Below the pieces are notes generated by a model. That model saw nothing but the letters and a program-made list of their open reading frames with translations, made no database searches and was not told the DNA's origin. Shown here in pieces: positions 1-64,000 of a stretch of DNA of 64,000 nucleotides (positions are counted from its first letter, which is position 1; the number at the start of each line of letters is the position of its first letter). Origin of the DNA: Fuerstiella sp. (GTDB lineage Bacteria; Planctomycetota; Planctomycetia; Planctomycetales; Planctomycetaceae); the NCBI GenBank assembly GCA_022447225.1, contig JAKVAZ010000016.1, positions 62,001 through 126,000 of the forward strand, in the 5' to 3' direction. The position numbers were made by a program, and so were the translations under genes.

Positions 1-248
1 TGACATTTTCGGTAGATGCACACCGTGGTCAATGTCGTGTTGTGCCGGTTCCGGAGTCGGTATTTCTGAATCGCTATCATCGAGTGTCCCGACGCCGCCG
101 TGAAACGACGAAACGAAGGCTGACTCAGGAGTTTCCTGGCTTGTCTTCCGAATGGGGCCCGTCCGGTGTTCATGTGAGTGCATCGTATGAGCAGCATCAA
201 AAAATTGCTGATTTGCTGTTGTCAGCAGGTGAGTCTTCCGGCAGGTGA
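1..248 (+). CDS. C-terminal fragment of an unidentified protein (truncated by window edge)
   Basis: An open frame enters from the left edge (first full codon at base 3) and stops with TGA at 246-248. A GTG at 42 could serve as a start, but nothing upstream closes the frame, so I read this as the end of a longer gene. The last ~80 residues include a basic stretch (SRRRRETTKRR) and then VHVSASYEQHQKIADLLLSA. That wording resembles the helix found in secretin-like or STN-like planctomycete proteins, but the fragment is too short to name the family. No neighbour on the left is visible. Confidence 0.5.
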   Translation, partial: TFSVDAHRGQCRVVPVPESVFLNRYHRVSRRRRETTKRRLTQEFPGLSSEWGPSGVHVSASYEQHQKIADLLLSAGESSGR

Positions 249-597
249 CCTTCCGGCATGACGTGTTAACAACATTCTACCGAACCGGCTCAGCAGACTG
301 GGTGGACTTGGACGAATCATGATCACAACGGGCGCATTTTTGCTGTCTCTGACAGGAGCATCCATCGCTTTTGTAAGAAGACCAGGTGAAATAATTGCTT
401 CCTTTTGAATTCCATCGTGTGTTCCGTACGATACGCCCATGGACTGCTCCGATCTGCATTGAGGGTCGACAAACCAGTGCGGACCTGGTCTGCAGAAAGT
501 GACAGACACTGTTCCTCTGAAAAGATGTATGCCGCTCGCAATATATGTTTGGCATGCACCTGAGCCCCTTGTGCCAAAAGGATAGTTTGAAGAAACC
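249..597. other. Intergenic stretch upstream of the sugar kinase
   Basis: No convincing gene lies here; frames on both strands look non-coding. A weak sigma70-like pair, TTGAAT at 405-410 and TACGAT at 427-432 with a 16-base spacer, could drive the sugar kinase at 598. It would leave a leader of about 160 bases. Confidence 0.3.
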
Positions 598-1671
598 ATG
601 CTGGATATTCCCGATAACGCCGCCCTGGATTTTGTGTCTCTTGGTGCGATGGTCCACCGGCTGGATCCCGGCCGAATTCCGTTTCGCAAGGCAAATCAGC
701 TGACGGTTCACGTGAGTGGCGGCGAATTCAATTGTGCTGCCAATCTGGCTGACTGTTTCCGGCTGAAAACCGGAATTGCCACCGCAATGGTGGACAGTCC
801 TTTGGGTGATTTAATTCACGAACGCGTTCGTGCGATGGGGGTGAAGCCGTTTTACAAGTGCTTTTCACACGACGGTGTTCGAGGTCCCAATATGGCGACC
901 GTCTACAGCGATCAGGGCTGCGGTGTGCGTGCTCCTGTGGTTTTCTATAATCGGAGCAATGAAGCAGCGGCGATGCTCAAATCCGGGGACTTCGACTGGA
1001 ATGACATCTTCAGGGGAGGAGTTCGCTGGTTCCACAGTGGCGGTATTTTTGCCGCACTGTCATCGACGACTCCTGATGTGATTATCGAAGGCATGCAGGC
1101 GGCTAAGGCTGCAGGAGCCGTTACCTCGTTTGATCTTAACTACCGGGCAAAACTGTGGGCAATCAGTGGCGGGCTCGACAAAGCTCAGGAAACGCTGCGC
1201 AGTATCGTGGAGCATTGCGATGTTCTCGTTGGAAACGAAGAGGATCTGCAGATGGGGCTCGGACTTCAGGGGCAGGATGTGGAGACCCGGTCCAAACTCG
1301 ATCCATCGGCATTTTTTGCCATGATGGAGAGTGTGGCCAGGGAATTTCCCGGTGTGAAAGCAGTGGCGACGACGTTGCGGGAGGTTGAGTCAACCAATCG
1401 GCATCGCTGGAGTGCCGTGCTCTGGGCAAACGGGAAAACGTATCAGGCTAAAGAAGCACAACTGGATGTTCTGGATCGGGTTGGCGGCGGAGACGGATTC
1501 GCGTCGGGACTCATCTATGGCTTGCTCGGCGGCAAAGATCCTCAGACGGCTCTTGATCTGGGATGGGCGCACGGAGCTCTTCTGACCACATTTCCGGGAG
1601 ATACCACGATGGCTACGATCGGTCAGGTGGAATCCTTTGCCACCGGTGGTTCCGCCCGCATTCAGCGTTGA
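598..1671 (+). CDS. PfkB-family carbohydrate kinase (2-keto-3-deoxygluconate kinase-like)
   Basis: Cytoplasmic ribokinase-fold enzyme of 357 aa that phosphorylates a sugar or sugar acid with ATP. The N-terminal substrate-binding strand carries the SGGEFNCAANL motif (about residues 40-50). The C-terminal PfkB signature DRVGGGDGFASGL starts at residue 293, placing the catalytic base at D299 within the anion-hole glycines. N-terminal wording (LGAMVHRLDPGR, GGEFN..) is closest to KDG kinases, which feed the Entner-Doudoroff branch, but substrate cannot be fixed from sequence. It lies 81 bases upstream of gnd on the same strand, so the two may share a transcript and a hexose-acid theme. Start is the only ATG before the Rossmann-like first strand; its ribosome site is weak. 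Confidence 0.88.
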   Translation: MLDIPDNAALDFVSLGAMVHRLDPGRIPFRKANQLTVHVSGGEFNCAANLADCFRLKTGIATAMVDSPLGDLIHERVRAMGVKPFYKCFSHDGVRGPNMATVYSDQGCGVRAPVVFYNRSNEAAAMLKSGDFDWNDIFRGGVRWFHSGGIFAALSSTTPDVIIEGMQAAKAAGAVTSFDLNYRAKLWAISGGLDKAQETLRSIVEHCDVLVGNEEDLQMGLGLQGQDVETRSKLDPSAFFAMMESVAREFPGVKAVATTLREVESTNRHRWSAVLWANGKTYQAKEAQLDVLDRVGGGDGFASGLIYGLLGGKDPQTALDLGWAHGALLTTFPGDTTMATIGQVESFATGGSARIQR

Positions 1672-1752
1672 TTCGGTGTTAACACCACACGTAGGGGTCG
1701 GTCTTCACATAAGTGGTCCGCGCAGCCGGACCTGGAGGTTTGAAACAGAAGT

Positions 1753-3222
1753 ATGTCAAAACACGATATTGGTCTGATTGGTCTGGCGGTGATGGGACAG
1801 AACCTCGTCATGAATATGGCCAACAAAGGGTTCAATGTGGCGGTTTATAACCGGACCACAGAAAAGATGAGGGAATTCATTGGTGGCCTGAGTGATCGCC
1901 CCGAGGGTGTCGTTGAAGAGGGAGCGTCGGATAGGATTCACGGGTTCGAACGGCTGGAAGATTTTGTGGACAGCCTGGAATCGCCGCGGCGCGTGATGAT
2001 CATGGTTCAGGCGGGCGGGCCGTGTGATGCGGTCATCAGTCAGCTTAAACCACTCCTCGACAAGGGTGATATTATCATCGATGGTGGCAACGCGGATTAC
2101 GTGGATACGAATCGTCGGCACGAAGAACTGGCCGCGGAAGGTTTTCGTTTTATCGGGACCGGTGTTTCCGGTGGTGAGGAGGGAGCACTGAAAGGCCCCA
2201 GCATTATGCCCGGTGGCCACCGGGATGCATGGCCGTTTGTTAAAGATATCCTGCGGAAGATCAGTGCGAAAGTTGGTAAGAACAACGACATTCCGTGTTG
2301 CGACTGGGTTGGAGATGCCGGGGCCGGTCACTACGTCAAGATGGTTCACAACGGAATTGAATACGGTGACATGCAGCTGATCTGCGAGGCCTACTACATT
2401 CTCAAACATGGTTTGGGGCTGACGAATCAGGATTTGTATGCCGTATTCAAGGAATGGAATGAAGGATACCTGGACAGTTATCTCATCGAGATCACCCGTG
2501 ACATTTTTACTGTCCGTGATAATGACTCTGACGGTGATCTTGTCGATATGATTCTTGATACCGCCGGCCAAAAAGGGACCGGGCGCTGGATGTGTCAACA
2601 CGCACTTGAGCTGGGCGTACCCACCACACTGGTGACAGAAGCCGTTTATGCCCGATGTCTGTCGGCACAGAAGGATGCACGAGTTCGAGCGTCTGCTGTA
2701 CTGTCGGGTCCTGACAGAACGTTTGACGGTGACAAACAACAATTCATTGATGACGTCTGTCAGGCGCTCTATGCATCCAAGCTTGTGAGCTACGCACAGG
2801 GCTTTGTTCAGTTGAATGCGGCTGCGAAGGAGTTTGGCTGGGAACTCAATAATGGTCCAATTGCTATGCTGTGGCGCGGCGGCTGTATCATTCGTTCCGT
2901 ATTCCTGCAGGACATCAAAAACGCATTTGACAAGAACCCAGATCTTGAGAATCTGCTGCTCGACGATTTCTTTAGAGACGCTGTCGATAAAGCTCAGCCT
3001 TCCTGGCGCCGAGTCGTTGCGACTGCCGTGCAGTTCGGACTGCCGGTCCCGGCATTCTCAGCAGCATTGACGTACTTTGACAGTTACCGACGAGCATCTC
3101 TTCCGGCGAATCTGTTGCAGGCACAACGTGACTATTTCGGAGCCCATACGTATGAGCGGACTGACCGACCTCGCGGTGAGAAGTTTCATACTGACTGGAT
3201 TCGTGAGCGACATTTGACGTAG
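1753..3222 (+). CDS. gnd: 6-phosphogluconate dehydrogenase, decarboxylating
   Basis: Converts 6-phosphogluconate to ribulose-5-phosphate and CO2 with NADP+, in the oxidative pentose phosphate pathway. At 489 aa it is slightly longer than the usual 470-480. The N-terminal Rossmann motif GLAVMGQNL is followed by NRTTEK at the end of strand two, the NADP-type signature. The family motif GHYVKMVHNGIEYGDMQ is complete and carries the catalytic Lys and the substrate-binding His-Asn. The C-terminal segment HTYERTD with the subunit-swapping tail is intact. It follows the PfkB kinase in the same direction. A large open frame on the opposite strand is only a codon-bias shadow of this gene. Confidence 0.97.
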   Translation: MSKHDIGLIGLAVMGQNLVMNMANKGFNVAVYNRTTEKMREFIGGLSDRPEGVVEEGASDRIHGFERLEDFVDSLESPRRVMIMVQAGGPCDAVISQLKPLLDKGDIIIDGGNADYVDTNRRHEELAAEGFRFIGTGVSGGEEGALKGPSIMPGGHRDAWPFVKDILRKISAKVGKNNDIPCCDWVGDAGAGHYVKMVHNGIEYGDMQLICEAYYILKHGLGLTNQDLYAVFKEWNEGYLDSYLIEITRDIFTVRDNDSDGDLVDMILDTAGQKGTGRWMCQHALELGVPTTLVTEAVYARCLSAQKDARVRASAVLSGPDRTFDGDKQQFIDDVCQALYASKLVSYAQGFVQLNAAAKEFGWELNNGPIAMLWRGGCIIRSVFLQDIKNAFDKNPDLENLLLDDFFRDAVDKAQPSWRRVVATAVQFGLPVPAFSAALTYFDSYRRASLPANLLQAQRDYFGAHTYERTDRPRGEKFHTDWIRERHLT

Positions 3223-3398
3223 TACCGCGGCAGTTCTGCTATTCCGCGTGACACCGGCTATGTCCGTACATTGTGACTTCGGAAAATACAGACAGTGGCA
3301 GTGGACATTCACTTGGTATTTTAACTCTGACAGGGCAGCAGCAACGTTACTGACAACCTGATACAGGTGGTGAGTCACAGTTGCTGCCAGGCAGAATT

Positions 3399-4358
3399 AT
3401 GAATTCACCTGAATTGCTGGTTGAATTTCGCCATCCGGATGACGGCAGTGCCCTGCGCTGGGATTCTCAGACTGATGAACTGCTGGGATCCGACGGTAAA
3501 GTCATCGGTCGTATGATTGATCATATTCCGCGGTTCGTATCGGATGAACATCTTGAGAGTTTCGGCGATCAGTGGAATCGTTACGAGGTTGCTCACGATG
3601 ATGAAGATCGCGCAACATTCGAAGCCAAGACTGGCATGCCAGTGAGTGACCTGAAAGGTCTGCGTGTGCTGGACGCGGGATGTGGAGGCGGTCGCTATAC
3701 CAGAATCTGTGCAGAAGCTGGAGCATCTGTTGTTGCAGTGGATCACTCGCGGGCTGTTGATAAGGCGCGCAGGTTGTGTGAGCATCTGTCGGATGTGAAG
3801 TTTGCTCAGGCTGATCTTAAGCGGTTGCCGCTGGAGTGCGAATCATTCGATTTTGTATTTTCGATCGGCGTGATGCACCACGACACTGACACACGGGCAG
3901 TATTTGACGCAGTGGCTGCTATGGTCAAACCGGGCGGCCGCTATTCCGTCTGGCTGTATCGACGCAACCAGTGGTGGCAGGAAGCGATCAATAATGGAGT
4001 TCGCGGTGTAAGCACACGAATACCACAAAATCTGCTTCGTCCGCTGTGTCACGTCGGAGCAGTGCTGGGTGGAATACCGATTTTAAACCGGACGCTGAAC
4101 AAAATTGTGAACTTTAGTGCGCACCCAGGTTACGAGAATCGTGTCTGTGACACATTTGACTGGTGGGCGCCGGAGTTTCAGTACCACCACACAACTGACG
4201 AGCTTCAGGGATGGTTCAGGGATGACGGATTTACGGAGCTGCGTGTTTTACCACCCGAAAAAACGGGACGATTCTATCACTGGGCTTACGAACACAATCT
4301 GCTGATCGGCAGCGGTGTCAATGTGACGGGCGTGCGGCCGTTGCAGGCCGCGGGTTGA
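3399..4358 (+). CDS. Class I SAM-dependent methyltransferase (type 11)
   Basis: Predicted cytoplasmic methyltransferase of about 319 aa. The N-terminal 60 residues (FRHPDDGSALRW...IDHIPRF) resemble the Trm112/YcaR-like beta domain often fused to these enzymes. The Rossmann core follows: motif I VLDAGCGGGRYTRIC, then VAVDHS with an acidic residue for the SAM ribose, and post-motif FDFVFSIGVMHHDTD. The C-terminal third contains a HHTTDELQGWFRDDGF substrate-side segment. A TTG at 3381 is in frame and preceded by AGGTGGTGAG, so the protein may be six residues longer; I prefer the ATG at 3399. The methyl acceptor is unknown. It ends 10 bases from the convergent gene at 4369. Confidence 0.8.
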   Translation: MNSPELLVEFRHPDDGSALRWDSQTDELLGSDGKVIGRMIDHIPRFVSDEHLESFGDQWNRYEVAHDDEDRATFEAKTGMPVSDLKGLRVLDAGCGGGRYTRICAEAGASVVAVDHSRAVDKARRLCEHLSDVKFAQADLKRLPLECESFDFVFSIGVMHHDTDTRAVFDAVAAMVKPGGRYSVWLYRRNQWWQEAINNGVRGVSTRIPQNLLRPLCHVGAVLGGIPILNRTLNKIVNFSAHPGYENRVCDTFDWWAPEFQYHHTTDELQGWFRDDGFTELRVLPPEKTGRFYHWAYEHNLLIGSGVNVTGVRPLQAAG

Positions 4359-4368
4359 CGTGTTGTGA

Positions 4369-6198
4369 TTATCGACTGAGACTGGTTAGAAAGCCTCTGG
4401 CGACAGACTCGGCAGGTTGACGATAGGTACTTTGAATGGCTTCAGCAGCGTTCGATGTCGTTCGTGCGGCGTTGAGGAATTCCGTAAATTTTGCGTTTCC
4501 CGGAGTTTGCAGGAAGCGTATCAGCAAAGCACCGACAATCGGTTTGTCTGCCGGAGAAAATCTGTCGTTTCCAAACAGGTCTTCCGGTGATTTGACTGTG
4601 GCAGCAGCTTGTATGGCATGGGCTTTCAACCGCGTCAGTGACTTTGCTTCGATGCCCGATTCCAGCAGGCCGAAACCCTCTGTCAACCAGTCCGGGAGAT
4701 TCGAACCGTCTCTCGCGAGCCAGGCCTGAGCGACAAGAGAATTCACGAGTTGGTCGGAGGTGAGCTCTGATGCGGAACGTTGGCTGCCATAGTCATGCAA
4801 AACCACGTACGCTGTGGCAAGCTGGGGAGTGATCACGACATGGCCGTGGACCGTTTGTGGCGTGCGTTGGTCGCGCAGGACAGTGTTGAATTCCGTGTAC
4901 TCAAAGCGGTCTCGCGAGGCAAAGATGACTAATCGTCCGCGCCAGGCGGTTTTATGATCGTCATGGAGCTTCTGAAGACGGGCGAGCTGAGCTTCCGCCA
5001 GTGTGGCAAACTGACGAAGGCGGTTCTCCGGAACGTTTCCACAGATGTAAAAGTTATCTGTAGTGACGTTATCAGCGTTTTCTCCAGGGACTGCGCGTTT
5101 CCATATTGATTTTGCCTGTTGGATTCGCCGCAGAGCAAAATCGTCGCTGCTCATCGAAGCAAGTTCCCGGGCTGCTGTTTCCGCTTCCGTGGGCACCATG
5201 TTTCGCAGACTGACCGTGGCATCATCCCCGTCGAAATGTGCACCTTCCTGGATCCATGTTTTGAGCGTTTGTGCCTGAGATCGTTTGAGCCGCGCCGGCC
5301 CCTGCGGCATTTTGATCGGATCCTGCAGGCCCACAAGTTTCCAGAGATAGCTGTCATTTGAATTACCGGGAATGATTGTGTTGCCGGTGTCTCCGCCGCG
5401 CAGCACGTCCGTGATCGTCACAACGGAATAACCACCTGCAGGAGTGTCTCCGCGATGACAACGGAGGCAAAAATTTACAAATATTGGTGCCACGTCACTG
5501 ATGAATGAGACAGTCCCTGTTCCGTCGGCCATCACGATTTCGATGTCTTCCGGAGGCGTTTCTGTTGATGAGACAATTGGTGCGTCTTCATCAGTTCCGT
5601 CGAAGATAGCTCCATCATTGATCCACTTTCCGATGATCCTGAGTTGTTCATTCGTCAGTCGAGCTGAATTTCGAGGCATTCGCTGCCGGTCATCGCTGTT
5701 TGTGAGCCGCTTCATGATCAGACTGTCGGCACCATCGCCCGGTTTCAGCAGGGCTCCGCCGCGACTGCCGCGGCGCAGGCCGCTGAATGTGTCCAGACGC
5801 AGGCCGGCGGCCGGGTTGTCCTCTGCACCATGGCAACTCACGCAGCGGGCGGACAGAACTGGTGCAATGTCTGCTTCAAAACCGACCGGAATCAGATTGC
5901 GGGCTCGATCGAATTGACTTCTGAACGTTCTCCAGACACGGTCACGTTCTCCGTCTTTGACGCCGAGTTGTTCGGTACGTCGTATCAGTTCATCGATAAC
6001 GGCCTGTGCTTCATCAATTTTCTTTCTGCGTACCAGCCCGGTGACACTGCGGGCGTCCTTTGTCATCCGACCGAGTTCACGCCGGACCTTAAGTGGAAGG
6101 GCAGCGGTTGCTGACGTAGCCGAAATACTGATCAGCAGGAACATCCAGACGATTAGAATCAGCATCGTCTGCCGGACGATATGTTTCAGACGGGACAT
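4369..6198 (-). CDS. Exported double PSCyt-type cytochrome c fused to a degenerate peptidase-like domain
   Basis: A 609-aa secreted or membrane-anchored protein. I start it at the ATG at 6198 because MSRLKHIVRQTMLILIVW begins a signal or anchor sequence; an in-frame ATG at 6303 would only add a non-hydrophobic extension. Two haem-binding CxxCH sites follow: CVSCH at residues 119-123 and CLRCH at 244-248. Each is followed by a candidate axial Met (RMPRNSARL, KMPQGPARL), typical of planctomycete PSCyt1 modules. The C-terminal ~230 residues resemble DUF1570/MA-like peptidases in the LPDWLTEGFGLLESG segment. The preceding HExxH helix is absent (SLVAQAWL instead), so proteolysis is doubtful. It converges with the methyltransferase gene. 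Its partner in electron transfer is unknown. Confidence 0.75.
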   Translation of the reverse strand: MSRLKHIVRQTMLILIVWMFLLISISATSATAALPLKVRRELGRMTKDARSVTGLVRRKKIDEAQAVIDELIRRTEQLGVKDGERDRVWRTFRSQFDRARNLIPVGFEADIAPVLSARCVSCHGAEDNPAAGLRLDTFSGLRRGSRGGALLKPGDGADSLIMKRLTNSDDRQRMPRNSARLTNEQLRIIGKWINDGAIFDGTDEDAPIVSSTETPPEDIEIVMADGTGTVSFISDVAPIFVNFCLRCHRGDTPAGGYSVVTITDVLRGGDTGNTIIPGNSNDSYLWKLVGLQDPIKMPQGPARLKRSQAQTLKTWIQEGAHFDGDDATVSLRNMVPTEAETAARELASMSSDDFALRRIQQAKSIWKRAVPGENADNVTTDNFYICGNVPENRLRQFATLAEAQLARLQKLHDDHKTAWRGRLVIFASRDRFEYTEFNTVLRDQRTPQTVHGHVVITPQLATAYVVLHDYGSQRSASELTSDQLVNSLVAQAWLARDGSNLPDWLTEGFGLLESGIEAKSLTRLKAHAIQAAATVKSPEDLFGNDRFSPADKPIVGALLIRFLQTPGNAKFTEFLNAARTTSNAAEAIQSTYRQPAESVARGFLTSLSR

Positions 6199-7033
6199 GT
6201 GAGCTTCAGTTCCAGGACAAAATGGACAGAAGGAAGTGTGTAGCCTGACATTTCGGGCCTGTTGATTCCAATCCCATGTCACACAATCATATTGTCTCTG
6301 CACGAGTTGATTTGGATTGATGTCAGTGATACGCGCTGGTCAGGTTTGATGTTCGGATAAATTTCGAGAAATGACTGTGTGTCGTTCGTCCGTCTTTGAT
6401 TAGTGTGCTGTGTTCGGACGGTGGTTTTCAGCAGGCCGCCGCAGATCAGGTTGAGTGGGTCTCAACAGTAAACCCGCAGGGAGTCGACTGTTGAGTGATG
6501 TCACTGGGGCTGGTGATCAAAGTCGACAGAATTCCATGTCTCCCACCGATTTCCCGCAGCAACAACTCAGTTGCAACAGGCGTGATCTTTTCACTAACTT
6601 CAAAGGTGTGAACTTCACCTCACTTGTGAGACTGAAACAAGTGTTTCTGCCTGTTACAATCTGTTTTCTTGACACCGCCTTCTGATAACGCTGTCAGATC
6701 TGCCCCTCAAAATACTGACACGCCCAGAGCTGATTTTAGGCGAATGAGCGCTTCAGGATTTCCTACTCAACCACTGCATTCTCGTTGTCGACTTTGCGGT
6801 TCACGGACGAAACGGGGACGGATGGTCAATTCGACCGTGTTGTCATAAACATTTCGACACTGATGCGTGGTGTCCCTTTTACCGAAGATTTGCTGTTGAT
6901 GTCGGCAAACGGAAATATTGTCATAGACGGTCAATGTTAGTTTGAACAGGTACTTATGCGTTGAACGAGTCCCTGTTTGTTCCTGCGAGCAACCTGGTGT
7001 CCGGCCATAGATCTATTGTCATTCGAAGACGAC
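6199..7033. other. Long intergenic region between divergent genes
   Basis: About 835 bases without a credible gene. A 76-residue frame at 6455-6685 lacks a ribosome site and domain-like sequence. The region separates the divergent cytochrome gene and trmL and should hold both promoters. A small hairpin (AGGTG, 7-base loop, CACCT) lies near 6604-6622. I see no tRNA-like fold. Confidence 0.4.
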
Positions 7034-7498
7034 ATGATTGAACCTCTTCTGAACATCGTGCTGCACGAGCCGGAAATTCCGCAGAATGCCGGTAACATCG
7101 GCCGGACCTGTGTGGCGATTGGGGCACGTCTTTGGATGATTCGACCGCTGGGATTCCGGCTGGAGGATCGCTATCTGAAGCGAGCGGGGATGGATTACTG
7201 GCAGCATCTGGACTGGCAGGTCGTCGACAGCTGGCAGGAAATGAGACGGCGATTGCCTGACTGTTCGGTCTGGTATCTTACGAAAACGGCCAGTCGACTG
7301 GTCTGGACTGCTGATTTTCAGAAAGGTGATATTTTGATTTTTGGCAGTGAATCCCGAGGCTTACCAAAGTCGATTCTCGATGAGAAACCGGCGAATCGCA
7401 TTAAACTACCGATGAATGGACAGGTGCGGAGCCTCAATCTGGCGAGTACGGTGAATACGGTGGCTTATGAGGCAGTGAGGCAGTTCGGCGGGTTGTGA
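7034..7498 (+). CDS. trmL: tRNA (cytidine/uridine-34 2'-O)-methyltransferase TrmL
   Basis: SPOUT-class methyltransferase that 2'-O-methylates the wobble base of leucine tRNAs with SAM. The 154-aa protein has the short YibK/TrmL architecture with no extra RNA-binding domain. Visible motifs are [15 protein letters not shown] near the N-terminus, then GSESRGLP, and the C-terminal knot segment [18 protein letters not shown], which holds the SAM-binding trefoil-knot residues. I chose the ATG at 7034 because the family begins right before the [13 protein letters not shown] strand; an upstream frame to 6977 adds non-homologous residues. It stands alone between long spacers. Confidence 0.93.
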
Positions 7499-7541
7499 CG
7501 GGTGTTGATTTCTCGTTTTGAATACTCCGTGTACACCGAGT

Positions 7542-7570
7542 TTGAAGCGCCGCCTTAGCTGCGTTAGAAT
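7542..7570 (+). promoter_or_regulatory. Predicted sigma70-type promoter for the 28-residue protein
   Basis: TTGAAG at 7542-7547 and TAGAAT at 7565-7570 are separated by exactly 17 bases, a near-consensus vegetative promoter. Transcription would begin near 7577 and leave a leader of about 160 bases before the small ORF at 7739. The leader contains a short hairpin (CAGCT, TGCATG, AGCTG). Seen by eye only; no start-site data. Confidence 0.45.
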
Positions 7571-7738
7571 TTAAGAGGTGCCCAGTTCCGGCGGCGTGTA
7601 TTCAGCTTGCATGAGCTGCGGGCGGGACCTTTTTGGAGCAGTTAACCGTATGGTTCGGGCTACTGTCTCGAAAAAATATTGTAAGTGACGTTAAATCGTT
7701 TGTCTGTCAGCGCGAAATCATCCGGAGAGTTACGGAGT

Positions 7739-7825
7739 ATGGGAACGAAGAAGAGTGGAAAAGGACGACGAAAAGTTGGCCGCAAGAAACGCCGAATGCG
7801 AGCCAAGATTCGTCATCGTAAATAG
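7739..7825 (+). CDS. 28-residue, extremely basic small protein
   Basis: ATG at 7739 opens a 28-codon frame ending in TAG at 7823-7825. It is preceded by a good ribosome site, GGAGAG at 7724-7729, nine bases upstream. The product is over half Lys and Arg and has no acidic residues: it begins MGTKKSGKGRRKVGRKK and ends MRAKIRHRK. A predicted promoter lies upstream and a Rho-independent terminator 28 bases downstream, so it looks like a complete monocistronic unit. Composition and length recall tiny ribosome-associated proteins such as the AURKAIP1/COX24 (mS38-like) type. I infer RNA or ribosome binding, not a demonstrated function. An overlapping 62-residue frame at 7633 is less convincing. Confidence 0.7.
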   Translation: MGTKKSGKGRRKVGRKKRRMRAKIRHRK

Positions 7826-7853
7826 TCCGGAAATGTTCTCGCAGATTTTCCAG

Positions 7854-7884
7854 GCCCGGTGTGATCGGTTATGCCGGGCTTTCT
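7854..7884 (+). terminator. Rho-independent terminator after the small basic protein gene
   Basis: Inverted repeat GCCCGG (7854-7859) and CCGGGC (7874-7879) with a 14-base loop, directly followed by TTTCT. Position 28 bases after the stop codon fits the end of the small-protein transcript. Confidence 0.6.
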
Positions 7885-8053
7885 GTATGCGCCCATTCTT
7901 CTGGAGATAGCGAACCGGCAGACGTTCGCGGCAGTAATTGTCCGGTCTTCCTGTTTTCGGTGATCTTGACAGGGCCTGTCGTGGTGGGAATTGTAGGTTT
8001 TTGCATGTATGTTGTGTTTTCGCCACATGCCGCAAATTCCGGAGTCTCGCGTC

Positions 8054-10588
8054 ATGCCTGTGATCCTGCCGTCCTCAATCACACTCCCGTTTACCGATAG
8101 CTGCCATGGGCGATTTTGGCAGACGAAGGTGACCTCCGGCAGCATCTATTTATTCCTGATACTCTCACCCTTTGCCTTTGCTGCCGGTGAATCAGCATCA
8201 CAGAAGACAGCCTCGACTCAGGGAATCAGAGAACGGATCAGTCAGTTGACTGCGGAACAGGCTGCAGCGGCAGACGAACAGAGGTTGCAGTCTGAGGCAG
8301 CGGACGGAACACAGAAAGCCATCCGCCGACTGAAGGATGAACTGGTTAATGCTGTTCAGCGACTGGAGACACATGAGGAAGCCAGGAAATTCGCGGAATC
8401 CCGCGAGACACAGGTCACGAACGCCATCGGTTTACTGAGGATTCAGCTTGAACGTCATCTTGCGGCCGATGAGCTTCAGCTTGACGCTGACAATGCATTG
8501 AAGCGACTCAGGAAACAGCATGCGGAAATCGATCAGGTCACGGATGAACTGGCTGAGTTACATCAGGAATCATTTGCTGCAGAGCAGTCCGCTCTTCGGA
8601 GCGTCCGACAGGCCGACAGCATTGCGAAACAGGCTGAAGAAATTCGCCTGAAGCTTCCCGACGCCGAAGACGCAGTTCGTCTGGCGGAAAATGAAATGGA
8701 AGAGGCACGAACACAGTCAATCGGTGCGGGGCGGGAATTGGCAGCTCAAACCCGACTGCTGGATCAGGCCGGACTGGGTGTGACAAGAGCAGACCGTACC
8801 GCCGAACGCCTGAGGAATACTGCGGCGGCTGTTGACAGATCAATGTCTTCGCTTCGGCTGGTTATGGACCAGTCGCCGGAGAGAGCAGAGGATCAGGTGG
8901 CGATGCTGGTGCACGTGCACCAGCAGATCCGTCCGCTGCAGGAACGTGCTCAACAGTTTCTGGACGAGAATCTCGCTGTCGTCGCAGAGCAACAGAAGCA
9001 GTACGACTCAGCTGCAGACGAATTCGAACGGGCCGAATCTGAGCGTCGCATGAAGACAGACATCCATTCTCAGATCAGCCGTCGGCATTTCGCACAGCAA
9101 AGGGAAGTGGTACGACTCATGACTGTCAGTCAGGAGTGCCGCGATAGTGCGTCAGAATTCATGGAACAAAAGGAACAGCTGCGATCAGAAATCTTCCGTA
9201 CGAACCGAAGAATTGCAGAGTTGAATACTGTTCTCGACCGATTACAGGATCGCTGGGTGGATGTGCAGAACCACGCGGAACGGGCTCTGGAACCGCTGGG
9301 CCGGTTTGTTTCGTTCTCTCGCCACATCGCGCCGATACTGGTTCGGCGTTGTACGGCGTGTCACAACACTCGAACTGCCGAAGGAGGGCTAAATCTGAAT
9401 TCTTATGCGAGTCTGCTGAAAGGAGGAGAGTCCGGAGTATCACTGACTGCTCACCATGCTGACGATTCTCTGTTATTCAGCATGGTTCAGGATGGCTCGA
9501 TGCCCCAAGATGCCGATCCGCTGACTTCGGAGGAAATCGACAGAATTCGTCGATGGATTGATGTGGGTGCACCTCTGGATGCCGTTGCATCAGCGGATGC
9601 GGACCTGTTTGATCTCATTCCGGAAATGCCTCAACCCGGTCCGCCGGATACATACCGGATTCCCATTCCTGTTCTAGCAGCGGCGTTTTCTCCGGATGGA
9701 TCGCTGCTGGCGACATCCGGATACCACGAAATTCTGTTGTGGAGCACTAATGGCGAACTGATTCGACGAATCACCAATGTTGCTCAGCGGGTGAATGATC
9801 TGGCATTCACTGCAGATGGTGCGACTCTCATTGCGGCAGCCGGAACGCCGGGCCAGCTTGGAGAATTGAAACTGTTTCGAGTGGCTGATGGGACCCACCT
9901 GGGGACACCGGTACGCACAACGGACAGTGTTTATACGGTTTCCCTCAGTCCTGACGGATCACGGCTGGCTGCCGGTGGCGCTGATCGAAAGGTTACGATT
10001 ATCGACATAGAGACTCAAGAGGTTCTGCACACGATCGAAGACCATGCCGACTCGGTGATGGATGTGGCCTGGTCACCCCGGAGTGACCGGGTCGTTTCTG
10101 CCAGTTATGACAAGTCTTGCCGGGTGTTCGATGCAGCAAGCGGACAGGTTCTGAAGACTTTTACCAGTCACGGACAGCCAGTGTATACCGTATCATTCCT
10201 GCCGGACGGTGAGTCGCTCGTCAGCGGTGGCGGTGACAGGAAGCTGCGGGTGTGGCCGGTGGTTGATGAGAAGCAACTTCGGGAGATCACAGGATTTGGT
10301 GATCCTGTTTTTCGAGTTGTAGTCACGGCAGATGGACGCGTGTACTCAGCAGGTGCCGACAGTCAGATTCGTGAGCATCAGTTGTCAGACGGCGAACTTG
10401 TGCGAACGATGACCGGCCATACAGACTGGGTGTACGCACTCGCATTCGACGCTCAGGGCAACCGGCTGGCAACAGGTTGCTACGACGGAGAAGTCCGGTT
10501 GTGGAACTCGTCTGACGGTACGGTGTCCCGTTCATTCGTTGCTGTTCCTCAGCAGAACATCACCGACGTGACGGTTTCAGAGCGTTAG
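8054..10588 (+). CDS. Coiled-coil / PSCyt cytochrome c / WD40 propeller protein, exported
   Basis: An ~844-aa protein with three modules. After a hydrophobic segment (SIYLFLILSPFAFA) that should act as signal or anchor, residues ~40-420 are heptad-rich, Glu/Gln/Arg/Ala-dominated coiled coil. A single cytochrome c site CTACH is at C433-H437, with the PSCyt1 context GGLNLNSYASLLKGGESG after it and SMPQDADPLT as the Met-side loop. The C-terminal ~300 residues are WD40-like blades (AAFSPDGSLLATSG, VSLSPDGSRLAAGG, VAWSPRSDRVVSAS, LAFDAQGNRLATG). This architecture is known mainly in planctomycetes; function is unproven, and an envelope redox or scaffold role is my inference. The start is uncertain: the hydrophobic stretch lies ~30 residues inside this ATG, and a GTG nearer to it is possible. 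Confidence 0.75.
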   Translation: MPVILPSSITLPFTDSCHGRFWQTKVTSGSIYLFLILSPFAFAAGESASQKTASTQGIRERISQLTAEQAAAADEQRLQSEAADGTQKAIRRLKDELVNAVQRLETHEEARKFAESRETQVTNAIGLLRIQLERHLAADELQLDADNALKRLRKQHAEIDQVTDELAELHQESFAAEQSALRSVRQADSIAKQAEEIRLKLPDAEDAVRLAENEMEEARTQSIGAGRELAAQTRLLDQAGLGVTRADRTAERLRNTAAAVDRSMSSLRLVMDQSPERAEDQVAMLVHVHQQIRPLQERAQQFLDENLAVVAEQQKQYDSAADEFERAESERRMKTDIHSQISRRHFAQQREVVRLMTVSQECRDSASEFMEQKEQLRSEIFRTNRRIAELNTVLDRLQDRWVDVQNHAERALEPLGRFVSFSRHIAPILVRRCTACHNTRTAEGGLNLNSYASLLKGGESGVSLTAHHADDSLLFSMVQDGSMPQDADPLTSEEIDRIRRWIDVGAPLDAVASADADLFDLIPEMPQPGPPDTYRIPIPVLAAAFSPDGSLLATSGYHEILLWSTNGELIRRITNVAQRVNDLAFTADGATLIAAAGTPGQLGELKLFRVADGTHLGTPVRTTDSVYTVSLSPDGSRLAAGGADRKVTIIDIETQEVLHTIEDHADSVMDVAWSPRSDRVVSASYDKSCRVFDAASGQVLKTFTSHGQPVYTVSFLPDGESLVSGGGDRKLRVWPVVDEKQLREITGFGDPVFRVVVTADGRVYSAGADSQIREHQLSDGELVRTMTGHTDWVYALAFDAQGNRLATGCYDGEVRLWNSSDGTVSRSFVAVPQQNITDVTVSER

Positions 10589-10845
10589 TTCTCTTTTTCT
10601 CGTGTTCCGGGGTCTGTTCTGCCTGACCAGTCGGCGCTGACCGGTTGTACTACCAGCGAGACGGGCGGGCACGTTATGCGGTCTGCGGGAGTATGCCGAT
10701 TGACGGCGACCTGTTCGAATGTGTCGTCAGAAAGAAACCGAGGAACAGGTTGATCGCTCAGACCGCAGCGGATTCTGTCTGTGTAAAACGCCTGCGGACG
10801 AGCTGACGATTGAATCGGTCGAACCGACACAATACAAACACTGAG

Positions 10846-11970
10846 ATGACACAACAGCCCCTCTTTCTGGATTCCGACCGATGTCGCGACCGTCAGCAGC
10901 GTATCTGCTCGCAATTTGCTGAATTGGGAATTGATCGGGCTGTCTTCGTGTCTCCTGAGAACGTGCAGTACCTGACGGGGTTTCGATCGCATCAGTTACT
11001 GCGTTCGGTCGTGTGTCTCGATTTCGACGGTACGTGTACGCTGGTTGCTCCAAATTCTGAACCTGAAGCAATTGCGGCTGATACGGTTCTGATATATGAG
11101 GCGCAGTGGCACGCCACGTTACGGCAGGAGCAGATGGAAGTTGCTGCCCGACTGCTGGTCGATTCTGTTGGGGGCAGCAGTGAGCGACTTGGCCTTGAGT
11201 TTTCGGAGCGCAGTCCGCATTTGATTCGCGCATTTGATGTCACAGATGCTTCTCTGAAACAGCTTACTGATATCGATCCTGCGCTTTGGCGACAGCGTCG
11301 TCACAAGGACCCGGACGAGCTGGTGATGATTCGCCGGGCTATTGACTGCACGTCAGCCATGTATGACAGAGCGAGGGAAATCATCGTTCCGGGGATCAGC
11401 GAACTCCGGGTATTCAGTGAACTCCACGCTGCCGCGGTTGACGTCGCCGGTGAACCACTGCTGGCTCTTGGAAATGACTATCAATGTAACTCCCCCGGAG
11501 GTCCTCCGCGTGACCGTCCTGCTCAGGACGGTGAACTCTTTATACTTGACCTCGGGCCCTGTTACCGCGGCTATTATGCTGACAACTGTCGGACGATTGC
11601 GGTATCCGGTGAGCCGACTGACTTGCAACACGAAGCATGGCAGGTGATTGTCGATGTGCTGGATATGGTTGAACGTTCTGTGCGGCCAGGGATTTCCTGT
11701 CGGGATTTGTTCAATCAGGCCAAAACAATGCTTGATGAGTATCGTCCGGATGCCTTTATCCACCATCTGGGGCATGGCTTCGGTCTGTATCCTCATACGG
11801 CTCCCCATCTCAACCCGCACTGGGATGACGTATTCGAAGAAGGAGATACCTTCACTGCAGAACCGGGGCTGTATACAGAGGAACTGCAGGCCGGAATTCG
11901 ACTGGAGCAAAATTACATCGTCACCAGTGACGGCGTCGAACGACTGACAAACTTCTCCCTGGAGATGTAA
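10846..11970 (+). CDS. M24-family metallopeptidase (Xaa-Pro dipeptidase/aminopeptidase-like)
   Basis: Cytoplasmic 374-aa creatinase/prolidase-fold enzyme that hydrolyses the bond before proline in peptides, or a related substrate. The N-terminal creatinase-type domain (about 1-135, with VSPENVQYLTGF) precedes the pita-bread catalytic domain. All five dinuclear-metal ligands are visible: D235 (LDLGPCYRG), D246 (YYADNCRT), H310 (HHLGHGFGL), E339 (TAEPGLY) and E354 (RLEQNY). I chose the ATG at 10846; an upstream in-frame ATG at 10810 adds twelve polar residues. It converges with the ABC-F gene, 44 bases away. Exact peptide specificity is not readable. Confidence 0.88.
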   Translation: MTQQPLFLDSDRCRDRQQRICSQFAELGIDRAVFVSPENVQYLTGFRSHQLLRSVVCLDFDGTCTLVAPNSEPEAIAADTVLIYEAQWHATLRQEQMEVAARLLVDSVGGSSERLGLEFSERSPHLIRAFDVTDASLKQLTDIDPALWRQRRHKDPDELVMIRRAIDCTSAMYDRAREIIVPGISELRVFSELHAAAVDVAGEPLLALGNDYQCNSPGGPPRDRPAQDGELFILDLGPCYRGYYADNCRTIAVSGEPTDLQHEAWQVIVDVLDMVERSVRPGISCRDLFNQAKTMLDEYRPDAFIHHLGHGFGLYPHTAPHLNPHWDDVFEEGDTFTAEPGLYTEELQAGIRLEQNYIVTSDGVERLTNFSLEM

Positions 11971-12014
11971 AGTCAATCGTCCTTTCCGATCTGGTATTCA
12001 CCTGGGGCACCGTG

Positions 12015-13817
12015 TTACGAATTCTGAAGCTCTTCCAGCTCTTCCCAGCGGTCACAGGCGGTTTCCAGTTGTTTGGTGAGCGATTGTAGTGACGCTGTTG
12101 CTTCGGCAATCACCGAAGAGTCCTGTCGGTAGAATTCCGGATCTGCCATCTGTTCGTGCAGTTGTGACTGTTGATCTTCCAATGCTGTGATTTGATCCGG
12201 AAGATCGTCCAGTTCTCGCTGTTCTTTGTAACTGAGTTTTGTTTTTTTTGGTGAATCGCGAGACGTTTGTTCACTGGGAATCTCTGCTTTTTCTGCCGGT
12301 TCAGAAACAGATTCAGGTCGCTGCCGAAGATAATCGTCGTAGCCTCCATCGTATTCCCGCACGACACCATCCGGTTCGAACGCGATGGTGCTGGTCACGA
12401 CATTGTTAAGAAACGCGCGATCGTGACTGATCAGCAGTACTGTCCCGGCATACTGACTGACAAGTTCTTCCAGTAACTCCAGTGTTTCTGCATCCAGGTC
12501 ATTAGTGGGTTCGTCAAGCACCATGACATTGGACGGTTGCCTGAACAATTTTGCCAGCATCAGCCGATTTTGTTCTCCACCGGAAAGATACCGCGCGGGA
12601 CGGCGTGCTCGTTCCGGTGTGAACAAAAAATCCTGCAGGTAACCGTAGATATGTCTGCTCCGGCCGTTGATCAGCAGTGTGTCCTGTCCTTCGCCAACGT
12701 TTTCGACGACGGTTTTGGTTTCATCGATTGATTCCCGCAGCTGATCGAAGTAGATGATCTGCAGATTGGTGCCGGTACGGACGGATCCGGAACACGGTGT
12801 CAATTCGCCAAGCAGGATTTTAATGAGTGTGGTTTTCCCGGCTCCGTTCGGCCCGATAATCCCCACCCGGTCCCCGCGTGAGACCGATGTCGAGAAACCA
12901 GTGACGACGGGATGTCCTTGCCAGGCAAATGTGATCTGCTTCGCTTCCAGAACCAGTTGGCCGGACCGCTCAGCATCGGCCGCTTGCATACGGACTTTGC
13001 CGATTCGAATACGGCGCTGACTGTGTTCTTCCCTCATTTTTTTTAATGCACGCACGCGGCCCTCGTTGCGCGTGCGGCGTGCTTTGATTCCTTTCCGGAT
13101 CCATACTTCTTCTTCGGCCAGTCTGCGGTCGAAGGCTGCATTCTGTTTGGTTTCGGCGTCCAGAAATTCCTGACGACGCAGCAGAAATGTGTTGTAGTCG
13201 CAGGTCCAGTCGAACAGTCCTGCTCGGTCAATTTCCATGATTCGAACGGCCAGCCGCTGCAGAAACACACGATCGTGAGTCACAAAGATGATTGCTCCGG
13301 AATAACCGCTGAGAAAACGTTCCAGCCAGGCGATCGAGTCGACGTCCAGATGGTTCGTCGGTTCGTCGAGCAGGAGAATATCGGGGTCGGAGACCAGTGT
13401 CTGAGCCAGCAACACCCGTCGTTTCATACCGGAACTGAGAGACGCAAACGGTGCTTCTGCCTGTAGGTCGAGACGAGACAACACACGGTCCACCTTCTGC
13501 TGGTGTTCCCAGTCAGGCAGATCCTGGACCGATGCGTTGATGTTGAGCCCCTGTCGAACAATACCGGCCACGTCCAGATGACTTTCATCAGGAACTTCCT
13601 GAATGAGTCTGCCGATGGTGACCGTCTCGTCCATGACGATACTGCCGTCATCCGGACTGAACTCACCGCAAAGCAGCTTAAGCAGTGTGGACTTGCCGGT
13701 CCCATTCCGACCGACAAGACCGATGCGTTCCCCCGATTCCACCGTAAAGTTGATCTGATCGAACAGCAGTGGTCCACCGTGAGTGAACGAAAGATTGCGG
13801 ACATAAAGAAGGGACAT
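12015..13817 (-). CDS. ABC-F family ATPase (Uup-like)
   Basis: Cytosolic, ribosome-associated ABC-F protein of 600 aa with two ATP-binding cassettes and no membrane domain. Cassette one has Walker A GRNGTGKS, signature LSSGMKRR and Walker B LLLDEPTNHLD; cassette two has GPNGAGKT, LSGGEQNR and VMVLDEPTNDLD. Between them lies a charged linker (GIKARRTRNEGRVRALKKMR). The last ~80 residues form a Glu/Gln-rich coiled coil after a Ser/Glu linker, as in Uup, which binds DNA or RNA. Family members act on stalled ribosomes or branched DNA; resistance-type members also exist, so the role is not fixed. The ABM-domain gene lies 234 bases upstream on the same strand. Confidence 0.93.
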   Translation of the reverse strand: MSLLYVRNLSFTHGGPLLFDQINFTVESGERIGLVGRNGTGKSTLLKLLCGEFSPDDGSIVMDETVTIGRLIQEVPDESHLDVAGIVRQGLNINASVQDLPDWEHQQKVDRVLSRLDLQAEAPFASLSSGMKRRVLLAQTLVSDPDILLLDEPTNHLDVDSIAWLERFLSGYSGAIIFVTHDRVFLQRLAVRIMEIDRAGLFDWTCDYNTFLLRRQEFLDAETKQNAAFDRRLAEEEVWIRKGIKARRTRNEGRVRALKKMREEHSQRRIRIGKVRMQAADAERSGQLVLEAKQITFAWQGHPVVTGFSTSVSRGDRVGIIGPNGAGKTTLIKILLGELTPCSGSVRTGTNLQIIYFDQLRESIDETKTVVENVGEGQDTLLINGRSRHIYGYLQDFLFTPERARRPARYLSGGEQNRLMLAKLFRQPSNVMVLDEPTNDLDAETLELLEELVSQYAGTVLLISHDRAFLNNVVTSTIAFEPDGVVREYDGGYDDYLRQRPESVSEPAEKAEIPSEQTSRDSPKKTKLSYKEQRELDDLPDQITALEDQQSQLHEQMADPEFYRQDSSVIAEATASLQSLTKQLETACDRWEELEELQNS

Positions 13818-14051
13818 GTGATGTCGCAGCTGAACGCTGATATGTTGTACCGGTCAGGAACGCCCAACTATCGCAGATCATACTGCAGATGTCATGCTGT
13901 TTGTACGAATGCCTTCCGGATTCACTGTCGTGCCGTAGTGCCGAACGACATTAGCGCCTGTCGGGGGTTGCGTGATGCCTTTTTGAGGCCTGCCGGTGTT
14001 GAGTCCGCCTGGTCGTGCATCATCGTTTTCGGGAACCGGGGATGCACAGGT

Positions 14052-14357
14052 TTACGTTGCCTCAAGAATTCGGAGTTCTGACGATTCGATGAAATCCTGG
14101 ACTTTCGGGCGATACGCTTCCATATGGGGAGCAACAAGGTGTGCCTTCAGCGAAGGCAGTGACGTCCATTTTTCGACGATGGTGACACGGTCTTCATCCG
14201 TATTCTGATTTCCTAATCCGGCTGGAGTGTCGATGGTCGGTCCATAATCGATGCAGCCGTCTTCCCTGAGAACTTCCGGAACTATGGCCCGGAATTCCTT
14301 CAGAAAGTTTTCGCGTTGGCCAGGTTTGCACACAATGGTTACGATCACGATCATCAT
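14052..14357 (-). CDS. Antibiotic-biosynthesis-monooxygenase (ABM) domain protein
   Basis: A 101-aa stand-alone dimeric alpha/beta-barrel protein. The pattern VIVTIVCKPGQRENFLKEF, then REDGCIDYG, then EKWTSLPSLKAHLVAPHM is the ferredoxin-like ABM fold found in quinol monooxygenases (YgiN type) and in small stress proteins. ABM proteins commonly oxidise quinols or aromatic substrates without a bound cofactor; this substrate is unknown. Two adjacent ATG codons (14357 and 14354) could start it. It is divergent from the PDZ lipoprotein gene and lies upstream of the ABC-F gene. A second, Tat-exported protein of similar fold is encoded at 40855. Confidence 0.82.
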   Translation of the reverse strand: MMIVIVTIVCKPGQRENFLKEFRAIVPEVLREDGCIDYGPTIDTPAGLGNQNTDEDRVTIVEKWTSLPSLKAHLVAPHMEAYRPKVQDFIESSELRILEAT

Positions 14358-14590
14358 CGGTAAAATGTCTTTTTTAAAGGGATGGTTGCGGAAGACACTG
14401 TGTGTCGCAGCATATCGCCGGTCGTTTGGTAATCCGAGTCTGAAGACTCAAACAAAGAATTTCAGTATGGGTCCAACAGTGCCCGTTGTGCGTTCAGCCC
14501 GGACAGACCGTAAGCAGGCACCGGTGGTTCCTGTGTTGTGAGTCCACCGGACCACTGAACCGGATTCCAGGGGTGTGTTGGAGAATCAGC

Positions 14591-14980
14591 ATGAATCGAT
14601 TAACCGGGACGTCCTTTCCACGATGGTTGGGCCTGGGTTTGATCATCATGTTCTGCATTCATAATGGTGGATGTGGTCGTACTCCGGACCCCGCTCACGG
14701 ATTTTTCGGTATCATTCTTGTTGATCCTGCTGTGAAACCGTTGGTGATCGAGGGATTTGTTTCCGATAGTCCTGCTGCGAACACCGGGCTTCAGCCCGGT
14801 GACATCCTGCTTCGTGTTGATCGTTGCCGTGATCCAACGAATGATCAGTTGCTTTCTGTGTTGGAGCAGTATGTACCCGGCGACAGCGTCGGAATCCGCG
14901 TTGCACGAGCCAATGAAGAGTTGGAGTTTCGAGTGGAACTGGTGAGTTCCGTATTCATTGAACGGGCGATGTCTCAATGA
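14591..14980 (+). CDS. Small PDZ-domain lipoprotein
   Basis: A 129-aa envelope protein. The ATG at 14591 has a GGAGA ribosome site seven bases upstream and begins a leader with a hydrophobic core (WLGLGLIIMFCIHN) ending in a lipobox-like NGGC, so lipid anchoring is likely though the box is non-ideal. The rest is one PDZ domain: FFGIILVD, then EGFVSDSPAANTGLQPGDILLRVD, the classic carboxylate-binding and GLQPGD region. No protease domain is attached, so it may be an adaptor that binds C-termini of envelope proteins. An earlier in-frame ATG at 14486 would bury the leader. It converges with selO. Confidence 0.75.
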   Translation: MNRLTGTSFPRWLGLGLIIMFCIHNGGCGRTPDPAHGFFGIILVDPAVKPLVIEGFVSDSPAANTGLQPGDILLRVDRCRDPTNDQLLSVLEQYVPGDSVGIRVARANEELEFRVELVSSVFIERAMSQ

Positions 14981-15100
14981 TCGGCGTTGGGAGAACAGCT
15001 TTGAATGGGAACCTTTGTGATGGCGATGTGTTGTTGATTCACGGCCTGCACCCGACCTCTGACATGCATTAGATCGAAGCCGGATCGACAGGGAACAGCT

Positions 15101-16564
15101 TCAGGTTCCACAGAACGTAGCCTGAACCACTTCGTCCGGCATGGGGGCGGCTTCGTAGTCTGCCCGTTCCGGCTGTTGAGTGAATGGGTGCTGCAGGATT
15201 TCGTTGAGTCGATGGAAGGGGGTGAAATTGCCCTGATTTCCCGCCTGAATCGCTTCTTCAATGCGATGGTTGCGCGGAATGAACACCGGGTTTGTTTGCC
15301 GCATTAAGTCCGTTGCGCGACTTTGATCCACACTCTGCATCCGGACACGCCAGTCACGCAGCCAGTTCGTAATTGCTGCGGGTTCACTGAACAGAGTGAT
15401 GACGACTTCATCGTTGTTGTTTTCGAGTGCGTCGGGAAGATGACGAAATACCAGTGTGAAGTCGGCCTCACCATCGGCCATTGCCGTCAGCAGTGTTTGT
15501 GCGAGATTCCAGTCAAAATCTCTATCACCGGATTCCAGTCCAATTTTTGAAGTGAAGCGTCGCTGCAGGGAGTTGCTGTGGTGATCAGGAAATGATTCGA
15601 GCACTGACTGTGCCGCGGCAATGGCCTGCTGACGATCTTCATCGATAAGAGGCAGCAGAGTTTCTGCAAACCGGCTCAGGTTCCAAAGGCCGATCGGGGC
15701 CTGATTTGCATACGCGTAGCGGCCTTGGTGATCGATTGAACTGAATTTCTTTTGCGGGTGATAGCTATCCAGAAATGCACACGGACCGTAGTCGATTGTC
15801 TCTCCGGAGACTGACATGTTGTCGGTATTCATGACGCCGTGGATAAATCCAAGCTGCATCCAGTGAGCGATCAGATCTGCCTGGCGTTTGATCACGCTTT
15901 CCAGCAGGGCAAGATAAGGACACTCAGCCTGTTTGACGTCAGGATAGTGACGCGCAATCACGTAGTCAGCAAGGATTTTCAGATTGTCGTCGTCCTGCCG
16001 GGCGGCGAACCACTGAAACGTACCGATGCGAATGTGTGACTGCGCAATTCGAGTGAAGACACCACCGGGCATCATCCCTTCGCGGACGACCTGATCGCCA
16101 CTGGCCACTGCGGCCAGTGCTCTCGTCGTTGGTACACCGAGAGCGGCCATGGCTTCGGAAACGATGTATTCTCGCAGGACCGGCCCCAGTGCCGATCGAC
16201 CGTCGCCTCGGCGCGAGAACGCTGTGGGGCCGGAGCCTTTTAACTGAACGTCGCGGCGGACTCCGTTGTTGTCAATGACTTCACCAAGCAGAATCGCCCG
16301 CCCGTCACCGAGTTGAGGTGAGAAGCCGCCGAACTGGTGCCCGGAATATGCCATTGCCAGTGGATCAGCACCATCTGCTTGCAGGTTCCCTGCAAGGATG
16401 TCCAGACCTTTGACTGAATCAAGCCGGTCGACATCGATGCCAAGATCGACTGCCAGATTGTGATTCAGCCGGATCATTTCCGGCGCACTGACCGGAGTCG
16501 GTTCATTTCGCCGGAAGAATGCGTCCGGCAGACGGGCGTAGGTATTGTCGAAACGGAACGGCAT
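15101..16564 (-). CDS. selO: Protein adenylyltransferase SelO (YdiU/UPF0061)
   Basis: SelO pseudokinases transfer AMP from ATP to Ser, Thr or Tyr of redox-related proteins. The 487-aa length and signatures fit: LGDGRAILLGEV, VQLKGSGPTAFSRRGDGRSA (nucleotide loop with the inverted kinase geometry), and HGVMNTDNMSVSGETIDYGP, holding the metal-binding Asn and the DYGP equivalent of the DFG motif. The C-terminus ends with FCGT; this Cys sits where eukaryotic homologues carry selenocysteine, and no UGA readthrough is needed here. The gene converges with the PDZ lipoprotein. Cytoplasmic location is expected from the absence of a leader. Confidence 0.95.
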   Translation of the reverse strand: MPFRFDNTYARLPDAFFRRNEPTPVSAPEMIRLNHNLAVDLGIDVDRLDSVKGLDILAGNLQADGADPLAMAYSGHQFGGFSPQLGDGRAILLGEVIDNNGVRRDVQLKGSGPTAFSRRGDGRSALGPVLREYIVSEAMAALGVPTTRALAAVASGDQVVREGMMPGGVFTRIAQSHIRIGTFQWFAARQDDDNLKILADYVIARHYPDVKQAECPYLALLESVIKRQADLIAHWMQLGFIHGVMNTDNMSVSGETIDYGPCAFLDSYHPQKKFSSIDHQGRYAYANQAPIGLWNLSRFAETLLPLIDEDRQQAIAAAQSVLESFPDHHSNSLQRRFTSKIGLESGDRDFDWNLAQTLLTAMADGEADFTLVFRHLPDALENNNDEVVITLFSEPAAITNWLRDWRVRMQSVDQSRATDLMRQTNPVFIPRNHRIEEAIQAGNQGNFTPFHRLNEILQHPFTQQPERADYEAAPMPDEVVQATFCGT

Positions 16565-16770
16565 GGATACTGATTATGAGGGCGGAACGACGGATGAAAC
16601 ACGAGATAACAGGGATGCTTCTGTGAGACAACACGGGTAGGGTGGAATGTCACTGATCGTTGCTTGTTTGTACCGGCTCCGGCAATCATAATCTGCCTGC
16701 ACGGCACCCTTTGAGAATTTTTCCTGCCTGGCATATTAACATTCACCGGACCATCGACGCGAATCCAGAA

Positions 16771-19419
16771 ATGAATTGTAAAAATTATCGTTCGGCACCA
16801 TTGTGTCTGGCTCTCCTGGTCACTGTTTGCATTGTTGCGAACATGTCGCCACGTTTACTGGCACAGGAATCAAATTCCACACCGTCAGATTCAGTCCGGA
16901 AGGAAGACGAACAGAAGGCAACCGTTGAGCGGGTCATCGGTGTCAATGAGGCAACTCCGGTTGATCTCATTAACGTGGCCAAAGGATTTCAGGTTGAGTT
17001 ACTCTACTCAGTCCCGAAGACTGAACAGGGGTCGTGGGTCAATCTTTGCACCGACGACAAGGGACGAATTCTGGTCAGTAATCAGTTCGGTGGGTTGTAT
17101 CGTATTACTCCACCTCCGCCAGGACAGCCGGTTGATTTTTCTGCCGTCGAATCAGTTCCGGCCGAGATTCGGGCCGTCAACGGTATGGTCTGGGCATTCG
17201 GTGCGCTGTATGTCGCTGTCAATGACTATGAGAAGGAATTTCCATCCGGGCTGTACCGTATTACCGACAGTGACGGCGATGACCATCTGGACAGGGTCGA
17301 GTTGCTGCGCGAGCTCTTGCCAGGACTTGACCACGGTGTGCACGCGGTGATGCCGACGCCGGATGGCAAAGCTTTGTTTCTGGTTACCGGGAACAATGTT
17401 CGACCACCGGAACTGGCTGAAAGTTCTCCGGTCCGTCGTGTTTGGGGGGAAGATCATCTGCTTCCGAGTATGCCGGATGGACGAGGTCATAATCGAGGGG
17501 TGCTGGCACCGGGTGGTATCATCTATCGTGTTTCTCCGGACGGAACGACCTTTGAAGCTTATGCTTCCGGGTTTCGCAACGTTTTCGACGCAGCGATCAA
17601 TCAGGATGGTGAGTTGTTCACGTTCGATGCGGATATGGAGTACGACTTCAATACGCCCTGGTATCGTCCGACTCGGATCTGTCATGTTGTTAGCGGTGCG
17701 GAATTCGGCTGGAGAAACGGCGCGGGGAAACGGCTGCCGTTCTATCCGGACAATCTGCCGAGTGTCCTGGATATCGGACCAGGCTCACCGACGGGAATGA
17801 CCTTTGGTTACGGTGCTGAATTTCCGGCGAAGTATCAACAGGCATTGTTCGCCCTCGACTGGAGCTGGGGAAAACTTTACGCCGTGCATCTGAAGCCACA
17901 AGGTTCGTCGTATACCGCATCACGGGAAGAGTTCCTCACGGGAGCACCGTTACCAATCACCGACGCCATTATTCATCCGCTGGATGGAGCTATGTATTTT
18001 ACGATTGGCGGCCGACGTGTTCAGTCCGGACTCTACCGAGTGACATACGTTGGTGAAGAATCGACAGATCCGGTCGACATCATTTCAGTGCCCAGTGAAA
18101 TGAGGGATACACGCCATGCTCTGGAAGTCTATCATGGCAGGCAGGACCCGCACGCGATCGATTTTGCCTGGCCTTACCTTTCTCATAGTGACCGCTTCAT
18201 TCGATTTGCTGCGCGAACTGCCGTTGAGCATCAACCGGTGGGGACTTGGGTCGAAAAGGCATTCACTGAACCTGATCCGGCGAAACAGGTTGTTGCGCTG
18301 CTGGCGCTGGCTCGCGTCACCGGTGTCTGTCCGCAACATCGAACGGATCAGACACCTGAAGTCGACATTGCGATGCGGGACAGGTTGCTGGAAGCGATTG
18401 CGGCGATCGATGCGTCCAGCCTAAAACTGACGTATCAGCTGACCCTGCTGCGGACGACGCAGATTGTTCTCAACCGGTTTGGGCAACCGGATGAACGCAT
18501 GATTCAGTCGTTGATTGACAGTTTCGATCCTTTGTTTCCGGCCGATTCCCCGGAGTTGAACTGGTTTCTGTGCGAGACGCTGGCGTGGCTTCAGGCACCA
18601 ATGACTGCAGCAAAGGCCATTGCGCTGATTCATGCGGCACCGAACCAGGAAGAGCAGGTGCAGTATGCGCGATCGATCCGAATGCTGAAATCCGGATGGA
18701 CTCCGGAACTGCACACCGCCTACTTTGAGTGGTTCCTCAAGGCGGCCAATTATCGGGGAGGTGCCAGTTTCGAACAGTTTATTCAGTTCATTCGTGATGA
18801 CGCAGTCGCTTCACTTACGGATGAAGAAAAAGAGTCGCTGGCAGACATTCTGGCCAGGGAGTCGGTGAAGAAGTCAGTCCTTGAAAACCTGGGAGAAGTC
18901 TTTGCCGGACGGTCCGAAACGAAGTGGACACTCGATGAATTATCAGCGGCAGCTCGCACGGATCTCAAACAGCGGGATTATGACAACGGGCGTCGCATGT
19001 TCGCAGCGGCCGGGTGTTACGCGTGCCATCGGTTTAATAATCAGGGGGGGAATACCGGTCCCGACCTGACGTCTGCCGGTCGTCGATACTCTCCCCGTGA
19101 CCTGCTGGATCAGGTCATTAATCCAAGCCGTGTAATCAACGAGCAATTTTCCGCGGTGACAGTCGTGACCGAATCCGGACAAACGCACACGGGTGTCGTT
19201 GTCAATCTTTTCGGCGATTCAATCATGATCAACACGGACCTGACTGATCCCTACAAGCAGATCAGTATCGATCGCAAACAGATTGAGGAACTGGTCGTTT
19301 CGAAAATATCGCCAATGCCGGTCGGACTCTTCAATCGAATGACTAAAGATGAGATTCTTGATTTGAGCGCCTACCTCATCAGTGGTGGAAATTCTCAGCA
19401 CGAATTATTTCGTAAATGA
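16771..19419 (+). CDS. Exported sorbosone-dehydrogenase-like propeller with HEAT-like region and PVC-type haem domain
   Basis: An 882-aa protein of the planctomycete membrane-bound dehydrogenase type. I start it at ATG 16771, where MNCKNYRSAPLCLALLVTVC opens a signal peptide cleaved near LLAQE. Residues ~50-440 form the beta-propeller (VNLCTDDKGRILVSNQFGG, VFDAAINQDGELFTFDADME, and TGMTFGYGAEFP). The middle is alpha-helical and HEAT-like. The C-terminal domain has one haem site, CYACH at C749-H753, followed by GGNTGPDLTSAGRRYSPRDL and a VINPSRVINEQ motif typical of PVC haem-binding domains. It probably oxidises a sugar or alcohol in the periplasm and passes electrons to its haem; the substrate is unknown. 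It is transcribed divergently from selO. Confidence 0.87.
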   Translation: MNCKNYRSAPLCLALLVTVCIVANMSPRLLAQESNSTPSDSVRKEDEQKATVERVIGVNEATPVDLINVAKGFQVELLYSVPKTEQGSWVNLCTDDKGRILVSNQFGGLYRITPPPPGQPVDFSAVESVPAEIRAVNGMVWAFGALYVAVNDYEKEFPSGLYRITDSDGDDHLDRVELLRELLPGLDHGVHAVMPTPDGKALFLVTGNNVRPPELAESSPVRRVWGEDHLLPSMPDGRGHNRGVLAPGGIIYRVSPDGTTFEAYASGFRNVFDAAINQDGELFTFDADMEYDFNTPWYRPTRICHVVSGAEFGWRNGAGKRLPFYPDNLPSVLDIGPGSPTGMTFGYGAEFPAKYQQALFALDWSWGKLYAVHLKPQGSSYTASREEFLTGAPLPITDAIIHPLDGAMYFTIGGRRVQSGLYRVTYVGEESTDPVDIISVPSEMRDTRHALEVYHGRQDPHAIDFAWPYLSHSDRFIRFAARTAVEHQPVGTWVEKAFTEPDPAKQVVALLALARVTGVCPQHRTDQTPEVDIAMRDRLLEAIAAIDASSLKLTYQLTLLRTTQIVLNRFGQPDERMIQSLIDSFDPLFPADSPELNWFLCETLAWLQAPMTAAKAIALIHAAPNQEEQVQYARSIRMLKSGWTPELHTAYFEWFLKAANYRGGASFEQFIQFIRDDAVASLTDEEKESLADILARESVKKSVLENLGEVFAGRSETKWTLDELSAAARTDLKQRDYDNGRRMFAAAGCYACHRFNNQGGNTGPDLTSAGRRYSPRDLLDQVINPSRVINEQFSAVTVVTESGQTHTGVVVNLFGDSIMINTDLTDPYKQISIDRKQIEELVVSKISPMPVGLFNRMTKDEILDLSAYLISGGNSQHELFRK

Positions 19420-19815
19420 TGAGCCGAGTGTGGTGCGCAGATCCGCGGGCTGCAGCTGATACGTTTTTTTAATAAGTCCGGCTTCTGGCCGGCATGGAAT
19501 ACAAAGTACCCGCGGATTTTCAAATCCTGTACCTTCACAAACAGGTTCCGTCACGCACCCGCAGGGTGACCGTCGAGTTAACAGCTCGTGATGGGTGTTG
19601 TGTCTGATCCTGTCTTGTCCGGTTCGCGACGCGGCAAGACTTCTCCGCTCCGGATGTTGATCGGCTCCCGATATTTCTGTTGATATGCCGCGGCTGTGAT
19701 TGTGAAATAGCAGATCCGGCATTAAGGCCGTGGTATTCAGTTATCCCGAGGTCGACGTCTACTGAGTGACTCGGGGGAATCAGTTACCCCGAATCTGCAG
19801 AACTATTCGGTACAC
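19420..19815. other. Intergenic stretch with short direct and inverted repeats
   Basis: No credible gene in about 396 bases. Near the downstream end, two imperfect copies of ATTCAGTTAYCCCGAR (around 19736 and 19780) flank the inverted pair CCCGAG and CTCGGG. The arrangement directly precedes the desaturase-like gene at 19816 and could be an operator, but this is speculative. Confidence 0.3.
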
Positions 19816-21006
19816 ATGAAAGTCAAGAGCCCCGACGACGCCCTGGAAGATCTCCAGGAAACACCAGCCGGAGAAATTCCGCGAGGTGCCGTCTTCCGCC
19901 TATTTGGAACAGCCGGACGTGGAGGCGAGTACAATGGCCATATCATATTCAGCTGCGTGATACTGGGACTGACGGCTTTCGGAGTTCTTAGCATTCAGAC
20001 GCTGTGCTGGGTCCTGGCTTGTCTGATCGCCACATTTCTTCTCGATGATCGATCGCTGCATCGTAAGGTTTCTTTTCGCGCAATTCCCGGACAGTTATTC
20101 CTGTATCTTCAGCTTCTGTTGAATGCGATTCAGGTCGCGTTGCCTCAGTACACATATACGTTTGTGATTTATCTGGGAATTTACCCTCTGCGGGAAAAGT
20201 TCAATCTGCCGGTCAGCAGTTTTGTCATGTTGTACGGCTTCTATATGGTAATTCGAATCGGATATCTGCTCCTGTTTACCTGGGCGTTAACGATTGGTTC
20301 GAATCGGATCAGCCTGCGAGTTTTTCAGGAACGGCGTGCGAATCTTCGAAACAATCGTGTGGCGCTAAGACACGTGTGGTGGACGTATTTTCTTGGCAAC
20401 ACCGGACTGTTCGTTAAGTGCGCTGTGCAGGTGATGACCATTGCCGGATTCGAATCGCTTAGAAAATGGATTGGTTTTGATGTCACCACACATCCGCTGA
20501 CGGCGTCTCACCAGACCATGATCACCGTAACCGGAATTATACTGGTCATCGTGGGGCTTGGATTGTCTGCCCGTTTATCTTCCAGCGTCTACTACCGGAC
20601 ACATCGTACGTTCCATGTCTGCAAACCGCTGTTCGACAGTGTTCATGCGATTCACCATCGTGGAATTTTGCCGACGCCGTTGGATTCAGGAACGATTTCC
20701 CCACTGGAGTACATCATAACGGATATGGCCAGACCGGCAGTGATGCTGATTCCCAACTGGTTGTTTGTTCTGAGTGAGATCGGGCTTGCTTTCGGAGCCC
20801 ACCTTCCCTCGCATACCACAGGAACTCTGCAGAAGTTTGGTCAGCACCATCTGGCTCATCACAAATATGTCGTCTATAACTTCGGGCTGTTTCCATCGGA
20901 CGACGAACGGTGGGGGACCCGGTTCGTTCCCGAAGAACCTGACGCGACTGCTGCCGAAGACGCCGGTGTCCGGGAGCAGATGGTCTGCAAGACAGGCCTG
21001 GGATGA
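19816..21006 (+). CDS. Sterol desaturase / fatty-acid hydroxylase superfamily membrane protein
   Basis: A 396-aa integral membrane protein with about six hydrophobic spans (for example IIFSCVILGLTAFGVL, LFLYLQLLLNAIQVAL, and MITVTGIILVIVGLGL). The diiron-type histidine clusters of the superfamily appear as HRTFHVC, HAIHHRG and QHHLAHHKY in the C-terminal half. Such enzymes hydroxylate or desaturate lipids with O2; which lipid is not clear, and the N-terminal cytosolic extension (~40 residues) is unusual. It stands alone, 396 bases after the haem-protein gene. A second superfamily member is encoded at 42974 but is only distantly similar. Confidence 0.82.
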   Translation: MKVKSPDDALEDLQETPAGEIPRGAVFRLFGTAGRGGEYNGHIIFSCVILGLTAFGVLSIQTLCWVLACLIATFLLDDRSLHRKVSFRAIPGQLFLYLQLLLNAIQVALPQYTYTFVIYLGIYPLREKFNLPVSSFVMLYGFYMVIRIGYLLLFTWALTIGSNRISLRVFQERRANLRNNRVALRHVWWTYFLGNTGLFVKCAVQVMTIAGFESLRKWIGFDVTTHPLTASHQTMITVTGIILVIVGLGLSARLSSSVYYRTHRTFHVCKPLFDSVHAIHHRGILPTPLDSGTISPLEYIITDMARPAVMLIPNWLFVLSEIGLAFGAHLPSHTTGTLQKFGQHHLAHHKYVVYNFGLFPSDDERWGTRFVPEEPDATAAEDAGVREQMVCKTGLG

Positions 21007-21512
21007 TTTTCTGTAAAACCTTGTTTCGAGTTCTTCGGACTTAGTCCTGACCGGAGACCGAACCGGTTCAGGGACAATGTCAGTGTCCTGTCGTCGTGCC
21101 GTTACAGATTTATGGTGCCGGACAGCAGGCGGGCGATGGTGACTTCAGGTGATCAACCGCCGGTTGTTGACTTCAATTCTCAGAAAAACGTTAATCTCAG
21201 CCAGTTTCCCGACGGGGACGCCCTGGAACGTATGAAACTGGTCTGGATTTCAGCAGATCGGACCGACAGCGGGGAAGGCCCCTTCCCCGGGGACAGAAGG
21301 CACTCCTGGTTGATCACCTGTCACCCAGGGCAGACACAGGATCTGCGAACGCGGCAGCGACAACCATCGGACCTCGCGGGAAAGATCGATATGGTTACCA
21401 TGGGTCCGCAGTTACTCTGTCGTTCGGACCGTTGCCGTTTGACCTTTCGTGAACGGATACCAAGAATCCGGGGTAACGCATCCGCTACTGTCTGGTCAAA
21501 CGAAAGTTCAAG
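21007..21512. other. Intergenic region with a 20-base palindrome
   Basis: About 506 bases. A 134-codon frame (21112-21516) spans most of it and overlaps the next start as ATGA, but its translation has no recognisable domain and is rich in Arg, Ser and Asp, so I do not call it a gene. The notable element is the palindrome at 21270-21289, listed separately. Confidence 0.35.
21270..21289. promoter_or_regulatory. 20-base perfect palindrome (possible operator)
   Basis: Nine-base arms CGGGGAAGG and CCTTCCCCG surround a two-base centre CC. With no room for a loop it fits a dimeric repressor or activator site better than a terminator. It lies 224 bases before the aminotransferase start, so any regulatory role is inference. 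Confidence 0.35.
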
Positions 21513-22859
21513 ATGACCCAACTCGAAATACCTGCATCAGATAAACAGCACACAAATGCCATGAATAATCAACAGCTTTATGAACGTGCCCGCCAACTGA
21601 TCCCCGGTGGTACACAACTGCTGAGTAAACGACCTGAGATGTTTGCCCCGGATGTGTGGCCGGCGTACTACCGGGAAGCGAAGGGCTGCGAAATTGTGGA
21701 TCTGGACGGTCGGCGGTTTGTCGACATGTCGACGAACTGCGTGGGAGCCTGTCTGCTGGGTTATGCCAATGAACACGTGAATCAGGCCGTTCAGCAGCGG
21801 GTTCAGTCCGGGTCCATGTGCACTCTCAACAGTCCCGATGAAGTGGAACTGGCGGAGCTGTTGGTTGAACTGCATCCGTGGGCCGACATGGTGCGTTACG
21901 CCCGTGCCGGTGGTGAAGCGCTGTCCATCGCGGTGCGAATTGCTCGTGCCGCGACTCGCCGTGATCAAATTGCATTTTGTGGCTATCACGGCTGGTCGGA
22001 CTGGTATCTGGCGGCCAACCTGTCGGGTGAAGTCCTGGGGGAACATCTTCTGGCGGGACTCGATCCGGCAGGAGTGCCGCGGGGCCTGGACGGCACTGTC
22101 TTTCCCTTTCAGTACGGTGACCTCGATGCCCTGCGGGAAATTGTCCGCAACAATACTCCGGCGGCGATTGTTATGGAACCGTTGAGACAGCGATATCCCG
22201 AACCAGGATTTCTGGAAGGAGTTCGGCAACTGGCAGATGAGTCAGGCACAGTTCTGGTGATTGACGAAGTCAGCAGCGGCTGGAAATTTCATTGTGGTGG
22301 CGCTCACATGAAACTTGGCATCGAGCCGGATATGGCTGTGTTTGCGAAGACGATCAGCAATGGATATCCGATGAGCGCTGTGATTGGTCGAAGTCATGTG
22401 ATGGACGCTGCCCAGACTTCATTTATCTCCAGCACCTACTGGACCGACGGGATCGGACCGGCGGCGGCGATTGCCACGATTCGGCAGATGCAGCAGAATG
22501 ATGTCCCTGCTCATCTGGAATCGATGGGGGCCCGTGCCATGAAAAAATGGACGGAACTGGGGCAGCAGTACGACGTTCCGGCGCAGGCGGCTTCACTTCC
22601 GGCGATGTCCGCCCTGAAATTTGATCATCCTCAGCAACTGATGATGCACACACTGTTTACCAGTCGCATGCTGGATCGCGGCTACCTGGCAGGAAGCGGT
22701 TTCTTTCCGACGCTTGCTCACACTGAACAGCATGTGGACGGCTTTATCGACGCCGCAGGCGAAGTCTTCACAGAAATCCGGGACGCGATCGCGAACGATG
22801 ATCTTGAGTCACGATTGAAGACGCCGGTGAGGCAAACCGGATTTCAGAGGTTGACTTGA
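21513..22859 (+). CDS. Class III aminotransferase (glutamate-1-semialdehyde aminomutase-like)
   Basis: PLP-dependent fold-type I enzyme of 448 aa. The Schiff-base lysine is K279 in VFAKTISNGYPMSAVIG, and the preceding VLVIDEVSSGWKF supplies the Asp that contacts the PLP ring. N-terminal LYERARQLIPGGTQLLSKRP matches the entrance of GSA-like aminotransferases, but the true hemL motif context differs, and members of this branch often act on sugar or amino acid side chains. A second ATG at 21561 matches the usual family start, so the first 16 residues may not be translated. It converges tightly (8 bases) with the SDR gene at 22868. Substrate unknown. Confidence 0.85.
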   Translation: MTQLEIPASDKQHTNAMNNQQLYERARQLIPGGTQLLSKRPEMFAPDVWPAYYREAKGCEIVDLDGRRFVDMSTNCVGACLLGYANEHVNQAVQQRVQSGSMCTLNSPDEVELAELLVELHPWADMVRYARAGGEALSIAVRIARAATRRDQIAFCGYHGWSDWYLAANLSGEVLGEHLLAGLDPAGVPRGLDGTVFPFQYGDLDALREIVRNNTPAAIVMEPLRQRYPEPGFLEGVRQLADESGTVLVIDEVSSGWKFHCGGAHMKLGIEPDMAVFAKTISNGYPMSAVIGRSHVMDAAQTSFISSTYWTDGIGPAAAIATIRQMQQNDVPAHLESMGARAMKKWTELGQQYDVPAQAASLPAMSALKFDHPQQLMMHTLFTSRMLDRGYLAGSGFFPTLAHTEQHVDGFIDAAGEVFTEIRDAIANDDLESRLKTPVRQTGFQRLT

Positions 22860-22867
22860 ATCCAGAT

Positions 22868-23668
22868 TTACCATGCGGTCCAGCCCCCATCGACGGTCAG
22901 ATTCTGACCGGTGACGTAAGTGGAGGCGTCACTTGACAGAAACACAATCGCCCCTTTGAGTTCCCAGGGGAGGCCCATGCGTTTCATGGGCAGTCGTTCA
23001 CTCAGACGTTCCACCATTTCGATCGGCGGGCCGTCGGGATTTGGGAACGGTCCGGGACTCAAGCAATTAACTCGAACGTTGTCATCGGCCCAGTAAGCTG
23101 CCAGATGCCTTGTCATATGAATTGTGCCGCCCTTGAGTGCGTGATACGCCACGGGACTGGCCGCACAGATATCCCGGTAAGTATCCGGATAAGATGCGAC
23201 CTGTCCGTACATGGACCCGATATTTGTGACGTTTCCAGGCGCTGATCGACCGACGACATGGTCTCGCAAATGTCGTGCGAGTTCAAAATAACCCGCGTTA
23301 TTGATCTGATGTTGTGCGAACTCTTCAAACGTCACACTGGTGAGATCACCACCTGACGGAGCGGCAAGCCCGTTATTGACAACGATATCGACGGCCCCAG
23401 CTACTGCGATGGCCTCTTGAAAACCATTCCGAATGGATGTGGCATCCGTCTGGTCCAGTGAAACTCCGTGATGCCTGGCTTCGCCCACAATCGGCAGCGT
23501 TTCGGCTGCCTCCTGCGCCCGTGCGGCATCACGGCTGGAAATGACGACCGAAGCTCCCACTTCGGCCAGTGCTTGAGAAAATGCGGTGCCGAGGTACCCG
23601 GTTCCTCCGGTAATGAGCGCCGTTTTTCCGGACAGGTCAAACAGTTCAGAAACTGTGCGTTGGTTCAT
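22868..23668 (-). CDS. Short-chain dehydrogenase/reductase (SDR)
   Basis: A 266-aa classical SDR oxidoreductase. The cofactor loop TGGTGYLG replaces the usual TGxxxGxG in the first 25 residues, and NNGLAAPSGG is the NNAG-like element. The catalytic tetrad appears as NIGSMYG (Ser), then YHALK (Tyr and Lys). The C-terminus VTGQNLTVDGGWTAW is typical of gluconate-5-dehydrogenase-like and 3-ketoacyl-reductase-like enzymes. It lies 37 bases downstream of the D-threonine-aldolase-like gene in the same direction, so they probably share an operon and act in sequence. Substrate not readable. Confidence 0.9.
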   Translation of the reverse strand: MNQRTVSELFDLSGKTALITGGTGYLGTAFSQALAEVGASVVISSRDAARAQEAAETLPIVGEARHHGVSLDQTDATSIRNGFQEAIAVAGAVDIVVNNGLAAPSGGDLTSVTFEEFAQHQINNAGYFELARHLRDHVVGRSAPGNVTNIGSMYGQVASYPDTYRDICAASPVAYHALKGGTIHMTRHLAAYWADDNVRVNCLSPGPFPNPDGPPIEMVERLSERLPMKRMGLPWELKGAIVFLSSDASTYVTGQNLTVDGGWTAW

Positions 23669-23705
23669 CGTTGATACCGAGTTACGGGGTGAGAGGTCTG
23701 ACAGA

Positions 23706-24797
23706 CTAACGGACGATGGGGATCAGCTGTTCCAACTGCCCGTTTCTGAATGCATGGAAGTGAGTATGAAAGATATTGGTCAGGTCACCGTAGCCTGGAA
23801 TCAGTTCCAGCTGCTGACCGATTTCCAGATCAGGGCCGTCGGGTGTACGTGCGAGCGCACCGTGTTCAGCTGAAAGCCAGTCAACCGTCAGGTCCGGGCG
23901 ATCCCGAGCGAACGGACGATGAACAGACAGGTTCATGGTTTTGTGTCCGGCATCGATGATCGCGCGTTCGGGTGTGGGAAGACTGACCACTGTCGTCTGC
24001 ACGGATAAGGCATACTGCAGTTCTGTAATCCGGCAGGCGTGGCGATAAAAGGCATCCATGAAGATTGCTCCACCGGCCTGAATCTCTGTGATGCCCGGCT
24101 GTTTCACTGTAAACGGATACGACCCCGTACCGCCGCATGACACAATCGGACACGGCAACCCACTGTTTTTAAACTGTTTTTTTAACTCCACGACACTGCC
24201 CAGGGCGCTTCGGATTGCTGATTCTTTCTCTGCCGGATCTTCAATCGTAAGCAGGTGTCCTTCGTAGGCCATCAGACCTGTCAGTTGCAGTCCCGGGAGT
24301 TCATTGACCTGACTTCCCAGTCTGATCGCGGACGGGCCGGCGGCGATACCCACACGGTTGAGACCAATTTCCAGTTCGATCAGCACCCGTACTGAAGCAC
24401 CAGCCTCACTCATCGCCTGCGATATTGCAGTTGCCTGATCGATGTTGTCCAGGCAAATCATTATGTCGGCCTGTTGCGCCACCTGTACCAGTCGTTTCAC
24501 CTTGGCGTTTCCGGCAATCATATTTGCGATCAGGATGTCAGAGACTCCCGCGTCTGCCATGACTTCTGCTTCGCGCACGGTAGCGCAGGTGATGCCACCG
24601 GCACCGGCGTTCAGCAGCCATTGAGCAATGACCGGTGATTTATGACATTTTGCGTGAGGCCGCCACAGGATGCCGGACTCCCGACACACAGCAACCATCG
24701 ATCGCACATTGGCTTCGAAGCGATCCAGGTCCAGACACAGATAGGGTGTGCTGATTTCAGTTTTTGAACAGCCGGGCGGTGGAAGATGATCGTTCAT
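23706..24797 (-). CDS. D-threonine aldolase / D-serine dehydratase-like PLP enzyme (DSD1 family)
   Basis: Fold-type III PLP enzyme of 363 aa. The N-terminus TPYLCLDLDRFEANV leads to the PLP lysine K50 in WRPHAKCHK. Barrel motifs such as GITCATVREAEVMADAG and IELEIGLNRVGI are typical of the alanine racemase-like domain. The C-terminal DSD1 beta domain ends in FHTHFHAFRNG, which offers His residues but not the standard HC..D metal site of D-threonine aldolase, so its metal dependence may differ. Likely reaction: cleavage or dehydration of a D-beta-hydroxy amino acid. First gene of a two-gene unit with the SDR. Confidence 0.85.
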   Translation of the reverse strand: MNDHLPPPGCSKTEISTPYLCLDLDRFEANVRSMVAVCRESGILWRPHAKCHKSPVIAQWLLNAGAGGITCATVREAEVMADAGVSDILIANMIAGNAKVKRLVQVAQQADIMICLDNIDQATAISQAMSEAGASVRVLIELEIGLNRVGIAAGPSAIRLGSQVNELPGLQLTGLMAYEGHLLTIEDPAEKESAIRSALGSVVELKKQFKNSGLPCPIVSCGGTGSYPFTVKQPGITEIQAGGAIFMDAFYRHACRITELQYALSVQTTVVSLPTPERAIIDAGHKTMNLSVHRPFARDRPDLTVDWLSAEHGALARTPDGPDLEIGQQLELIPGYGDLTNIFHTHFHAFRNGQLEQLIPIVR

Positions 24798-25085
24798 AGA
24801 TATTGATCAGTTTGTTGAGTGGAACACCGGACTCTCAGACTATTACGGCCAGGCAGGTACCCAAACGGTGAGCCCCGTCCGTTCGATATTAGACTGACCT
24901 TCGCGGTGACTGTTTCAAGTTGTTCAATTAATAGGTGCAGGTAGTCAGAGTTGCCCGAACAGGATGTTCGGTTGCTCAAACGAGTCCGATGCGGGATCCG
25001 CAAAGTGTGACTCGCACTTAACAACCGAGTTTGATTTGTGCATGCGATGACGGCGATTTCCGGTCCGTGAATCGCGTTTGTTCAT

Positions 25086-25850
25086 TCAGATCCTGCCTTC
25101 GGCTTTCAGTTCGCCGGATAGTTTTTCGTGGTATTGCGATTTTGCCGCGGTATCGGTTTGCGCTCGCGAGGAATAATAAACAAAACCCAGAGCACGACGC
25201 GATCGAGTGGAGTGATTGGCTCCGGTTCGGTGAATGGTCATTGCGTCATGAATCACCAGATCTCCGGCCGACGCACACGCTGGAACTTCATTTGCCCGGT
25301 CTTCCTCGGAGCCGTAGTCAACGACACCCTGACTGAAGCCCAGCACCTGTGTCCGGCCATGGTTGCGCATGCCCCGCTGATGCGAGCCGGCGACATAATG
25401 CATGCAGCCGTTTTCCTCGTCGACATCATCCAGAGCCACCCAAAGTGTCAGGGCTTCGCATGGATCCAAATGAAAATAGAAACCATCCTGATGAGGTGGT
25501 GTGGGGTCGCCGATTTCAGCCAGCTTGTTGAAGTACGATACGTCCTGAGGCACGACGCTGCAGCCAATGAGGTGTTCCGCGATTTGTGGCAGGGGACCGA
25601 TGGTCAACTGATCATGGAACCAGGGATCGTGTAAACCCATACGAGGCAGTTGGCGAATTTGATGCTGAACAGATTTGTTCTCGTAAAAAACGTCCATCGC
25701 CGGCAGATCAGGTACGATATCCGAGATGTATCGATCCAGGTTGTCACGCAGCAACTGTACCTGCTGTTTCTGGCAGAACTGTTTCACCACGACGAATCCT
25801 TGAGTGTCGTAGCTCGCACGAATTTTCTTGCGATCATCGGGCCAGTGCAT
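25086..25850 (-). CDS. Phytanoyl-CoA dioxygenase (PhyH) family oxygenase
   Basis: Fe(II)/2-oxoglutarate oxygenase of 254 aa. The iron triad is H120 and D122 in PPHQDGFYF and H207 in MTIHRTGANHS; R in the following SRRAL can bind 2-oxoglutarate. The N-terminus GFVVVKQFCQKQQVQLLRDNLDRYI is the usual PhyH entry helix. In planctomycetes such proteins are numerous and mostly uncharacterised; hydroxylation of a small lipid, amino acid or secondary metabolite is the expected reaction. It is one of four PhyH genes in the window and differs clearly from the 32342/56624 pair. Upstream on its strand is a 495-base spacer. Confidence 0.87.
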   Translation of the reverse strand: MHWPDDRKKIRASYDTQGFVVVKQFCQKQQVQLLRDNLDRYISDIVPDLPAMDVFYENKSVQHQIRQLPRMGLHDPWFHDQLTIGPLPQIAEHLIGCSVVPQDVSYFNKLAEIGDPTPPHQDGFYFHLDPCEALTLWVALDDVDEENGCMHYVAGSHQRGMRNHGRTQVLGFSQGVVDYGSEEDRANEVPACASAGDLVIHDAMTIHRTGANHSTRSRRALGFVYYSSRAQTDTAAKSQYHEKLSGELKAEGRI

Positions 25851-26345
25851 GTGCGGATCCTGATAAGAAACTGACTGCTGGTTGAGCCACGCTTGTACGC
25901 GACCGGTCGTTCAGAATCAACTACATGCGTGGTCTGAGTTCTCTCGACATCCACGGTCCGCAGTAAATTCACTGATGGGTACGGCCAGGGACTTCGAGTT
26001 GTTGTTATCGCTGAATACGGTCCTTTGCTGAATGATCACCAGGATCGAATTGTCAGTAGTGATGTCCGTCACGGCAGCTGTTGCGGTGGCTTTGGAAATA
26101 CGGATCAACTGTACGACAGTACGCCTGTTTGAATTTACACAATCACCGAAACGAAAGGACCGCACCGTTCGAATCGGTCTGCGGGGATACGCCCAAATTG
26201 TCTGATTGGTCGGGCAACTTGTGTCTGGACGTAGACATCCCGTTCGGTCATTCTGTGGGGATGAAATTCACCTGCAGTTCCTCGTTTACTAAAAGGGAAT
26301 TGCTTTTATGCCGACTTCGATCTGATCTGTCTGGAGCGAAAACTC
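25851..26345. other. Divergent intergenic region
   Basis: About 495 bases between the PhyH gene (minus) and the esterase (plus), expected to hold both promoters. No gene, tRNA or strong hairpin is apparent. A loose inverted pair AAAAGGG/GCTTTTAT sits near 26292-26310. Confidence 0.35.
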
Positions 26346-27344
26346 ATGATGGAAGCCTCCTTGATACGCCGACGAGTTCTTGAGGTATCGATAACCGTTG
26401 CACTGCTGCTGATACAACAAATCAGCATCTCAGCGGACGAGGAGAGTATCTCTGTGACAACTCACACATACAAGACTGTTGGTGATCTGGAAATCAAAGC
26501 TGACGTACATCGAGCCGACGACGATCGGTTGCGTCCGGTGGTTGTCTGGATTCATGGTGGCGCATTGATCATGGGGCACCGTGAGGGATTCAACACCCGT
26601 GTACGGACGGCAATGCTGGAGTCAGGGTATTGTCTTGTGTCAATTGATTACCGACTGGCTCCGGAAACACAACTGCCGGAGATCATTGAGGATATCGAAG
26701 ACGCATTCACTTGGATTCATAAGCAGGGGCCGAAGTTGTTTCATGCAGATACAAGCCGGATTGCTGTGATGGGTGGTTCGGCCGGGGGATATCTGACACT
26801 GATGACCGGTTACAGGGTCAGTCCCCGTCCCACAGTCCTTGTGCCTTTCTGGGGCTACGGTGACCTTATCGGTGACTGGTACAGCGAGCCCAGTCCTCAC
26901 CAGCGCCATCATCGGTCCAAAATGTCGAAGGAAGAAGCATGGCGGCAGGTCGGTGGTCCGGCGATTGCTGATTCACGTGACCGTAAGGGGGACGGAGGCG
27001 GTTTCTATCAATACTGCCGCCAGCATGGCTCATGGCCACACGCCGTTTCCGGATGGGATCCGCACACAGAAGGCGCCAAATTCATTCCCTACATGCCTGT
27101 CAAAAACGTCACGGCAGACTATCCGCCCACACTGATGATCCATGGAACCCATGACACTGACGTCCCTTATCAGCAATCCGTGATGATGGCGGACGAGTTC
27201 CGGAAGTACGGTATTGACCACAAATTAATATCGATTCAAAACGGTGAACACGGACTGGGCGGCGGTGACCCCCAAAAGATCGAAGAGGCCTACGCTGCTG
27301 CATTTGCATTTGTAAACAGTCGCCTGGCAGCACAGTCCAGATAA
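26346..27344 (+). CDS. Exported alpha/beta-hydrolase (HSL/BD-FAE-like esterase)
   Basis: Esterase or lipase of 332 aa with an N-terminal signal segment (VSITVALLLIQQISISADEE). The oxyanion motif HGGALIMGH, nucleophile elbow GGSAGGYL with S145, acid D270 in HGTHDTDVP and H302 in NGEHGLGGG complete the triad. This is the hormone-sensitive-lipase-like pattern often used on acetylated sugars or short esters. A GGAG-like site (CTGGAG) lies ten bases before the ATG; a second ATG follows immediately. It is followed by the YceI-like lipoprotein after 121 bases. Substrate unknown. Confidence 0.87.
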   Translation: MMEASLIRRRVLEVSITVALLLIQQISISADEESISVTTHTYKTVGDLEIKADVHRADDDRLRPVVVWIHGGALIMGHREGFNTRVRTAMLESGYCLVSIDYRLAPETQLPEIIEDIEDAFTWIHKQGPKLFHADTSRIAVMGGSAGGYLTLMTGYRVSPRPTVLVPFWGYGDLIGDWYSEPSPHQRHHRSKMSKEEAWRQVGGPAIADSRDRKGDGGGFYQYCRQHGSWPHAVSGWDPHTEGAKFIPYMPVKNVTADYPPTLMIHGTHDTDVPYQQSVMMADEFRKYGIDHKLISIQNGEHGLGGGDPQKIEEAYAAAFAFVNSRLAAQSR

Positions 27345-27465
27345 CGGTGGTGTTTTCTTCGCAGAAAAGATTCGTGCGACTCTTGTAGCCGTTGGACGGG
27401 ATGCTGATGATGCAGTACTCGGTTTCATGATGTGCCATGAATCTGTTTCGAACAGCAGGGGGGTA

Positions 27466-28146
27466 ATGATGCGCAGAGTTTTTTCATTGGTGGTGTTCGG
27501 CACGCTGTTGGTCGGTTGCGAAACCGAAACAGGAAGTGAGCCAATCAGCGAACTACAGGTCGAATCCGGCAACACAGAGCCTTCAGATGGTCAGGCCGGG
27601 GGATTTGCTCTGTCAGCTGACAACACGCAAGTTCTGTTTACCGGAACGAAGAAGTCCGGCGACAGTCGTGCCGGTGGTTTTAAGTTGCTCACGGGGAACA
27701 TCGCTTTGTCTGAAGACGGCATCAGTGGAATCAATGTTCTGATCGATACGGAATCATTGTTTTCCGAAGCTGACCGTTTAACCGGACATCTGAAAAGTGA
27801 AGACTTTTTTAGTGTGTCGGAGTTTCCGGAATTGAAATTTGAATCGACACGAATTGAAGGTGAAGGTGAAGGTGAAGGTGAAGGTGAAGGTGAAGGTGAA
27901 GGTGAATTGACCGTGACAGGGGATCTGACCATGCACGGTGAGACGAACCAAATCTCGTTTGCGGCAACGGTCAGTGTGGCCGACGGTAACGTCTCGCTGA
28001 AGAGTGAATTTCAGGTAGATCGCACCAGGTTTGGAATGAATTACACCGGACAACCAGACGACCCCATCAATGCCGATGTCGATATAAAAATCATTGTGGG
28101 TGCAAATGTTGGTAACACAGGTGAATCAACGCCGCATGACACATAG
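27466..28146 (+). CDS. YceI-like lipoprotein with internal Gly-Glu repeat
   Basis: A 226-aa predicted lipoprotein. The ATG at 27466 follows an AGGGGGG ribosome site and begins a leader with lipobox LLVGC (MMRRVFSLVVFGTLLVGCE). The mature region matches the YceI lipid-binding beta barrel in FTGTKKSGDSRAGGF, DSLFSEADRLTGHLKSEDFF-like wording, and LTVTGDLTMHGETNQ. These proteins bind isoprenoids such as ubiquinone precursors in the periplasm. Residues 131-147 are a (Glu-Gly)8-Glu run encoded by a hexanucleotide repeat, which appears to replace the loop where the domain normally joins two strands. An earlier frame opening at 27427 lacks a leader. Confidence 0.8.
   Translation: MMRRVFSLVVFGTLLVGCETETGSEPISELQVESGNTEPSDGQAGGFALSADNTQVLFTGTKKSGDSRAGGFKLLTGNIALSEDGISGINVLIDTESLFSEADRLTGHLKSEDFFSVSEFPELKFESTRIEGEGEGEGEGEGEGEGELTVTGDLTMHGETNQISFAATVSVADGNVSLKSEFQVDRTRFGMNYTGQPDDPINADVDIKIIVGANVGNTGESTPHDT
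27856..27906 (+). repeat. Hexanucleotide microsatellite (GAAGGT)8.5 inside the YceI-like gene
   Basis: Fifty-one bases of uninterrupted GAAGGT, in frame, encoding alternating Glu-Gly. Because the unit is six bases, gain or loss by slippage keeps the reading frame and changes only loop length. Confidence 0.95.
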
Positions 28147-28408
28147 AGGATTTTTAACCATGAACTGATACGGCATTGCCAGATTGGTTGTTATTCAGCC
28201 ATCAGGGTGTGCGTATGACTTCTGCCACTGCACAGTTCCCCTCAAAGGCGACGATAAAATGCGTCGTTCCGTCCTGAACAATGACCCCGGTTGTCGAATG
28301 GTGACGGTGCTGTGGTCGGTAGTGCAGATCATTAAAATATCAGAATGTCAGATAACCCCGGTGGCTCCTTGGTCATCTCACTGGAACTTCTGTTGAAAGG
28401 AAATCCTG

Positions 28409-29251
28409 TTGGAGTTCGTCCTCAGTCTGTTGCTGCAGACGGCGCTGGTTCCCGTGGTTGTTTCGGTGGTGGTCGTCACCACCATGAACAGGATTCCGCG
28501 ACTTGTAACCGCCAGTGCAGCGGTGGCTCCTGGAATCGCCTTCTTTGCAGGCTGGGCGATGCAGGAGTGGACAACGCTTCAGCCGGTTCGTTACATCGAC
28601 TGGTGTCCGTATGTTGCGCTGGCTCTGGGGAGTATTGTCCTGGCCATCGCCGCGGGACTTCCGCAGAAAATGATGTGGCCCCTGGTCGTGGCAACCTGTA
28701 TTGCGGCTGCATGGCTGCTCGTGCCAAATTTTCCCCGACTCAAACCACCGCGCCCGCAGGCAATTGGTCTGGTCGCTGTGACGAGTATTCTGTTTGTTGC
28801 AGCTACCAGACCGATTGCCGGTCGATTCAGCCCGCGATTTTTGACGGCGTGTCTGATGGCCACGGGAACCGCAGCCTCTGTCGTTCTTGCTCAATCGTTC
28901 TCGCTGAAGTTTGCACAGCTCATGGGGATTCTGACAGCAGGTCTGGCCGGGAATCTGTTTTACGTAAAGAGAAGTTCCGACAGTTCATTCGTCTGGATGT
29001 CTTTGGTTTTTATGCCGATTCTGATCAATCTGATGTTCATTGGTTACGCCGGTTCTCCCTCCCAGGTCCCGATACTCTGTTATGCCATTCTGCCCTGTGC
29101 CCCCATCATGATGTGGACTTCCATCTTCTTTCAGCGTGAAGACACACCATCGCCAAAGGAACTGACTGTGGCACTCGTTGCGGTGGGTGTTGTATTGCTC
29201 ATCGCGGTCTATCCTGCTGTGATGGCGCACCCTCCGTGGGCGTCAGAGTAG
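28409..29251 (+). CDS. Polytopic membrane protein of unknown function
   Basis: A 280-aa very hydrophobic protein with about eight transmembrane segments (LLLQTALVPVVVSVVVV, VALALGSIVLAIAAGL, VATCIAAAWLLV, and VALVAVGVVLLIAVYPAVM among them). It starts at TTG 28409, supported by AAAGGA seven to eight bases upstream; no better ATG precedes the first hydrophobic segment. I recognise no family motif. An overlapping frame (28345-29139) encodes a Cys-rich, non-hydrophobic sequence and is a shadow. It follows the YceI-like lipoprotein by 262 bases and converges with the phosphoesterase gene. Confidence 0.72.
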   Translation: MEFVLSLLLQTALVPVVVSVVVVTTMNRIPRLVTASAAVAPGIAFFAGWAMQEWTTLQPVRYIDWCPYVALALGSIVLAIAAGLPQKMMWPLVVATCIAAAWLLVPNFPRLKPPRPQAIGLVAVTSILFVAATRPIAGRFSPRFLTACLMATGTAASVVLAQSFSLKFAQLMGILTAGLAGNLFYVKRSSDSSFVWMSLVFMPILINLMFIGYAGSPSQVPILCYAILPCAPIMMWTSIFFQREDTPSPKELTVALVAVGVVLLIAVYPAVMAHPPWASE

Positions 29252-29348
29252 GACCGGCGTGATGGCGTGTCGCTGGTGAATCATCGGTTCCAACGACTGG
29301 TCGTTGATGCTTAATCGGTTAGCGCAGACACCACCAAATCAGGTGCTT

Positions 29349-30926
29349 CTAAGGCTCGACTCGCAGAATCCGTCGTCCGTTGAACACACGGCCGTGATGA
29401 TCGGTGGCCCGGATCTGCAGGGCATGTACTCCGACGGGTAGGTTTGCCGGGAGGCTGAATTGCCAGATATGCGACGACAGTTTCGGTTTTGGAAGTTTGC
29501 GCCATGATTCCTTCAACGCAAGTAATTTTGCTTCGCGGTCGTAGACTCGCTGATACTTCGGATCAATCAAACTGACTTTCGTCATACGCTGCCAGTCTCC
29601 CGTTCCCACACGCAGCTCGACAACCGACTTAGCCGACCCGTTGAAGACGTTTGCCGTAATCGATTGATTCCCGGAATCTGACTGCCTGATCACCTCCGGT
29701 GAGTCAATCTCCATCTGGTAATCAGTTGGGCGACCGGCGGCTCGGAAATCGAGCCGATATTCCGTTCCGTTGAAGGACAGCAGCGAGTAGCCGTTGGGGG
29801 CTCCGTCCGACAGCACCGAATGCGGGATCCCTCGTTCATCCGGAGCACCGCTCCACCAGCTGCCACAGACTGTCACATTGATAATGTGGTGGTGGGGCTG
29901 CGGGCCTTCCCAGCCGTCGTCACCTGTAATCCACCGGTGCTCGTGAGTGTGTGTGTGTCCGGAGACTGAAATACAAAACGGGCGTTTTTCAATCAGGCGA
30001 TAGAGACCATGTCGATCATGAGTGTACAGAAGCGGAACATGCATCAGCAGTACGACCATCTGATCCGCAGGGATTTGTGACAGATCTGTCTTGATGTAGC
30101 TCAGCTGTTTCTGGCCAATACCACCACGATAACTGCTTTTTCCTGACTCCGGATCATGCAGCCATTCGATGTTGTCCAGCACCAGAAAATGGGTTGGCCC
30201 GTAATCAAATGAGTAATAGGACGGACCGTATATCCGTTCAAAAGTTTCGTTGACATGCCGGCGACTCGTGGCGTCCGAATTGATGTCGTGGTTTCCGATG
30301 ACGTTGTACCAGGGAATGCCCAGCAAGCCGATTGTTTTGTTGAGTGGCTGCATGATATTGAGGTCATCAAATACGATGTCACCCAGAGTGACGCCAAACG
30401 AGGCTGTCGTACCAATCAAATCTTCAATCACATCGTGAGCGATCCAGTCAACTTCCTGCTGGTTTCGCGGCTGCGTGTCACCGAACAGTATGGCTTGAAA
30501 TTCATCCGGTTCGGTCTGAGGTGTCAGCGGAAAATCCACGGATTCCGGGAGCGGACCGGTTGGTGCAACTCCGGAGAATTTGGATGAGGGAGATCCGTGT
30601 GGTTTGTGTATGTAGTAAAACTGCGGCAGGTTGTCTTCAGTGTGCGGGGTCCGCCAGCCACGAGGTTTGATGACAAACAAAATCGTGTCTTCATCGACCG
30701 ACAGGCTGTACTGACCGTCATCGTTGGTGGCAACAATCCGGGTCCCGTTTGACACACGCACGTTGGGCAGCGGACGATCGTCGGCGTCGTATTTTTGGTT
30801 GCCGTTCACATCATGATAGACAATCCCGCAAGCCTGCTGGTGTGTGTCGTCTGCTGCGGTCGTCCGAGGGAAACAGAATTCACTCTGCAGACTGAGACAG
30901 ACCAGCAAAATCGCTATTCGAAGCAT
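29349..30926 (-). CDS. Exported calcineurin-like metallophosphoesterase with N-terminal SdrB-like domain
   Basis: A 525-aa secreted phosphoesterase. The signal peptide (LRIAILLVCLSLQS) is followed by a beta-sandwich of SdrD B-type wording (IVYHDVNGNQKYDADDRPLPNVRVS) at about residues 32-90. The catalytic domain shows all dimetal motifs: ILFGDTQ, TLGDIVFDD, VIGNHDIN, LLMHVPL and SGHTHTHEHRW. A C-terminal beta domain ends the protein, as in the metallophos_N/metallophos_C family. It probably removes phosphate from an extracellular nucleotide, phospholipid or sugar phosphate. A good ribosome site (AAAGG, nine bases) supports the ATG at 30926. Divergent from the PhyH gene at 31412. Confidence 0.9.
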   Translation of the reverse strand: MLRIAILLVCLSLQSEFCFPRTTAADDTHQQACGIVYHDVNGNQKYDADDRPLPNVRVSNGTRIVATNDDGQYSLSVDEDTILFVIKPRGWRTPHTEDNLPQFYYIHKPHGSPSSKFSGVAPTGPLPESVDFPLTPQTEPDEFQAILFGDTQPRNQQEVDWIAHDVIEDLIGTTASFGVTLGDIVFDDLNIMQPLNKTIGLLGIPWYNVIGNHDINSDATSRRHVNETFERIYGPSYYSFDYGPTHFLVLDNIEWLHDPESGKSSYRGGIGQKQLSYIKTDLSQIPADQMVVLLMHVPLLYTHDRHGLYRLIEKRPFCISVSGHTHTHEHRWITGDDGWEGPQPHHHIINVTVCGSWWSGAPDERGIPHSVLSDGAPNGYSLLSFNGTEYRLDFRAAGRPTDYQMEIDSPEVIRQSDSGNQSITANVFNGSAKSVVELRVGTGDWQRMTKVSLIDPKYQRVYDREAKLLALKESWRKLPKPKLSSHIWQFSLPANLPVGVHALQIRATDHHGRVFNGRRILRVEP

Positions 30927-31411
30927 GAACCAACCTTTGCAAAAAAAACTCTGACTCAGACATTACTGATACTGAGTGTAAAGTGCTTCCCGCCGAACAC
31001 AATCCTGCGATGTCCAAACGACCGAATGTTCTTTCAGCCATCAGACGTCTCAGTAGATTCTGACGCAGGTGACGTTTCTCTGACGGTTTGTTCCCTGTCA
31101 TCAATGTCGTGATTTATAGTTAATTCTTTCGCCTTTCAGGTCTGCGGAAAGTTGCTGTTAAAGAACCTCTCTGAAGACTCCACGATGAGTTGCGACCTGG
31201 GGCCGCGGGATCAGCGAGCCTGTTCCTTACCGGCAGCGGCTTAACTGCTCCGACTGACTTCTGTCAGAGGGTGACGTGGGTTAAAACCTGCGGGTGCTGA
31301 CATCACGTGTCGCACACACTTTTACAGCATGTTGCCTGCATGCCATAATTCCGTTTTACCGACAGGCCACCGTCAGGTGGTGCCGCCTGGGACCTGGAAC
31401 TAATATCGATC
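30927..31411. other. Divergent intergenic region
   Basis: About 485 bases with no gene apparent. It separates the phosphoesterase (minus) and PhyH (plus). A small hairpin, CCACC-GTCA-GGTGG at 31367-31380, lies 31 bases before the PhyH start and could influence translation. The poly-A tract near 30946 is in the phosphoesterase leader. Confidence 0.35.
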
Positions 31412-32170
31412 ATGCTTACCGACTCCCAAATCGCACAGTATCGTCAGGAAGGATACGTCACGCCTGATTTTCGTCTTCCGGAAGATGTGCTGGCAGAGAT
31501 CAGACGGGCGCACGACCGTCTGATTGAACAACATCCGGAGTTTTCCGATTATTGCTCGGCTTTGCTGGCCTATGACACCTGGTATCTAACGGTCGCCCGA
31601 ATGCCTGAAATTCTGGATATGGTGGCTCAGGTCATTGGTGATGACATCGCATTATGGAACAGCAGTTTCTTTGCTAAACCGGCCCGCATTGGTACGAAGA
31701 CGCCCTGGCACCAGGACGGGGAATACTGGCCGATTGAACCGCTGGCAACATGCACGGTCTGGATTGCCATCGACGCTTCGACCCGGCACAACGGTTGTCT
31801 GCGCGTTATTCCGGGTTCGCATCGTGAGCAGCGTCTGGCTCAACACGTTAGCAATGATGCTGACGGGCTTGCCCTGAGTCTGGAACTGAATCAATCCGAA
31901 TTCAATGAGGATGACGCTGAAGACATTGTTCTGGAACCAGGTCAGGTTTCACTGCACGATGTCTACCTGTATCACGGGTCGGATTCAAACGAGTCCGATA
32001 AATCTCGCCGGGGAATGACGCTGCGTTATATGCCGACCACATCAGTTTACGTACACGATCGACCAATCCGGTATGTTGGCGAAGGCCGTCTGGCGATGTC
32101 ACAACGAACCGTCTATCTCATGCGGGGAATTGATCAGTCCGGACAGAACGACTTTCTGGTTCGCTATTAA
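31412..32170 (+). CDS. PhyH-family dioxygenase
   Basis: A 252-aa Fe(II)/2-oxoglutarate oxygenase. Iron ligands are H100 and D102 in TPWHQDGEYW and H188 in YLYHGSDSN, with the arginines of KSRRGM as candidate 2-oxoglutarate contacts. The pair NNGCLRVIP-like wording (HNGCLRVIPGSH) is the usual strand near the distal face. N-terminal YRQEGYVTPDFRLPEDVL is a standard PhyH start. Upstream of the second PhyH gene (171-base spacer), so the two may be cotranscribed with the following unknown-family gene. Substrate not readable. Confidence 0.88.
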   Translation: MLTDSQIAQYRQEGYVTPDFRLPEDVLAEIRRAHDRLIEQHPEFSDYCSALLAYDTWYLTVARMPEILDMVAQVIGDDIALWNSSFFAKPARIGTKTPWHQDGEYWPIEPLATCTVWIAIDASTRHNGCLRVIPGSHREQRLAQHVSNDADGLALSLELNQSEFNEDDAEDIVLEPGQVSLHDVYLYHGSDSNESDKSRRGMTLRYMPTTSVYVHDRPIRYVGEGRLAMSQRTVYLMRGIDQSGQNDFLVRY

Positions 32171-32341
32171 TTCCCTGTTGGTTTTGAATTCTGAGCAACA
32201 GATTTGTGGTCTCTGCAGTCCTTCCTTACGCTTTGAGTTCTGTAACTGGATGAAGAGGCTGTGATGCGGCGCCGGCATGCGATCTGTACGAATGTGAATG
32301 TCGATAATTTCTGAACCCTTGACCCTGCGAAGACAGCGAAC

Positions 32342-33202
32342 ATGACCGAACCCACGAATACCACCACGGAAGCAATCACCGCATCTACGGAGTGGGGCAA
32401 TTTGGCCATCAGCGACCAAATCAGGCATCTTGAACTCGAAGGTTATCTCGTAATTCCGGACCTGATTCCGCCGAATCAAATGTCTGAGATCCGCGATGAA
32501 CTCGATCGTCTTCCCACCATTTCCGTTGATTACAGTGAGAATCAGCGTGGCTGCAATGACGTGCAGTGGACCGATTCTCCGGCCTGCATTGATCTCATAG
32601 CGCTGCCCGCTATGGTCAAATTTTTGACAACGCTTCTGGGAGATGAGCTGATTTGCACCAGTTGCGGTTATAGTTTGTCCCAACCTGGTCATCCTGGAAT
32701 TGCAATCCACACTGATGCGCAACCTTACGGGTCGAAGATCTTTGGTACTCAGGCCAGCAGCCCGTGTCTGGTCCGTGTTCTGTACTATCTTGACGATTTG
32801 ACTCCGGAACGGTCACCGTTCAAGGTCATTCCACGTTCTCATTTGTCGCTGCACGCGGACGCCAACCCGTATCACCGCTATCTGCGTCACCCGGAAGAAG
32901 TGATGGTCACGTGTCGCGCCGGGTCGGCTGTGATCATCAATCAGACGGTCTTTCACGGGAATTATCCGAACGTCAGTGAGTCAGATCGGCGGATGCTGGC
33001 GATCGCCTACCGACCGGAATGGTCCGGACCGATTGTCGAAGTTCCTGACCGGGACCCCGAGCAGGTTGATCAGCTTCCGGAGCGTGTTCGACCGTTGTTC
33101 AAAAGTCTCAACACGCGTCGAATTGATTTCGATGTTCCGAATCGGCCAGCCAACATGCTAACCGAAGCTCCCGGCATCAATCCCAGCCGGTGGAGCTTAT
33201 AG
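32342..33202 (+). CDS. PhyH-family dioxygenase, subfamily shared with 56624
   Basis: A 286-aa Fe(II)/2-oxoglutarate oxygenase. The iron triad is H123 and D125 in IAIHTDAQPYG and H205 in VFHGNYP. It is a close paralogue of the gene at 56624: shared blocks include LVRVLYYLDDLTP, FHAD/LHADA-NPY, HPEEV and the unusual C-terminus EAPG-NPSRW. The first ~35 residues are polar and Thr-rich. It lies 92 bases before the first unknown-family gene (33295). Together they suggest a small oxidative pathway with the downstream Gfo/Idh enzyme; this is inference from position only. Confidence 0.87.
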   Translation: MTEPTNTTTEAITASTEWGNLAISDQIRHLELEGYLVIPDLIPPNQMSEIRDELDRLPTISVDYSENQRGCNDVQWTDSPACIDLIALPAMVKFLTTLLGDELICTSCGYSLSQPGHPGIAIHTDAQPYGSKIFGTQASSPCLVRVLYYLDDLTPERSPFKVIPRSHLSLHADANPYHRYLRHPEEVMVTCRAGSAVIINQTVFHGNYPNVSESDRRMLAIAYRPEWSGPIVEVPDRDPEQVDQLPERVRPLFKSLNTRRIDFDVPNRPANMLTEAPGINPSRWSL

Positions 33203-33294
33203 ATGCGTTTCGTTACCGATCTGATGTTTACCGGTACGCCGCGCTATGACAGTTCAATCGGGCAGCAGACTGCGACCACAGGAAAGAGTCAACA

Positions 33295-34200
33295 GTGACA
33301 GCTCACTGGGAATCAGTGTTGTGTCTCGATTCAGAACGCCGTCCGGATTCCGGAAATGCGGAGGTACTGACTGACGCGATTCGGAAGGGAGCGGATCTCC
33401 GTGTCGGGACGGCGTTTCGGTACAACGAACACATCGATACGGCATCAGACAGTGACGAACTCATTAAGGAGGTGATGGATTTTCGGATCACGTACCTGAT
33501 TGACGATCGATGGGTGGCGGGAATTCAGAATCTTCGTATGCCGGTCGCTCCTCCGGACGGGTTCGGGCCGCGCGAATCCATGTCGTTTTTCCTTTACAAT
33601 CAGGATGGTCACCAGGCCATTGCCCGTCCGCACCTGGACGGTCGCAAAGCAACAGGTCAGCCGGGGGCGTCGCCGGTCAACGATTGGCCGGACATGCCCA
33701 AATATCATGAATTGCAGAGCTTTGATGCTGAAACCAATGCTCCCAGCAGCAATTTTATCTACGACTTTGAATGTTTTCGATTTATGGTGCGCTCCGGCTG
33801 GCGTGAAGTGCTGTCTCATGATGCTGATGGCAGAGTAACCAGTGGTGATGTTACTGAGCTGGCTGATTCGTTCGAACGTGGGGCAGAAGTCAAGATCGCT
33901 GTACGGGGGCTCTGCCACGATCTTTCTGATGACGAAGAAGCGTTGGTGGACCACGAGGTCTTTATTCATCTGGGAGCCTGTTACTACTACACAGATCAGC
34001 GGCTGTTCCTGGCGTCAGCAAATCCTGTGGTTCGAACGCGTCCTTCGATTCCTCTGGGCTACGGAAGTTGTTCCTGGGATTTCGGATGGCTCGTGCCGCG
34101 GACGGACGGCCATGTGGCTCGCTGGCTGTGCGATCCTCTTACCTTGAAATTTCGGCGTGAAACCCGACGCTACCCCATTCGCTGGTTTGTCAGTGAGTGA
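33295..34200 (+). CDS. Protein of unrecognised family, paralogue A
   Basis: A 301-aa soluble protein, starting at GTG 33295 with AGGAAAGAG upstream. I do not recognise its family. It is a paralogue of the product of 35604: both begin with a short beta-rich part containing KGADLRV or RGADLRV, share a YDFECFRFMVRSGWREV / YGVYRWFTCDRWRVV block, then the DADG--GD-EL segment, and end in FRRET or FRRTE before a Trp-rich tail. No signal peptide, membrane segment or known catalytic motif is visible. Conserved Trp, Arg, His and Asp residues suggest an enzyme or carbohydrate-binding role. Its neighbours are a PhyH oxygenase and a Gfo/Idh dehydrogenase. Confidence 0.72.
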   Translation: MTAHWESVLCLDSERRPDSGNAEVLTDAIRKGADLRVGTAFRYNEHIDTASDSDELIKEVMDFRITYLIDDRWVAGIQNLRMPVAPPDGFGPRESMSFFLYNQDGHQAIARPHLDGRKATGQPGASPVNDWPDMPKYHELQSFDAETNAPSSNFIYDFECFRFMVRSGWREVLSHDADGRVTSGDVTELADSFERGAEVKIAVRGLCHDLSDDEEALVDHEVFIHLGACYYYTDQRLFLASANPVVRTRPSIPLGYGSCSWDFGWLVPRTDGHVARWLCDPLTLKFRRETRRYPIRWFVSE

Positions 34201-34286
34201 ACTGATCATAAAACAGCAACGATAGTTTACTGACTATGTTATTGATCCGGAGTTCACGCTGCAGATGACCAGGAGTTATCAGACAC

Positions 34287-35327
34287 ATGGTGAACAGAAT
34301 CAAGGTGGGGCTGTTGACGCATGCCGGCGGCGCCCATGTTCGGGCATATCTCAACGCACTGGCAGCTGCAGAACGATGTCAGGAAGTTGTGCTGGCAGAT
34401 CCGGACGGATACTGGGAATCGGAAGCGAAACAGGTCCTGGGAAATAAACTGCGGTCTGTGTCACGGAATCATCGTCAGGTACTCAGCGATGATCAGCCTC
34501 AAATGGCACTGATCACGATGGAGGCAGGTTTGGCGCCACCTGTTATCGACGCAGCGCTGGAGGCCGGCTGCCATGTGTTTGCAGAAAAACCCTCCTGCGT
34601 GCGAGCTGAAGATTTTACGCCGCTCGTTCAGAAAGCGCACAGCAAACATCTGCACCTGATGCTTGCGCTGGCTAACCGCACAAATCCCGAGATCCGTGCC
34701 GCACGAAGAATTTTTACGTCAAACCGGATCGGAAAACTGTTTGGGGTCGAATTGCATCTTATCGCCGACCAGACACGCCTGACACGGCCTTCCTATCATA
34801 AGAAATGGTTTGCTGACAGAACACGAGCCGGAGGCGGGCATCTGATCTGGCTGGGGATCCACTGGCTCGATCTGGCGATGCATATCACCGGACAGTCGAT
34901 CTCAGAAGTTGTCGGTTTTACCACGAATATCGGTGGGCAGCCGGTCAATATTGAGGACTCGGCAACCGCTGCGCTGCGGTTTGACAGCGGAGCGCTGGGC
35001 ACGATGACATCGGGTTATTATCTGGACCGCAGCTATCATTCGCACATCAAGATCTGGGGTTCACGCGGCTGGATTCTGATCGAACCCATGAAAGATCAGC
35101 CGCTGACATGGTACACCACCGCGGGCGAAAATGCCGGCAGTCTGCAGACCATCGCTCAGAAAGAGCCTCGAGGTTACACGCCGTTCGTCAGCGAAGCGAT
35201 TCGTGCCTGTGCAGATATGACGGAGCCTCCCATCAGCAGCGAACATAGTCTGCGTGCACTCAGGACCGTGTTCTCAGTATACTCGGCTGCCGAAACCGGC
35301 CGCGCGACAAAGATTGAACAGGCCTAA
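34287..35327 (+). CDS. Gfo/Idh/MocA-family oxidoreductase
   Basis: A 346-aa cytoplasmic NAD(P)-dependent dehydrogenase. The Rossmann half is followed by the diagnostic CHVFAEKPSCV, with the EKP lysine intact, and a GGHLIWLGIHWLDLAMHITG segment carrying the catalytic His of sugar dehydrogenases. AGGAG eleven bases upstream supports the ATG at 34287. The N-terminal dinucleotide region is unusual: THAGGAHVRAY stands where GxGxxG normally occurs. Likely substrates are sugars, inositols or their keto forms. It lies exactly between the two unknown-family paralogues, 86 and 276 bases away. Confidence 0.88.
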   Translation: MVNRIKVGLLTHAGGAHVRAYLNALAAAERCQEVVLADPDGYWESEAKQVLGNKLRSVSRNHRQVLSDDQPQMALITMEAGLAPPVIDAALEAGCHVFAEKPSCVRAEDFTPLVQKAHSKHLHLMLALANRTNPEIRAARRIFTSNRIGKLFGVELHLIADQTRLTRPSYHKKWFADRTRAGGGHLIWLGIHWLDLAMHITGQSISEVVGFTTNIGGQPVNIEDSATAALRFDSGALGTMTSGYYLDRSYHSHIKIWGSRGWILIEPMKDQPLTWYTTAGENAGSLQTIAQKEPRGYTPFVSEAIRACADMTEPPISSEHSLRALRTVFSVYSAAETGRATKIEQA

Positions 35328-35603
35328 CCAACAGAGTCGTGGTGGGACTGGTCACTGGTTGCTGAACGACAATGCGGATACCGTGAGCTACGCGGTGATC
35401 CGTTGAATGGTCAGACCGTTACAATTGGTATCAAAACGTTGAACCGTGAGGACAACGCGCCTGCGGGTCTGCCCTGTTTCGGCGGGGAGGGAAGTCGTCA
35501 TTCCGATTTTAACACGGGCGCGTCCGCCGGACGTTTCCAACGAACACCATACGATCAGCGGTCCGGCTAATGCCCGGAATCAGCAAATCTGAAGGATTTA
35601 ACA

Positions 35604-36371
35604 ATGGGCTCTGACTGGCAGTTATCTCTGGAGCAGAATCGTGATCTTGAGGTCACTCATGGAAGTTCTGCGGCGACGGCGGAAACGCTCAGTCGTGGCG
35701 CCGATCTTCGCGTGTTTCTGGATGCCGAAAGCTACGAAGAGACGCTGTATTTCCAGCAAACGTATGTCGGCGAGAACGATGCATTTGCCGGAATGATGAC
35801 TCATCATCATTCCCATTCGCATCGCGGTACTCTGGTTGATCAGCCGTACTTTAGCTTTTTTAAGTATGACACGTCGGGGGCATTCTCACAGGTCAAGTGG
35901 ATGCTCGACAACGTGACATTCGACGAAAGCCAGCGGTATCAATACGGAGTTTATCGCTGGTTCACGTGCGATCGCTGGCGGGTCGTCTACGAGAATGACG
36001 CCGACGGTAACTGTGTAGCGGGTGACCTTGACGAACTCATGCATTGTGTCCGGCACGGTCAGACCGTCAAAGTTGGTGTGCGACAGCTGTATGGCATTCA
36101 GAACGACGATCCTGGCGGACCGGCACACATCTCATTTCTCAGCGTGATGCAGCCGCTGATTGAAAATGATCATGTTGGCGCCAACTGCGATTTTGTTCTG
36201 ACCGGCGCGCCGCAATGGCCGTTCACATGGCGGGACGATTTACGAGTCGGTATGCTCTGGCCTTGGACGTCCGGCAGGATCGTCTGTCACCTTGTCCGGC
36301 CCGGTCATTTACCATTCCGGCGGACTGAGGTGCACCGCGGAATGCAGTGGCTGGTGGCCGATGAAGGGTGA
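35604..36371 (+). CDS. Protein of unrecognised family, paralogue B
   Basis: A 255-aa soluble protein with AAGGA seven bases before the ATG. It is shorter than its paralogue at 33295; the main difference is loss of a ~40-residue insert in the middle (around DGRKATGQPG in the longer copy). The N-terminal half contains a His-rich stretch (MTHHHSHSHRG) absent from paralogue A, which may be a metal or ligand site. The C-terminal block ends FRRTEVHRGMQWLV. I know no function. The Gfo/Idh gene lies upstream and a 2-hydroxyacid dehydrogenase downstream on the same strand. Confidence 0.72.
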   Translation: MGSDWQLSLEQNRDLEVTHGSSAATAETLSRGADLRVFLDAESYEETLYFQQTYVGENDAFAGMMTHHHSHSHRGTLVDQPYFSFFKYDTSGAFSQVKWMLDNVTFDESQRYQYGVYRWFTCDRWRVVYENDADGNCVAGDLDELMHCVRHGQTVKVGVRQLYGIQNDDPGGPAHISFLSVMQPLIENDHVGANCDFVLTGAPQWPFTWRDDLRVGMLWPWTSGRIVCHLVRPGHLPFRRTEVHRGMQWLVADEG

Positions 36372-36629
36372 ATCCTCGATTTCGAAACGCCAACATGTCC
36401 GGTTCGGCGGATCGACAGTGCAGCGATGATCTGACTGATTAATCAGCTTTGTCTTTGCTTTTTGACATGGTTGGCCGCGTGCAGACTGGTCCTGACCGCG
36501 GACGGACCTCCGGAGACACATGCGATGTTTGACTGACGGAACGGCACAGATGCGGATGATTGACGAAACTCATCCGACAGCGTAATAACGGTTCGCAGAA
36601 AACTTATTGAATTCGATTGCGGAGTCCTC

Positions 36630-37631
36630 ATGTCTAAAGATGTTGTGCTGATTGCACCGGAACATATGCTCGGTATTGATGCCAGGTACGTTCATGTCCT
36701 GAAAGAAGCCGGATTTGAAGTCATTTATCCTGATGATCCAACCTTTACACGCGGTGAAAAATCGGAAGCAGAGACGATTGAGCAGCTCAGCAAATGCTCG
36801 GCTGTGATCGCAGGGGGTGCTCAATACACGAAAAACGTGATAGCCGCGCTTCCCGATCTTCGTGTCATCGCCCGGTCAGGCGTTGGGTACGATAAGGTAG
36901 ATGTTCCGGCTGCGACGGCCCATAACGTTGCCCTGACGATTACACCCAATGCCAATCATGAGTCGGTGGCTGAGCACGCACTGGCTCTGCTGTTTGGTGT
37001 TGCCAAGGGGGTATTGCCCAACGATGAACATGCCCGAGCCGGTCGCTGGCCGCAGTCCGAAACGCTGCCGATTCGCGGAACGGTGCTGGGAATCATTGGA
37101 CTTGGCCGAATCGGTCGCAGCCTTGCTTCGCGGGCTATCGCCATGGGAATGAAGGTGATTGCTGCTGAACTCTATCCCCACGCCGAATTTGTCGCACAGC
37201 ATGCCATCGAAATTGTCGAACTGGACGACCTGCTGGGACGGTCAGATTACGTCAGCGTCCACTGTCCGCTCAGTGAGGACACGCAGGGTCTGATCTGCGC
37301 AAAGACGATTGAAAAAATGAAGAAAGGTGCCGTTCTGATCAATACGGCACGGGGCGGCCTGCAGGTTGAAGCAGATCTGATCGATGCGTTGAAAAGCGGG
37401 CATCTCTACGGAGCCGGTCTGGATGTGTTTGAAGTGGAACCGGTCACTGCCGACAATCCTCTCTTCCAGCTTCCCAATGTTCTTGTGAGTCCGCATATCG
37501 GAAGCGGTGACAGCCTGTCACGTCTGATGATGGGTGTGGAAGCCGCTGAGTGTATCGTCAGTCTTCGCCAGGGGAACTGGCCGGAAGGTGCCGTGATCAA
37601 TTCGGAGATCCGTGATCAGTGGGCCTGGTAG
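36630..37631 (+). CDS. D-isomer-specific 2-hydroxyacid dehydrogenase
   Basis: A 333-aa NAD-dependent enzyme of the phosphoglycerate-dehydrogenase family. Visible are the substrate loop ARSGVGYDKVDV, Rossmann motif GIIGLGRIGRS, catalytic Arg in NTARGGLQVEADL, the Glu of VFEVEPV, and the catalytic His in SPHIGSGD. There is no ACT regulatory domain, so it is not the long serA type. It may reduce a 2-keto acid or oxidise a 2-hydroxy acid; glyoxylate, hydroxypyruvate or a sugar-derived acid are all possible. CGGAG six to seven bases upstream supports the ATG. Confidence 0.92.
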   Translation: MSKDVVLIAPEHMLGIDARYVHVLKEAGFEVIYPDDPTFTRGEKSEAETIEQLSKCSAVIAGGAQYTKNVIAALPDLRVIARSGVGYDKVDVPAATAHNVALTITPNANHESVAEHALALLFGVAKGVLPNDEHARAGRWPQSETLPIRGTVLGIIGLGRIGRSLASRAIAMGMKVIAAELYPHAEFVAQHAIEIVELDDLLGRSDYVSVHCPLSEDTQGLICAKTIEKMKKGAVLINTARGGLQVEADLIDALKSGHLYGAGLDVFEVEPVTADNPLFQLPNVLVSPHIGSGDSLSRLMMGVEAAECIVSLRQGNWPEGAVINSEIRDQWAW

Positions 37632-38069
37632 CGATGAAATACATCGGATATGAGAGTCTGATAGTGAGTTCAACGACTCCTGAACGTGGTCGCTACGTTT
37701 ATGTTTGCACGCTGCGTAAACATGTTGGGTGATCAGCGGATGAGTCTTTACCTGACAATCGGCGGAAAAGAACATGCTGATGAAACAGAATTCCACCTGC
37801 CTGTGGTCAGGTGCGCCTGAGCCTTTTCGAACGATTTGGCAATGACGTGCTGTTCTGTGATGCTGTGGCAGATGTTCAGTCGAGTGCTTGGCTCCGGAAT
37901 GTGGCTGAACGGCGACAGCCTGTCAGACTGCGTGCCGGTTATCTCCGGAACCGGAATGACACTTGAACCCCGGACCGTATTGTTCATGGTTTGCCTGTTG
38001 TCAGGCTGATTACCGGTAGTGGTTTTCCCTCATCACAAATGTCACAGTGTGGCCTTCACAGACTGACTT
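37632..38069. other. Intergenic region before the DMT transporter
   Basis: About 438 bases with no credible gene. A five-base-pair hairpin GCCTG-TTGT-CAGGC lies at 37993-38006. The region likely holds the transporter promoter. Confidence 0.35.
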
Positions 38070-39032
38070 TTGAACAGTCTCGTCGTGGCTGCACCTGTTT
38101 TGTTCTGGCACCGTTTGATTCGTGAGTCTGCCAGGACGCCTCATGAGAGGACTGAGCCGATTCATCTTTTGCTGCCTTTCTGTTCCGGTGTGCTGGTCAT
38201 CTTTGGCCTGCAGTGTCTCAAGCGTGTTCAGGAACGCGGTGTATCAACGTGGACATCGATGATCTGTGTCTGCTGGGGGGCGGCATGCGTGTTTCCGGTG
38301 TTGACATTAATGGGGGGGACTATGCCGCCGGCCGTTATGCTCTGGCAACCGGCTGTCGTTGGTGGACTGTTTGTTACCGGCCAGTTGTTTACGGTTCTTG
38401 CCGTGACGCACGGAGACATTTCAGTTGCGGCACCTGTGCTGGGAGTCAAGGTTCTTCTCGTCCCGGCAGCTTCACGTTTATTTGTCGATGAGGAGTTATC
38501 GATGCGAGTCTGGATCGCGGCTGCCATTACCGTTGTCGGAATTGCGTTTGTACAAACTCGTGACGCATCAGTGCATCATTCACGGATTGTGGCGTCTGTT
38601 GGCTTCGCGCTGTTAGCCGCCTGTTCCATGACGCTCTTTGATTTGCTGATTCAGCGGTGGGCTCCCGACTGGGGAGCGGGGTACTTTCTGCCAATTGCGA
38701 TTGCCTGTGCGGCGATCTTCTCACTGGCATTCCTTCCGTTGGCCGATCGTCCGGCAGATCTGCGGCAGATGAGAGTGATACAACCGCTGGCAGTCGGTGT
38801 TTTTCTGCTGGCGGTTCAGGCAATCGGCATGACTCTCACGCTTGGGCTGTTCGGAGACGCAACGCGAGTCAATATCGTATATTCGTTGCGTGGTCTTTGG
38901 GGAGTTCTGTTGACCTGGATTCTCGCTCACCGGTTCAACGCATCCGAACTGGGACCCAGTCACCGGACAATGGTAATGCGCCTGACCGGAGCCCTGCTGA
39001 TCGGTGTTTCCGTATTGATATCAGTGACATGA
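38070..39032 (+). CDS. EamA/DMT-superfamily transporter-like membrane protein
   Basis: A ~320-aa multi-span membrane protein. Hydrophobic spans include FCSGVLVIFGLQCL, VFPVLTLMGG, AVVGGLFVTGQLFTVLAV, and AAITVVGIAFVQTR at the repeat boundary, then a second half with LLAACSMTLFDLLI and TGALLIGVSVLIS at the end. Two five-to-six-helix halves match the drug/metabolite exporter layout. The start is uncertain: a stop is in frame at 38064, the nearest start is TTG 38070, and GTG 38085 is an alternative; neither has a clear ribosome site. Convergent with the CinA-like gene. Substrate unknown. Confidence 0.68.
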   Translation: MNSLVVAAPVLFWHRLIRESARTPHERTEPIHLLLPFCSGVLVIFGLQCLKRVQERGVSTWTSMICVCWGAACVFPVLTLMGGTMPPAVMLWQPAVVGGLFVTGQLFTVLAVTHGDISVAAPVLGVKVLLVPAASRLFVDEELSMRVWIAAAITVVGIAFVQTRDASVHHSRIVASVGFALLAACSMTLFDLLIQRWAPDWGAGYFLPIAIACAAIFSLAFLPLADRPADLRQMRVIQPLAVGVFLLAVQAIGMTLTLGLFGDATRVNIVYSLRGLWGVLLTWILAHRFNASELGPSHRTMVMRLTGALLIGVSVLISVT

Positions 39033-39265
39033 ACCTCTACTGATGAGCTCATCCTTGCCAGGGACTGTTTTGAACTATCGCTGTCATGCTAAGGCAGCCG
39101 GCAGGGTATAAGTGATGCAACCTTAACGTTCCTGTTTACCACTCCGGTACGGACGGGGTATCAGATCGGTATTGCTGTTTATTTCATATTCGTTATGAAA
39201 TCACCTGGTGTCGTCGAGATACATCCAAGTGATGTCAGGTGTACAGGGGTGGACACCGGGACCCG

Positions 39266-40633
39266 TTATGGGTTCCTTCCATTGAGCTGTTGGCGCAGTT
39301 GATTCAGAAGTTGAGTCACGAGTCTGGAGTGCCGTTTGTCACCGGCCCGCAGTCGAACACGCTGACTTTTTAGCTGCGCATCGGGAGTCCGGACGGCGAC
39401 ATGAACAAAAATCGCACCGGTCGCTTCCCTTTGAATCTTTCCGATTGCACAGCTCCAGTGGCTGTGGGTGAATCGGGCTGCGGCCGAGGCCAGTTGCTCA
39501 GCAGCCTCGGCGTCTGAGGTTTGTTCCACCGGCTGATCGCGGGACTCATCCAGCAGAACTCTCAGTTTGTCTTCAGTGGGTGCAACAAAGGCCCCCAACA
39601 ATACGTTCTCAGCGTTTGAAGCTGAACTCACCTGAGAGATCAGTCCTCCGCCGGTGCCGACTTCCGCGATAGTGAGTGTCTGGCGGCGTGACTCGAGCAG
39701 CTTCACAACGTGGTCTTCCAGGGACGAGCCGTCTGTTGCATAGATGTAATCACCCAGATGACGGATAATCTTCTGCTTTAACTGTCGGAGCTGATCACGG
39801 TGTCGGGGTGTGTCTTCCGGAAGTGAAAATGTAAAGTCGACCCGGCCGTTTCTGAACTGCGAAGAAGGAACCGTATTCGGCGGAAGCGGCACCTGGTCGT
39901 TCAAAGTTTGCTGGATGGTGGACTGCCCGATACCGACGAATCGCAGTGTCAGCGAACAGCCGGCCGGTCGTAAATCGAATCGCTGACCGAGGTACTTCAG
40001 AAGTTCGTTACGTACCATTGGCTGCAGTTCACGCGGCGGGCCGGGGAGTGCCACAATCAGTGAGTCTGCGGACTCAAATACAAGCCCGACTGCGGTTCCT
40101 TTTGCGTTGTTGAGATACGTGCCGGAAGTTGGTACCAGCGTCTGACGTCTCAGCCCGGACCGAAGTTGATCTCGCGGTATCTTGTATCTCTTTTCCAGTT
40201 CGTGCAGTACTTTCGGATGTTCATGAAGTGTGATTCCGGTGAATGAGGCAAGGATTTGTCGGGTGATGTCACTGTCAGTCGGGCCCAGCCCACCTGTGAC
40301 AAATACCAGGTTCGTTTTGCCGGTTGCAAATTCCAGCGCCTCTTTGATGTCTCCTGGCTGATCATCAACACTCATCGAACCGATACATCGCAGTCCCAGC
40401 GGATGCATGGTGCGGGTGAGAAAGTGAGTGTGTCCGTCTGCATAATCACCCTTCAGTAATTCACTTCCGGTGACCACGATCATGTAGCTGGTGGTTGGAG
40501 GATCCGCAGACGATGAGGCCGCGTTGCCTGCCGGTGAACAAAGCAGGACCACCGGCAGCAACCGGTACCACAAGCCTGACGGCAACTGTCTGACACTGAA
40601 TCGACAATTAATATTTCTGCAGATTTGTATCAT
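39266..40633 (-). CDS. CinA-like protein with signal peptide and degenerate deamidase motif
   Basis: A 455-aa protein with the two CinA domains. The MoCF-like domain (residues ~50-220) has VTGSELLKGDYADGHTHFLTR, FVTGGLGPTDSDITRQ and VALPGPPRELQPM, the ADP-ribose pyrophosphatase-type signatures. In the C-terminal domain the expected AESCTGG is AEVGTGG (residues 323-329), so the catalytic Ser of NMN deamidase is replaced by Val. The N-terminus, supported by a GAGG site about five bases before the ATG, carries a hydrophobic segment and Ala-rich cleavage-like site (LLPVVLLCSPAGNAASS), unlike cytoplasmic CinA. I infer an exported, altered-function protein. Confidence 0.85.
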   Translation of the reverse strand: MIQICRNINCRFSVRQLPSGLWYRLLPVVLLCSPAGNAASSSADPPTTSYMIVVTGSELLKGDYADGHTHFLTRTMHPLGLRCIGSMSVDDQPGDIKEALEFATGKTNLVFVTGGLGPTDSDITRQILASFTGITLHEHPKVLHELEKRYKIPRDQLRSGLRRQTLVPTSGTYLNNAKGTAVGLVFESADSLIVALPGPPRELQPMVRNELLKYLGQRFDLRPAGCSLTLRFVGIGQSTIQQTLNDQVPLPPNTVPSSQFRNGRVDFTFSLPEDTPRHRDQLRQLKQKIIRHLGDYIYATDGSSLEDHVVKLLESRRQTLTIAEVGTGGGLISQVSSASNAENVLLGAFVAPTEDKLRVLLDESRDQPVEQTSDAEAAEQLASAAARFTHSHWSCAIGKIQREATGAIFVHVAVRTPDAQLKSQRVRLRAGDKRHSRLVTQLLNQLRQQLNGRNP

Positions 40634-40854
40634 CTGAGCCTCGCCACTGTTCCAGATCTGAACGCAGTCAGCTTGGCAGTATCAGCGGCCGGTGAGCGAC
40701 CGTCAAGTACTCGTATCCTGTAATGCAGTTACCCAGTTACGGTCCATGGTTGACACCGACACTCGCGACGAAGAGGATGGATTCGATTCAATTTCCTGAG
40801 GGAATCGTTGTTGAATCGGAGAAACAGAACTTCAAGTCATCAGGGTTTATCAAC

Positions 40855-41307
40855 ATGGGTGTCACACGACGGGAACTGATTCAGGGTGCTGCGTTGATTG
40901 GCGCCGTCGGCATTGGTGGCGAGAATCAGCCGGTAGCTGCGGTGGTAAACGAACAGGTCTGCTCCAGCCAAATTCTGTTGCAAATCTATTTTAAGGTTGA
41001 TCCGAAACGTTCAGCAGAATTTGAAGAAATGTTTGCTGAGTCGTACGTGCCGGCCCTGAGAAAACAGCAGGGATATCTGAGGTCCGGCCTGTTGCGTCTA
41101 TTCGCCCCGGACGTTGCCGAGGAGATTCAGGCGGAGCCAACCCAATTCAACTATCAGATGGAATTGGTCTTTGATACCGAAGAAAATCGACGGAAGTGGG
41201 TCGCCAGCAAAGAGCATGTGAAGGCATGGCCTCACGCATCCGGGATGGCCCAAGAATTTGCCTGGCGCGGATTCGATGTCGTGGGAGTCGACCGGAGTTC
41301 AGAATGA
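40855..41307 (+). CDS. Tat-exported dimeric alpha/beta-barrel (ABM-like) protein
   Basis: A 150-aa protein. I start it at ATG 40855, since MGVTRRELIQGAALIG is a twin-arginine leader; upstream in-frame codons to 40723 would displace it. The mature domain has the ferredoxin-like pattern LLQIYFKVDPKRSAEFEEMFAE, then QQGYLRSGLLRLF, and ends KEHVKAWPHA, which resembles ABM/EthD-type dimeric barrels. Folded export through Tat suggests a cofactor or pre-assembled dimer. It sits 84 bases upstream of the Tat glycosidase-like gene and probably belongs to the same unit. Confidence 0.75.
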   Translation: MGVTRRELIQGAALIGAVGIGGENQPVAAVVNEQVCSSQILLQIYFKVDPKRSAEFEEMFAESYVPALRKQQGYLRSGLLRLFAPDVAEEIQAEPTQFNYQMELVFDTEENRRKWVASKEHVKAWPHASGMAQEFAWRGFDVVGVDRSSE

Positions 41308-41391
41308 AGCACCGTGGCGCAATCGTATGTCCACTTGGTTTGCCGGATCCCGCGTCCCTGGCCCACTGACAACTTCACAGGTTGAGAAAAC

Positions 41392-42966
41392 ATGAATCTG
41401 ACTCGACGTGGACTTCTGCAGCAGGCCGCTCTTGCGAGTACGGCTGTCGGTGTGAATCCGATCGCAGCAGCTGATGATCAGAACAGACGACCGGCGCGCA
41501 GGCCAAGGACGATCTATTTCAACGACGCGCGACATTACTACCTGTACGTTTTTGATCCCCCGATGAGTCTGGCGGATGCGTGGCGTCCGATTGACGAAGT
41601 TGCGGGGACTGCTATCGACACGTTCGTGTACGGAGTCGAACGTGGTGACGGGCTGTTTTACCCGTCGAAAGTGGGTATGCGGTTTGGTGAGGACAAACGG
41701 CCGTTCGATTTTGCTGCTTACTGGCGTGCCTGGCACAATATGCAGAGTCTGATGGATCAGGGACTCGACCCTTTGAAAGTGCTGATTGATCGTGCACATC
41801 AAAAGGATATGGAATTCATCGCCAGCCTGCGTATGAGCAGCTATGGCGGGATCAAGCCTGAGTTCAAGGTGCCTGAGGGCGGCCGCGGGATGGCCCATCA
41901 GGAAGTTCGGGACCACCAGCTGGCTGTAATCAGAGAACTGGCGACAGACTACGATGTTGAGGGACTTGAGCTGGATTTTGCAGCGGCGCCAGGCGGTATG
42001 CCTCCGATCCTCAGGAACGAAGATGCTTCCGAATTCACTCCCGTCATGACCCGCTACGTTGCTCAGATTGCTGAGATGGTTCGCAGTCGCACTGACCGCA
42101 GTCTGCAGCTGGGTGCTCGAGTTTATCCGACGGAAAAAATGAACCTTGCTCAGGGCCTTGATGTTCGTTCGTGGCTCCGGCAGGGGCTGGTCGATTACAT
42201 AGTTCCGATGTTCTATCTCGACTTTACACTTGATCCGGATATGCCGTTCGACTGGCTGGTTGAGGCTGCACATCAAAAAGATATTTCCGTGTACGGTATG
42301 CTTGCTCCTTACGTTGCCAATGAACAAACAGGGTCAGCTGTCCCTGTCCATGCGGGCCCGGAGCATCTGCGGGCAGCCGCTGCAAACTTCCGGAACCGTG
42401 ATGTCGATGGACTTTACACCTGGTTCATGAAGTGGCCACTGGGAGACGCCGAGCGAAGATCGCTCACGGAACTGGGAGATGCAGATCTGATCACCGAAGC
42501 CAACAAACATTACATCCTGCATCGTCGGTCCGCACAGGCCGCCGAATTGGGGTACGACGCTCATTTACCTCTCAAAATCGAATCCGCTGATCCGGGCAAA
42601 CGCTACACAATCCCGTTTTCGATTGCGGACGACGTCGAACAGTCTGCGGGCCGCATTCGGGGTATCCAGCTCCGCATCAGCATCAAGAATCTGGTGACCG
42701 ATGATCGACTGAGTATTCGATTGAACGGAAAATCTCTGGCGACGGAAACATGTCGACGCGACTTCAATAATTCTGTTTCGCCCTACGAAGGTCAGCTGCT
42801 TGCCTTTGAACTTAACAGTGTGCTGCCACGTGCCGGGGCAAACGTTCTGGACCTCTCACTGGACTCGCGTCCCGATGGGCTTGAAGGCGGTGTGACGATT
42901 CAAAGCGTTGAATTGCTTATTGAATACGGTCCATATCCTTCCGCGTTGAATCGGACATCCGGGTAA
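41392..42966 (+). CDS. Tat-exported glycosidase-like TIM-barrel protein, paralogue 1
   Basis: A 524-aa protein with Tat leader MNLTRRGLLQQAALAS. The body looks like a TIM barrel: TIYFNDARHYYLYVFDPP, IDTFVYGVERGDGLFY, EGLELDFAAAP (E193, D195), LGARVYPTEKMN, and VDYIVPMFYLDF. The ELDF strand is where glycoside-hydrolase-like families carry an acidic catalytic pair. The last ~130 residues form a beta-sandwich (LRISIKNLVTDDRLSIRLNGKSL). I do not recognise an assigned GH family. Two paralogues lie at 54710 and 57673. It is followed after seven bases by the desaturase-like gene, so the two are probably cotranscribed. Confidence 0.8.
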   Translation: MNLTRRGLLQQAALASTAVGVNPIAAADDQNRRPARRPRTIYFNDARHYYLYVFDPPMSLADAWRPIDEVAGTAIDTFVYGVERGDGLFYPSKVGMRFGEDKRPFDFAAYWRAWHNMQSLMDQGLDPLKVLIDRAHQKDMEFIASLRMSSYGGIKPEFKVPEGGRGMAHQEVRDHQLAVIRELATDYDVEGLELDFAAAPGGMPPILRNEDASEFTPVMTRYVAQIAEMVRSRTDRSLQLGARVYPTEKMNLAQGLDVRSWLRQGLVDYIVPMFYLDFTLDPDMPFDWLVEAAHQKDISVYGMLAPYVANEQTGSAVPVHAGPEHLRAAAANFRNRDVDGLYTWFMKWPLGDAERRSLTELGDADLITEANKHYILHRRSAQAAELGYDAHLPLKIESADPGKRYTIPFSIADDVEQSAGRIRGIQLRISIKNLVTDDRLSIRLNGKSLATETCRRDFNNSVSPYEGQLLAFELNSVLPRAGANVLDLSLDSRPDGLEGGVTIQSVELLIEYGPYPSALNRTSG

Positions 42967-42973
42967 TTCAACT

Positions 42974-44023
42974 ATGGCAACCACTCAACAGGAAGTCGAA
43001 CACTCCGCAGCGACCGAGATTGATGACGGCTCACTGAGTCGGGACGCCCGAGGTGAGTGGAGGCCGCGCATTCTGGGTAAGGCTCTGCCTTTTAGATGGC
43101 CTGTTCAGCCCAGGGAACTGTTCAGGTTCTTCCTTGGTTTTCCCGGGTTTCTCTGGCCGTTTGGAGCTGCGGCGCACTACGGACTGGCGGCGGTGACGTG
43201 GCGGTTTCTGCAGCCGGGATCAGCACAGCTCAGTAATTTCAGTCATTTGAGTGTCGGATGGATCCTGCCGATGTATCTGCGCAACCTGGTGATGCTGTTG
43301 CTGGTGGCCGGTACGCTGCACATCATCCTGTACTGGCGCCGCCTGCAGGGCACCCGTTTTAAGTACAATTCGCGGTGGCCTGGAACACACAGCAAAATAT
43401 TTCTGTTTAACAACCAGGTCCGGGACAATATGTTCTGGAGTCTGGCCAGCGGTGCCACCATCTGGACGGTGTACGAAGTTCTCATGCTGTGGGCATACGG
43501 CAACGGCTGGCTTTCATTCATCACGCTGTCCGGCAACCCTGTATGGTTCGTGGTGCTGGCCACCATCTTGCCGTTCTGGCAGGACGTGCACTTTTACGTG
43601 ATCCATCGAATCTCACACTGGAAACCACTCTACGACGCGGCACACTACCTGCACCATCGCAACACCAATGTCGGTCCGTGGTCGGGGTTGTCCATGCACC
43701 CGATCGAACACCTCCTCTATTTTAGTCGCTGGGCCATTCTATTCATCGTACCGTCACACCCGATCCACATGTTCTATCTCATGCAGCGTCCGGCACTGAA
43801 TCCGGCGCTGGGACACACGGGATTTGACCGGATCCTGCTGAAGAAAGATGCAGAAAGCGGGATGTCGGTGGACTCATATTTTCATTATCTGCATCACCGC
43901 TATTTTGAATGCAATTACGGTACCATCACGGTACCACTGGATCGCTGGATGGGGTCGCTTCACGACGGCACTCCGGAATCGCTCGAACGGATGCGAAGGA
44001 AGCGGCGAATTCCGGCAGAGTAG
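42974..44023 (+). CDS. Sterol desaturase / fatty-acid hydroxylase superfamily protein
   Basis: A 349-aa membrane protein with four to five hydrophobic spans (FLGFPGFLWPFGAAAHYGL, LVMLLLVAGTLHIILYW, and VVLATILPFWQ among them). The superfamily's diiron histidine clusters are clear: HFYVIHRISHW, HYLHHRNTN and HYLHHRYFECNYGT. It begins seven bases after the Tat glycosidase-like stop and lacks an obvious ribosome site, consistent with translation coupling. The combination of a lipid-type hydroxylase with an exported glycosidase-like enzyme is unusual; a glycolipid, hopanoid or carotenoid-like substrate is conceivable, but not shown. Confidence 0.85.
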   Translation: MATTQQEVEHSAATEIDDGSLSRDARGEWRPRILGKALPFRWPVQPRELFRFFLGFPGFLWPFGAAAHYGLAAVTWRFLQPGSAQLSNFSHLSVGWILPMYLRNLVMLLLVAGTLHIILYWRRLQGTRFKYNSRWPGTHSKIFLFNNQVRDNMFWSLASGATIWTVYEVLMLWAYGNGWLSFITLSGNPVWFVVLATILPFWQDVHFYVIHRISHWKPLYDAAHYLHHRNTNVGPWSGLSMHPIEHLLYFSRWAILFIVPSHPIHMFYLMQRPALNPALGHTGFDRILLKKDAESGMSVDSYFHYLHHRYFECNYGTITVPLDRWMGSLHDGTPESLERMRRKRRIPAE

Positions 44024-44206
44024 GTTGCGGTATGTTCTGTTTCGCGATGGAGTTTGAGAAGCGGCAGTCGTTGCAGGACTGCTTATTACTTATTGATCAG
44101 GGCCAATCAAAATTTTCCGTCAACGCATTTCCGTCCCCATCGGACGGAGATGATCTGTCCAGCCGATCAATCCTGTTGCTCTTTCGAAACAAAAGGATCA
44201 GCTTTC

Positions 44207-45094
44207 ATGCAAGTCACCAGGACGTTTTTTGTGATCCTGAGCACTCTGTCAGTCGTGTTACCGGCTTCCGGCGAAGACACGAACAACGCTGAATTGCTGT
44301 CTGGACGGATCGCTCATTCAGATCCGTCAATGTACAGCACCGCTTCCAGCGTTCACGGTGGCGCCGGTAAACTGCATTACCAGGGCCTGTTGTCCCGACC
44401 GGCGATGAACACGAATTTCATTTTCCTTGATTGCGGTGTGATTCCTCCGAAGGGCGGAATCGGACATCACTTTCATCACAAGATGGAAGAAATGTATGTG
44501 ATCCTCGACAACGAGGCGGAGTTCACCATCAACGGTCGTACATCACTGCTGCAGGGGCCTGCGGGAGTTCCGTGCAAGATGGGGCAGTCTCATGCGATCT
44601 ACAATCCGACTGACAAGCCGGCCGGATGGTTGAACTTTGCCGTTTCATCCGTCAAACGCAATTATGATAACTTTGATTTAAACGATGACCGAGTGGGGGC
44701 CTCCCTGGACGAACCCCCGGTGTTTGTCGCGGCGACATTCGACCGCAGTCTCCTGCAGCCGGTTGATCGGTACCATGGAGGTACAGGGACTGTTCACTAC
44801 CGTCGGGCACTTGCTCCTGCAGTGTTCTCAACTCCCTGGGCGTTTGTCGATCACCTGATCATTCCACCCGAGTCCGGAGTTGGGACTCGTCAGCACGCAA
44901 ACATCGAAGAGATCTATTACATCGTGCGCGGAGCCGGGAGCATAACGATTGATGGCCGGTCAGCAGCTATCCGCAAAGGTGATGCCTTCTACACCCTGCT
45001 CAATGAATCGTACAGCATTACGAATAACAGCACAGGAGATCTGGAGCTGCTGATCGTTGGTGTGGCGATGGACAAGGATCAGCTGCAGCCATAA
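44207..45094 (+). CDS. Exported double-cupin protein
   Basis: A 295-aa protein with signal peptide MQVTRTFFVILSTLSVVLP, cleaved near SGEDT. I start at ATG 44207 because AAAAGGA lies nine bases upstream; a longer frame from 44054 places the leader 51 residues in. Two cupin barrels are visible: GIGHHFHHKMEEMYVILDNEAEF with a complete His-His-Glu set, and VGTRQHANIEEIYYIVRGAGSI with His-Glu pairs. Such bicupins bind one metal per barrel and act as dioxygenases, isomerases or sugar binders. It is in the same direction as the upstream desaturase and downstream oxidoreductase genes. Confidence 0.82.
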   Translation: MQVTRTFFVILSTLSVVLPASGEDTNNAELLSGRIAHSDPSMYSTASSVHGGAGKLHYQGLLSRPAMNTNFIFLDCGVIPPKGGIGHHFHHKMEEMYVILDNEAEFTINGRTSLLQGPAGVPCKMGQSHAIYNPTDKPAGWLNFAVSSVKRNYDNFDLNDDRVGASLDEPPVFVAATFDRSLLQPVDRYHGGTGTVHYRRALAPAVFSTPWAFVDHLIIPPESGVGTRQHANIEEIYYIVRGAGSITIDGRSAAIRKGDAFYTLLNESYSITNNSTGDLELLIVGVAMDKDQLQP

Positions 45095-45218
45095 TAACGG
45101 TAATCCCTTGACTGGTTTCGAACTCTTGCTGCTACGGCACTCGCGCCGATCGTTCTTCTGCTGATGAGGAACCACATGTCTGTCACGTTTTAAGATTCCC
45201 ATGTCAATTTCCGGTCCA

Positions 45219-45239
45219 GGTCTCTGATTCAGACCTGTT
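45219..45239 (+). other. Hairpin downstream of the double-cupin gene
   Basis: CAGGTCT (45219-45225) and AGACCTG (45233-45239) form a seven-base-pair stem with a seven-base loop. There is no T tract, so it may be an mRNA 3' stabiliser rather than a terminator. Confidence 0.4.
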
Positions 45240-45337
45240 CGGGCCTGCTGTCTCAGGAGGCAGATACGGTTCTGTCCGAATGGTTCGCGCTCGAGATCGG
45301 AGCCGGACAATCAATATCCATACTGGTAAAACGATTT

Positions 45338-46684
45338 ATGTCCACATCAGCAACGCTTCAGTCCGATGGACTCCCGTTTTGGCTTGATCTGTACCGCCCT
45401 GGATATCCCTCGCTTGATCATGATCTTAGCGTGGACATTGTGGTGATTGGTGCCGGTATCAGTGGTCTGAAACTGGCTCGCTGTCTGTCCCGGTACGGTC
45501 TTGACGTGGTTGTGATCGAAGCCGGTCGTGTTGGAGACGGTGCTTCATCCCGCAACCAGGGGTGCATCACTTACAATGTGGGCAGCTACGGGGAATTTGC
45601 AAAGACTCACTCACGCGAGACGGCACGTGAGTTGTGGCGGCTGGGGATGGAAAGTCATCGTTGTATTACAGAACAAATCCAGGAGTACGAAATCGAGTGT
45701 GATTACCAGGTGAATGGTGTGTTCACGTTTTTGCGTCCGGATACACCAGGGTGGCAGGACCAGCTTGAATCGTTCAGGACAGACTGCAGGATGCTTGGTG
45801 AGGATGGTTTTGATGCCAAAGTACTGGATGCGGATGAAACACGGGAACGTTCCGGCAGCCCGTTTCCTGTCGCGGCATTTGCCCATCTGGAAGCGGCACA
45901 GTTTCACTCGGGTAAATTTGTGACTGGTTTGGCGCGCGGTCTTTCGAATCGGGACAAGGTCCGTATCTTTGAAAATTCTCGTGCTCAGCAGATCCAGCGG
46001 TCCGGTGACACCGTGAAAGTGCAGACTGCCGACGGGGTGATCACTGCGGAACGTGTCTTTCTGGCAACCAATGCACTGGTTCCACAATTTATTCCGGGTC
46101 TGGAACACGGGCTGCGTGCTGAACGTGGTCAGGTTTTCGTCACTGAGCCGCTTACGGAACGTCCCTGTCAGGGGTGCTGTGGTGGCCAGCTTGCATGGTG
46201 GCGCGAAGTTGTAGAGGCTGATGGAAGGTTCCGGCTGCTCTTCGGCGGCGGACGGGGGCGAGACGAGCCGGATAGTCTGTTTCCGCAGTTCACTAAGGAC
46301 GGTGATCCTCATCCGGTGTTGGAGAAAAAAGGATTCAGCCCGTCAGCCGAACATCAGCGCCGACTTGACACTCAGTTTGCCATCTTCTTCCCGCACCTGG
46401 CCGGGGTGCGGATCACACATCGCTGGGGCGGGCTGCAGTCCTTTACCTGCGATGATCTTCCGATGATCGGAGAGTTCGATCCTTCGCGCCGAGTGCACGG
46501 CATCGCAGGGCTCTCCGGCAAAGGAAACTGTTTTGCGGACGTCGGTGCTGAGTACCTGGCGGGCAGGGCGGCGGGCGTTGAGAGTGACATAGAGGTCCGG
46601 TACGGGGCGCTTATGGAAAAAATGCTCAGGCCAGGTCGGGATGGAGCTAACTGGGACTCGTGGGAGACGACCCACCGAATTTGA
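45338..46684 (+). CDS. FAD-dependent oxidoreductase (DadA/PuuB-like)
   Basis: A 448-aa D-amino-acid-oxidase-superfamily flavoprotein. The Rossmann dinucleotide motif VVIGAGISGLKLARCLS is at about residues 30-46, followed by VIEAGRVGDGASSRNQG and the second nucleotide-contacting segment RVFLATNAL. C-terminal HRWGGLQSFTCDDLPMIGEF and IAGLSGKGN match the FAD-binding end of gamma-glutamylputrescine oxidase-like enzymes. It probably oxidises an amine or imino acid in the cytoplasm; an imine product is a natural substrate for RidA, encoded 7 kb away. A ten-base-pair hairpin follows the stop. Confidence 0.88.
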   Translation: MSTSATLQSDGLPFWLDLYRPGYPSLDHDLSVDIVVIGAGISGLKLARCLSRYGLDVVVIEAGRVGDGASSRNQGCITYNVGSYGEFAKTHSRETARELWRLGMESHRCITEQIQEYEIECDYQVNGVFTFLRPDTPGWQDQLESFRTDCRMLGEDGFDAKVLDADETRERSGSPFPVAAFAHLEAAQFHSGKFVTGLARGLSNRDKVRIFENSRAQQIQRSGDTVKVQTADGVITAERVFLATNALVPQFIPGLEHGLRAERGQVFVTEPLTERPCQGCCGGQLAWWREVVEADGRFRLLFGGGRGRDEPDSLFPQFTKDGDPHPVLEKKGFSPSAEHQRRLDTQFAIFFPHLAGVRITHRWGGLQSFTCDDLPMIGEFDPSRRVHGIAGLSGKGNCFADVGAEYLAGRAAGVESDIEVRYGALMEKMLRPGRDGANWDSWETTHRI

Positions 46685-47025
46685 AATGGTCTGTGTCTCG
46701 GCGCTTTCAGATTTTATCACGGGAGTTGAGTCGCCGAGACAGTCATGTTTCGTTTCACAGGACATATTCCACTGCGACTTGTATCCGGAAATCGTTATTG
46801 GGAACCGTACCAGGTCATTGAATTGTTCACGTTGTCCTCCAGATGATTAAAAGCACCCTGTTTTAATTTGTTTTCAGTCGCAACTCAGTAGGCCTTCGAC
46901 GTTCTCCACCCCTGCCGGCCGTCTCTTTCGACAACGATTACAATGACTCGTCGAGATCCTCGGGGTGGTCATGAAATTTTAAATGAGCACCATTCAGCAG
47001 GTGTCATTTATTTGGTGCCGTTGTC
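46685..47025. other. Intergenic region before the MFS gene
   Basis: About 341 bases holding the hairpin above and no other recognisable element. The MFS start lacks a ribosome site. A short in-frame piece at 46983-47180 is a frame artefact. Confidence 0.35.
46694..46741 (+). other. Ten-base-pair inverted repeat after the FAD oxidoreductase
   Basis: TGTCTCGGCG (46694-46703) pairs perfectly with CGCCGAGACA (46732-46741) around a 28-base loop, starting ten bases after the stop codon. No T run follows. A transcript end-structure or factor-binding site is likely. Confidence 0.5.
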
Positions 47026-48216
47026 ATGCAGACAGAAAAGAAACAAACCCTGGCAGTGAGTGCCGGCGTACACGCGACCCAGGACGGACTGACATCTACG
47101 GTCTATGTGCTGCTGCCCATACTGGCGCAGTCTCTAAGCCTGGGTTACGCTCAGGTGGGAATCGTGCGGGCGGTCTATAGCGGCATAATGTGGGTGTTTG
47201 AAATTCCGGCCGGGATCTTGGCGGAACGCTTTGGAGAACGGCGACTTTTGGTATTTGGTTTGATGACGGCAGGTCTGGGTTACGGAATACTGTCGACTGC
47301 CAATACTGTCTATGGTGTGCTGTTTGCATTGTTGATCGCCGGTACAGGCGCTGCATTTCAACACTCTTTGAGCTCCTCGCTGATCAGTCGGGTCTTCGAC
47401 GGGACCCGTCGGCGTGTGGCGTTGGGTACTTATAACGCGAGCGGTGATGCCGGCAAGTTGTTGTTTACTGGTGTTGCCAGTCTGTTGTTCGGTGTCGGCA
47501 TTGCCTGGCAGGTGGTTGTGGGCGGTTACGGGATTCTGGCACTGCTTGCCTCGGTCGGACTGTGGTTGGTTCTGCGACGACGTTTCAAAGGTGCAGAATC
47601 GGTTCAGCCTGGGGACTCAGCTACCACTGCCGGCTGGGGGATTACTGACCGTTCAGGATTTCGTTGGCTGGCCGCAATCGTGTTTTTCGACATTGCCGTG
47701 CAGGACGGATTTTTAGTGTTTGTTGCGTTTCTGATGGTCGAGAAAAACATGCCTGCCGGTCTGGCTGCTTTTGCAGTTGTGGCAACGCTCGCAGGCGGAG
47801 TCATCGGAAAATATATCTGTGGTCATCTGTCTGCGCGCTTCGGAGTCGTTCGTTCTGTGGTTCTGGTGGAGGCATGTACTGCTGCCGGGATTGTGGGTGT
47901 CATCCTGTTGCCTCCGGTGGCCGCGTTCGTTTTGCTGCCCGTGGTAGGGGTTGTGTTACAGGGGTCATCGACGATTACCTATGGTTCGGTGAGCCAGTTT
48001 GTGGATGAAACTCGTCAGTCGCGCGGGTTTGCCGTGATCTACAGCATGGCGAATGCGGCGTCTGTCGCCGGTCCGGTGGGGTTTGGCATGATCAGTGATT
48101 TCTTCAGTGTGGGCGCAGCAGTGGGGATCATGGCGATAGTGACTTTGCTGCCGCTGGGAATGTGCGGCCGATTACAGGCTGGTCTGAACCGAGTTGCCAC
48201 GAAGGGACGACCGTAG
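47026..48216 (+). CDS. Major facilitator superfamily transporter
   Basis: A 396-aa MFS permease with twelve predicted spans in two six-helix halves. The cytoplasmic loop LAERFGERRLLVFG after span two is the characteristic motif A-like GxxxDRxGRR region. Other spans include VFGLMTAGLGYGILS, LFTGVASLLFGVGIAW, AAFAVVATLAGGVIG and LPVVGVVLQG. No substrate-specific signature is evident; sugar, organic acid or drug export or uptake are all possible. It ends the plus-strand group that begins at 40855 and converges with the FG-GAP gene. Confidence 0.88.
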   Translation: MQTEKKQTLAVSAGVHATQDGLTSTVYVLLPILAQSLSLGYAQVGIVRAVYSGIMWVFEIPAGILAERFGERRLLVFGLMTAGLGYGILSTANTVYGVLFALLIAGTGAAFQHSLSSSLISRVFDGTRRRVALGTYNASGDAGKLLFTGVASLLFGVGIAWQVVVGGYGILALLASVGLWLVLRRRFKGAESVQPGDSATTAGWGITDRSGFRWLAAIVFFDIAVQDGFLVFVAFLMVEKNMPAGLAAFAVVATLAGGVIGKYICGHLSARFGVVRSVVLVEACTAAGIVGVILLPPVAAFVLLPVVGVVLQGSSTITYGSVSQFVDETRQSRGFAVIYSMANAASVAGPVGFGMISDFFSVGAAVGIMAIVTLLPLGMCGRLQAGLNRVATKGRP

Positions 48217-48544
48217 TGAACAGACCATTGGAGCTCAAAATAACCTCAATATGGTTCACTGATTTTGACCCAGGTGCAAGGTCCTGCGTGCCACGGTTTG
48301 CCGCAGATTCCCTGTAGGACGGTACAGGGACAGTGAGCAGTTTTCTCAACAACCGACAGACGTTTATCCGGGTGCTGTTACCCTCAGAGCATCTCTGCTC
48401 GGCAGATCATCCGGTTTTCCCCATCAACCCTGCTGTGAAACATGATGATTTGCCATCGGGGGGTGGACTCACAGGGCTGGGTTGATCTGTCTGCCGGTCG
48501 CAACGTCCGTCGCCATGGCTGCGAAAAGATACTACCTGCCGGTT
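48217..48544. other. Convergent intergenic region
   Basis: About 328 bases between the MFS and FG-GAP genes, which converge. It includes the hairpin at 48309-48330 listed separately. No gene is apparent. Confidence 0.4.
48309..48330 (+). terminator. Candidate terminator hairpin for the MFS gene
   Basis: TCCCTGTA (48309-48316) and TACAGGGA (48323-48330) form an eight-base-pair stem with a six-base loop. A TTTT tract follows eleven bases later, so intrinsic termination is only possible, not certain. Confidence 0.4.
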
Positions 48545-51478
48545 TTATTGAGTGCATTCCACTGCGATTTCCCTCAGGTAGGCAGTGTTGGCGCCGTCAG
48601 GTGAGGTAAATATCGCACGATACTGTAACCAGCGATGTTCAGCCGGAATACCGACCAATGCCGCCGGAGATTCCCGATAGAACGATTTTGGCCCGGTGGG
48701 GCCGTGCCAGTCAGTTGCCGTCAGCATGTTTTTCTGTGAAGCGCTGCGAACCTGAAATGTTATCGCCGTTCCGTGATTCGTTTCCGCATTCCAGTGGAAT
48801 CGTGCGAACAACGTGTTCTGTGGTGCATCGACCGGTTCGAATATGTACTCCCATCGTTGTTTGCGGTCGTAGATGTTGCCGGCATCGACCATCGCGTCGA
48901 GATGGACGCCAACGGTGGGCAGATTGGTGCGACGCCCACCTGCAAAACCCTGCTGGCCGCCCCAAAAGATGTCGGTGCCCCCCAATCCGTGATCGAAATT
49001 TTTCTGATGGTTGGAAACAATCAGTTCCGGCCAGCCGTCTCGATTCAGATCCAGTGCATCAATTGCTGCGCCGGATGCTGCCGAGAGCAGGGTCCGCCGT
49101 TTTGCATTGTAGTTACGGCTGCCGTCGCCCCAGTACAGGAATGTGGGAATCCTGCGGTTCGTATTGGATTTGTAGTTGCTCATGGCGATATCCAGATGAC
49201 CGTCTCGGTTGAAATCGGCGATGCTGGCATCGAGCGCCGCGTATCCTTCCAGTTCGGTCGGAGGATTGACTGCAAATCCCTGTGGGCTGCCCCAGTAAAT
49301 GAACGTTGGGGTATTGACCGTATAGCGAGTGGTGTCCGCACCGCTGGTGAATACCAGATCGAGCCAGCCGTCACGATCCAGATCAGCGCTCACTGCATGT
49401 GGCGAGCCGCTGGCCGGCAGGCGTTCACTGTTTTCGCGTTGATATCCCTTCTGACTCCCGTACCAGATTTCCGAAGTCTCCGAATTTCCCAGTGGAAAGA
49501 TCAGATCCAGGTGTCCGTCACGGTTCAGGTCGGCAATTGAGTTGGCTTCGGTCCCCGGGGCTGACAACTCAAATTCGTACGTCCTGGCTCCGTCAAATCG
49601 TTTTTCGTTACCCCACAGAATAACGGTGCGGGCGTTTGTCTTTTCTGCGTCTCGGAAGGATCCTGGTACCGTGTAAACGATGTCGAGCCAGCCGTCACGG
49701 TTCAGGTCGGCCACACTGCTGCTCATGGGATTTCTGACCGGTAACTCCGTTTGACTGCGTGCGCTGAAACCAGCGGGAGAACCCCACATGATATTTGCGT
49801 GCATGGATCGATCGCTGAGAAACAGCAGATCGGGAAACCCGTCGTCATCCAGATCGGCGACGCTGTACTCCATGTGAGGATTTGCCTCGAGGATCGTGGC
49901 CGAAGCACTGGAATAATGGTGGCCTGAGTTGCCCCAAAAAATGACGGCCGGTCGAGTTGTGTTGTTTCCGCTGAGATGACTGACCAGCAAAACATCGGTC
50001 CGGCCGTCACGATTTAAATCTGCAACGCCACTGCCAATTGTTCCGAAACCGGTCAATTCCTGTCGACGCCAGGATGCATAGCCATCCGGGCTGCCCCAGT
50101 AAATGTATGAGGGTACGTCGTTTCTTTCTGCATCACGGCTGTTGCCGAACAGAATATCAGGAGTTTCATCGCCGTTCAGATCGGCCACCTGAACCGTCGC
50201 AGATCCCAGGGTGGGCAAATCTGTTCGTTTTGTTTCGTCGAACCCCTGTTCGGAGGCCCAGAAGATCGTGGAATCGGAACCGGGTTGTCTGCGTCCTCTG
50301 ACGAATCCTGGTCCCTCATTTGCAAGCACGATCTCCGGTCGTCCGTCACGATTCAGGTCGGCCGTGGCAATTCCTTTACAATTATCTGCCGGCAGTTCGA
50401 GGCATTGTTCGACGTTCAGACCTTCCGCCTGTCCGTAATACACCACAGCTTTCTCGGTACCGCCGATCACAAGATCCGCGAAGTGATCGCCGTTGAGCTG
50501 TGTTGCCACTAATGTCTGCATGCCCCGGTTTTGACCAAAGCGATCTTGACCGAACGTCGTCAGCCGCAGTGCTTCTCTGTTTAAAATCTGTCGATGCGCG
50601 ACATCGAAATCTCCGTTTCCGTCGTTGAAATAAACATATGCGCTCTGCTCTTCGCGGTTAAAATTCACGAATGCCAGATCAGGTGCAGTGTCGCCGTTGA
50701 AATCGCCCATCGCGACGTCAGCCGCACTAATTGTGGGGACTGAAGTTCGCCGTGTAGGATGAAATCCATCGGCGCTGCCCCAATAGATCCAGGATTCGAG
50801 ATGCAGGTGATATCCCCACGATTCTCCTCGTTCGTCACCGCGATTCGACAGAACGACTTCCGGCAGGCCATCGCCATTCAGGTCGCCGACCGCCACGCCA
50901 CTGGCCAGGAAACTTGGCAGTTCAGTGCGGTTCATCGGGGAGAATCCTGAATCGCTGCCCCAGTAAATCTGAGAATTCTGATCAGGACGGTAGTTGTGCA
51001 TGAAATTGGCGAACACGATGTCAGGATGACCGTCACCGTTGAGATCCGTAATTTTGGCGCGTCCGCCCCCCATCGTCGGCAGCCGTGTGATTGCGGATCT
51101 CGTTTGGTCCAGCCAGGTCAACAGCGAGAACGGTGCACGCATCCGCCACATTTCCGGCAACAGCGACCGGAAGCCGTCTGTACTTCCCCAGTAGATAAGT
51201 GAATCGGGTGTGTAGACGCTGTCGTGGTCCTGTGTGAACAGCAGGTCAATTTCACCATCCAGATTGAAGTCCAGGCGGTTGATCGTTTGCACACGTCCCT
51301 GTCGCGACACGTACAGGTTTTGACCACCATCAGCGGCGGCTCCTTCTCGCAGCTGTTCGAAGCCGCTGCGTCGAAGAAAGACGGGATCACCTGCGACAGC
51401 AACTGTGACGAACTGCAAAATCATCATCGCTGTGGTAATGAGCGAAGTTTGTGCTTTCGCCATGTCAGATTGTGGCAT
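48545..51478 (-). CDS. Exported FG-GAP/VCBS repeat protein with 14 calcium-type repeats
   Basis: A 977-aa secreted protein. AAGGAAG lies upstream of two adjacent ATG codons (51481, 51478); the second has better spacing. A hydrophobic leader (MMILQFVTVAVAG) precedes the repeats. I count fourteen D-x-N/D-x-D/N-G calcium-like motifs (DLNGDGHPDI, DLNRDGWLDI, DFNRDGHLDI and others), most paired with an IYWGS or ILWGN strand. Fourteen could form two seven-bladed propellers, as in integrin-like FG-GAP proteins. A beta-rich tail follows. It probably binds a polysaccharide or protein at the surface. It is the last gene of a minus-strand operon, 32 bases after the creatininase. Confidence 0.88.
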   Translation of the reverse strand: MPQSDMAKAQTSLITTAMMILQFVTVAVAGDPVFLRRSGFEQLREGAAADGGQNLYVSRQGRVQTINRLDFNLDGEIDLLFTQDHDSVYTPDSLIYWGSTDGFRSLLPEMWRMRAPFSLLTWLDQTRSAITRLPTMGGGRAKITDLNGDGHPDIVFANFMHNYRPDQNSQIYWGSDSGFSPMNRTELPSFLASGVAVGDLNGDGLPEVVLSNRGDERGESWGYHLHLESWIYWGSADGFHPTRRTSVPTISAADVAMGDFNGDTAPDLAFVNFNREEQSAYVYFNDGNGDFDVAHRQILNREALRLTTFGQDRFGQNRGMQTLVATQLNGDHFADLVIGGTEKAVVYYGQAEGLNVEQCLELPADNCKGIATADLNRDGRPEIVLANEGPGFVRGRRQPGSDSTIFWASEQGFDETKRTDLPTLGSATVQVADLNGDETPDILFGNSRDAERNDVPSYIYWGSPDGYASWRRQELTGFGTIGSGVADLNRDGRTDVLLVSHLSGNNTTRPAVIFWGNSGHHYSSASATILEANPHMEYSVADLDDDGFPDLLFLSDRSMHANIMWGSPAGFSARSQTELPVRNPMSSSVADLNRDGWLDIVYTVPGSFRDAEKTNARTVILWGNEKRFDGARTYEFELSAPGTEANSIADLNRDGHLDLIFPLGNSETSEIWYGSQKGYQRENSERLPASGSPHAVSADLDRDGWLDLVFTSGADTTRYTVNTPTFIYWGSPQGFAVNPPTELEGYAALDASIADFNRDGHLDIAMSNYKSNTNRRIPTFLYWGDGSRNYNAKRRTLLSAASGAAIDALDLNRDGWPELIVSNHQKNFDHGLGGTDIFWGGQQGFAGGRRTNLPTVGVHLDAMVDAGNIYDRKQRWEYIFEPVDAPQNTLFARFHWNAETNHGTAITFQVRSASQKNMLTATDWHGPTGPKSFYRESPAALVGIPAEHRWLQYRAIFTSPDGANTAYLREIAVECTQ

Positions 51479-51510
51479 CATTGCTTCCTTAATCATCCGG
51501 CAACTGTCGA

Positions 51511-52506
51511 TCAGGATTTGTCGGCTTCAGTTGCTGCGATCATTGTCTGCATTTTATCGACCACAAAATTGATGGCTCTGGTCAAAATGATTTCGCCCGT
51601 TTTTTCATGCGCCAGCAGAGCTTCTTCCTGACGTCTTCGGTCGCGGCCGTTTTCTCCGGCAAGATCAATTTCTCCGTCTTTGAATGATCGTCTGTCACGA
51701 CGAAGAAATTCTTCAACTTCAGGAGAAAAGTCGGATTCGTAATTCAACTTTGCATCATCGTACTCTTCCATCGTGAACGGCCGCAGTCGCCCGGGAAAAG
51801 CAGCTTTGTAAATCGATGTTTCAAACTCACCCGCATGAGATGTTAGTTGCTTCGAACGCACAAACGTCTTGAGCTCGCTTTGGGGAGTACCGGACCAGTA
51901 CGAGTCGGCGTCGATATTGATCCCCAGTTTCGTTCGCCATTCAGGCAGAGCTTCCTGGAGCGGCTGATGATTGCCACCATGGCCGTTAAGTACCAGAATC
52001 GTGCGAATTCCGTGGGCCTTGAGGCTTTCCATTACATCAAACACATACGCCTGGAAGGTTTCTTTGCGCAGGGTGATCGTTCCTTTACGTGCCATGTGAT
52101 AGGGGGCATATCCGCAGGGGCTGGGCGGAGCAACAATGACCTGAGGAAAGAGCTGAAGTGCCGCCTGCTGGGATATCAGTGTTGCATTGGCCACATCAGC
52201 GACCATAGCCATGTGTTCGTTGTGCTGTTCGATTGAGCCGGTAGGGAGAATTGCGGCTTTCAGTTGACCACCTTCCAGAAGCTCCCGGATTTCTTTACGG
52301 GTGTTCTCCCACAGAAGAACTTTGTCGGGATTGATGAACGATCTGCCTGCTTTGGACAGCGATTCGGCGGTAAACGGCAGTGAACCAGGTGCCTGCGCCA
52401 GTGACGGGCGGCTGCTCCCGTTCGTGACGGCCGCTGCGCCCGCAGTTCCGGCGGCAGCCGTCCCGAAAGCCTGAATAAAACTGCGTCGATTGGATTTCTC
52501 ACTCAT
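51511..52506 (-). CDS. Tat-exported creatininase-family amidohydrolase
   Basis: A 331-aa metal-dependent hydrolase. The Tat leader is MSEKSNRRSFIQAFGTAAAG. The creatininase metal motif reads GSIEQHNEHMAMVADVAN, with Glu, His and Asp ligands, and NGHGGNHQPLQEAL supplies the second His site. Family members hydrolyse cyclic or linear amides such as creatinine or formamide-like substrates, usually in the cytoplasm; export is unusual. AGGAC eight bases before the ATG overlaps the upstream stop codon, so translation with the amidohydrolase (four bases apart) is likely coupled. Confidence 0.88.
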   Translation of the reverse strand: MSEKSNRRSFIQAFGTAAAGTAGAAAVTNGSSRPSLAQAPGSLPFTAESLSKAGRSFINPDKVLLWENTRKEIRELLEGGQLKAAILPTGSIEQHNEHMAMVADVANATLISQQAALQLFPQVIVAPPSPCGYAPYHMARKGTITLRKETFQAYVFDVMESLKAHGIRTILVLNGHGGNHQPLQEALPEWRTKLGINIDADSYWSGTPQSELKTFVRSKQLTSHAGEFETSIYKAAFPGRLRPFTMEEYDDAKLNYESDFSPEVEEFLRRDRRSFKDGEIDLAGENGRDRRRQEEALLAHEKTGEIILTRAINFVVDKMQTMIAATEADKS

Positions 52507-52510
52507 GGCG

Positions 52511-53485
52511 TTAGTCCTGTCGTTTGAAGAAGAAATTTTCAGCGGTTGTTACCAGAATTTTTTGCTTATCCGACTTTGAGAGAAAATCGGCGTGTTCGCT
52601 GATGATGCCCACTGCCGCTGTTAACGTGTGACCGTTTTTGGTTTGCAGCGGAGCGTCGCTTTCCCACATGCATCGTTCCGGACCAAAGGCACTCACGACT
52701 CGTTCAATCAGCGTCAGCATGTCGAGATAGGGCGGCGTCTTTTGTCCAAAAGCATAGAATGCGCCAATTTTAAGCATGACGTTTTTATGTCGAGCCATCT
52801 TCATAAGCTGAACAATTTCCTCTTCGACAAACATCATGTTGCGACCGATAAGGCAAAAATGATCGATGATGACTGGTGTCTCGGGAAACTTCGTACACAT
52901 ACGGTCGAGTTCTGGAAGGTCCGAAGGCAGCATCAGAAAGCTGAGTGCCAGGTTGTGCTCCGCAGCGGTCGTAAACATTTTGTCGTACCCGGGATGTTCC
53001 AGCCATTGCACTCCGTCGTTAAAGTTTGGCCGGGTCGACTGTCCGCGAATGCGAAACGCGTAGATGCCCCCTTGAGACAGTTCGATCATCATCCGGTCAG
53101 GACCGGCCAGTGAAACGTCAGTGACGGCGGGAACGACCCCTGTGCCAGTGAATTGTCCGGGATACCTGGCGATCACATCCAGAATATAGCTGTGGTCCAG
53201 TCCGTACCAGGTCATCTGAACAAGGTTAAATCGATTGATACCGGCTGGTCGTCCAAGTTCCATGACTTCTTCGGCGGAGAAACTCGGGAACCACCGGTCG
53301 TCCTTTGTGAATCCGGCCGCCAGCGGATATTTCTGCGTGTCGGACGTCCAGATGTGCACATGAGCATCAATGATTCGGTGGTTGGACAGCACCGGCGGAG
53401 TTGTCGACCCGCAGGTCGACAACCTGCCTGTGAATGCCGCCGGAGCGACCGTTCCGGCCTTCTGCAAAAATTCTCTGCGTTGCAT
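52511..53485 (-). CDS. Tat-exported amidohydrolase (TIM-barrel, amidohydrolase-2 family)
   Basis: A 324-aa hydrolase or decarboxylase. I start it at ATG 53485 because GAAGG lies seven bases upstream and MQRREFLQKAGTV is a Tat leader; the longer frame from 53527 has no leader at its start. The metal site is visible as IIDAHVHIWTSD (HxH), then PVIIDHFCLIG with a His and CMWESDAPL with the catalytic Asp. Family members act on lactones, cyclic amides or aromatic acids. It lies between RidA (63 bases upstream) and creatininase (4 bases downstream). Confidence 0.88.
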   Translation of the reverse strand: MQRREFLQKAGTVAPAAFTGRLSTCGSTTPPVLSNHRIIDAHVHIWTSDTQKYPLAAGFTKDDRWFPSFSAEEVMELGRPAGINRFNLVQMTWYGLDHSYILDVIARYPGQFTGTGVVPAVTDVSLAGPDRMMIELSQGGIYAFRIRGQSTRPNFNDGVQWLEHPGYDKMFTTAAEHNLALSFLMLPSDLPELDRMCTKFPETPVIIDHFCLIGRNMMFVEEEIVQLMKMARHKNVMLKIGAFYAFGQKTPPYLDMLTLIERVVSAFGPERCMWESDAPLQTKNGHTLTAAVGIISEHADFLSKSDKQKILVTTAENFFFKRQD

Positions 53486-53548
53486 ACTGCAGCCTTCACG
53501 GGACCGACGGTGCAATGACCCGAACATCGCAGAGGTTCCGGATAGATC

Positions 53549-54139
53549 TCACGATTCACGAACCTGAAACACGGCTTCAATTTCGACGGCAATGCCGAAC
53601 GGCAAACCACTCATTCCCACGGCACTGCGGGCGCCCTTACCGGCTTGTTCACCAAACACATCGATCATCAGCGTACTGAACCCGTTGATAACCTGAGGAT
53701 GTTGTGTGAAGTCGTCCGTGCTGTTGACCATTCCGGTCACTTTGACAAGGCGTTCGACCTTGTCGAGGCTTCCCAGCGCACCGCGTATTGTGCTGAGCAT
53801 GTCCAGTCCTGTCAGACGGGCGGCAGTCTGTGCTTCTTCCATGGACAGCGATTTACCGACTTTCCCTTTGACAAAACCACCATCCGGTTTTCGAGGACCG
53901 TGTCCCGAAAGATAGAGTATGTTTTCAACCTGTACGGCAGGTCTGAATGGGGCACTGGGTGCACTCGATTCACGCAGTTCTATTCCTAAATCACGAAGCC
54001 TGGCTTCTGCACCGGATGTCCGTTCAACACCTGCTTGTACCAGTGTGGAGTTTGATCTGGGAACCAGCGACCCGGCAGTGGCTCCTGCTGTGAATATAGC
54101 GCAGCTCCCAAGAAAACGACGTCGACTCGCAATTGACAT
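53549..54139 (-). CDS. Tat-exported RidA/YjgF-family protein
   Basis: A 196-aa protein with leader MSIASRRRFLGSCAIFTAGA and a RidA trimer domain. The key arginine lies in ARSAVGMSGLPFGIAVEIEAV, matching the imine-binding Arg of active RidA proteins. RidA proteins hydrolyse reactive enamine or imine intermediates; this one would act outside the cytoplasm. AGAGGA nine bases upstream supports the ATG. It opens the four-gene minus-strand unit RidA, amidohydrolase, creatininase, FG-GAP. Confidence 0.88.
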   Translation of the reverse strand: MSIASRRRFLGSCAIFTAGATAGSLVPRSNSTLVQAGVERTSGAEARLRDLGIELRESSAPSAPFRPAVQVENILYLSGHGPRKPDGGFVKGKVGKSLSMEEAQTAARLTGLDMLSTIRGALGSLDKVERLVKVTGMVNSTDDFTQHPQVINGFSTLMIDVFGEQAGKGARSAVGMSGLPFGIAVEIEAVFQVRES

Positions 54140-54709
54140 GATTGACTGTTCCTCTTTGGGCGATCGTAATTTTGACCGATACAGAAAGCTTCAGATTCGA
54201 AGCGAGTTCCCACGATAGCCCTGAAGGTCACCTCAGGCAACTTCCACGTGGGGCCCCGGTCACGATCAAGTTCGTTTGTTGCGACTGGTGATTATTTCTT
54301 AAAGAGAACGGCCATTACATTTTCAACAGGATTGAACGAGTCTGTCAGACGAGGCTGGTTCGGAGCATACAGGATACTTTGTCGGGAAACATACATCTGT
54401 TGTTTGCATAATCCGCCCCACAGCCGTTCATGACTGATGGTACAGCACGGAAGATGTTCATAGCTGGTGAGAATGCAAACCGCTTTGTGAACGATCGTCT
54501 GCCTGCTTATGTCTTTTGAGATTATCCGACGCTAACATCGGATTTGCTGATGAACGCGACTGCCGTCGAAAGATCACGATCACCGGTTTGATGCCAGAGT
54601 GACGGCGACGACGAATGAGGGAAGATCCGATACGTTGGATCATTCGTGGAATAAGTATTCAGTTCTTCTGTCCGATGACATGGTTTCGAACGTACCTGGT
54701 GAGGATCCC
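54140..54709. other. Divergent intergenic region between RidA and Tat glycosidase paralogue 2
   Basis: About 570 bases with no gene apparent, likely holding divergent promoters. A small hairpin (GATCC-GATACGTT-GGATC) lies near 54624-54642. The frame starting at 54599 is continuous with the glycosidase gene, but the leader begins at 54710. Confidence 0.35.
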
Positions 54710-56407
54710 ATGAAACGCAGAAAATTCATACAGACGATCGGTACCACGGCACCCATCGCCGCTGCGGCAAATGCGGCGGAAACGGTTCCTGATGCAGTGG
54801 CTGTGACCCGGACAGAAGAACCTCGGGTCTTTGTCTCTGACGATGGACGACACGCAGCTCCGCTGTATCAGTTCGCTCCGGAACTCGAGCCAGCCGATCA
54901 CGCGTTCGTTCTGGATCAGCTTGTCGGCAGCGGGGTAGATACCTTGATCTACTTCGCGGGGCTGGAGGGGGGTGTCGCCCTGTACGACAGCCGGGTTGTC
55001 CAGAAGTGGGGAGACAACGTTGTTAAGTGGAAGCATCCGGTCTTTTATCGCGCGGCTCGCCATATTCAGCAGCTGATCGACGATGGATATGATCCATTGA
55101 AGGTACTGTGTGATCGTGCTCATGAAAAACGCGTCTGGTTGATTGCCGGCAACTGGGTCGGCCTGCAGGGTGGAGATCGTACGATCGATGGGGGCTTTGG
55201 GCGAAAGTCTGATTTTGTCTACGACAATCCGAATTTCCAGGTGGGAACGGAAAACGATCCTCGAGCGGAACACGTAGACCCGGCTCGCTTCAGTTTCCTG
55301 CACGCCAAAGTTCGTAAAGAACGATTGAGTGTCTTTGAAGAAATGCTGACCCGGTACGAAACTGACGGCATTGAACTGAACCTGGTTGATTTTGCTCCCT
55401 TTTGTTTGTTCTCGCAGGCTGGTCAACTTTCTGAAGTACTGACAACGTGGCTACGTGATCTCAAAGTGATCGCCCAAAGGGCGGAACAGAGACAGGGTCG
55501 GCGCAAGCGAATCTATGCACGAATACCTTCCCATCCGGATGCCTGGAAAGTTCTGGGGTATGATGTGGCGGGGTGGGTGGAAGGAAAGCTGGTGGACGGA
55601 TTCATTTGTTTACCCGCATTGATGGAAGATCCTATGGATCAGGCACCCGACATTTCTGAAATTGTCCGCCTGACACGCGGAACGTCATGTCGGGTGCTGA
55701 CGGCGTTGAACGATACCCTGGGCAGGCAATTTGAAGGGTATGCCACAGCACCTATGACGTGGGCAGCAGCTGCCAACGCGTACGATCAGGGAGCCGATGG
55801 CTTTGGAATCAGTAACTATCATCATTCGCCCAACGGCTGGCCGTGGACAGCTGAAGAATATGAGAAGTTCCGTTTGCTGGGTCATCCTGATCTGCTGGCG
55901 ACCGCCGACAAACTGTATCGGGCACCGTCGATGCCGCGGGGGATTTCGGACGGGTACTGGTTGCCGGGAGTCATGCCCCTGCTGCCTCAGGTTCTCGAGC
56001 AGAATCAACCGGTGGAGACGCAACTGCGGATCGCAGACGATCTGTCAAAATGGGAAGCCCTGGGGCGAGTCTCCTCAGTGCGATTACGGGTTCGACTGAC
56101 GAATATCGAGCCTTCCCTGAACGAAGTTCGTATCGAACTCAACGGCAGGCAGCTCCCGGACAGGATGTTGAAACTTACGGATCTGACCTACCGGCTGTAC
56201 GAACTTGGTGCCGTCAACCCGTATGGATTCGTGTACGAATACGAACTGCCTGCCGAATGGTATCCCAATCGGGGAAACAACACGGTCACGGTGACCGTGG
56301 CTGAGTACGATCCTGACATTGATTTCATGTTTCAGGTGGTGGATATTGATATCGTGGTGAATTATTGTGTTCACCGCCATTTCGAACGCTCACCGGCTGC
56401 CTACTGA
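54710..56407 (+). CDS. Tat-exported glycosidase-like protein, paralogue 2 (variant active site)
   Basis: A 565-aa protein. GGTGAGGA precedes the ATG at 54710, and MKRRKFIQTIGTTAPIAAA is the Tat leader. It has the same layout as 41392 and 57673: DTLIYFAGLEGGVALY, YARIPSHPDAWKVLGYDVAGW, and a C-terminal beta-sandwich (VRLRVRLTNIEPSLNEVRIE). The barrel strand reads DGIELNLVDF, so the Asp present in both paralogues is N224 here. The barrel's sixth strand also loses the VPMFY/APMYY signature (GFICLPALME). It may be a lectin-like or differently specific member. It is transcribed away from the RidA operon. Confidence 0.78.
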   Translation: MKRRKFIQTIGTTAPIAAAANAAETVPDAVAVTRTEEPRVFVSDDGRHAAPLYQFAPELEPADHAFVLDQLVGSGVDTLIYFAGLEGGVALYDSRVVQKWGDNVVKWKHPVFYRAARHIQQLIDDGYDPLKVLCDRAHEKRVWLIAGNWVGLQGGDRTIDGGFGRKSDFVYDNPNFQVGTENDPRAEHVDPARFSFLHAKVRKERLSVFEEMLTRYETDGIELNLVDFAPFCLFSQAGQLSEVLTTWLRDLKVIAQRAEQRQGRRKRIYARIPSHPDAWKVLGYDVAGWVEGKLVDGFICLPALMEDPMDQAPDISEIVRLTRGTSCRVLTALNDTLGRQFEGYATAPMTWAAAANAYDQGADGFGISNYHHSPNGWPWTAEEYEKFRLLGHPDLLATADKLYRAPSMPRGISDGYWLPGVMPLLPQVLEQNQPVETQLRIADDLSKWEALGRVSSVRLRVRLTNIEPSLNEVRIELNGRQLPDRMLKLTDLTYRLYELGAVNPYGFVYEYELPAEWYPNRGNNTVTVTVAEYDPDIDFMFQVVDIDIVVNYCVHRHFERSPAAY

Positions 56408-56623
56408 GTAGAGCTGCATTTCTGACTGCAACGGTTGAGTGATTCTAATATTTGGCGTGAATGACACGCATGAATGATTCGAATGACCGCCCGGTTGATC
56501 TTTCTTCATGGAGTTTGTCATGATAGCAGCGTCCGAGTGACAACCCGTCTACGTGATGCATTCGGAATCTTCCGAATCGACACGTCGGATTGATTTTCCC
56601 GACAGACAGTGAGCACGACCCTC

Positions 56624-57508
56624 ATGAGCAAAATCACGACTCCAGCGATCGATCCCGAAGAAGAAATTCCCTTCATGAACATCGATTCAACGGATTTTTC
56701 CTCCATCAGTCGAGCGGAGCAGATTCGTCGTCTTGAGGTTGAGGGATTCGTGGTCTTTCCGGAGATTCTGAAACCGGATCTGATTGCCACGATTAAGAGT
56801 GAACTTGCTGATGTGGAAATGGCGCATACGAGTTACAGCGTATCCCAGACCAGAGCTGTCACGCAGCCGCAGTGGCAAAGTCGAGCGGTTGCTGAGTTGA
56901 TTGGTTATCCACCGATGATCGAATTTCTCAATGATCTCATGGGGCCGGATATTGTGTTTACGCGAGGATTTTTTCAGCGGACGCATCCCGGATCCCCAGG
57001 GATCTCGATGCATACCGATGGCCAGCCTCACGGCTCCGACCTTTTTGGATATGAAGGCAGTTGCCCGCGTTTGGTACGGGTGCTGTATTACCTGGACGAT
57101 CTGACACCTGATCGGGCTCCATTTCGGCTGATTCCCCGATCTCACATCTCATTTCATGCCGATGCCAGTCCCTATGTACGTTACAAGTCTCACCCGGAAG
57201 AAGTGACTGTGACGGTGCCGGCGGGTTCGGCTGTCGTTGTTCCGTCGCTCCTGGTGCATGCCAGCCATCCCAACAGGGATACCAGTCCGCGTGAGCTCGT
57301 ACAGCTCGGTTACCGTCCTGCGTGGGCAGGACCAATTCAACCGGTTGATGAATGGGATCCGGAACTGGTCGCCGCCGCACCGGAGATTGCCAAGCCATTC
57401 CTGAAAAGTCTCAATACCACCGGTATGGTGTGGGAGCAGCCGCATAAACCGACGGGAATGAAGACCGAGGCCCCCGGTCTCAACCCAAGCCGCTGGGGAG
57501 ACGTTTGA
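56624..57508 (+). CDS. PhyH-family dioxygenase, paralogue of 32342
   Basis: A ~294-aa Fe(II)/2-oxoglutarate oxygenase. Iron ligands are H130 and D132 in ISMHTDGQPHG and H212 in LLVHASHP. The subfamily blocks LVRVLYYLDDLTP, SHISFHADASPY and the terminal EAPGLNPSRWGDV are shared with 32342. Start is ambiguous between GTG 56609 and ATG 56624; neither has a ribosome site. It is between two Tat glycosidase-like genes and faces the second one convergently. Confidence 0.85.
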   Translation: MSKITTPAIDPEEEIPFMNIDSTDFSSISRAEQIRRLEVEGFVVFPEILKPDLIATIKSELADVEMAHTSYSVSQTRAVTQPQWQSRAVAELIGYPPMIEFLNDLMGPDIVFTRGFFQRTHPGSPGISMHTDGQPHGSDLFGYEGSCPRLVRVLYYLDDLTPDRAPFRLIPRSHISFHADASPYVRYKSHPEEVTVTVPAGSAVVVPSLLVHASHPNRDTSPRELVQLGYRPAWAGPIQPVDEWDPELVAAAPEIAKPFLKSLNTTGMVWEQPHKPTGMKTEAPGLNPSRWGDV

Positions 57509-57672
57509 GTCGTTGCTACAGCGTCCGTTAAACACATACCTGGTGCGTTGGAGACAGCAGTCTGCACTCCGTTCTCAATTCCAATCAGGTTCAGGAACTT
57601 CAGACTGGTCGCAGAAGACGGTCGAATGATTCCAGCCTGTTTCAAGAAGTGGTGTTTTTTATTCGACCGGTA

Positions 57673-59229
57673 TCACAGTAGTTCGGGACGATCATATGCC
57701 GACTGAGGCAGCGCATACTCGACCAGTAATTCCACCTGATCGATCGTGATACCACCTGCCAGTCCTGGTGGTCTGGCGATCAGACTCACGCCCAGCTCAT
57801 TTGTTCCCTGACGTGGTCGCTGCTGGAGCAGCTCATATTCCAGCCACTGGAACTCGTAACGATGGCTGGTTCTCCTCACCGGCTCCTGGGAAAGCGAAAC
57901 ACCGTTCAGCTTCACTTCGAAGTTATCGGCGGTGACCAGGTTGTTGACTTTGATCAGCAGACGGGCTCGTCCGACGCGTTCTGATCCAGGATCGTCGGCC
58001 ACGAAAAAGGGGATCTCCCGGACTGTTCCTGCATCGGCACCTGGCAAACGCAGTGGCAGCGGGTGATCGTAACCCAATGCGGCAACATCATCCTGTCGGC
58101 GGGGGACCACATAATGTTTGTCCTTTTCCTTCAGATCCTGAGCTGCTCCAATATCGGTCAGAATTGCTTTCTCCTGATCGCGGAAGGGCCAGTAGAACCA
58201 GGGAGCGATGATCAGTCCGTCGGCACCGCGGGCCCGGTAGTTGGCGGAAGCTGCCCGAATCATGGCTGGTGTCGCATGCTGATCGTTATCCTGAATGTAG
58301 GGCTGCAGCACACCATAGACTTCAGCGCCCGCTGCATGCGCCGCCGGTGCCAGCGATTCCACCGGCAGATCTGCATCCAGCAGAAAGTAGCCATAGTACA
58401 TCGGGGCCACATAATCGATCAGTTTTTCTTCCAGCCATGTGGCAACGTCCAGGCCAAGGTCCAGATTCATTTGCATGTACGGAAACACACGGGCGCCCAC
58501 AATACGGTCCCGGCCTTTGCTGCGTACCATGTCTGAGATCCGCCGAACATAGTCATTCATCACAGGTATATTGGCCCTAATCTCGTCCGGTTTGAAGTAG
58601 TAGGGGGTGAAGGCGAAATCCAGTTCGATGCCTTCGACGGGATAGTCGGCTAATTCTTCGAGCCAGGTGAAACGAACATCGCGAACTTCCCGCCGACCGA
58701 AGTCCTGACAGCGTTCCCGCGGACCTCCACCCGCTGTGGCGTCTCCATGGACACCAATTTGATAGGTGTCTGGTCGGGGACCACCACCCATCCGCAGACT
58801 CGTAATGAAGTCCAGGTCTCGTTCGTGGGCTCTGTCAATGAGCACCTGCAACGGGTCGAGTCCCTGATCAATCAGGTTCTGCATGTTGTAATGAGCCCGC
58901 CACCGAATCGTGGATTCGAATGGTGGTCCTTCGTCAGTGCCAAAGCGTTTTGCCACTCTGGTGTCGCTGAACAGTCCTCCTCCTGTTTCGACTCCATAGA
59001 TGAACGTATCGATGGCAGTGCCGGCCAGTTCATCGATCGGCCGCCATGCATCTTCTTTGCTCATCGGTGGCTCAAAGGCATACATGTAGTAGTGTCGGGC
59101 ATCGTTGAAATACATCGTGCGCCCTCGCCGCAGAGGCTTCGGATCAGGCGCCGGGGTGGCATCTTCCGCCTGAGATGCGGCGGCACCGGAGGTGAGGGCG
59201 GCTGTGTAAAGAAACTGGCGACGTTGCAT
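57673..59229 (-). CDS. Tat-exported glycosidase-like TIM-barrel protein, paralogue 3
   Basis: A 518-aa protein with leader MQRRQFLYTAALTSGA. AAGGAAA six bases upstream supports the ATG. The barrel motifs align closely with 41392: MYFNDARHYYMYAFEPP, IDTFIYGVETGGG, EGIELDFAF (E202, D204), VGARVFPYMQMN and IDYVAPMYYGY, then a C-terminal beta-sandwich. It is thus the nearest relative of paralogue 1 and keeps the ELDF pair. It follows the SSS symporter by 147 bases on the minus strand, so uptake of its product is plausible. Confidence 0.8.
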   Translation of the reverse strand: MQRRQFLYTAALTSGAAASQAEDATPAPDPKPLRRGRTMYFNDARHYYMYAFEPPMSKEDAWRPIDELAGTAIDTFIYGVETGGGLFSDTRVAKRFGTDEGPPFESTIRWRAHYNMQNLIDQGLDPLQVLIDRAHERDLDFITSLRMGGGPRPDTYQIGVHGDATAGGGPRERCQDFGRREVRDVRFTWLEELADYPVEGIELDFAFTPYYFKPDEIRANIPVMNDYVRRISDMVRSKGRDRIVGARVFPYMQMNLDLGLDVATWLEEKLIDYVAPMYYGYFLLDADLPVESLAPAAHAAGAEVYGVLQPYIQDNDQHATPAMIRAASANYRARGADGLIIAPWFYWPFRDQEKAILTDIGAAQDLKEKDKHYVVPRRQDDVAALGYDHPLPLRLPGADAGTVREIPFFVADDPGSERVGRARLLIKVNNLVTADNFEVKLNGVSLSQEPVRRTSHRYEFQWLEYELLQQRPRQGTNELGVSLIARPPGLAGGITIDQVELLVEYALPQSAYDRPELL

Positions 59230-59376
59230 GGTGTTTTCCTTCGTGGATGTTTCCAGAGTATCGGGTAGCGAACACGCCGGTCACGGTGCCTCAATCAATT
59301 TTTTCAAACCACTGCCGAACAAGATAACGGGTCTGTCACTGATCTCGCCTGAGACTGAGGGTTGAACGATGCCGAC

Positions 59377-61014
59377 CTACGGATTGTCACTTGTCGGAGT
59401 GGTCCAGATGGTCAGGTCTTTCAGGTCGTTATCAGATGGATTGCCGATCAACAGGCTGACCCCGTAACCAACACCGAACATCAACAGGTTCGCGAATGTG
59501 CTCAGCCAGAATTTGTCCGGTAAGAGTTCTGCGAGCCCCGGAAACAGGCTTTCAGTCAGACCGAAATCCACCACTAACCATCCTGCGCTTGTGAGAATGG
59601 TGACGAGGATAGCGATCCGGGCAGCCCGGCTGTCCACCCGCCGTGTGACGAAGCCCAGCAGAAACAGACCAAGAAGTCCTCCACTGAGCACAGACAGCAG
59701 GGTGCGCTGCAGGTCATCCAGCCGTGTCTCGGACGGCCGGGCATAGTAAATGCCGCAGGCTGTTGTGATCATAAAGATACTGAACAGCAGGCTGATCAAC
59801 TTGCCGATGTTTGCATAGTGCCGGGGATCACGGTCTCTGACCCACAGTCGTTTATAGAAATCTGTGGTCATGGTGGCAGCAACTGCGTTGATACTTGAAT
59901 CCAGGGTGGACATTGCTGATGCCAGCAGACCGGTCAGCACAAATCCTGCGACACCCGGCGGGACCTGTTCCAGAATAAAACGAGGGAAAACCTGATCCGG
60001 ATCCAGACCCTGTAGTCCGCTGTCCGGTACGACTTTGACAAACACATACAAAGACGTTCCCAGAAAGAGAAAGTACGTCCAGGTTGGTATGGCCAGACAG
60101 CATCCGATAACCGCCGCACGCGAGGCATCTTTGTCGCTTCTTGCCGCACAATACCTTTGCACATTTGTCTGGTCGGTTCCCAGCACGTGCAGATAGACCA
60201 TGCCTTCGGCAAGGATATAGGCCCACAGCGTTTTTTCGCCGAGCGTGAATGTCGTGCTGCCCAGTTCGAACTTATTGTCTGCCACGGCAACACTGAAAAG
60301 CTGACCGAATCCTTCAGGAAGCTGCCAGATGATGATCGGCAGGCAAAATAATCCACCGGACATCAGTGCGATTCCCTGAACAACATCCGTCCAGATGACT
60401 GCCTCCAGACCACCGAGGATCGTGTAGGCTGAAACCAGCAGACCCGCAACCAGGATGATTTGCGGCAGCGATTCGTCCGGCATCTGAAAAATGGATCTGA
60501 TCGCCAGCGAAACCGCATACAGCACAATTCCCGTTCTGAACAGATGAAACAGTACGAAACATCCGGCAGCGTACATTCGTGTCCTTACACCGAAACGTCG
60601 CTCAAGGTACTCATACGCGGAACTGACGTGAGTTCTTCTGAACAAGGGGATGAACAGATAAATTGCCACCACGATCGCCGGGAGATACGTCAGGTGTGCC
60701 AGAAAATTTTTCCAGTTGCCGTCACCGAAGGCGAAGGCAGGAATTGCCAGGAATGTCATGGAACTGATGATGGTTGCCATCATCGAAAAACCCACCACCC
60801 AGCCCGGCATCGATCGCCCGGCCAGAAAGTACCCTTCGTCCGTCCGGCCGCGGAGCGAACATACGCCACCAATACCCAGCAGCAGCAGGAAACCCAGGCC
60901 AATCACAATCTGGTCTGTTAAGCGAATCGCCTGTTCCCCGGCCGCAAGGGTCCACGGAAACACAGTCAATGACGTGAGAGTCTGGTCGATTAAGCGAATC
61001 GCGTATTCCGGCAT
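59377..61014 (-). CDS. Sodium:solute symporter (SSS family)
   Basis: A 545-aa transporter with roughly thirteen membrane spans. Conserved SSS wording includes YFLAGRSMPGWVVGFSMMATIISSMTFL near span two, YEYLERRFGVRTRM, LGGLEAVIWTDVVQG, and DQTNVQRYCAAR; the Ser/Thr-rich ASAMSTLDSSINA segment is the sodium-site region. Substrates in the family range over sugars, amino acids, sialic acid and urea-like compounds. AAGG precedes the ATG. It is transcribed ahead of Tat glycosidase-like paralogue 3. Confidence 0.9.
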   Translation of the reverse strand: MPEYAIRLIDQTLTSLTVFPWTLAAGEQAIRLTDQIVIGLGFLLLLGIGGVCSLRGRTDEGYFLAGRSMPGWVVGFSMMATIISSMTFLAIPAFAFGDGNWKNFLAHLTYLPAIVVAIYLFIPLFRRTHVSSAYEYLERRFGVRTRMYAAGCFVLFHLFRTGIVLYAVSLAIRSIFQMPDESLPQIILVAGLLVSAYTILGGLEAVIWTDVVQGIALMSGGLFCLPIIIWQLPEGFGQLFSVAVADNKFELGSTTFTLGEKTLWAYILAEGMVYLHVLGTDQTNVQRYCAARSDKDASRAAVIGCCLAIPTWTYFLFLGTSLYVFVKVVPDSGLQGLDPDQVFPRFILEQVPPGVAGFVLTGLLASAMSTLDSSINAVAATMTTDFYKRLWVRDRDPRHYANIGKLISLLFSIFMITTACGIYYARPSETRLDDLQRTLLSVLSGGLLGLFLLGFVTRRVDSRAARIAILVTILTSAGWLVVDFGLTESLFPGLAELLPDKFWLSTFANLLMFGVGYGVSLLIGNPSDNDLKDLTIWTTPTSDNP

Positions 61015-61570
61015 AAATGATTACCTTGTTCTGAAGGACAACAATGTTGTCAACGTCTGTCGAACCACGGAGGACACGTTGTCAAAAGTATCCCGGTCGG
61101 GTCCGTTCGTTCTGTGCGGTTCTCTGTGACCTTTGTCTTAATAGGGCCGGATGGGACCGACATGCTGGGAGGCATCCCGACTGTGTGATGTTCTGTCTGT
61201 GACGTCAGCTGCGGGCTTAAAATCCTCCTCCGCTGTATCTTCGAACTTCACAGCAGTGCTGACTATTCCAGCGGTTGCAGGTCATAGCAGAGGAACCCGT
61301 GTTCGTCACGCAGGTAGAGCGTTTCGGCGACTACCACGAGATGAAACCGGAGGGAGCACAGTTTCCCGGTGAGGCTGAAAGCTCGTATGAGACCATCCTG
61401 TTCAGGAGTTAGGGGGATAAGTGTCGCAACACGGTGTCGGCGCGGCTTGCCGCCATGTGGCACAAATATCCAAATACCTGATGACGCAGATTTTAAGCAG
61501 TGTTGCTACTGATGTCAGTATGAAACGCAGGGCAACACCATCGTGGCAGCAAAAGGGGCCTGACGTCTTT
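61015..61570. other. Intergenic stretch containing a PQQ-propeller-like remnant
   Basis: About 556 bases between the symporter and the Gfo/Idh-like gene, both on the minus strand. It holds the candidate remnant at 61263-61463 and no other gene that I can support. Confidence 0.4.
61263..61463 (-). pseudogene. Possible remnant of a PQQ-binding-like beta-propeller gene
   Basis: A 66-codon minus-strand frame whose end reads ETLYLRDEHGFLCYDLQPLE, the wording of a terminal PQQ-propeller blade. The upstream half shows ATLIPLTPEQDGL and then an improbable hydrophobic swap (LCSLRFHLVVVAE). No ribosome site precedes it and no full-length propeller continues upstream, so I read it as a decayed 3' end. 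Confidence 0.4.
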
Positions 61571-62647
61571 TCAGCTTTTGAACATGGATTCGTCGATCCA
61601 GCCGGGTTTGAACGGACGCGGCGACCAGTCCGTAGGGACGCTGCCAACCGGAGTCATTGCTCCTGACTTTTCCAGATGCGAGTAATATCCGGTCAGAAAC
61701 AGTTCGGTTTTCCTGCGGATGACGTCGTGCGGCTGATACGGATGTCCCTCAAACGTTCGCTGCATGTCGACCAGTTGCGGTGCAAAATAGTGATACAGTG
61801 TTTCCTGTTGGTTTGGACTTCGATCCACCTTAATCGTCTGGGTACCCTCACTGCCGGTGACTTTGAGATACAGGTAGTGGCTGTCGCCGGAAGCATGCAT
61901 GGATGCAAGAAACGGAGGCTGATCGTCGTTTCCCTTAAACAGCATTGTTTCCTGCAGATACGACGCGCTGCGCTCGTCGTCGGTGATCAAAGACACCTTG
62001 TCCACGTCGTATCCCAGCGCTCTGAGAATAAACCACTGAATGTGAAAGTGAGCCGGGTATTCATTGCTGCGACAGATGCCGTGAACCGCCTGAATGATTC
62101 CGCAATCCTCCAGTCGCTCCTTCAAATAGGAAGCCTGGTAATAGTGCTCCTGGCAACTCGTCGCCATCAGTGGAGTATTGTGTTTTGCTGACAGGTCGAG
62201 CATCGAATCGATGTCTCGCAGACTGTAGCTGAATGGACGGCTGAGGTACGTGGGAATTCCGGCTTCGATATAGGGACGGGCCAGCAGGTGTTGCCACGGA
62301 ATCTCATAGAATCCACCAAATGCCACCGCGTCCACACTGCCGACCATGTCATCGTAATTCGTCACTGCCTGACAGCCGTACTTCTGTGCGAATTCTTCGG
62401 CCAGTTTCGGATTCACATCCCAGCAGTGAGTTACTTCCATGTTGAGCAGACCTGTGCCAAATGCTCCTTTTGGAGAAAGAATCTCACCCCAGATCCCCCA
62501 GAAGGTGTACTCGCCAACATTAAGAGCGCCCACGCGGATCTTACGCGGCGCAGGCGTATCTGTTTTTTCCTGGGAGTCCGCTGCTGCCAGTGGACTCCCA
62601 GCAGCAGCGGTTAAAGACGAATTCAGGAACAGGCGTCGGTTCAACAT
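61571..62647 (-). CDS. Tat/Sec-exported Gfo/Idh-like protein without the catalytic lysine
   Basis: A 358-aa protein. I start it at ATG 62647 with GGAG nine bases upstream; MLNRRLFLNSSLTAAAG is an export leader with one Arg pair. The Rossmann half contains VEVTHCWDVNPKLAEEF-like wording and VDAVAFGGFYEI, but the diagnostic EKP is S136-R137-P138 (TYLSRPFSYS), so oxidoreductase activity is doubtful. The C-terminal domain keeps HFHIQWFILRALGYDVDK. It is 41 bases downstream of the cupin/SMP-30 gene on the minus strand, so the two are probably cotranscribed. Confidence 0.85.
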   Translation of the reverse strand: MLNRRLFLNSSLTAAAGSPLAAADSQEKTDTPAPRKIRVGALNVGEYTFWGIWGEILSPKGAFGTGLLNMEVTHCWDVNPKLAEEFAQKYGCQAVTNYDDMVGSVDAVAFGGFYEIPWQHLLARPYIEAGIPTYLSRPFSYSLRDIDSMLDLSAKHNTPLMATSCQEHYYQASYLKERLEDCGIIQAVHGICRSNEYPAHFHIQWFILRALGYDVDKVSLITDDERSASYLQETMLFKGNDDQPPFLASMHASGDSHYLYLKVTGSEGTQTIKVDRSPNQQETLYHYFAPQLVDMQRTFEGHPYQPHDVIRRKTELFLTGYYSHLEKSGAMTPVGSVPTDWSPRPFKPGWIDESMFKS

Positions 62648-62688
62648 GAGAAAACTCCAAAGACAACTCTTCAGTCCATTCAGGCTGT

Positions 62689-64000
62689 TTACGGCACACG
62701 AAACCCTTTGACCTTTGTCTGGATCACCCACGCGGACGACTCGCCAACGGCGTACAGTTGGTCGTAATTCCTGCCACCAAACGTACAACTTACCGGATAC
62801 TGCGGGAACCAGATCGTGCCCACGTAGACGCCGGTATCTTCAAAGACCTGTATGCCGGACAGTGTGCAGACATACAGACGACCGTCCATGTCCACGGCCA
62901 TTCCGTCTGCCCGTGAATCAACACGCATCTCTGGATTCTGTGCGCTGAGCACGTCGGGTGTCAGATTGAGCTCAGCGAATTTGCGTTTGTTGGATAATGT
63001 TCCGTCTTCGTGAACATCGTAGGCCCAAACGAAGTTTGCTCCCGGATTAAACCAGGTGTTGTTGACATAGAACGTTTTGCCGTCCGGAGAAATCTCCACC
63101 CCGTTTGGCATGGCATACTCGCCCGGTGGAATCACGACTTTTGCCGTTCCATCGCAGTTCACGTAGTACACCTGTTTCCCTGGCTGGCTCTTCTTTTCCT
63201 GCGGCGTAAACTGAGGATCACTGACATAAAAGCCGCCTTTGGCGTCCATCACCAGATCATTGGGGCCGTCGATGGGCCGACCGTCAACGTGATCCAGTGC
63301 GGTTCCCAGAACCTTACCGCTGTCAGGATCCATCTCAATCACGCGATGGCCAAACATGTCGCAGACGAGCAGGTTTCCGTCGCGCGAGGCGATCGTGCCG
63401 TTGGTTTGCATTCCTGTGGACAGAACCTTTGTGGTTCCATCAGGTTCAAGACGAATCAGCCGACTTTTTTGCGGGCTGCCGGTCCAGTCACCATTGCGGT
63501 GGTCGCGAAAGTACATGTCCGAAAAGTACAGACTGCCGTCCAGCCAGGTTGGTCCTTCCGAAAACGTAAAACCTTCGGCCAGCTTGACCGGTTGGGTACC
63601 CGGAGTGATGACCTGTTCGTAGAGCTCGGTTTGGGCCTGACTGTACGAAAGGTAGTCCGGCCGTACCGGCCAGAACACATCCAGTGCCTCTGCACCGAAT
63701 TCACTCAGCTGCGCTGAATGGGCCATGCCGCCTGGCTGCAGAACCACATCATGGTGTTGGCCTTCCATGGGATATGCGAAATCCATGATGCCTTCGACCA
63801 GCTTTCCCCGCAATGTCAGCATCAACTGATCTTCGGGATGGATGTGCAGTGGAAATGACGAATCAGGATCCATACGCACGAAACTCAGCATGGTATTCCT
63901 GCCCCAGATCAGCCGTGACTGAGCACTGCTGCGGGGGTAGGGCAGTCTGGTGTCGGGTCTGGTGATCGCCGTCCACTGAATTTCATTCAGGTTGTAGGCT
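62689..64000 (-). CDS. Cupin/SMP-30 gluconolactonase-like fusion (5' end beyond window)
   Basis: The frame stays open to base 64000, so the gene begins outside the window; an internal ATG at 63891 would truncate the cupin. The visible N-terminal part is a cupin (SFPLHIHPEDQLML, then GMAHSAQL). It joins an SMP-30 six-bladed propeller with FTFSEGPTWLDGSLYFSD (metal Glu), GPNDLVMDAKGGFYVSD (metal Asn) and DGMAVDMDGRLYV (catalytic Asp region). Such lactonases open sugar-acid lactones. The downstream partner on the same strand is the Gfo/Idh-like protein, a fitting pair for aldose oxidation and lactone hydrolysis, though the Gfo/Idh member looks inactive. Confidence 0.88.
   Translation of the reverse strand, partial: AYNLNEIQWTAITRPDTRLPYPRSSAQSRLIWGRNTMLSFVRMDPDSSFPLHIHPEDQLMLTLRGKLVEGIMDFAYPMEGQHHDVVLQPGGMAHSAQLSEFGAEALDVFWPVRPDYLSYSQAQTELYEQVITPGTQPVKLAEGFTFSEGPTWLDGSLYFSDMYFRDHRNGDWTGSPQKSRLIRLEPDGTTKVLSTGMQTNGTIASRDGNLLVCDMFGHRVIEMDPDSGKVLGTALDHVDGRPIDGPNDLVMDAKGGFYVSDPQFTPQEKKSQPGKQVYYVNCDGTAKVVIPPGEYAMPNGVEISPDGKTFYVNNTWFNPGANFVWAYDVHEDGTLSNKRKFAELNLTPDVLSAQNPEMRVDSRADGMAVDMDGRLYVCTLSGIQVFEDTGVYVGTIWFPQYPVSCTFGGRNYDQLYAVGESSAWVIQTKVKGFRVP

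Follow-up and report, generated by a model that had tools for sequence, protein, structure and literature searches.

Gene content of the locus

The window—the whole stretch of 64,000 nucleotides that was analysed—holds an island of genes around three predicted glycosidase-like proteins, named A, B, and C here. Their open reading frames lie where the original prediction had placed them, and the RidA, amidohydrolase, and creatininase genes reported between them were confirmed, with names by Pfam and an RR leader on each. The features are as follows.

40723..41307, + strand: small exported protein upstream of A; without Pfam match; syntenic in the sister species
41392..42966, + strand: A, predicted GH156-fold protein of the DxRH clade (DARH type) with Tat-like leader; 524 aa
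51511..52506, − strand: creatininase-family metal hydrolase (Pfam) with RR leader; motifs GSIEQHNEH, NGHGGN, and HAGEFET intact
52511..53527, − strand: Amidohydro_2 protein (Pfam) with RR leader, nearest to lactonases
53549..54139, − strand: RidA/YjgF protein (Pfam) with RR leader; syntenic in the sister species
54710..56407, + strand: B, predicted GH156-fold protein of the DxRH clade (DGRH type) with Tat-like leader; 565 aa counted from ATG
56609..57508, + strand: PhyH-type dioxygenase, between B and C
57673..59229, − strand: C, predicted GH156-fold protein of the DxRH clade (DARH type) with Tat-like leader; 518 aa
59377..61014, − strand: sodium:solute symporter (SSF)
61571..62788, − strand: Gfo/Idh/MocA-like oxidoreductase by a weak match that falls slightly short of the Pfam cut-off; RR leader
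62689..64000, − strand: cupin and SMP-30/gluconolactonase protein, continuing past the window edge

Within A, a (β/α)8 barrel spans residues ~37–370 and a β-sandwich residues ~394–512. A and C share 50% identity over their full length (E 2e-128), and B—24–25% identical overall—matches A with an E of 6e-17 in the first segment, far above chance, so that the paralogy of the three holds. The barrel motifs quoted for all three (such as YFNDARHYY) are present literally in A and C, whereas B carries DDGRHAA, ELNL, and ARIP instead. Each N-terminus bears a Tat-like RR-x-[FL]-[LI] leader; "Tat" denotes this leader pattern only, with the NCBIfam Tat model scoring just below its cut-off. The description as exported, glycosidase-like paralogues with a β-sandwich in a catabolic gene island was borne out. 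However, the set is not one of three: two further paralogues follow just beyond the window edge, D at ~64803–66551 and E at ~67549–69372 in window numbering, and the whole genome holds ~11 family members.

Membership in the GH156 fold family

The AlphaFold models of A (pLDDT 90.7) and B (pLDDT 80.8) both find the exosialidase EnvSia156 (PDB 6rzd, 6s00, 6s04) as their best match in the PDB, with Z 33.8 over 444 residues at 2.9 Å for A and Z 36.0 over 466 residues at 2.9 Å for B. The match covers both domains in the same order—the barrel and the eight-stranded β-sandwich, whole length, at Z 34–36 and ~20% identity—while the next fold reaches a Z of only 27.5–28.2. Single-sequence searches agree with E 3e-12 for A and E 2e-12 for B, and the clade profile matches EnvSia156 with E 2e-33. 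A, B, and C are thus, as judged from sequence and predicted structure, divergent members of the EnvSia156 (GH156) fold family. The original prediction had named a well-known GH family as an outcome that would speak against its pathway; such a family was largely found in the GH156 exosialidase fold, though with the sialidase residues missing.

As the best label, an orphan GH family or a GH18/GHL10 enzyme was rejected in favour of EnvSia156, whose match is the stronger one and spans both domains. A link to C-glycoside deglycosidases was dropped as well: the sandwich of the canonical profile matches DgpB1 weakly (E 0.0016) and without confirmation by Pfam.

Active site and phylogeny of the DxRH clade

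EnvSia156 is an inverting exosialidase whose active-site residues have been assigned roles by Bule et al. (PMC6811678); among these, Ser16 binds O8 of the sialic-acid side chain. In a family alignment of 169 proteins, residues were counted for 103 DxRH proteins and 51 canonical members. A, B, and C fall into one clade, DxRH, with a support of 99 when the motif columns are excluded; the tree shows a single change between the canonical and the DxRH states, and the clade extends over at least seven bacterial phyla.

The structural alignments of A and B start in registers that set D45 on Asp14, the catalytic base, whose equivalent is invariant in the clade (103/103). R47 of A replaces Ser16, and this Arg is found in all 103 DxRH proteins; H48 corresponds to His17, present in 102 of them, and A/B/C-type proteins also bear an equivalent of Arg246. 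The His of the DxRH motif was considered as a novelty and rejected, as EnvSia156 has His17 at this place, which leaves the Arg alone as new. The remainder of the site differs. Of the carboxylate clamp (Arg129, Arg202, and Asn346), Arg202 is kept by none of the 103 DxRH proteins versus 50/51 canonical ones, and Asn346 by 3/103 versus 51/51; Asn15 is also replaced. The general acid His134 (within R-x-x-D-x-H) is absent from A, B, and C, and just six of the 103 proteins have a His near its position; no replacement was identified in the clade, and no biochemistry was found for it. Arg129 is kept in the DARH type (A and C) and lost from the DGRH type (B). The sialic-acid site is, by alignment and model, rebuilt in the DxRH clade, and this small residue set would predict the loss of sialidase activity. 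With Arg129 kept in A and C, some carboxylate recognition could persist.

The canonical paralogues E, F, I, J, and K, from the same genome and loci, share family and domains—and often the gene island—with the A/B/C type. In contrast to it, they keep R-M-N-[DS]-x-H, ELDxxR, and FN, which is the EnvSia156 set; K has Lys instead of Arg202.

Recurrent neighbours across loci

Neighbours of DxRH genes were counted at 77 related loci, comparing similar amounts of DNA within 2.5 kb and beyond 5 kb. In these loci, which are partly non-independent as several come from close relatives, a Gfo/Idh/MocA sugar dehydrogenase lies within 200 bp of the DxRH gene at 24/77, and the count within 2.5 kb is 25 versus four beyond 5 kb. 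Enolase-superfamily sugar-acid dehydratases show 12 versus one, and creatininases are found at 6/77 loci within 2.5 kb (Gemmatimonadota and Acidobacteriota among them) versus none beyond 5 kb. For the sodium:solute symporter, no enrichment is seen near DxRH genes across the 77 loci. A literature link between inosose hydrolases and creatininases was sought and not found.

The partner families are relatives of UDP-GlcNAc 3-dehydrogenase, inositol dehydrogenase, and sugar-acid dehydratase; the N-terminal domain of the Gfo/Idh/MocA partner is nearest to the models of the former two, all far below cut-offs. This differs from NanOx/YjhC and levoglucosan dehydrogenase, which belong to the same superfamily and likewise perform glycoside-linked redox chemistry. 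The leader state of the partner matches that of its GH156-like protein—consistent with a shared compartment—but this match follows phylum and is therefore weaker than apparent. Partner and lineage-dependent Tat-like leader both set DxRH proteins apart from EnvSia156. The proposed extracytoplasmic action is lineage-specific: relatives from Chloroflexota, Gemmatimonadota, Latescibacterota, and Poribacteria bear no leader. At two Bryobacterales loci (L047 and L048), the DxRH gene has genes for a DHDPS-family aldolase and a GH33-like BNR protein as neighbours, a setting that sialic acids would fit too.

Possible function

We consider it fairly probable that A, B, and C are divergent GH156-fold glycosidases acting on a sugar other than sialic acid, and that this step is coupled to oxidative sugar-acid catabolism. 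They would be active and probably inverting enzymes, in which Asp45 activates water, and their substrate sugar would be without the carboxylate and the glycerol tail of sialic acid. The freed sugar might be oxidised by the Gfo/Idh/MocA partner and then processed by hydrolases of the lactonase or creatininase type and by dehydratases of the enolase superfamily, followed by aldol cleavage. The first steps would take place outside the cytoplasm in this planctomycete and inside it in the leaderless phyla, and the latter makes a small glycoside a likelier substrate than a polymer.

That DxRH proteins are exosialidases after all, or that they release some other nonulosonic acid (Kdn, the legionaminic or pseudaminic acids, or anhydro forms), appears unlikely. 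Arg47 would here substitute for the clamp, and the partner would act on anhydro-sialic acid like NanOx/YjhC. The fold and the Arg129 of A and C are common to EnvSia156, L047 and L048 have the fitting neighbours, and RgNanOx, itself of Gfo/Idh/MocA type, converts 2,7-anhydro-Neu5Ac (PMC7535918). GH33 is also abundant in sponge MAGs, with sialic-acid-linked residues present in sponges (PMC8163846), and GH156 has been reported for SAR202 (PMC11994032). However, this reading has to accommodate the loss of His134, Arg202, and nearly always Asn346, the replaced Ser16 and Asn15, the missing Arg129 of B, and a Gfo partner of which the single member scanned gave no match to a NanOx family model.

It is improbable that DxRH proteins are catalytically dead or mere binding proteins, which hold sugars for a nearby canonical GH156-type paralogue. 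Canonical and DxRH genes do occur together at 16/73 loci and the general acid is gone, but the strict conservation of the Asp14 equivalent, Arg16, and His17 argues against dead proteins, and many DxRH loci have no canonical paralogue.

The original prediction, in which the paralogues together with RidA, amidohydrolase, and creatininase form an extracytoplasmic route for a glycan with an amide or imine group, now seems decidedly improbable. The gene set of the A/B/C island is syntenic in the sister species, the arrangement of B, RidA, and creatininase recurs once in another planctomycete family (L156), and creatininase—always within 2.5 kb—recurs at other loci, so that this part of the hydrolase linkage stands. 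RidA, however, is near DxRH genes at 0/77 related loci, and amidohydrolases are unenriched (one near versus four far). The amide or imine substrate had been read from family names, whereas the nearest relatives of the amidohydrolase are 4-sulfomuconolactone, L-fucono-, and 2-pyrone-dicarboxylate lactone hydrolases; the leader missing in four phyla argues against the pathway, too.

A Cwp19-like enzyme of peptidoglycan or cell-wall glycans (GHL10 barrel, lytic transglycosylase) is hardly credible: Cwp19 is the second-best fold, Pfam GHL10 (PF02638) matches 60/60 aligned members—A with 37.6 against a gathering score of 27.9 bits over 42 residues only, B and C below—and the likeness comprises the barrel and two short sequence motifs, but the β-sandwich is unmatched, the higher Z belongs with EnvSia156, and Cwp19 and GH156 have no active-site residues in common according to Bule et al. 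(PMC6811678).

Returning to glycosidases for a non-sialic sugar, we tentatively suggest, as a rather doubtful generalisation, a cross-phylum GH156-fold class that might cleave such sugars with Asp14 and a local Arg–His pair, without His134, and alongside a Gfo/Idh/MocA oxidoreductase. Such a class could hydrolyse oxidised (keto-) glycosides instead of ordinary ones.

Implications

If true, this would be an example of a rare inverting glycosidase site that was re-tooled. Surveys report GH156 as a sialidase family, also for SAR202 and Planctomycetota genomes, and some of them may call DxRH proteins sialidases. If the clade is counted in such surveys, environmental sialic-acid use would be overestimated and a different sugar chemistry of ocean and sponge bacteria hidden. 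Members of the DxRH clade come from lineages to which the degradation of recalcitrant organic matter is attributed.

The EnvSia156 fold

The original prediction had placed three glycosidase-like paralogues in the window, and open frames were confirmed at its positions for all of them (A, B, and C). Two further members, D and E, follow directly past the window edge, and the genome as a whole bears about 11.

Family members in window numbering (values above 64000 lie beyond the window edge)
41392-42966, + strand: A, GH156-fold paralogue, open frame
54710-56407, + strand: B, more distant paralogue of A and C, open frame
57673-59229, - strand: C, GH156-fold paralogue, open frame
about 64803-66551, - strand: D, DxRH-type member, directly past the window edge
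about 67549-69372, - strand: E, canonical-type member, directly past the window edge

A and C share 50% identity. The far end of this gene island carries a cytochrome P450-like gene (L009 8945-10174, about 70945-72174 in window numbering).

In a search of solved structures, the first match of both A and B was EnvSia156, an inverting exosialidase and the defining member of GH156. Profile searches match it as well, at E 2e-33 for a set of 60 relatives and at E 3e-59 for the canonical paralogues, which keep the EnvSia156 residue set. It is also the best match of the AlphaFold models of A (pLDDT 90.7; Z 33.8, 2.9 Å, 444 residues) and B (pLDDT 80.8; Z 36.0, 2.9 Å, 466 residues), the aligned span running from model residue 37 to the sandwich end against EnvSia156 chain residues 6 to 502. 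Cwp19, the next-ranked fold for both models (Z 27.5-28.2), covers the barrel alone, whereas the likeness to EnvSia156 comprises barrel and sandwich. Hence, the C-terminal sandwich already recognized in the original prediction corresponds to that of EnvSia156.

An altered active site

EnvSia156 uses Asp14 as base and His134 as acid; its substrate's carboxylate is held by Arg129, Arg202, and Asn346, and the glycerol tail by Asn15, Ser16, and Tyr20, among others (PMC6811678). In alignments covering residues 9 onward, its register L-N-E-D14-N15-S16-H17-Y18 corresponds to F-N-D45-A-R47-H48-Y in A. The family was sorted into canonical members and the DxRH clade by His134 and the D-x-R-H motifs—His134 in all 51 canonical members is thus the sorting criterion itself, and the Arg202 and Asn346 counts serve as an independent check. 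Arg202 is present in 50/51 canonical members (Lys in the other) and in 0/103 DxRH members, Asn346 in 51/51 and 3/103, respectively. Within DxRH, a His lies near the His134 place in 6/103, Asp14 and Arg16 are invariant (103/103), and His17 is found in 102/103. Arg129 is kept in the DARH type (A, C) but lost in the DGRH type (B). A quick tree built without the motif columns recovers DxRH as a clade (SH-aLRT 99) and accounts for the two states by a single change; two members lacking a clear motif, L084 and L126, fall inside the clade.

Recurrent neighbors and the possible substrate

Neighbors were counted in 77 loci, which are not independent, by tblastn similarity to chosen queries only, comparing a near zone (within 2.5 kb, 376 kb of DNA) with a far zone (beyond 5 kb, 409 kb). 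The Gfo/Idh/MocA dehydrogenase of the type adjoining E lies within 200 bp in 24/77 loci and is found 25 times near versus 4 far, followed by an enolase-superfamily protein (12 versus 1), creatininase (6 versus 0), and a ferredoxin-reductase-like protein (5 versus 0); symporter (2 versus 2) and amidohydrolase (1 versus 4) complete the counts. Canonical and DxRH members share a locus in 16/73 cases. The partners' nearest family models—UDP-GlcNAc 3-dehydrogenase, inositol dehydrogenase, gluconate/galactonate and mannonate dehydratases, 5-dehydro-4-deoxyglucarate dehydratase, and L-fuconolactonase, each scoring under its curated cut-off—are read as general sugar-acid catabolism rather than as any named pathway.

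That two clamp residues and the acid are gone, and that an Arg sits at the Ser16 place, speaks against terminal sialic acid as the putative DxRH substrate and in favor of a smaller sugar. The most economical reading is a putative glycosidase whose released sugar would be oxidized by the Gfo/Idh/MocA sugar dehydrogenase and passed on to sugar-acid dehydratases. A sialic-acid-like substrate is possible: A and C retain Arg129, RgNanOx is an oxidoreductase known to use anhydro-sialic acid (PMC7535918), and in two Bryobacterales loci (L047 7783-8934, L048 11400-12617) a GH33-like BNR protein and a DHDPS-family aldolase directly follow the DARH gene.

The amide- or imine-bearing substrate originally proposed from the family names of the neighboring operon was not borne out, as the window amidohydrolase is closest to lactonases, RidA was detected by tblastn in none of the 77 loci, and operon linkage is patchy outside the genus. 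The sister species preserves synteny for creatininase, amidohydrolase, and RidA; the window creatininase has its family metal motifs intact. Outside the genus, one genome (G188, L156) bears a B homologue, directly followed by an exported three-RidA-domain protein (9961-11115), after which the contig ends in a creatininase fragment; this arrangement was not found in G011, and the contigs of G731 and G754 are short.

Compartment and occurrence

A Tat-like leader is present on DxRH proteins of Acidobacteriota and most of those from Planctomycetota; those of Chloroflexota, Gemmatimonadota, Latescibacterota, and Poribacteria lack it and start about ten residues before Asp14. The leader of the adjacent Gfo/Idh/MocA protein is present or absent in step, a pattern that tracks phylum and has unreadable starts in several loci. 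Hence, judging from the predicted N-termini, export is no part of the basic DxRH function.

GH156 has been reported from SAR202 (PMC11994032) and Planctomycetota (PMC11929135); no description of the DxRH clade was found among 36 papers mentioning GH156, mostly at the level of titles and abstracts. Relatives of A with 44-62% identity occur in Acidobacteriota, Poribacteria, Gemmatimonadota, Latescibacterota, Chloroflexota (SAR202, Dehalococcoidia), Zixibacteria, and a few others, and isolate names in record titles suggest a sponge or marine origin for many. A and C types are rare in planctomycetes—among 59 relatives searched, A appears at high identity only in the Fuerstiella sister species—and B types occur in 4/397 genomes of the class, a number that includes the genome of the window.

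Two further proteins of the window, both Pfam-unmatched (33295-34200 and 35604-36371), are syntenic in Fuerstiella, the former with a homologue in two SAR202 loci bearing DxRH genes (L056, L108). A 983-aa FG-GAP repeat protein (48545-51496) adjoins the creatininase operon and has homologues in several loci of Acidobacteriota that also carry DxRH genes. The window also holds four PhyH-type dioxygenases in two similar pairs (25086-25850, 31412-32170, 32342-33202, and 56609-57508) and a CinA-like protein (39266-40633) with an apparent signal-like N-terminus, a feature not usual among relatives of CinA.
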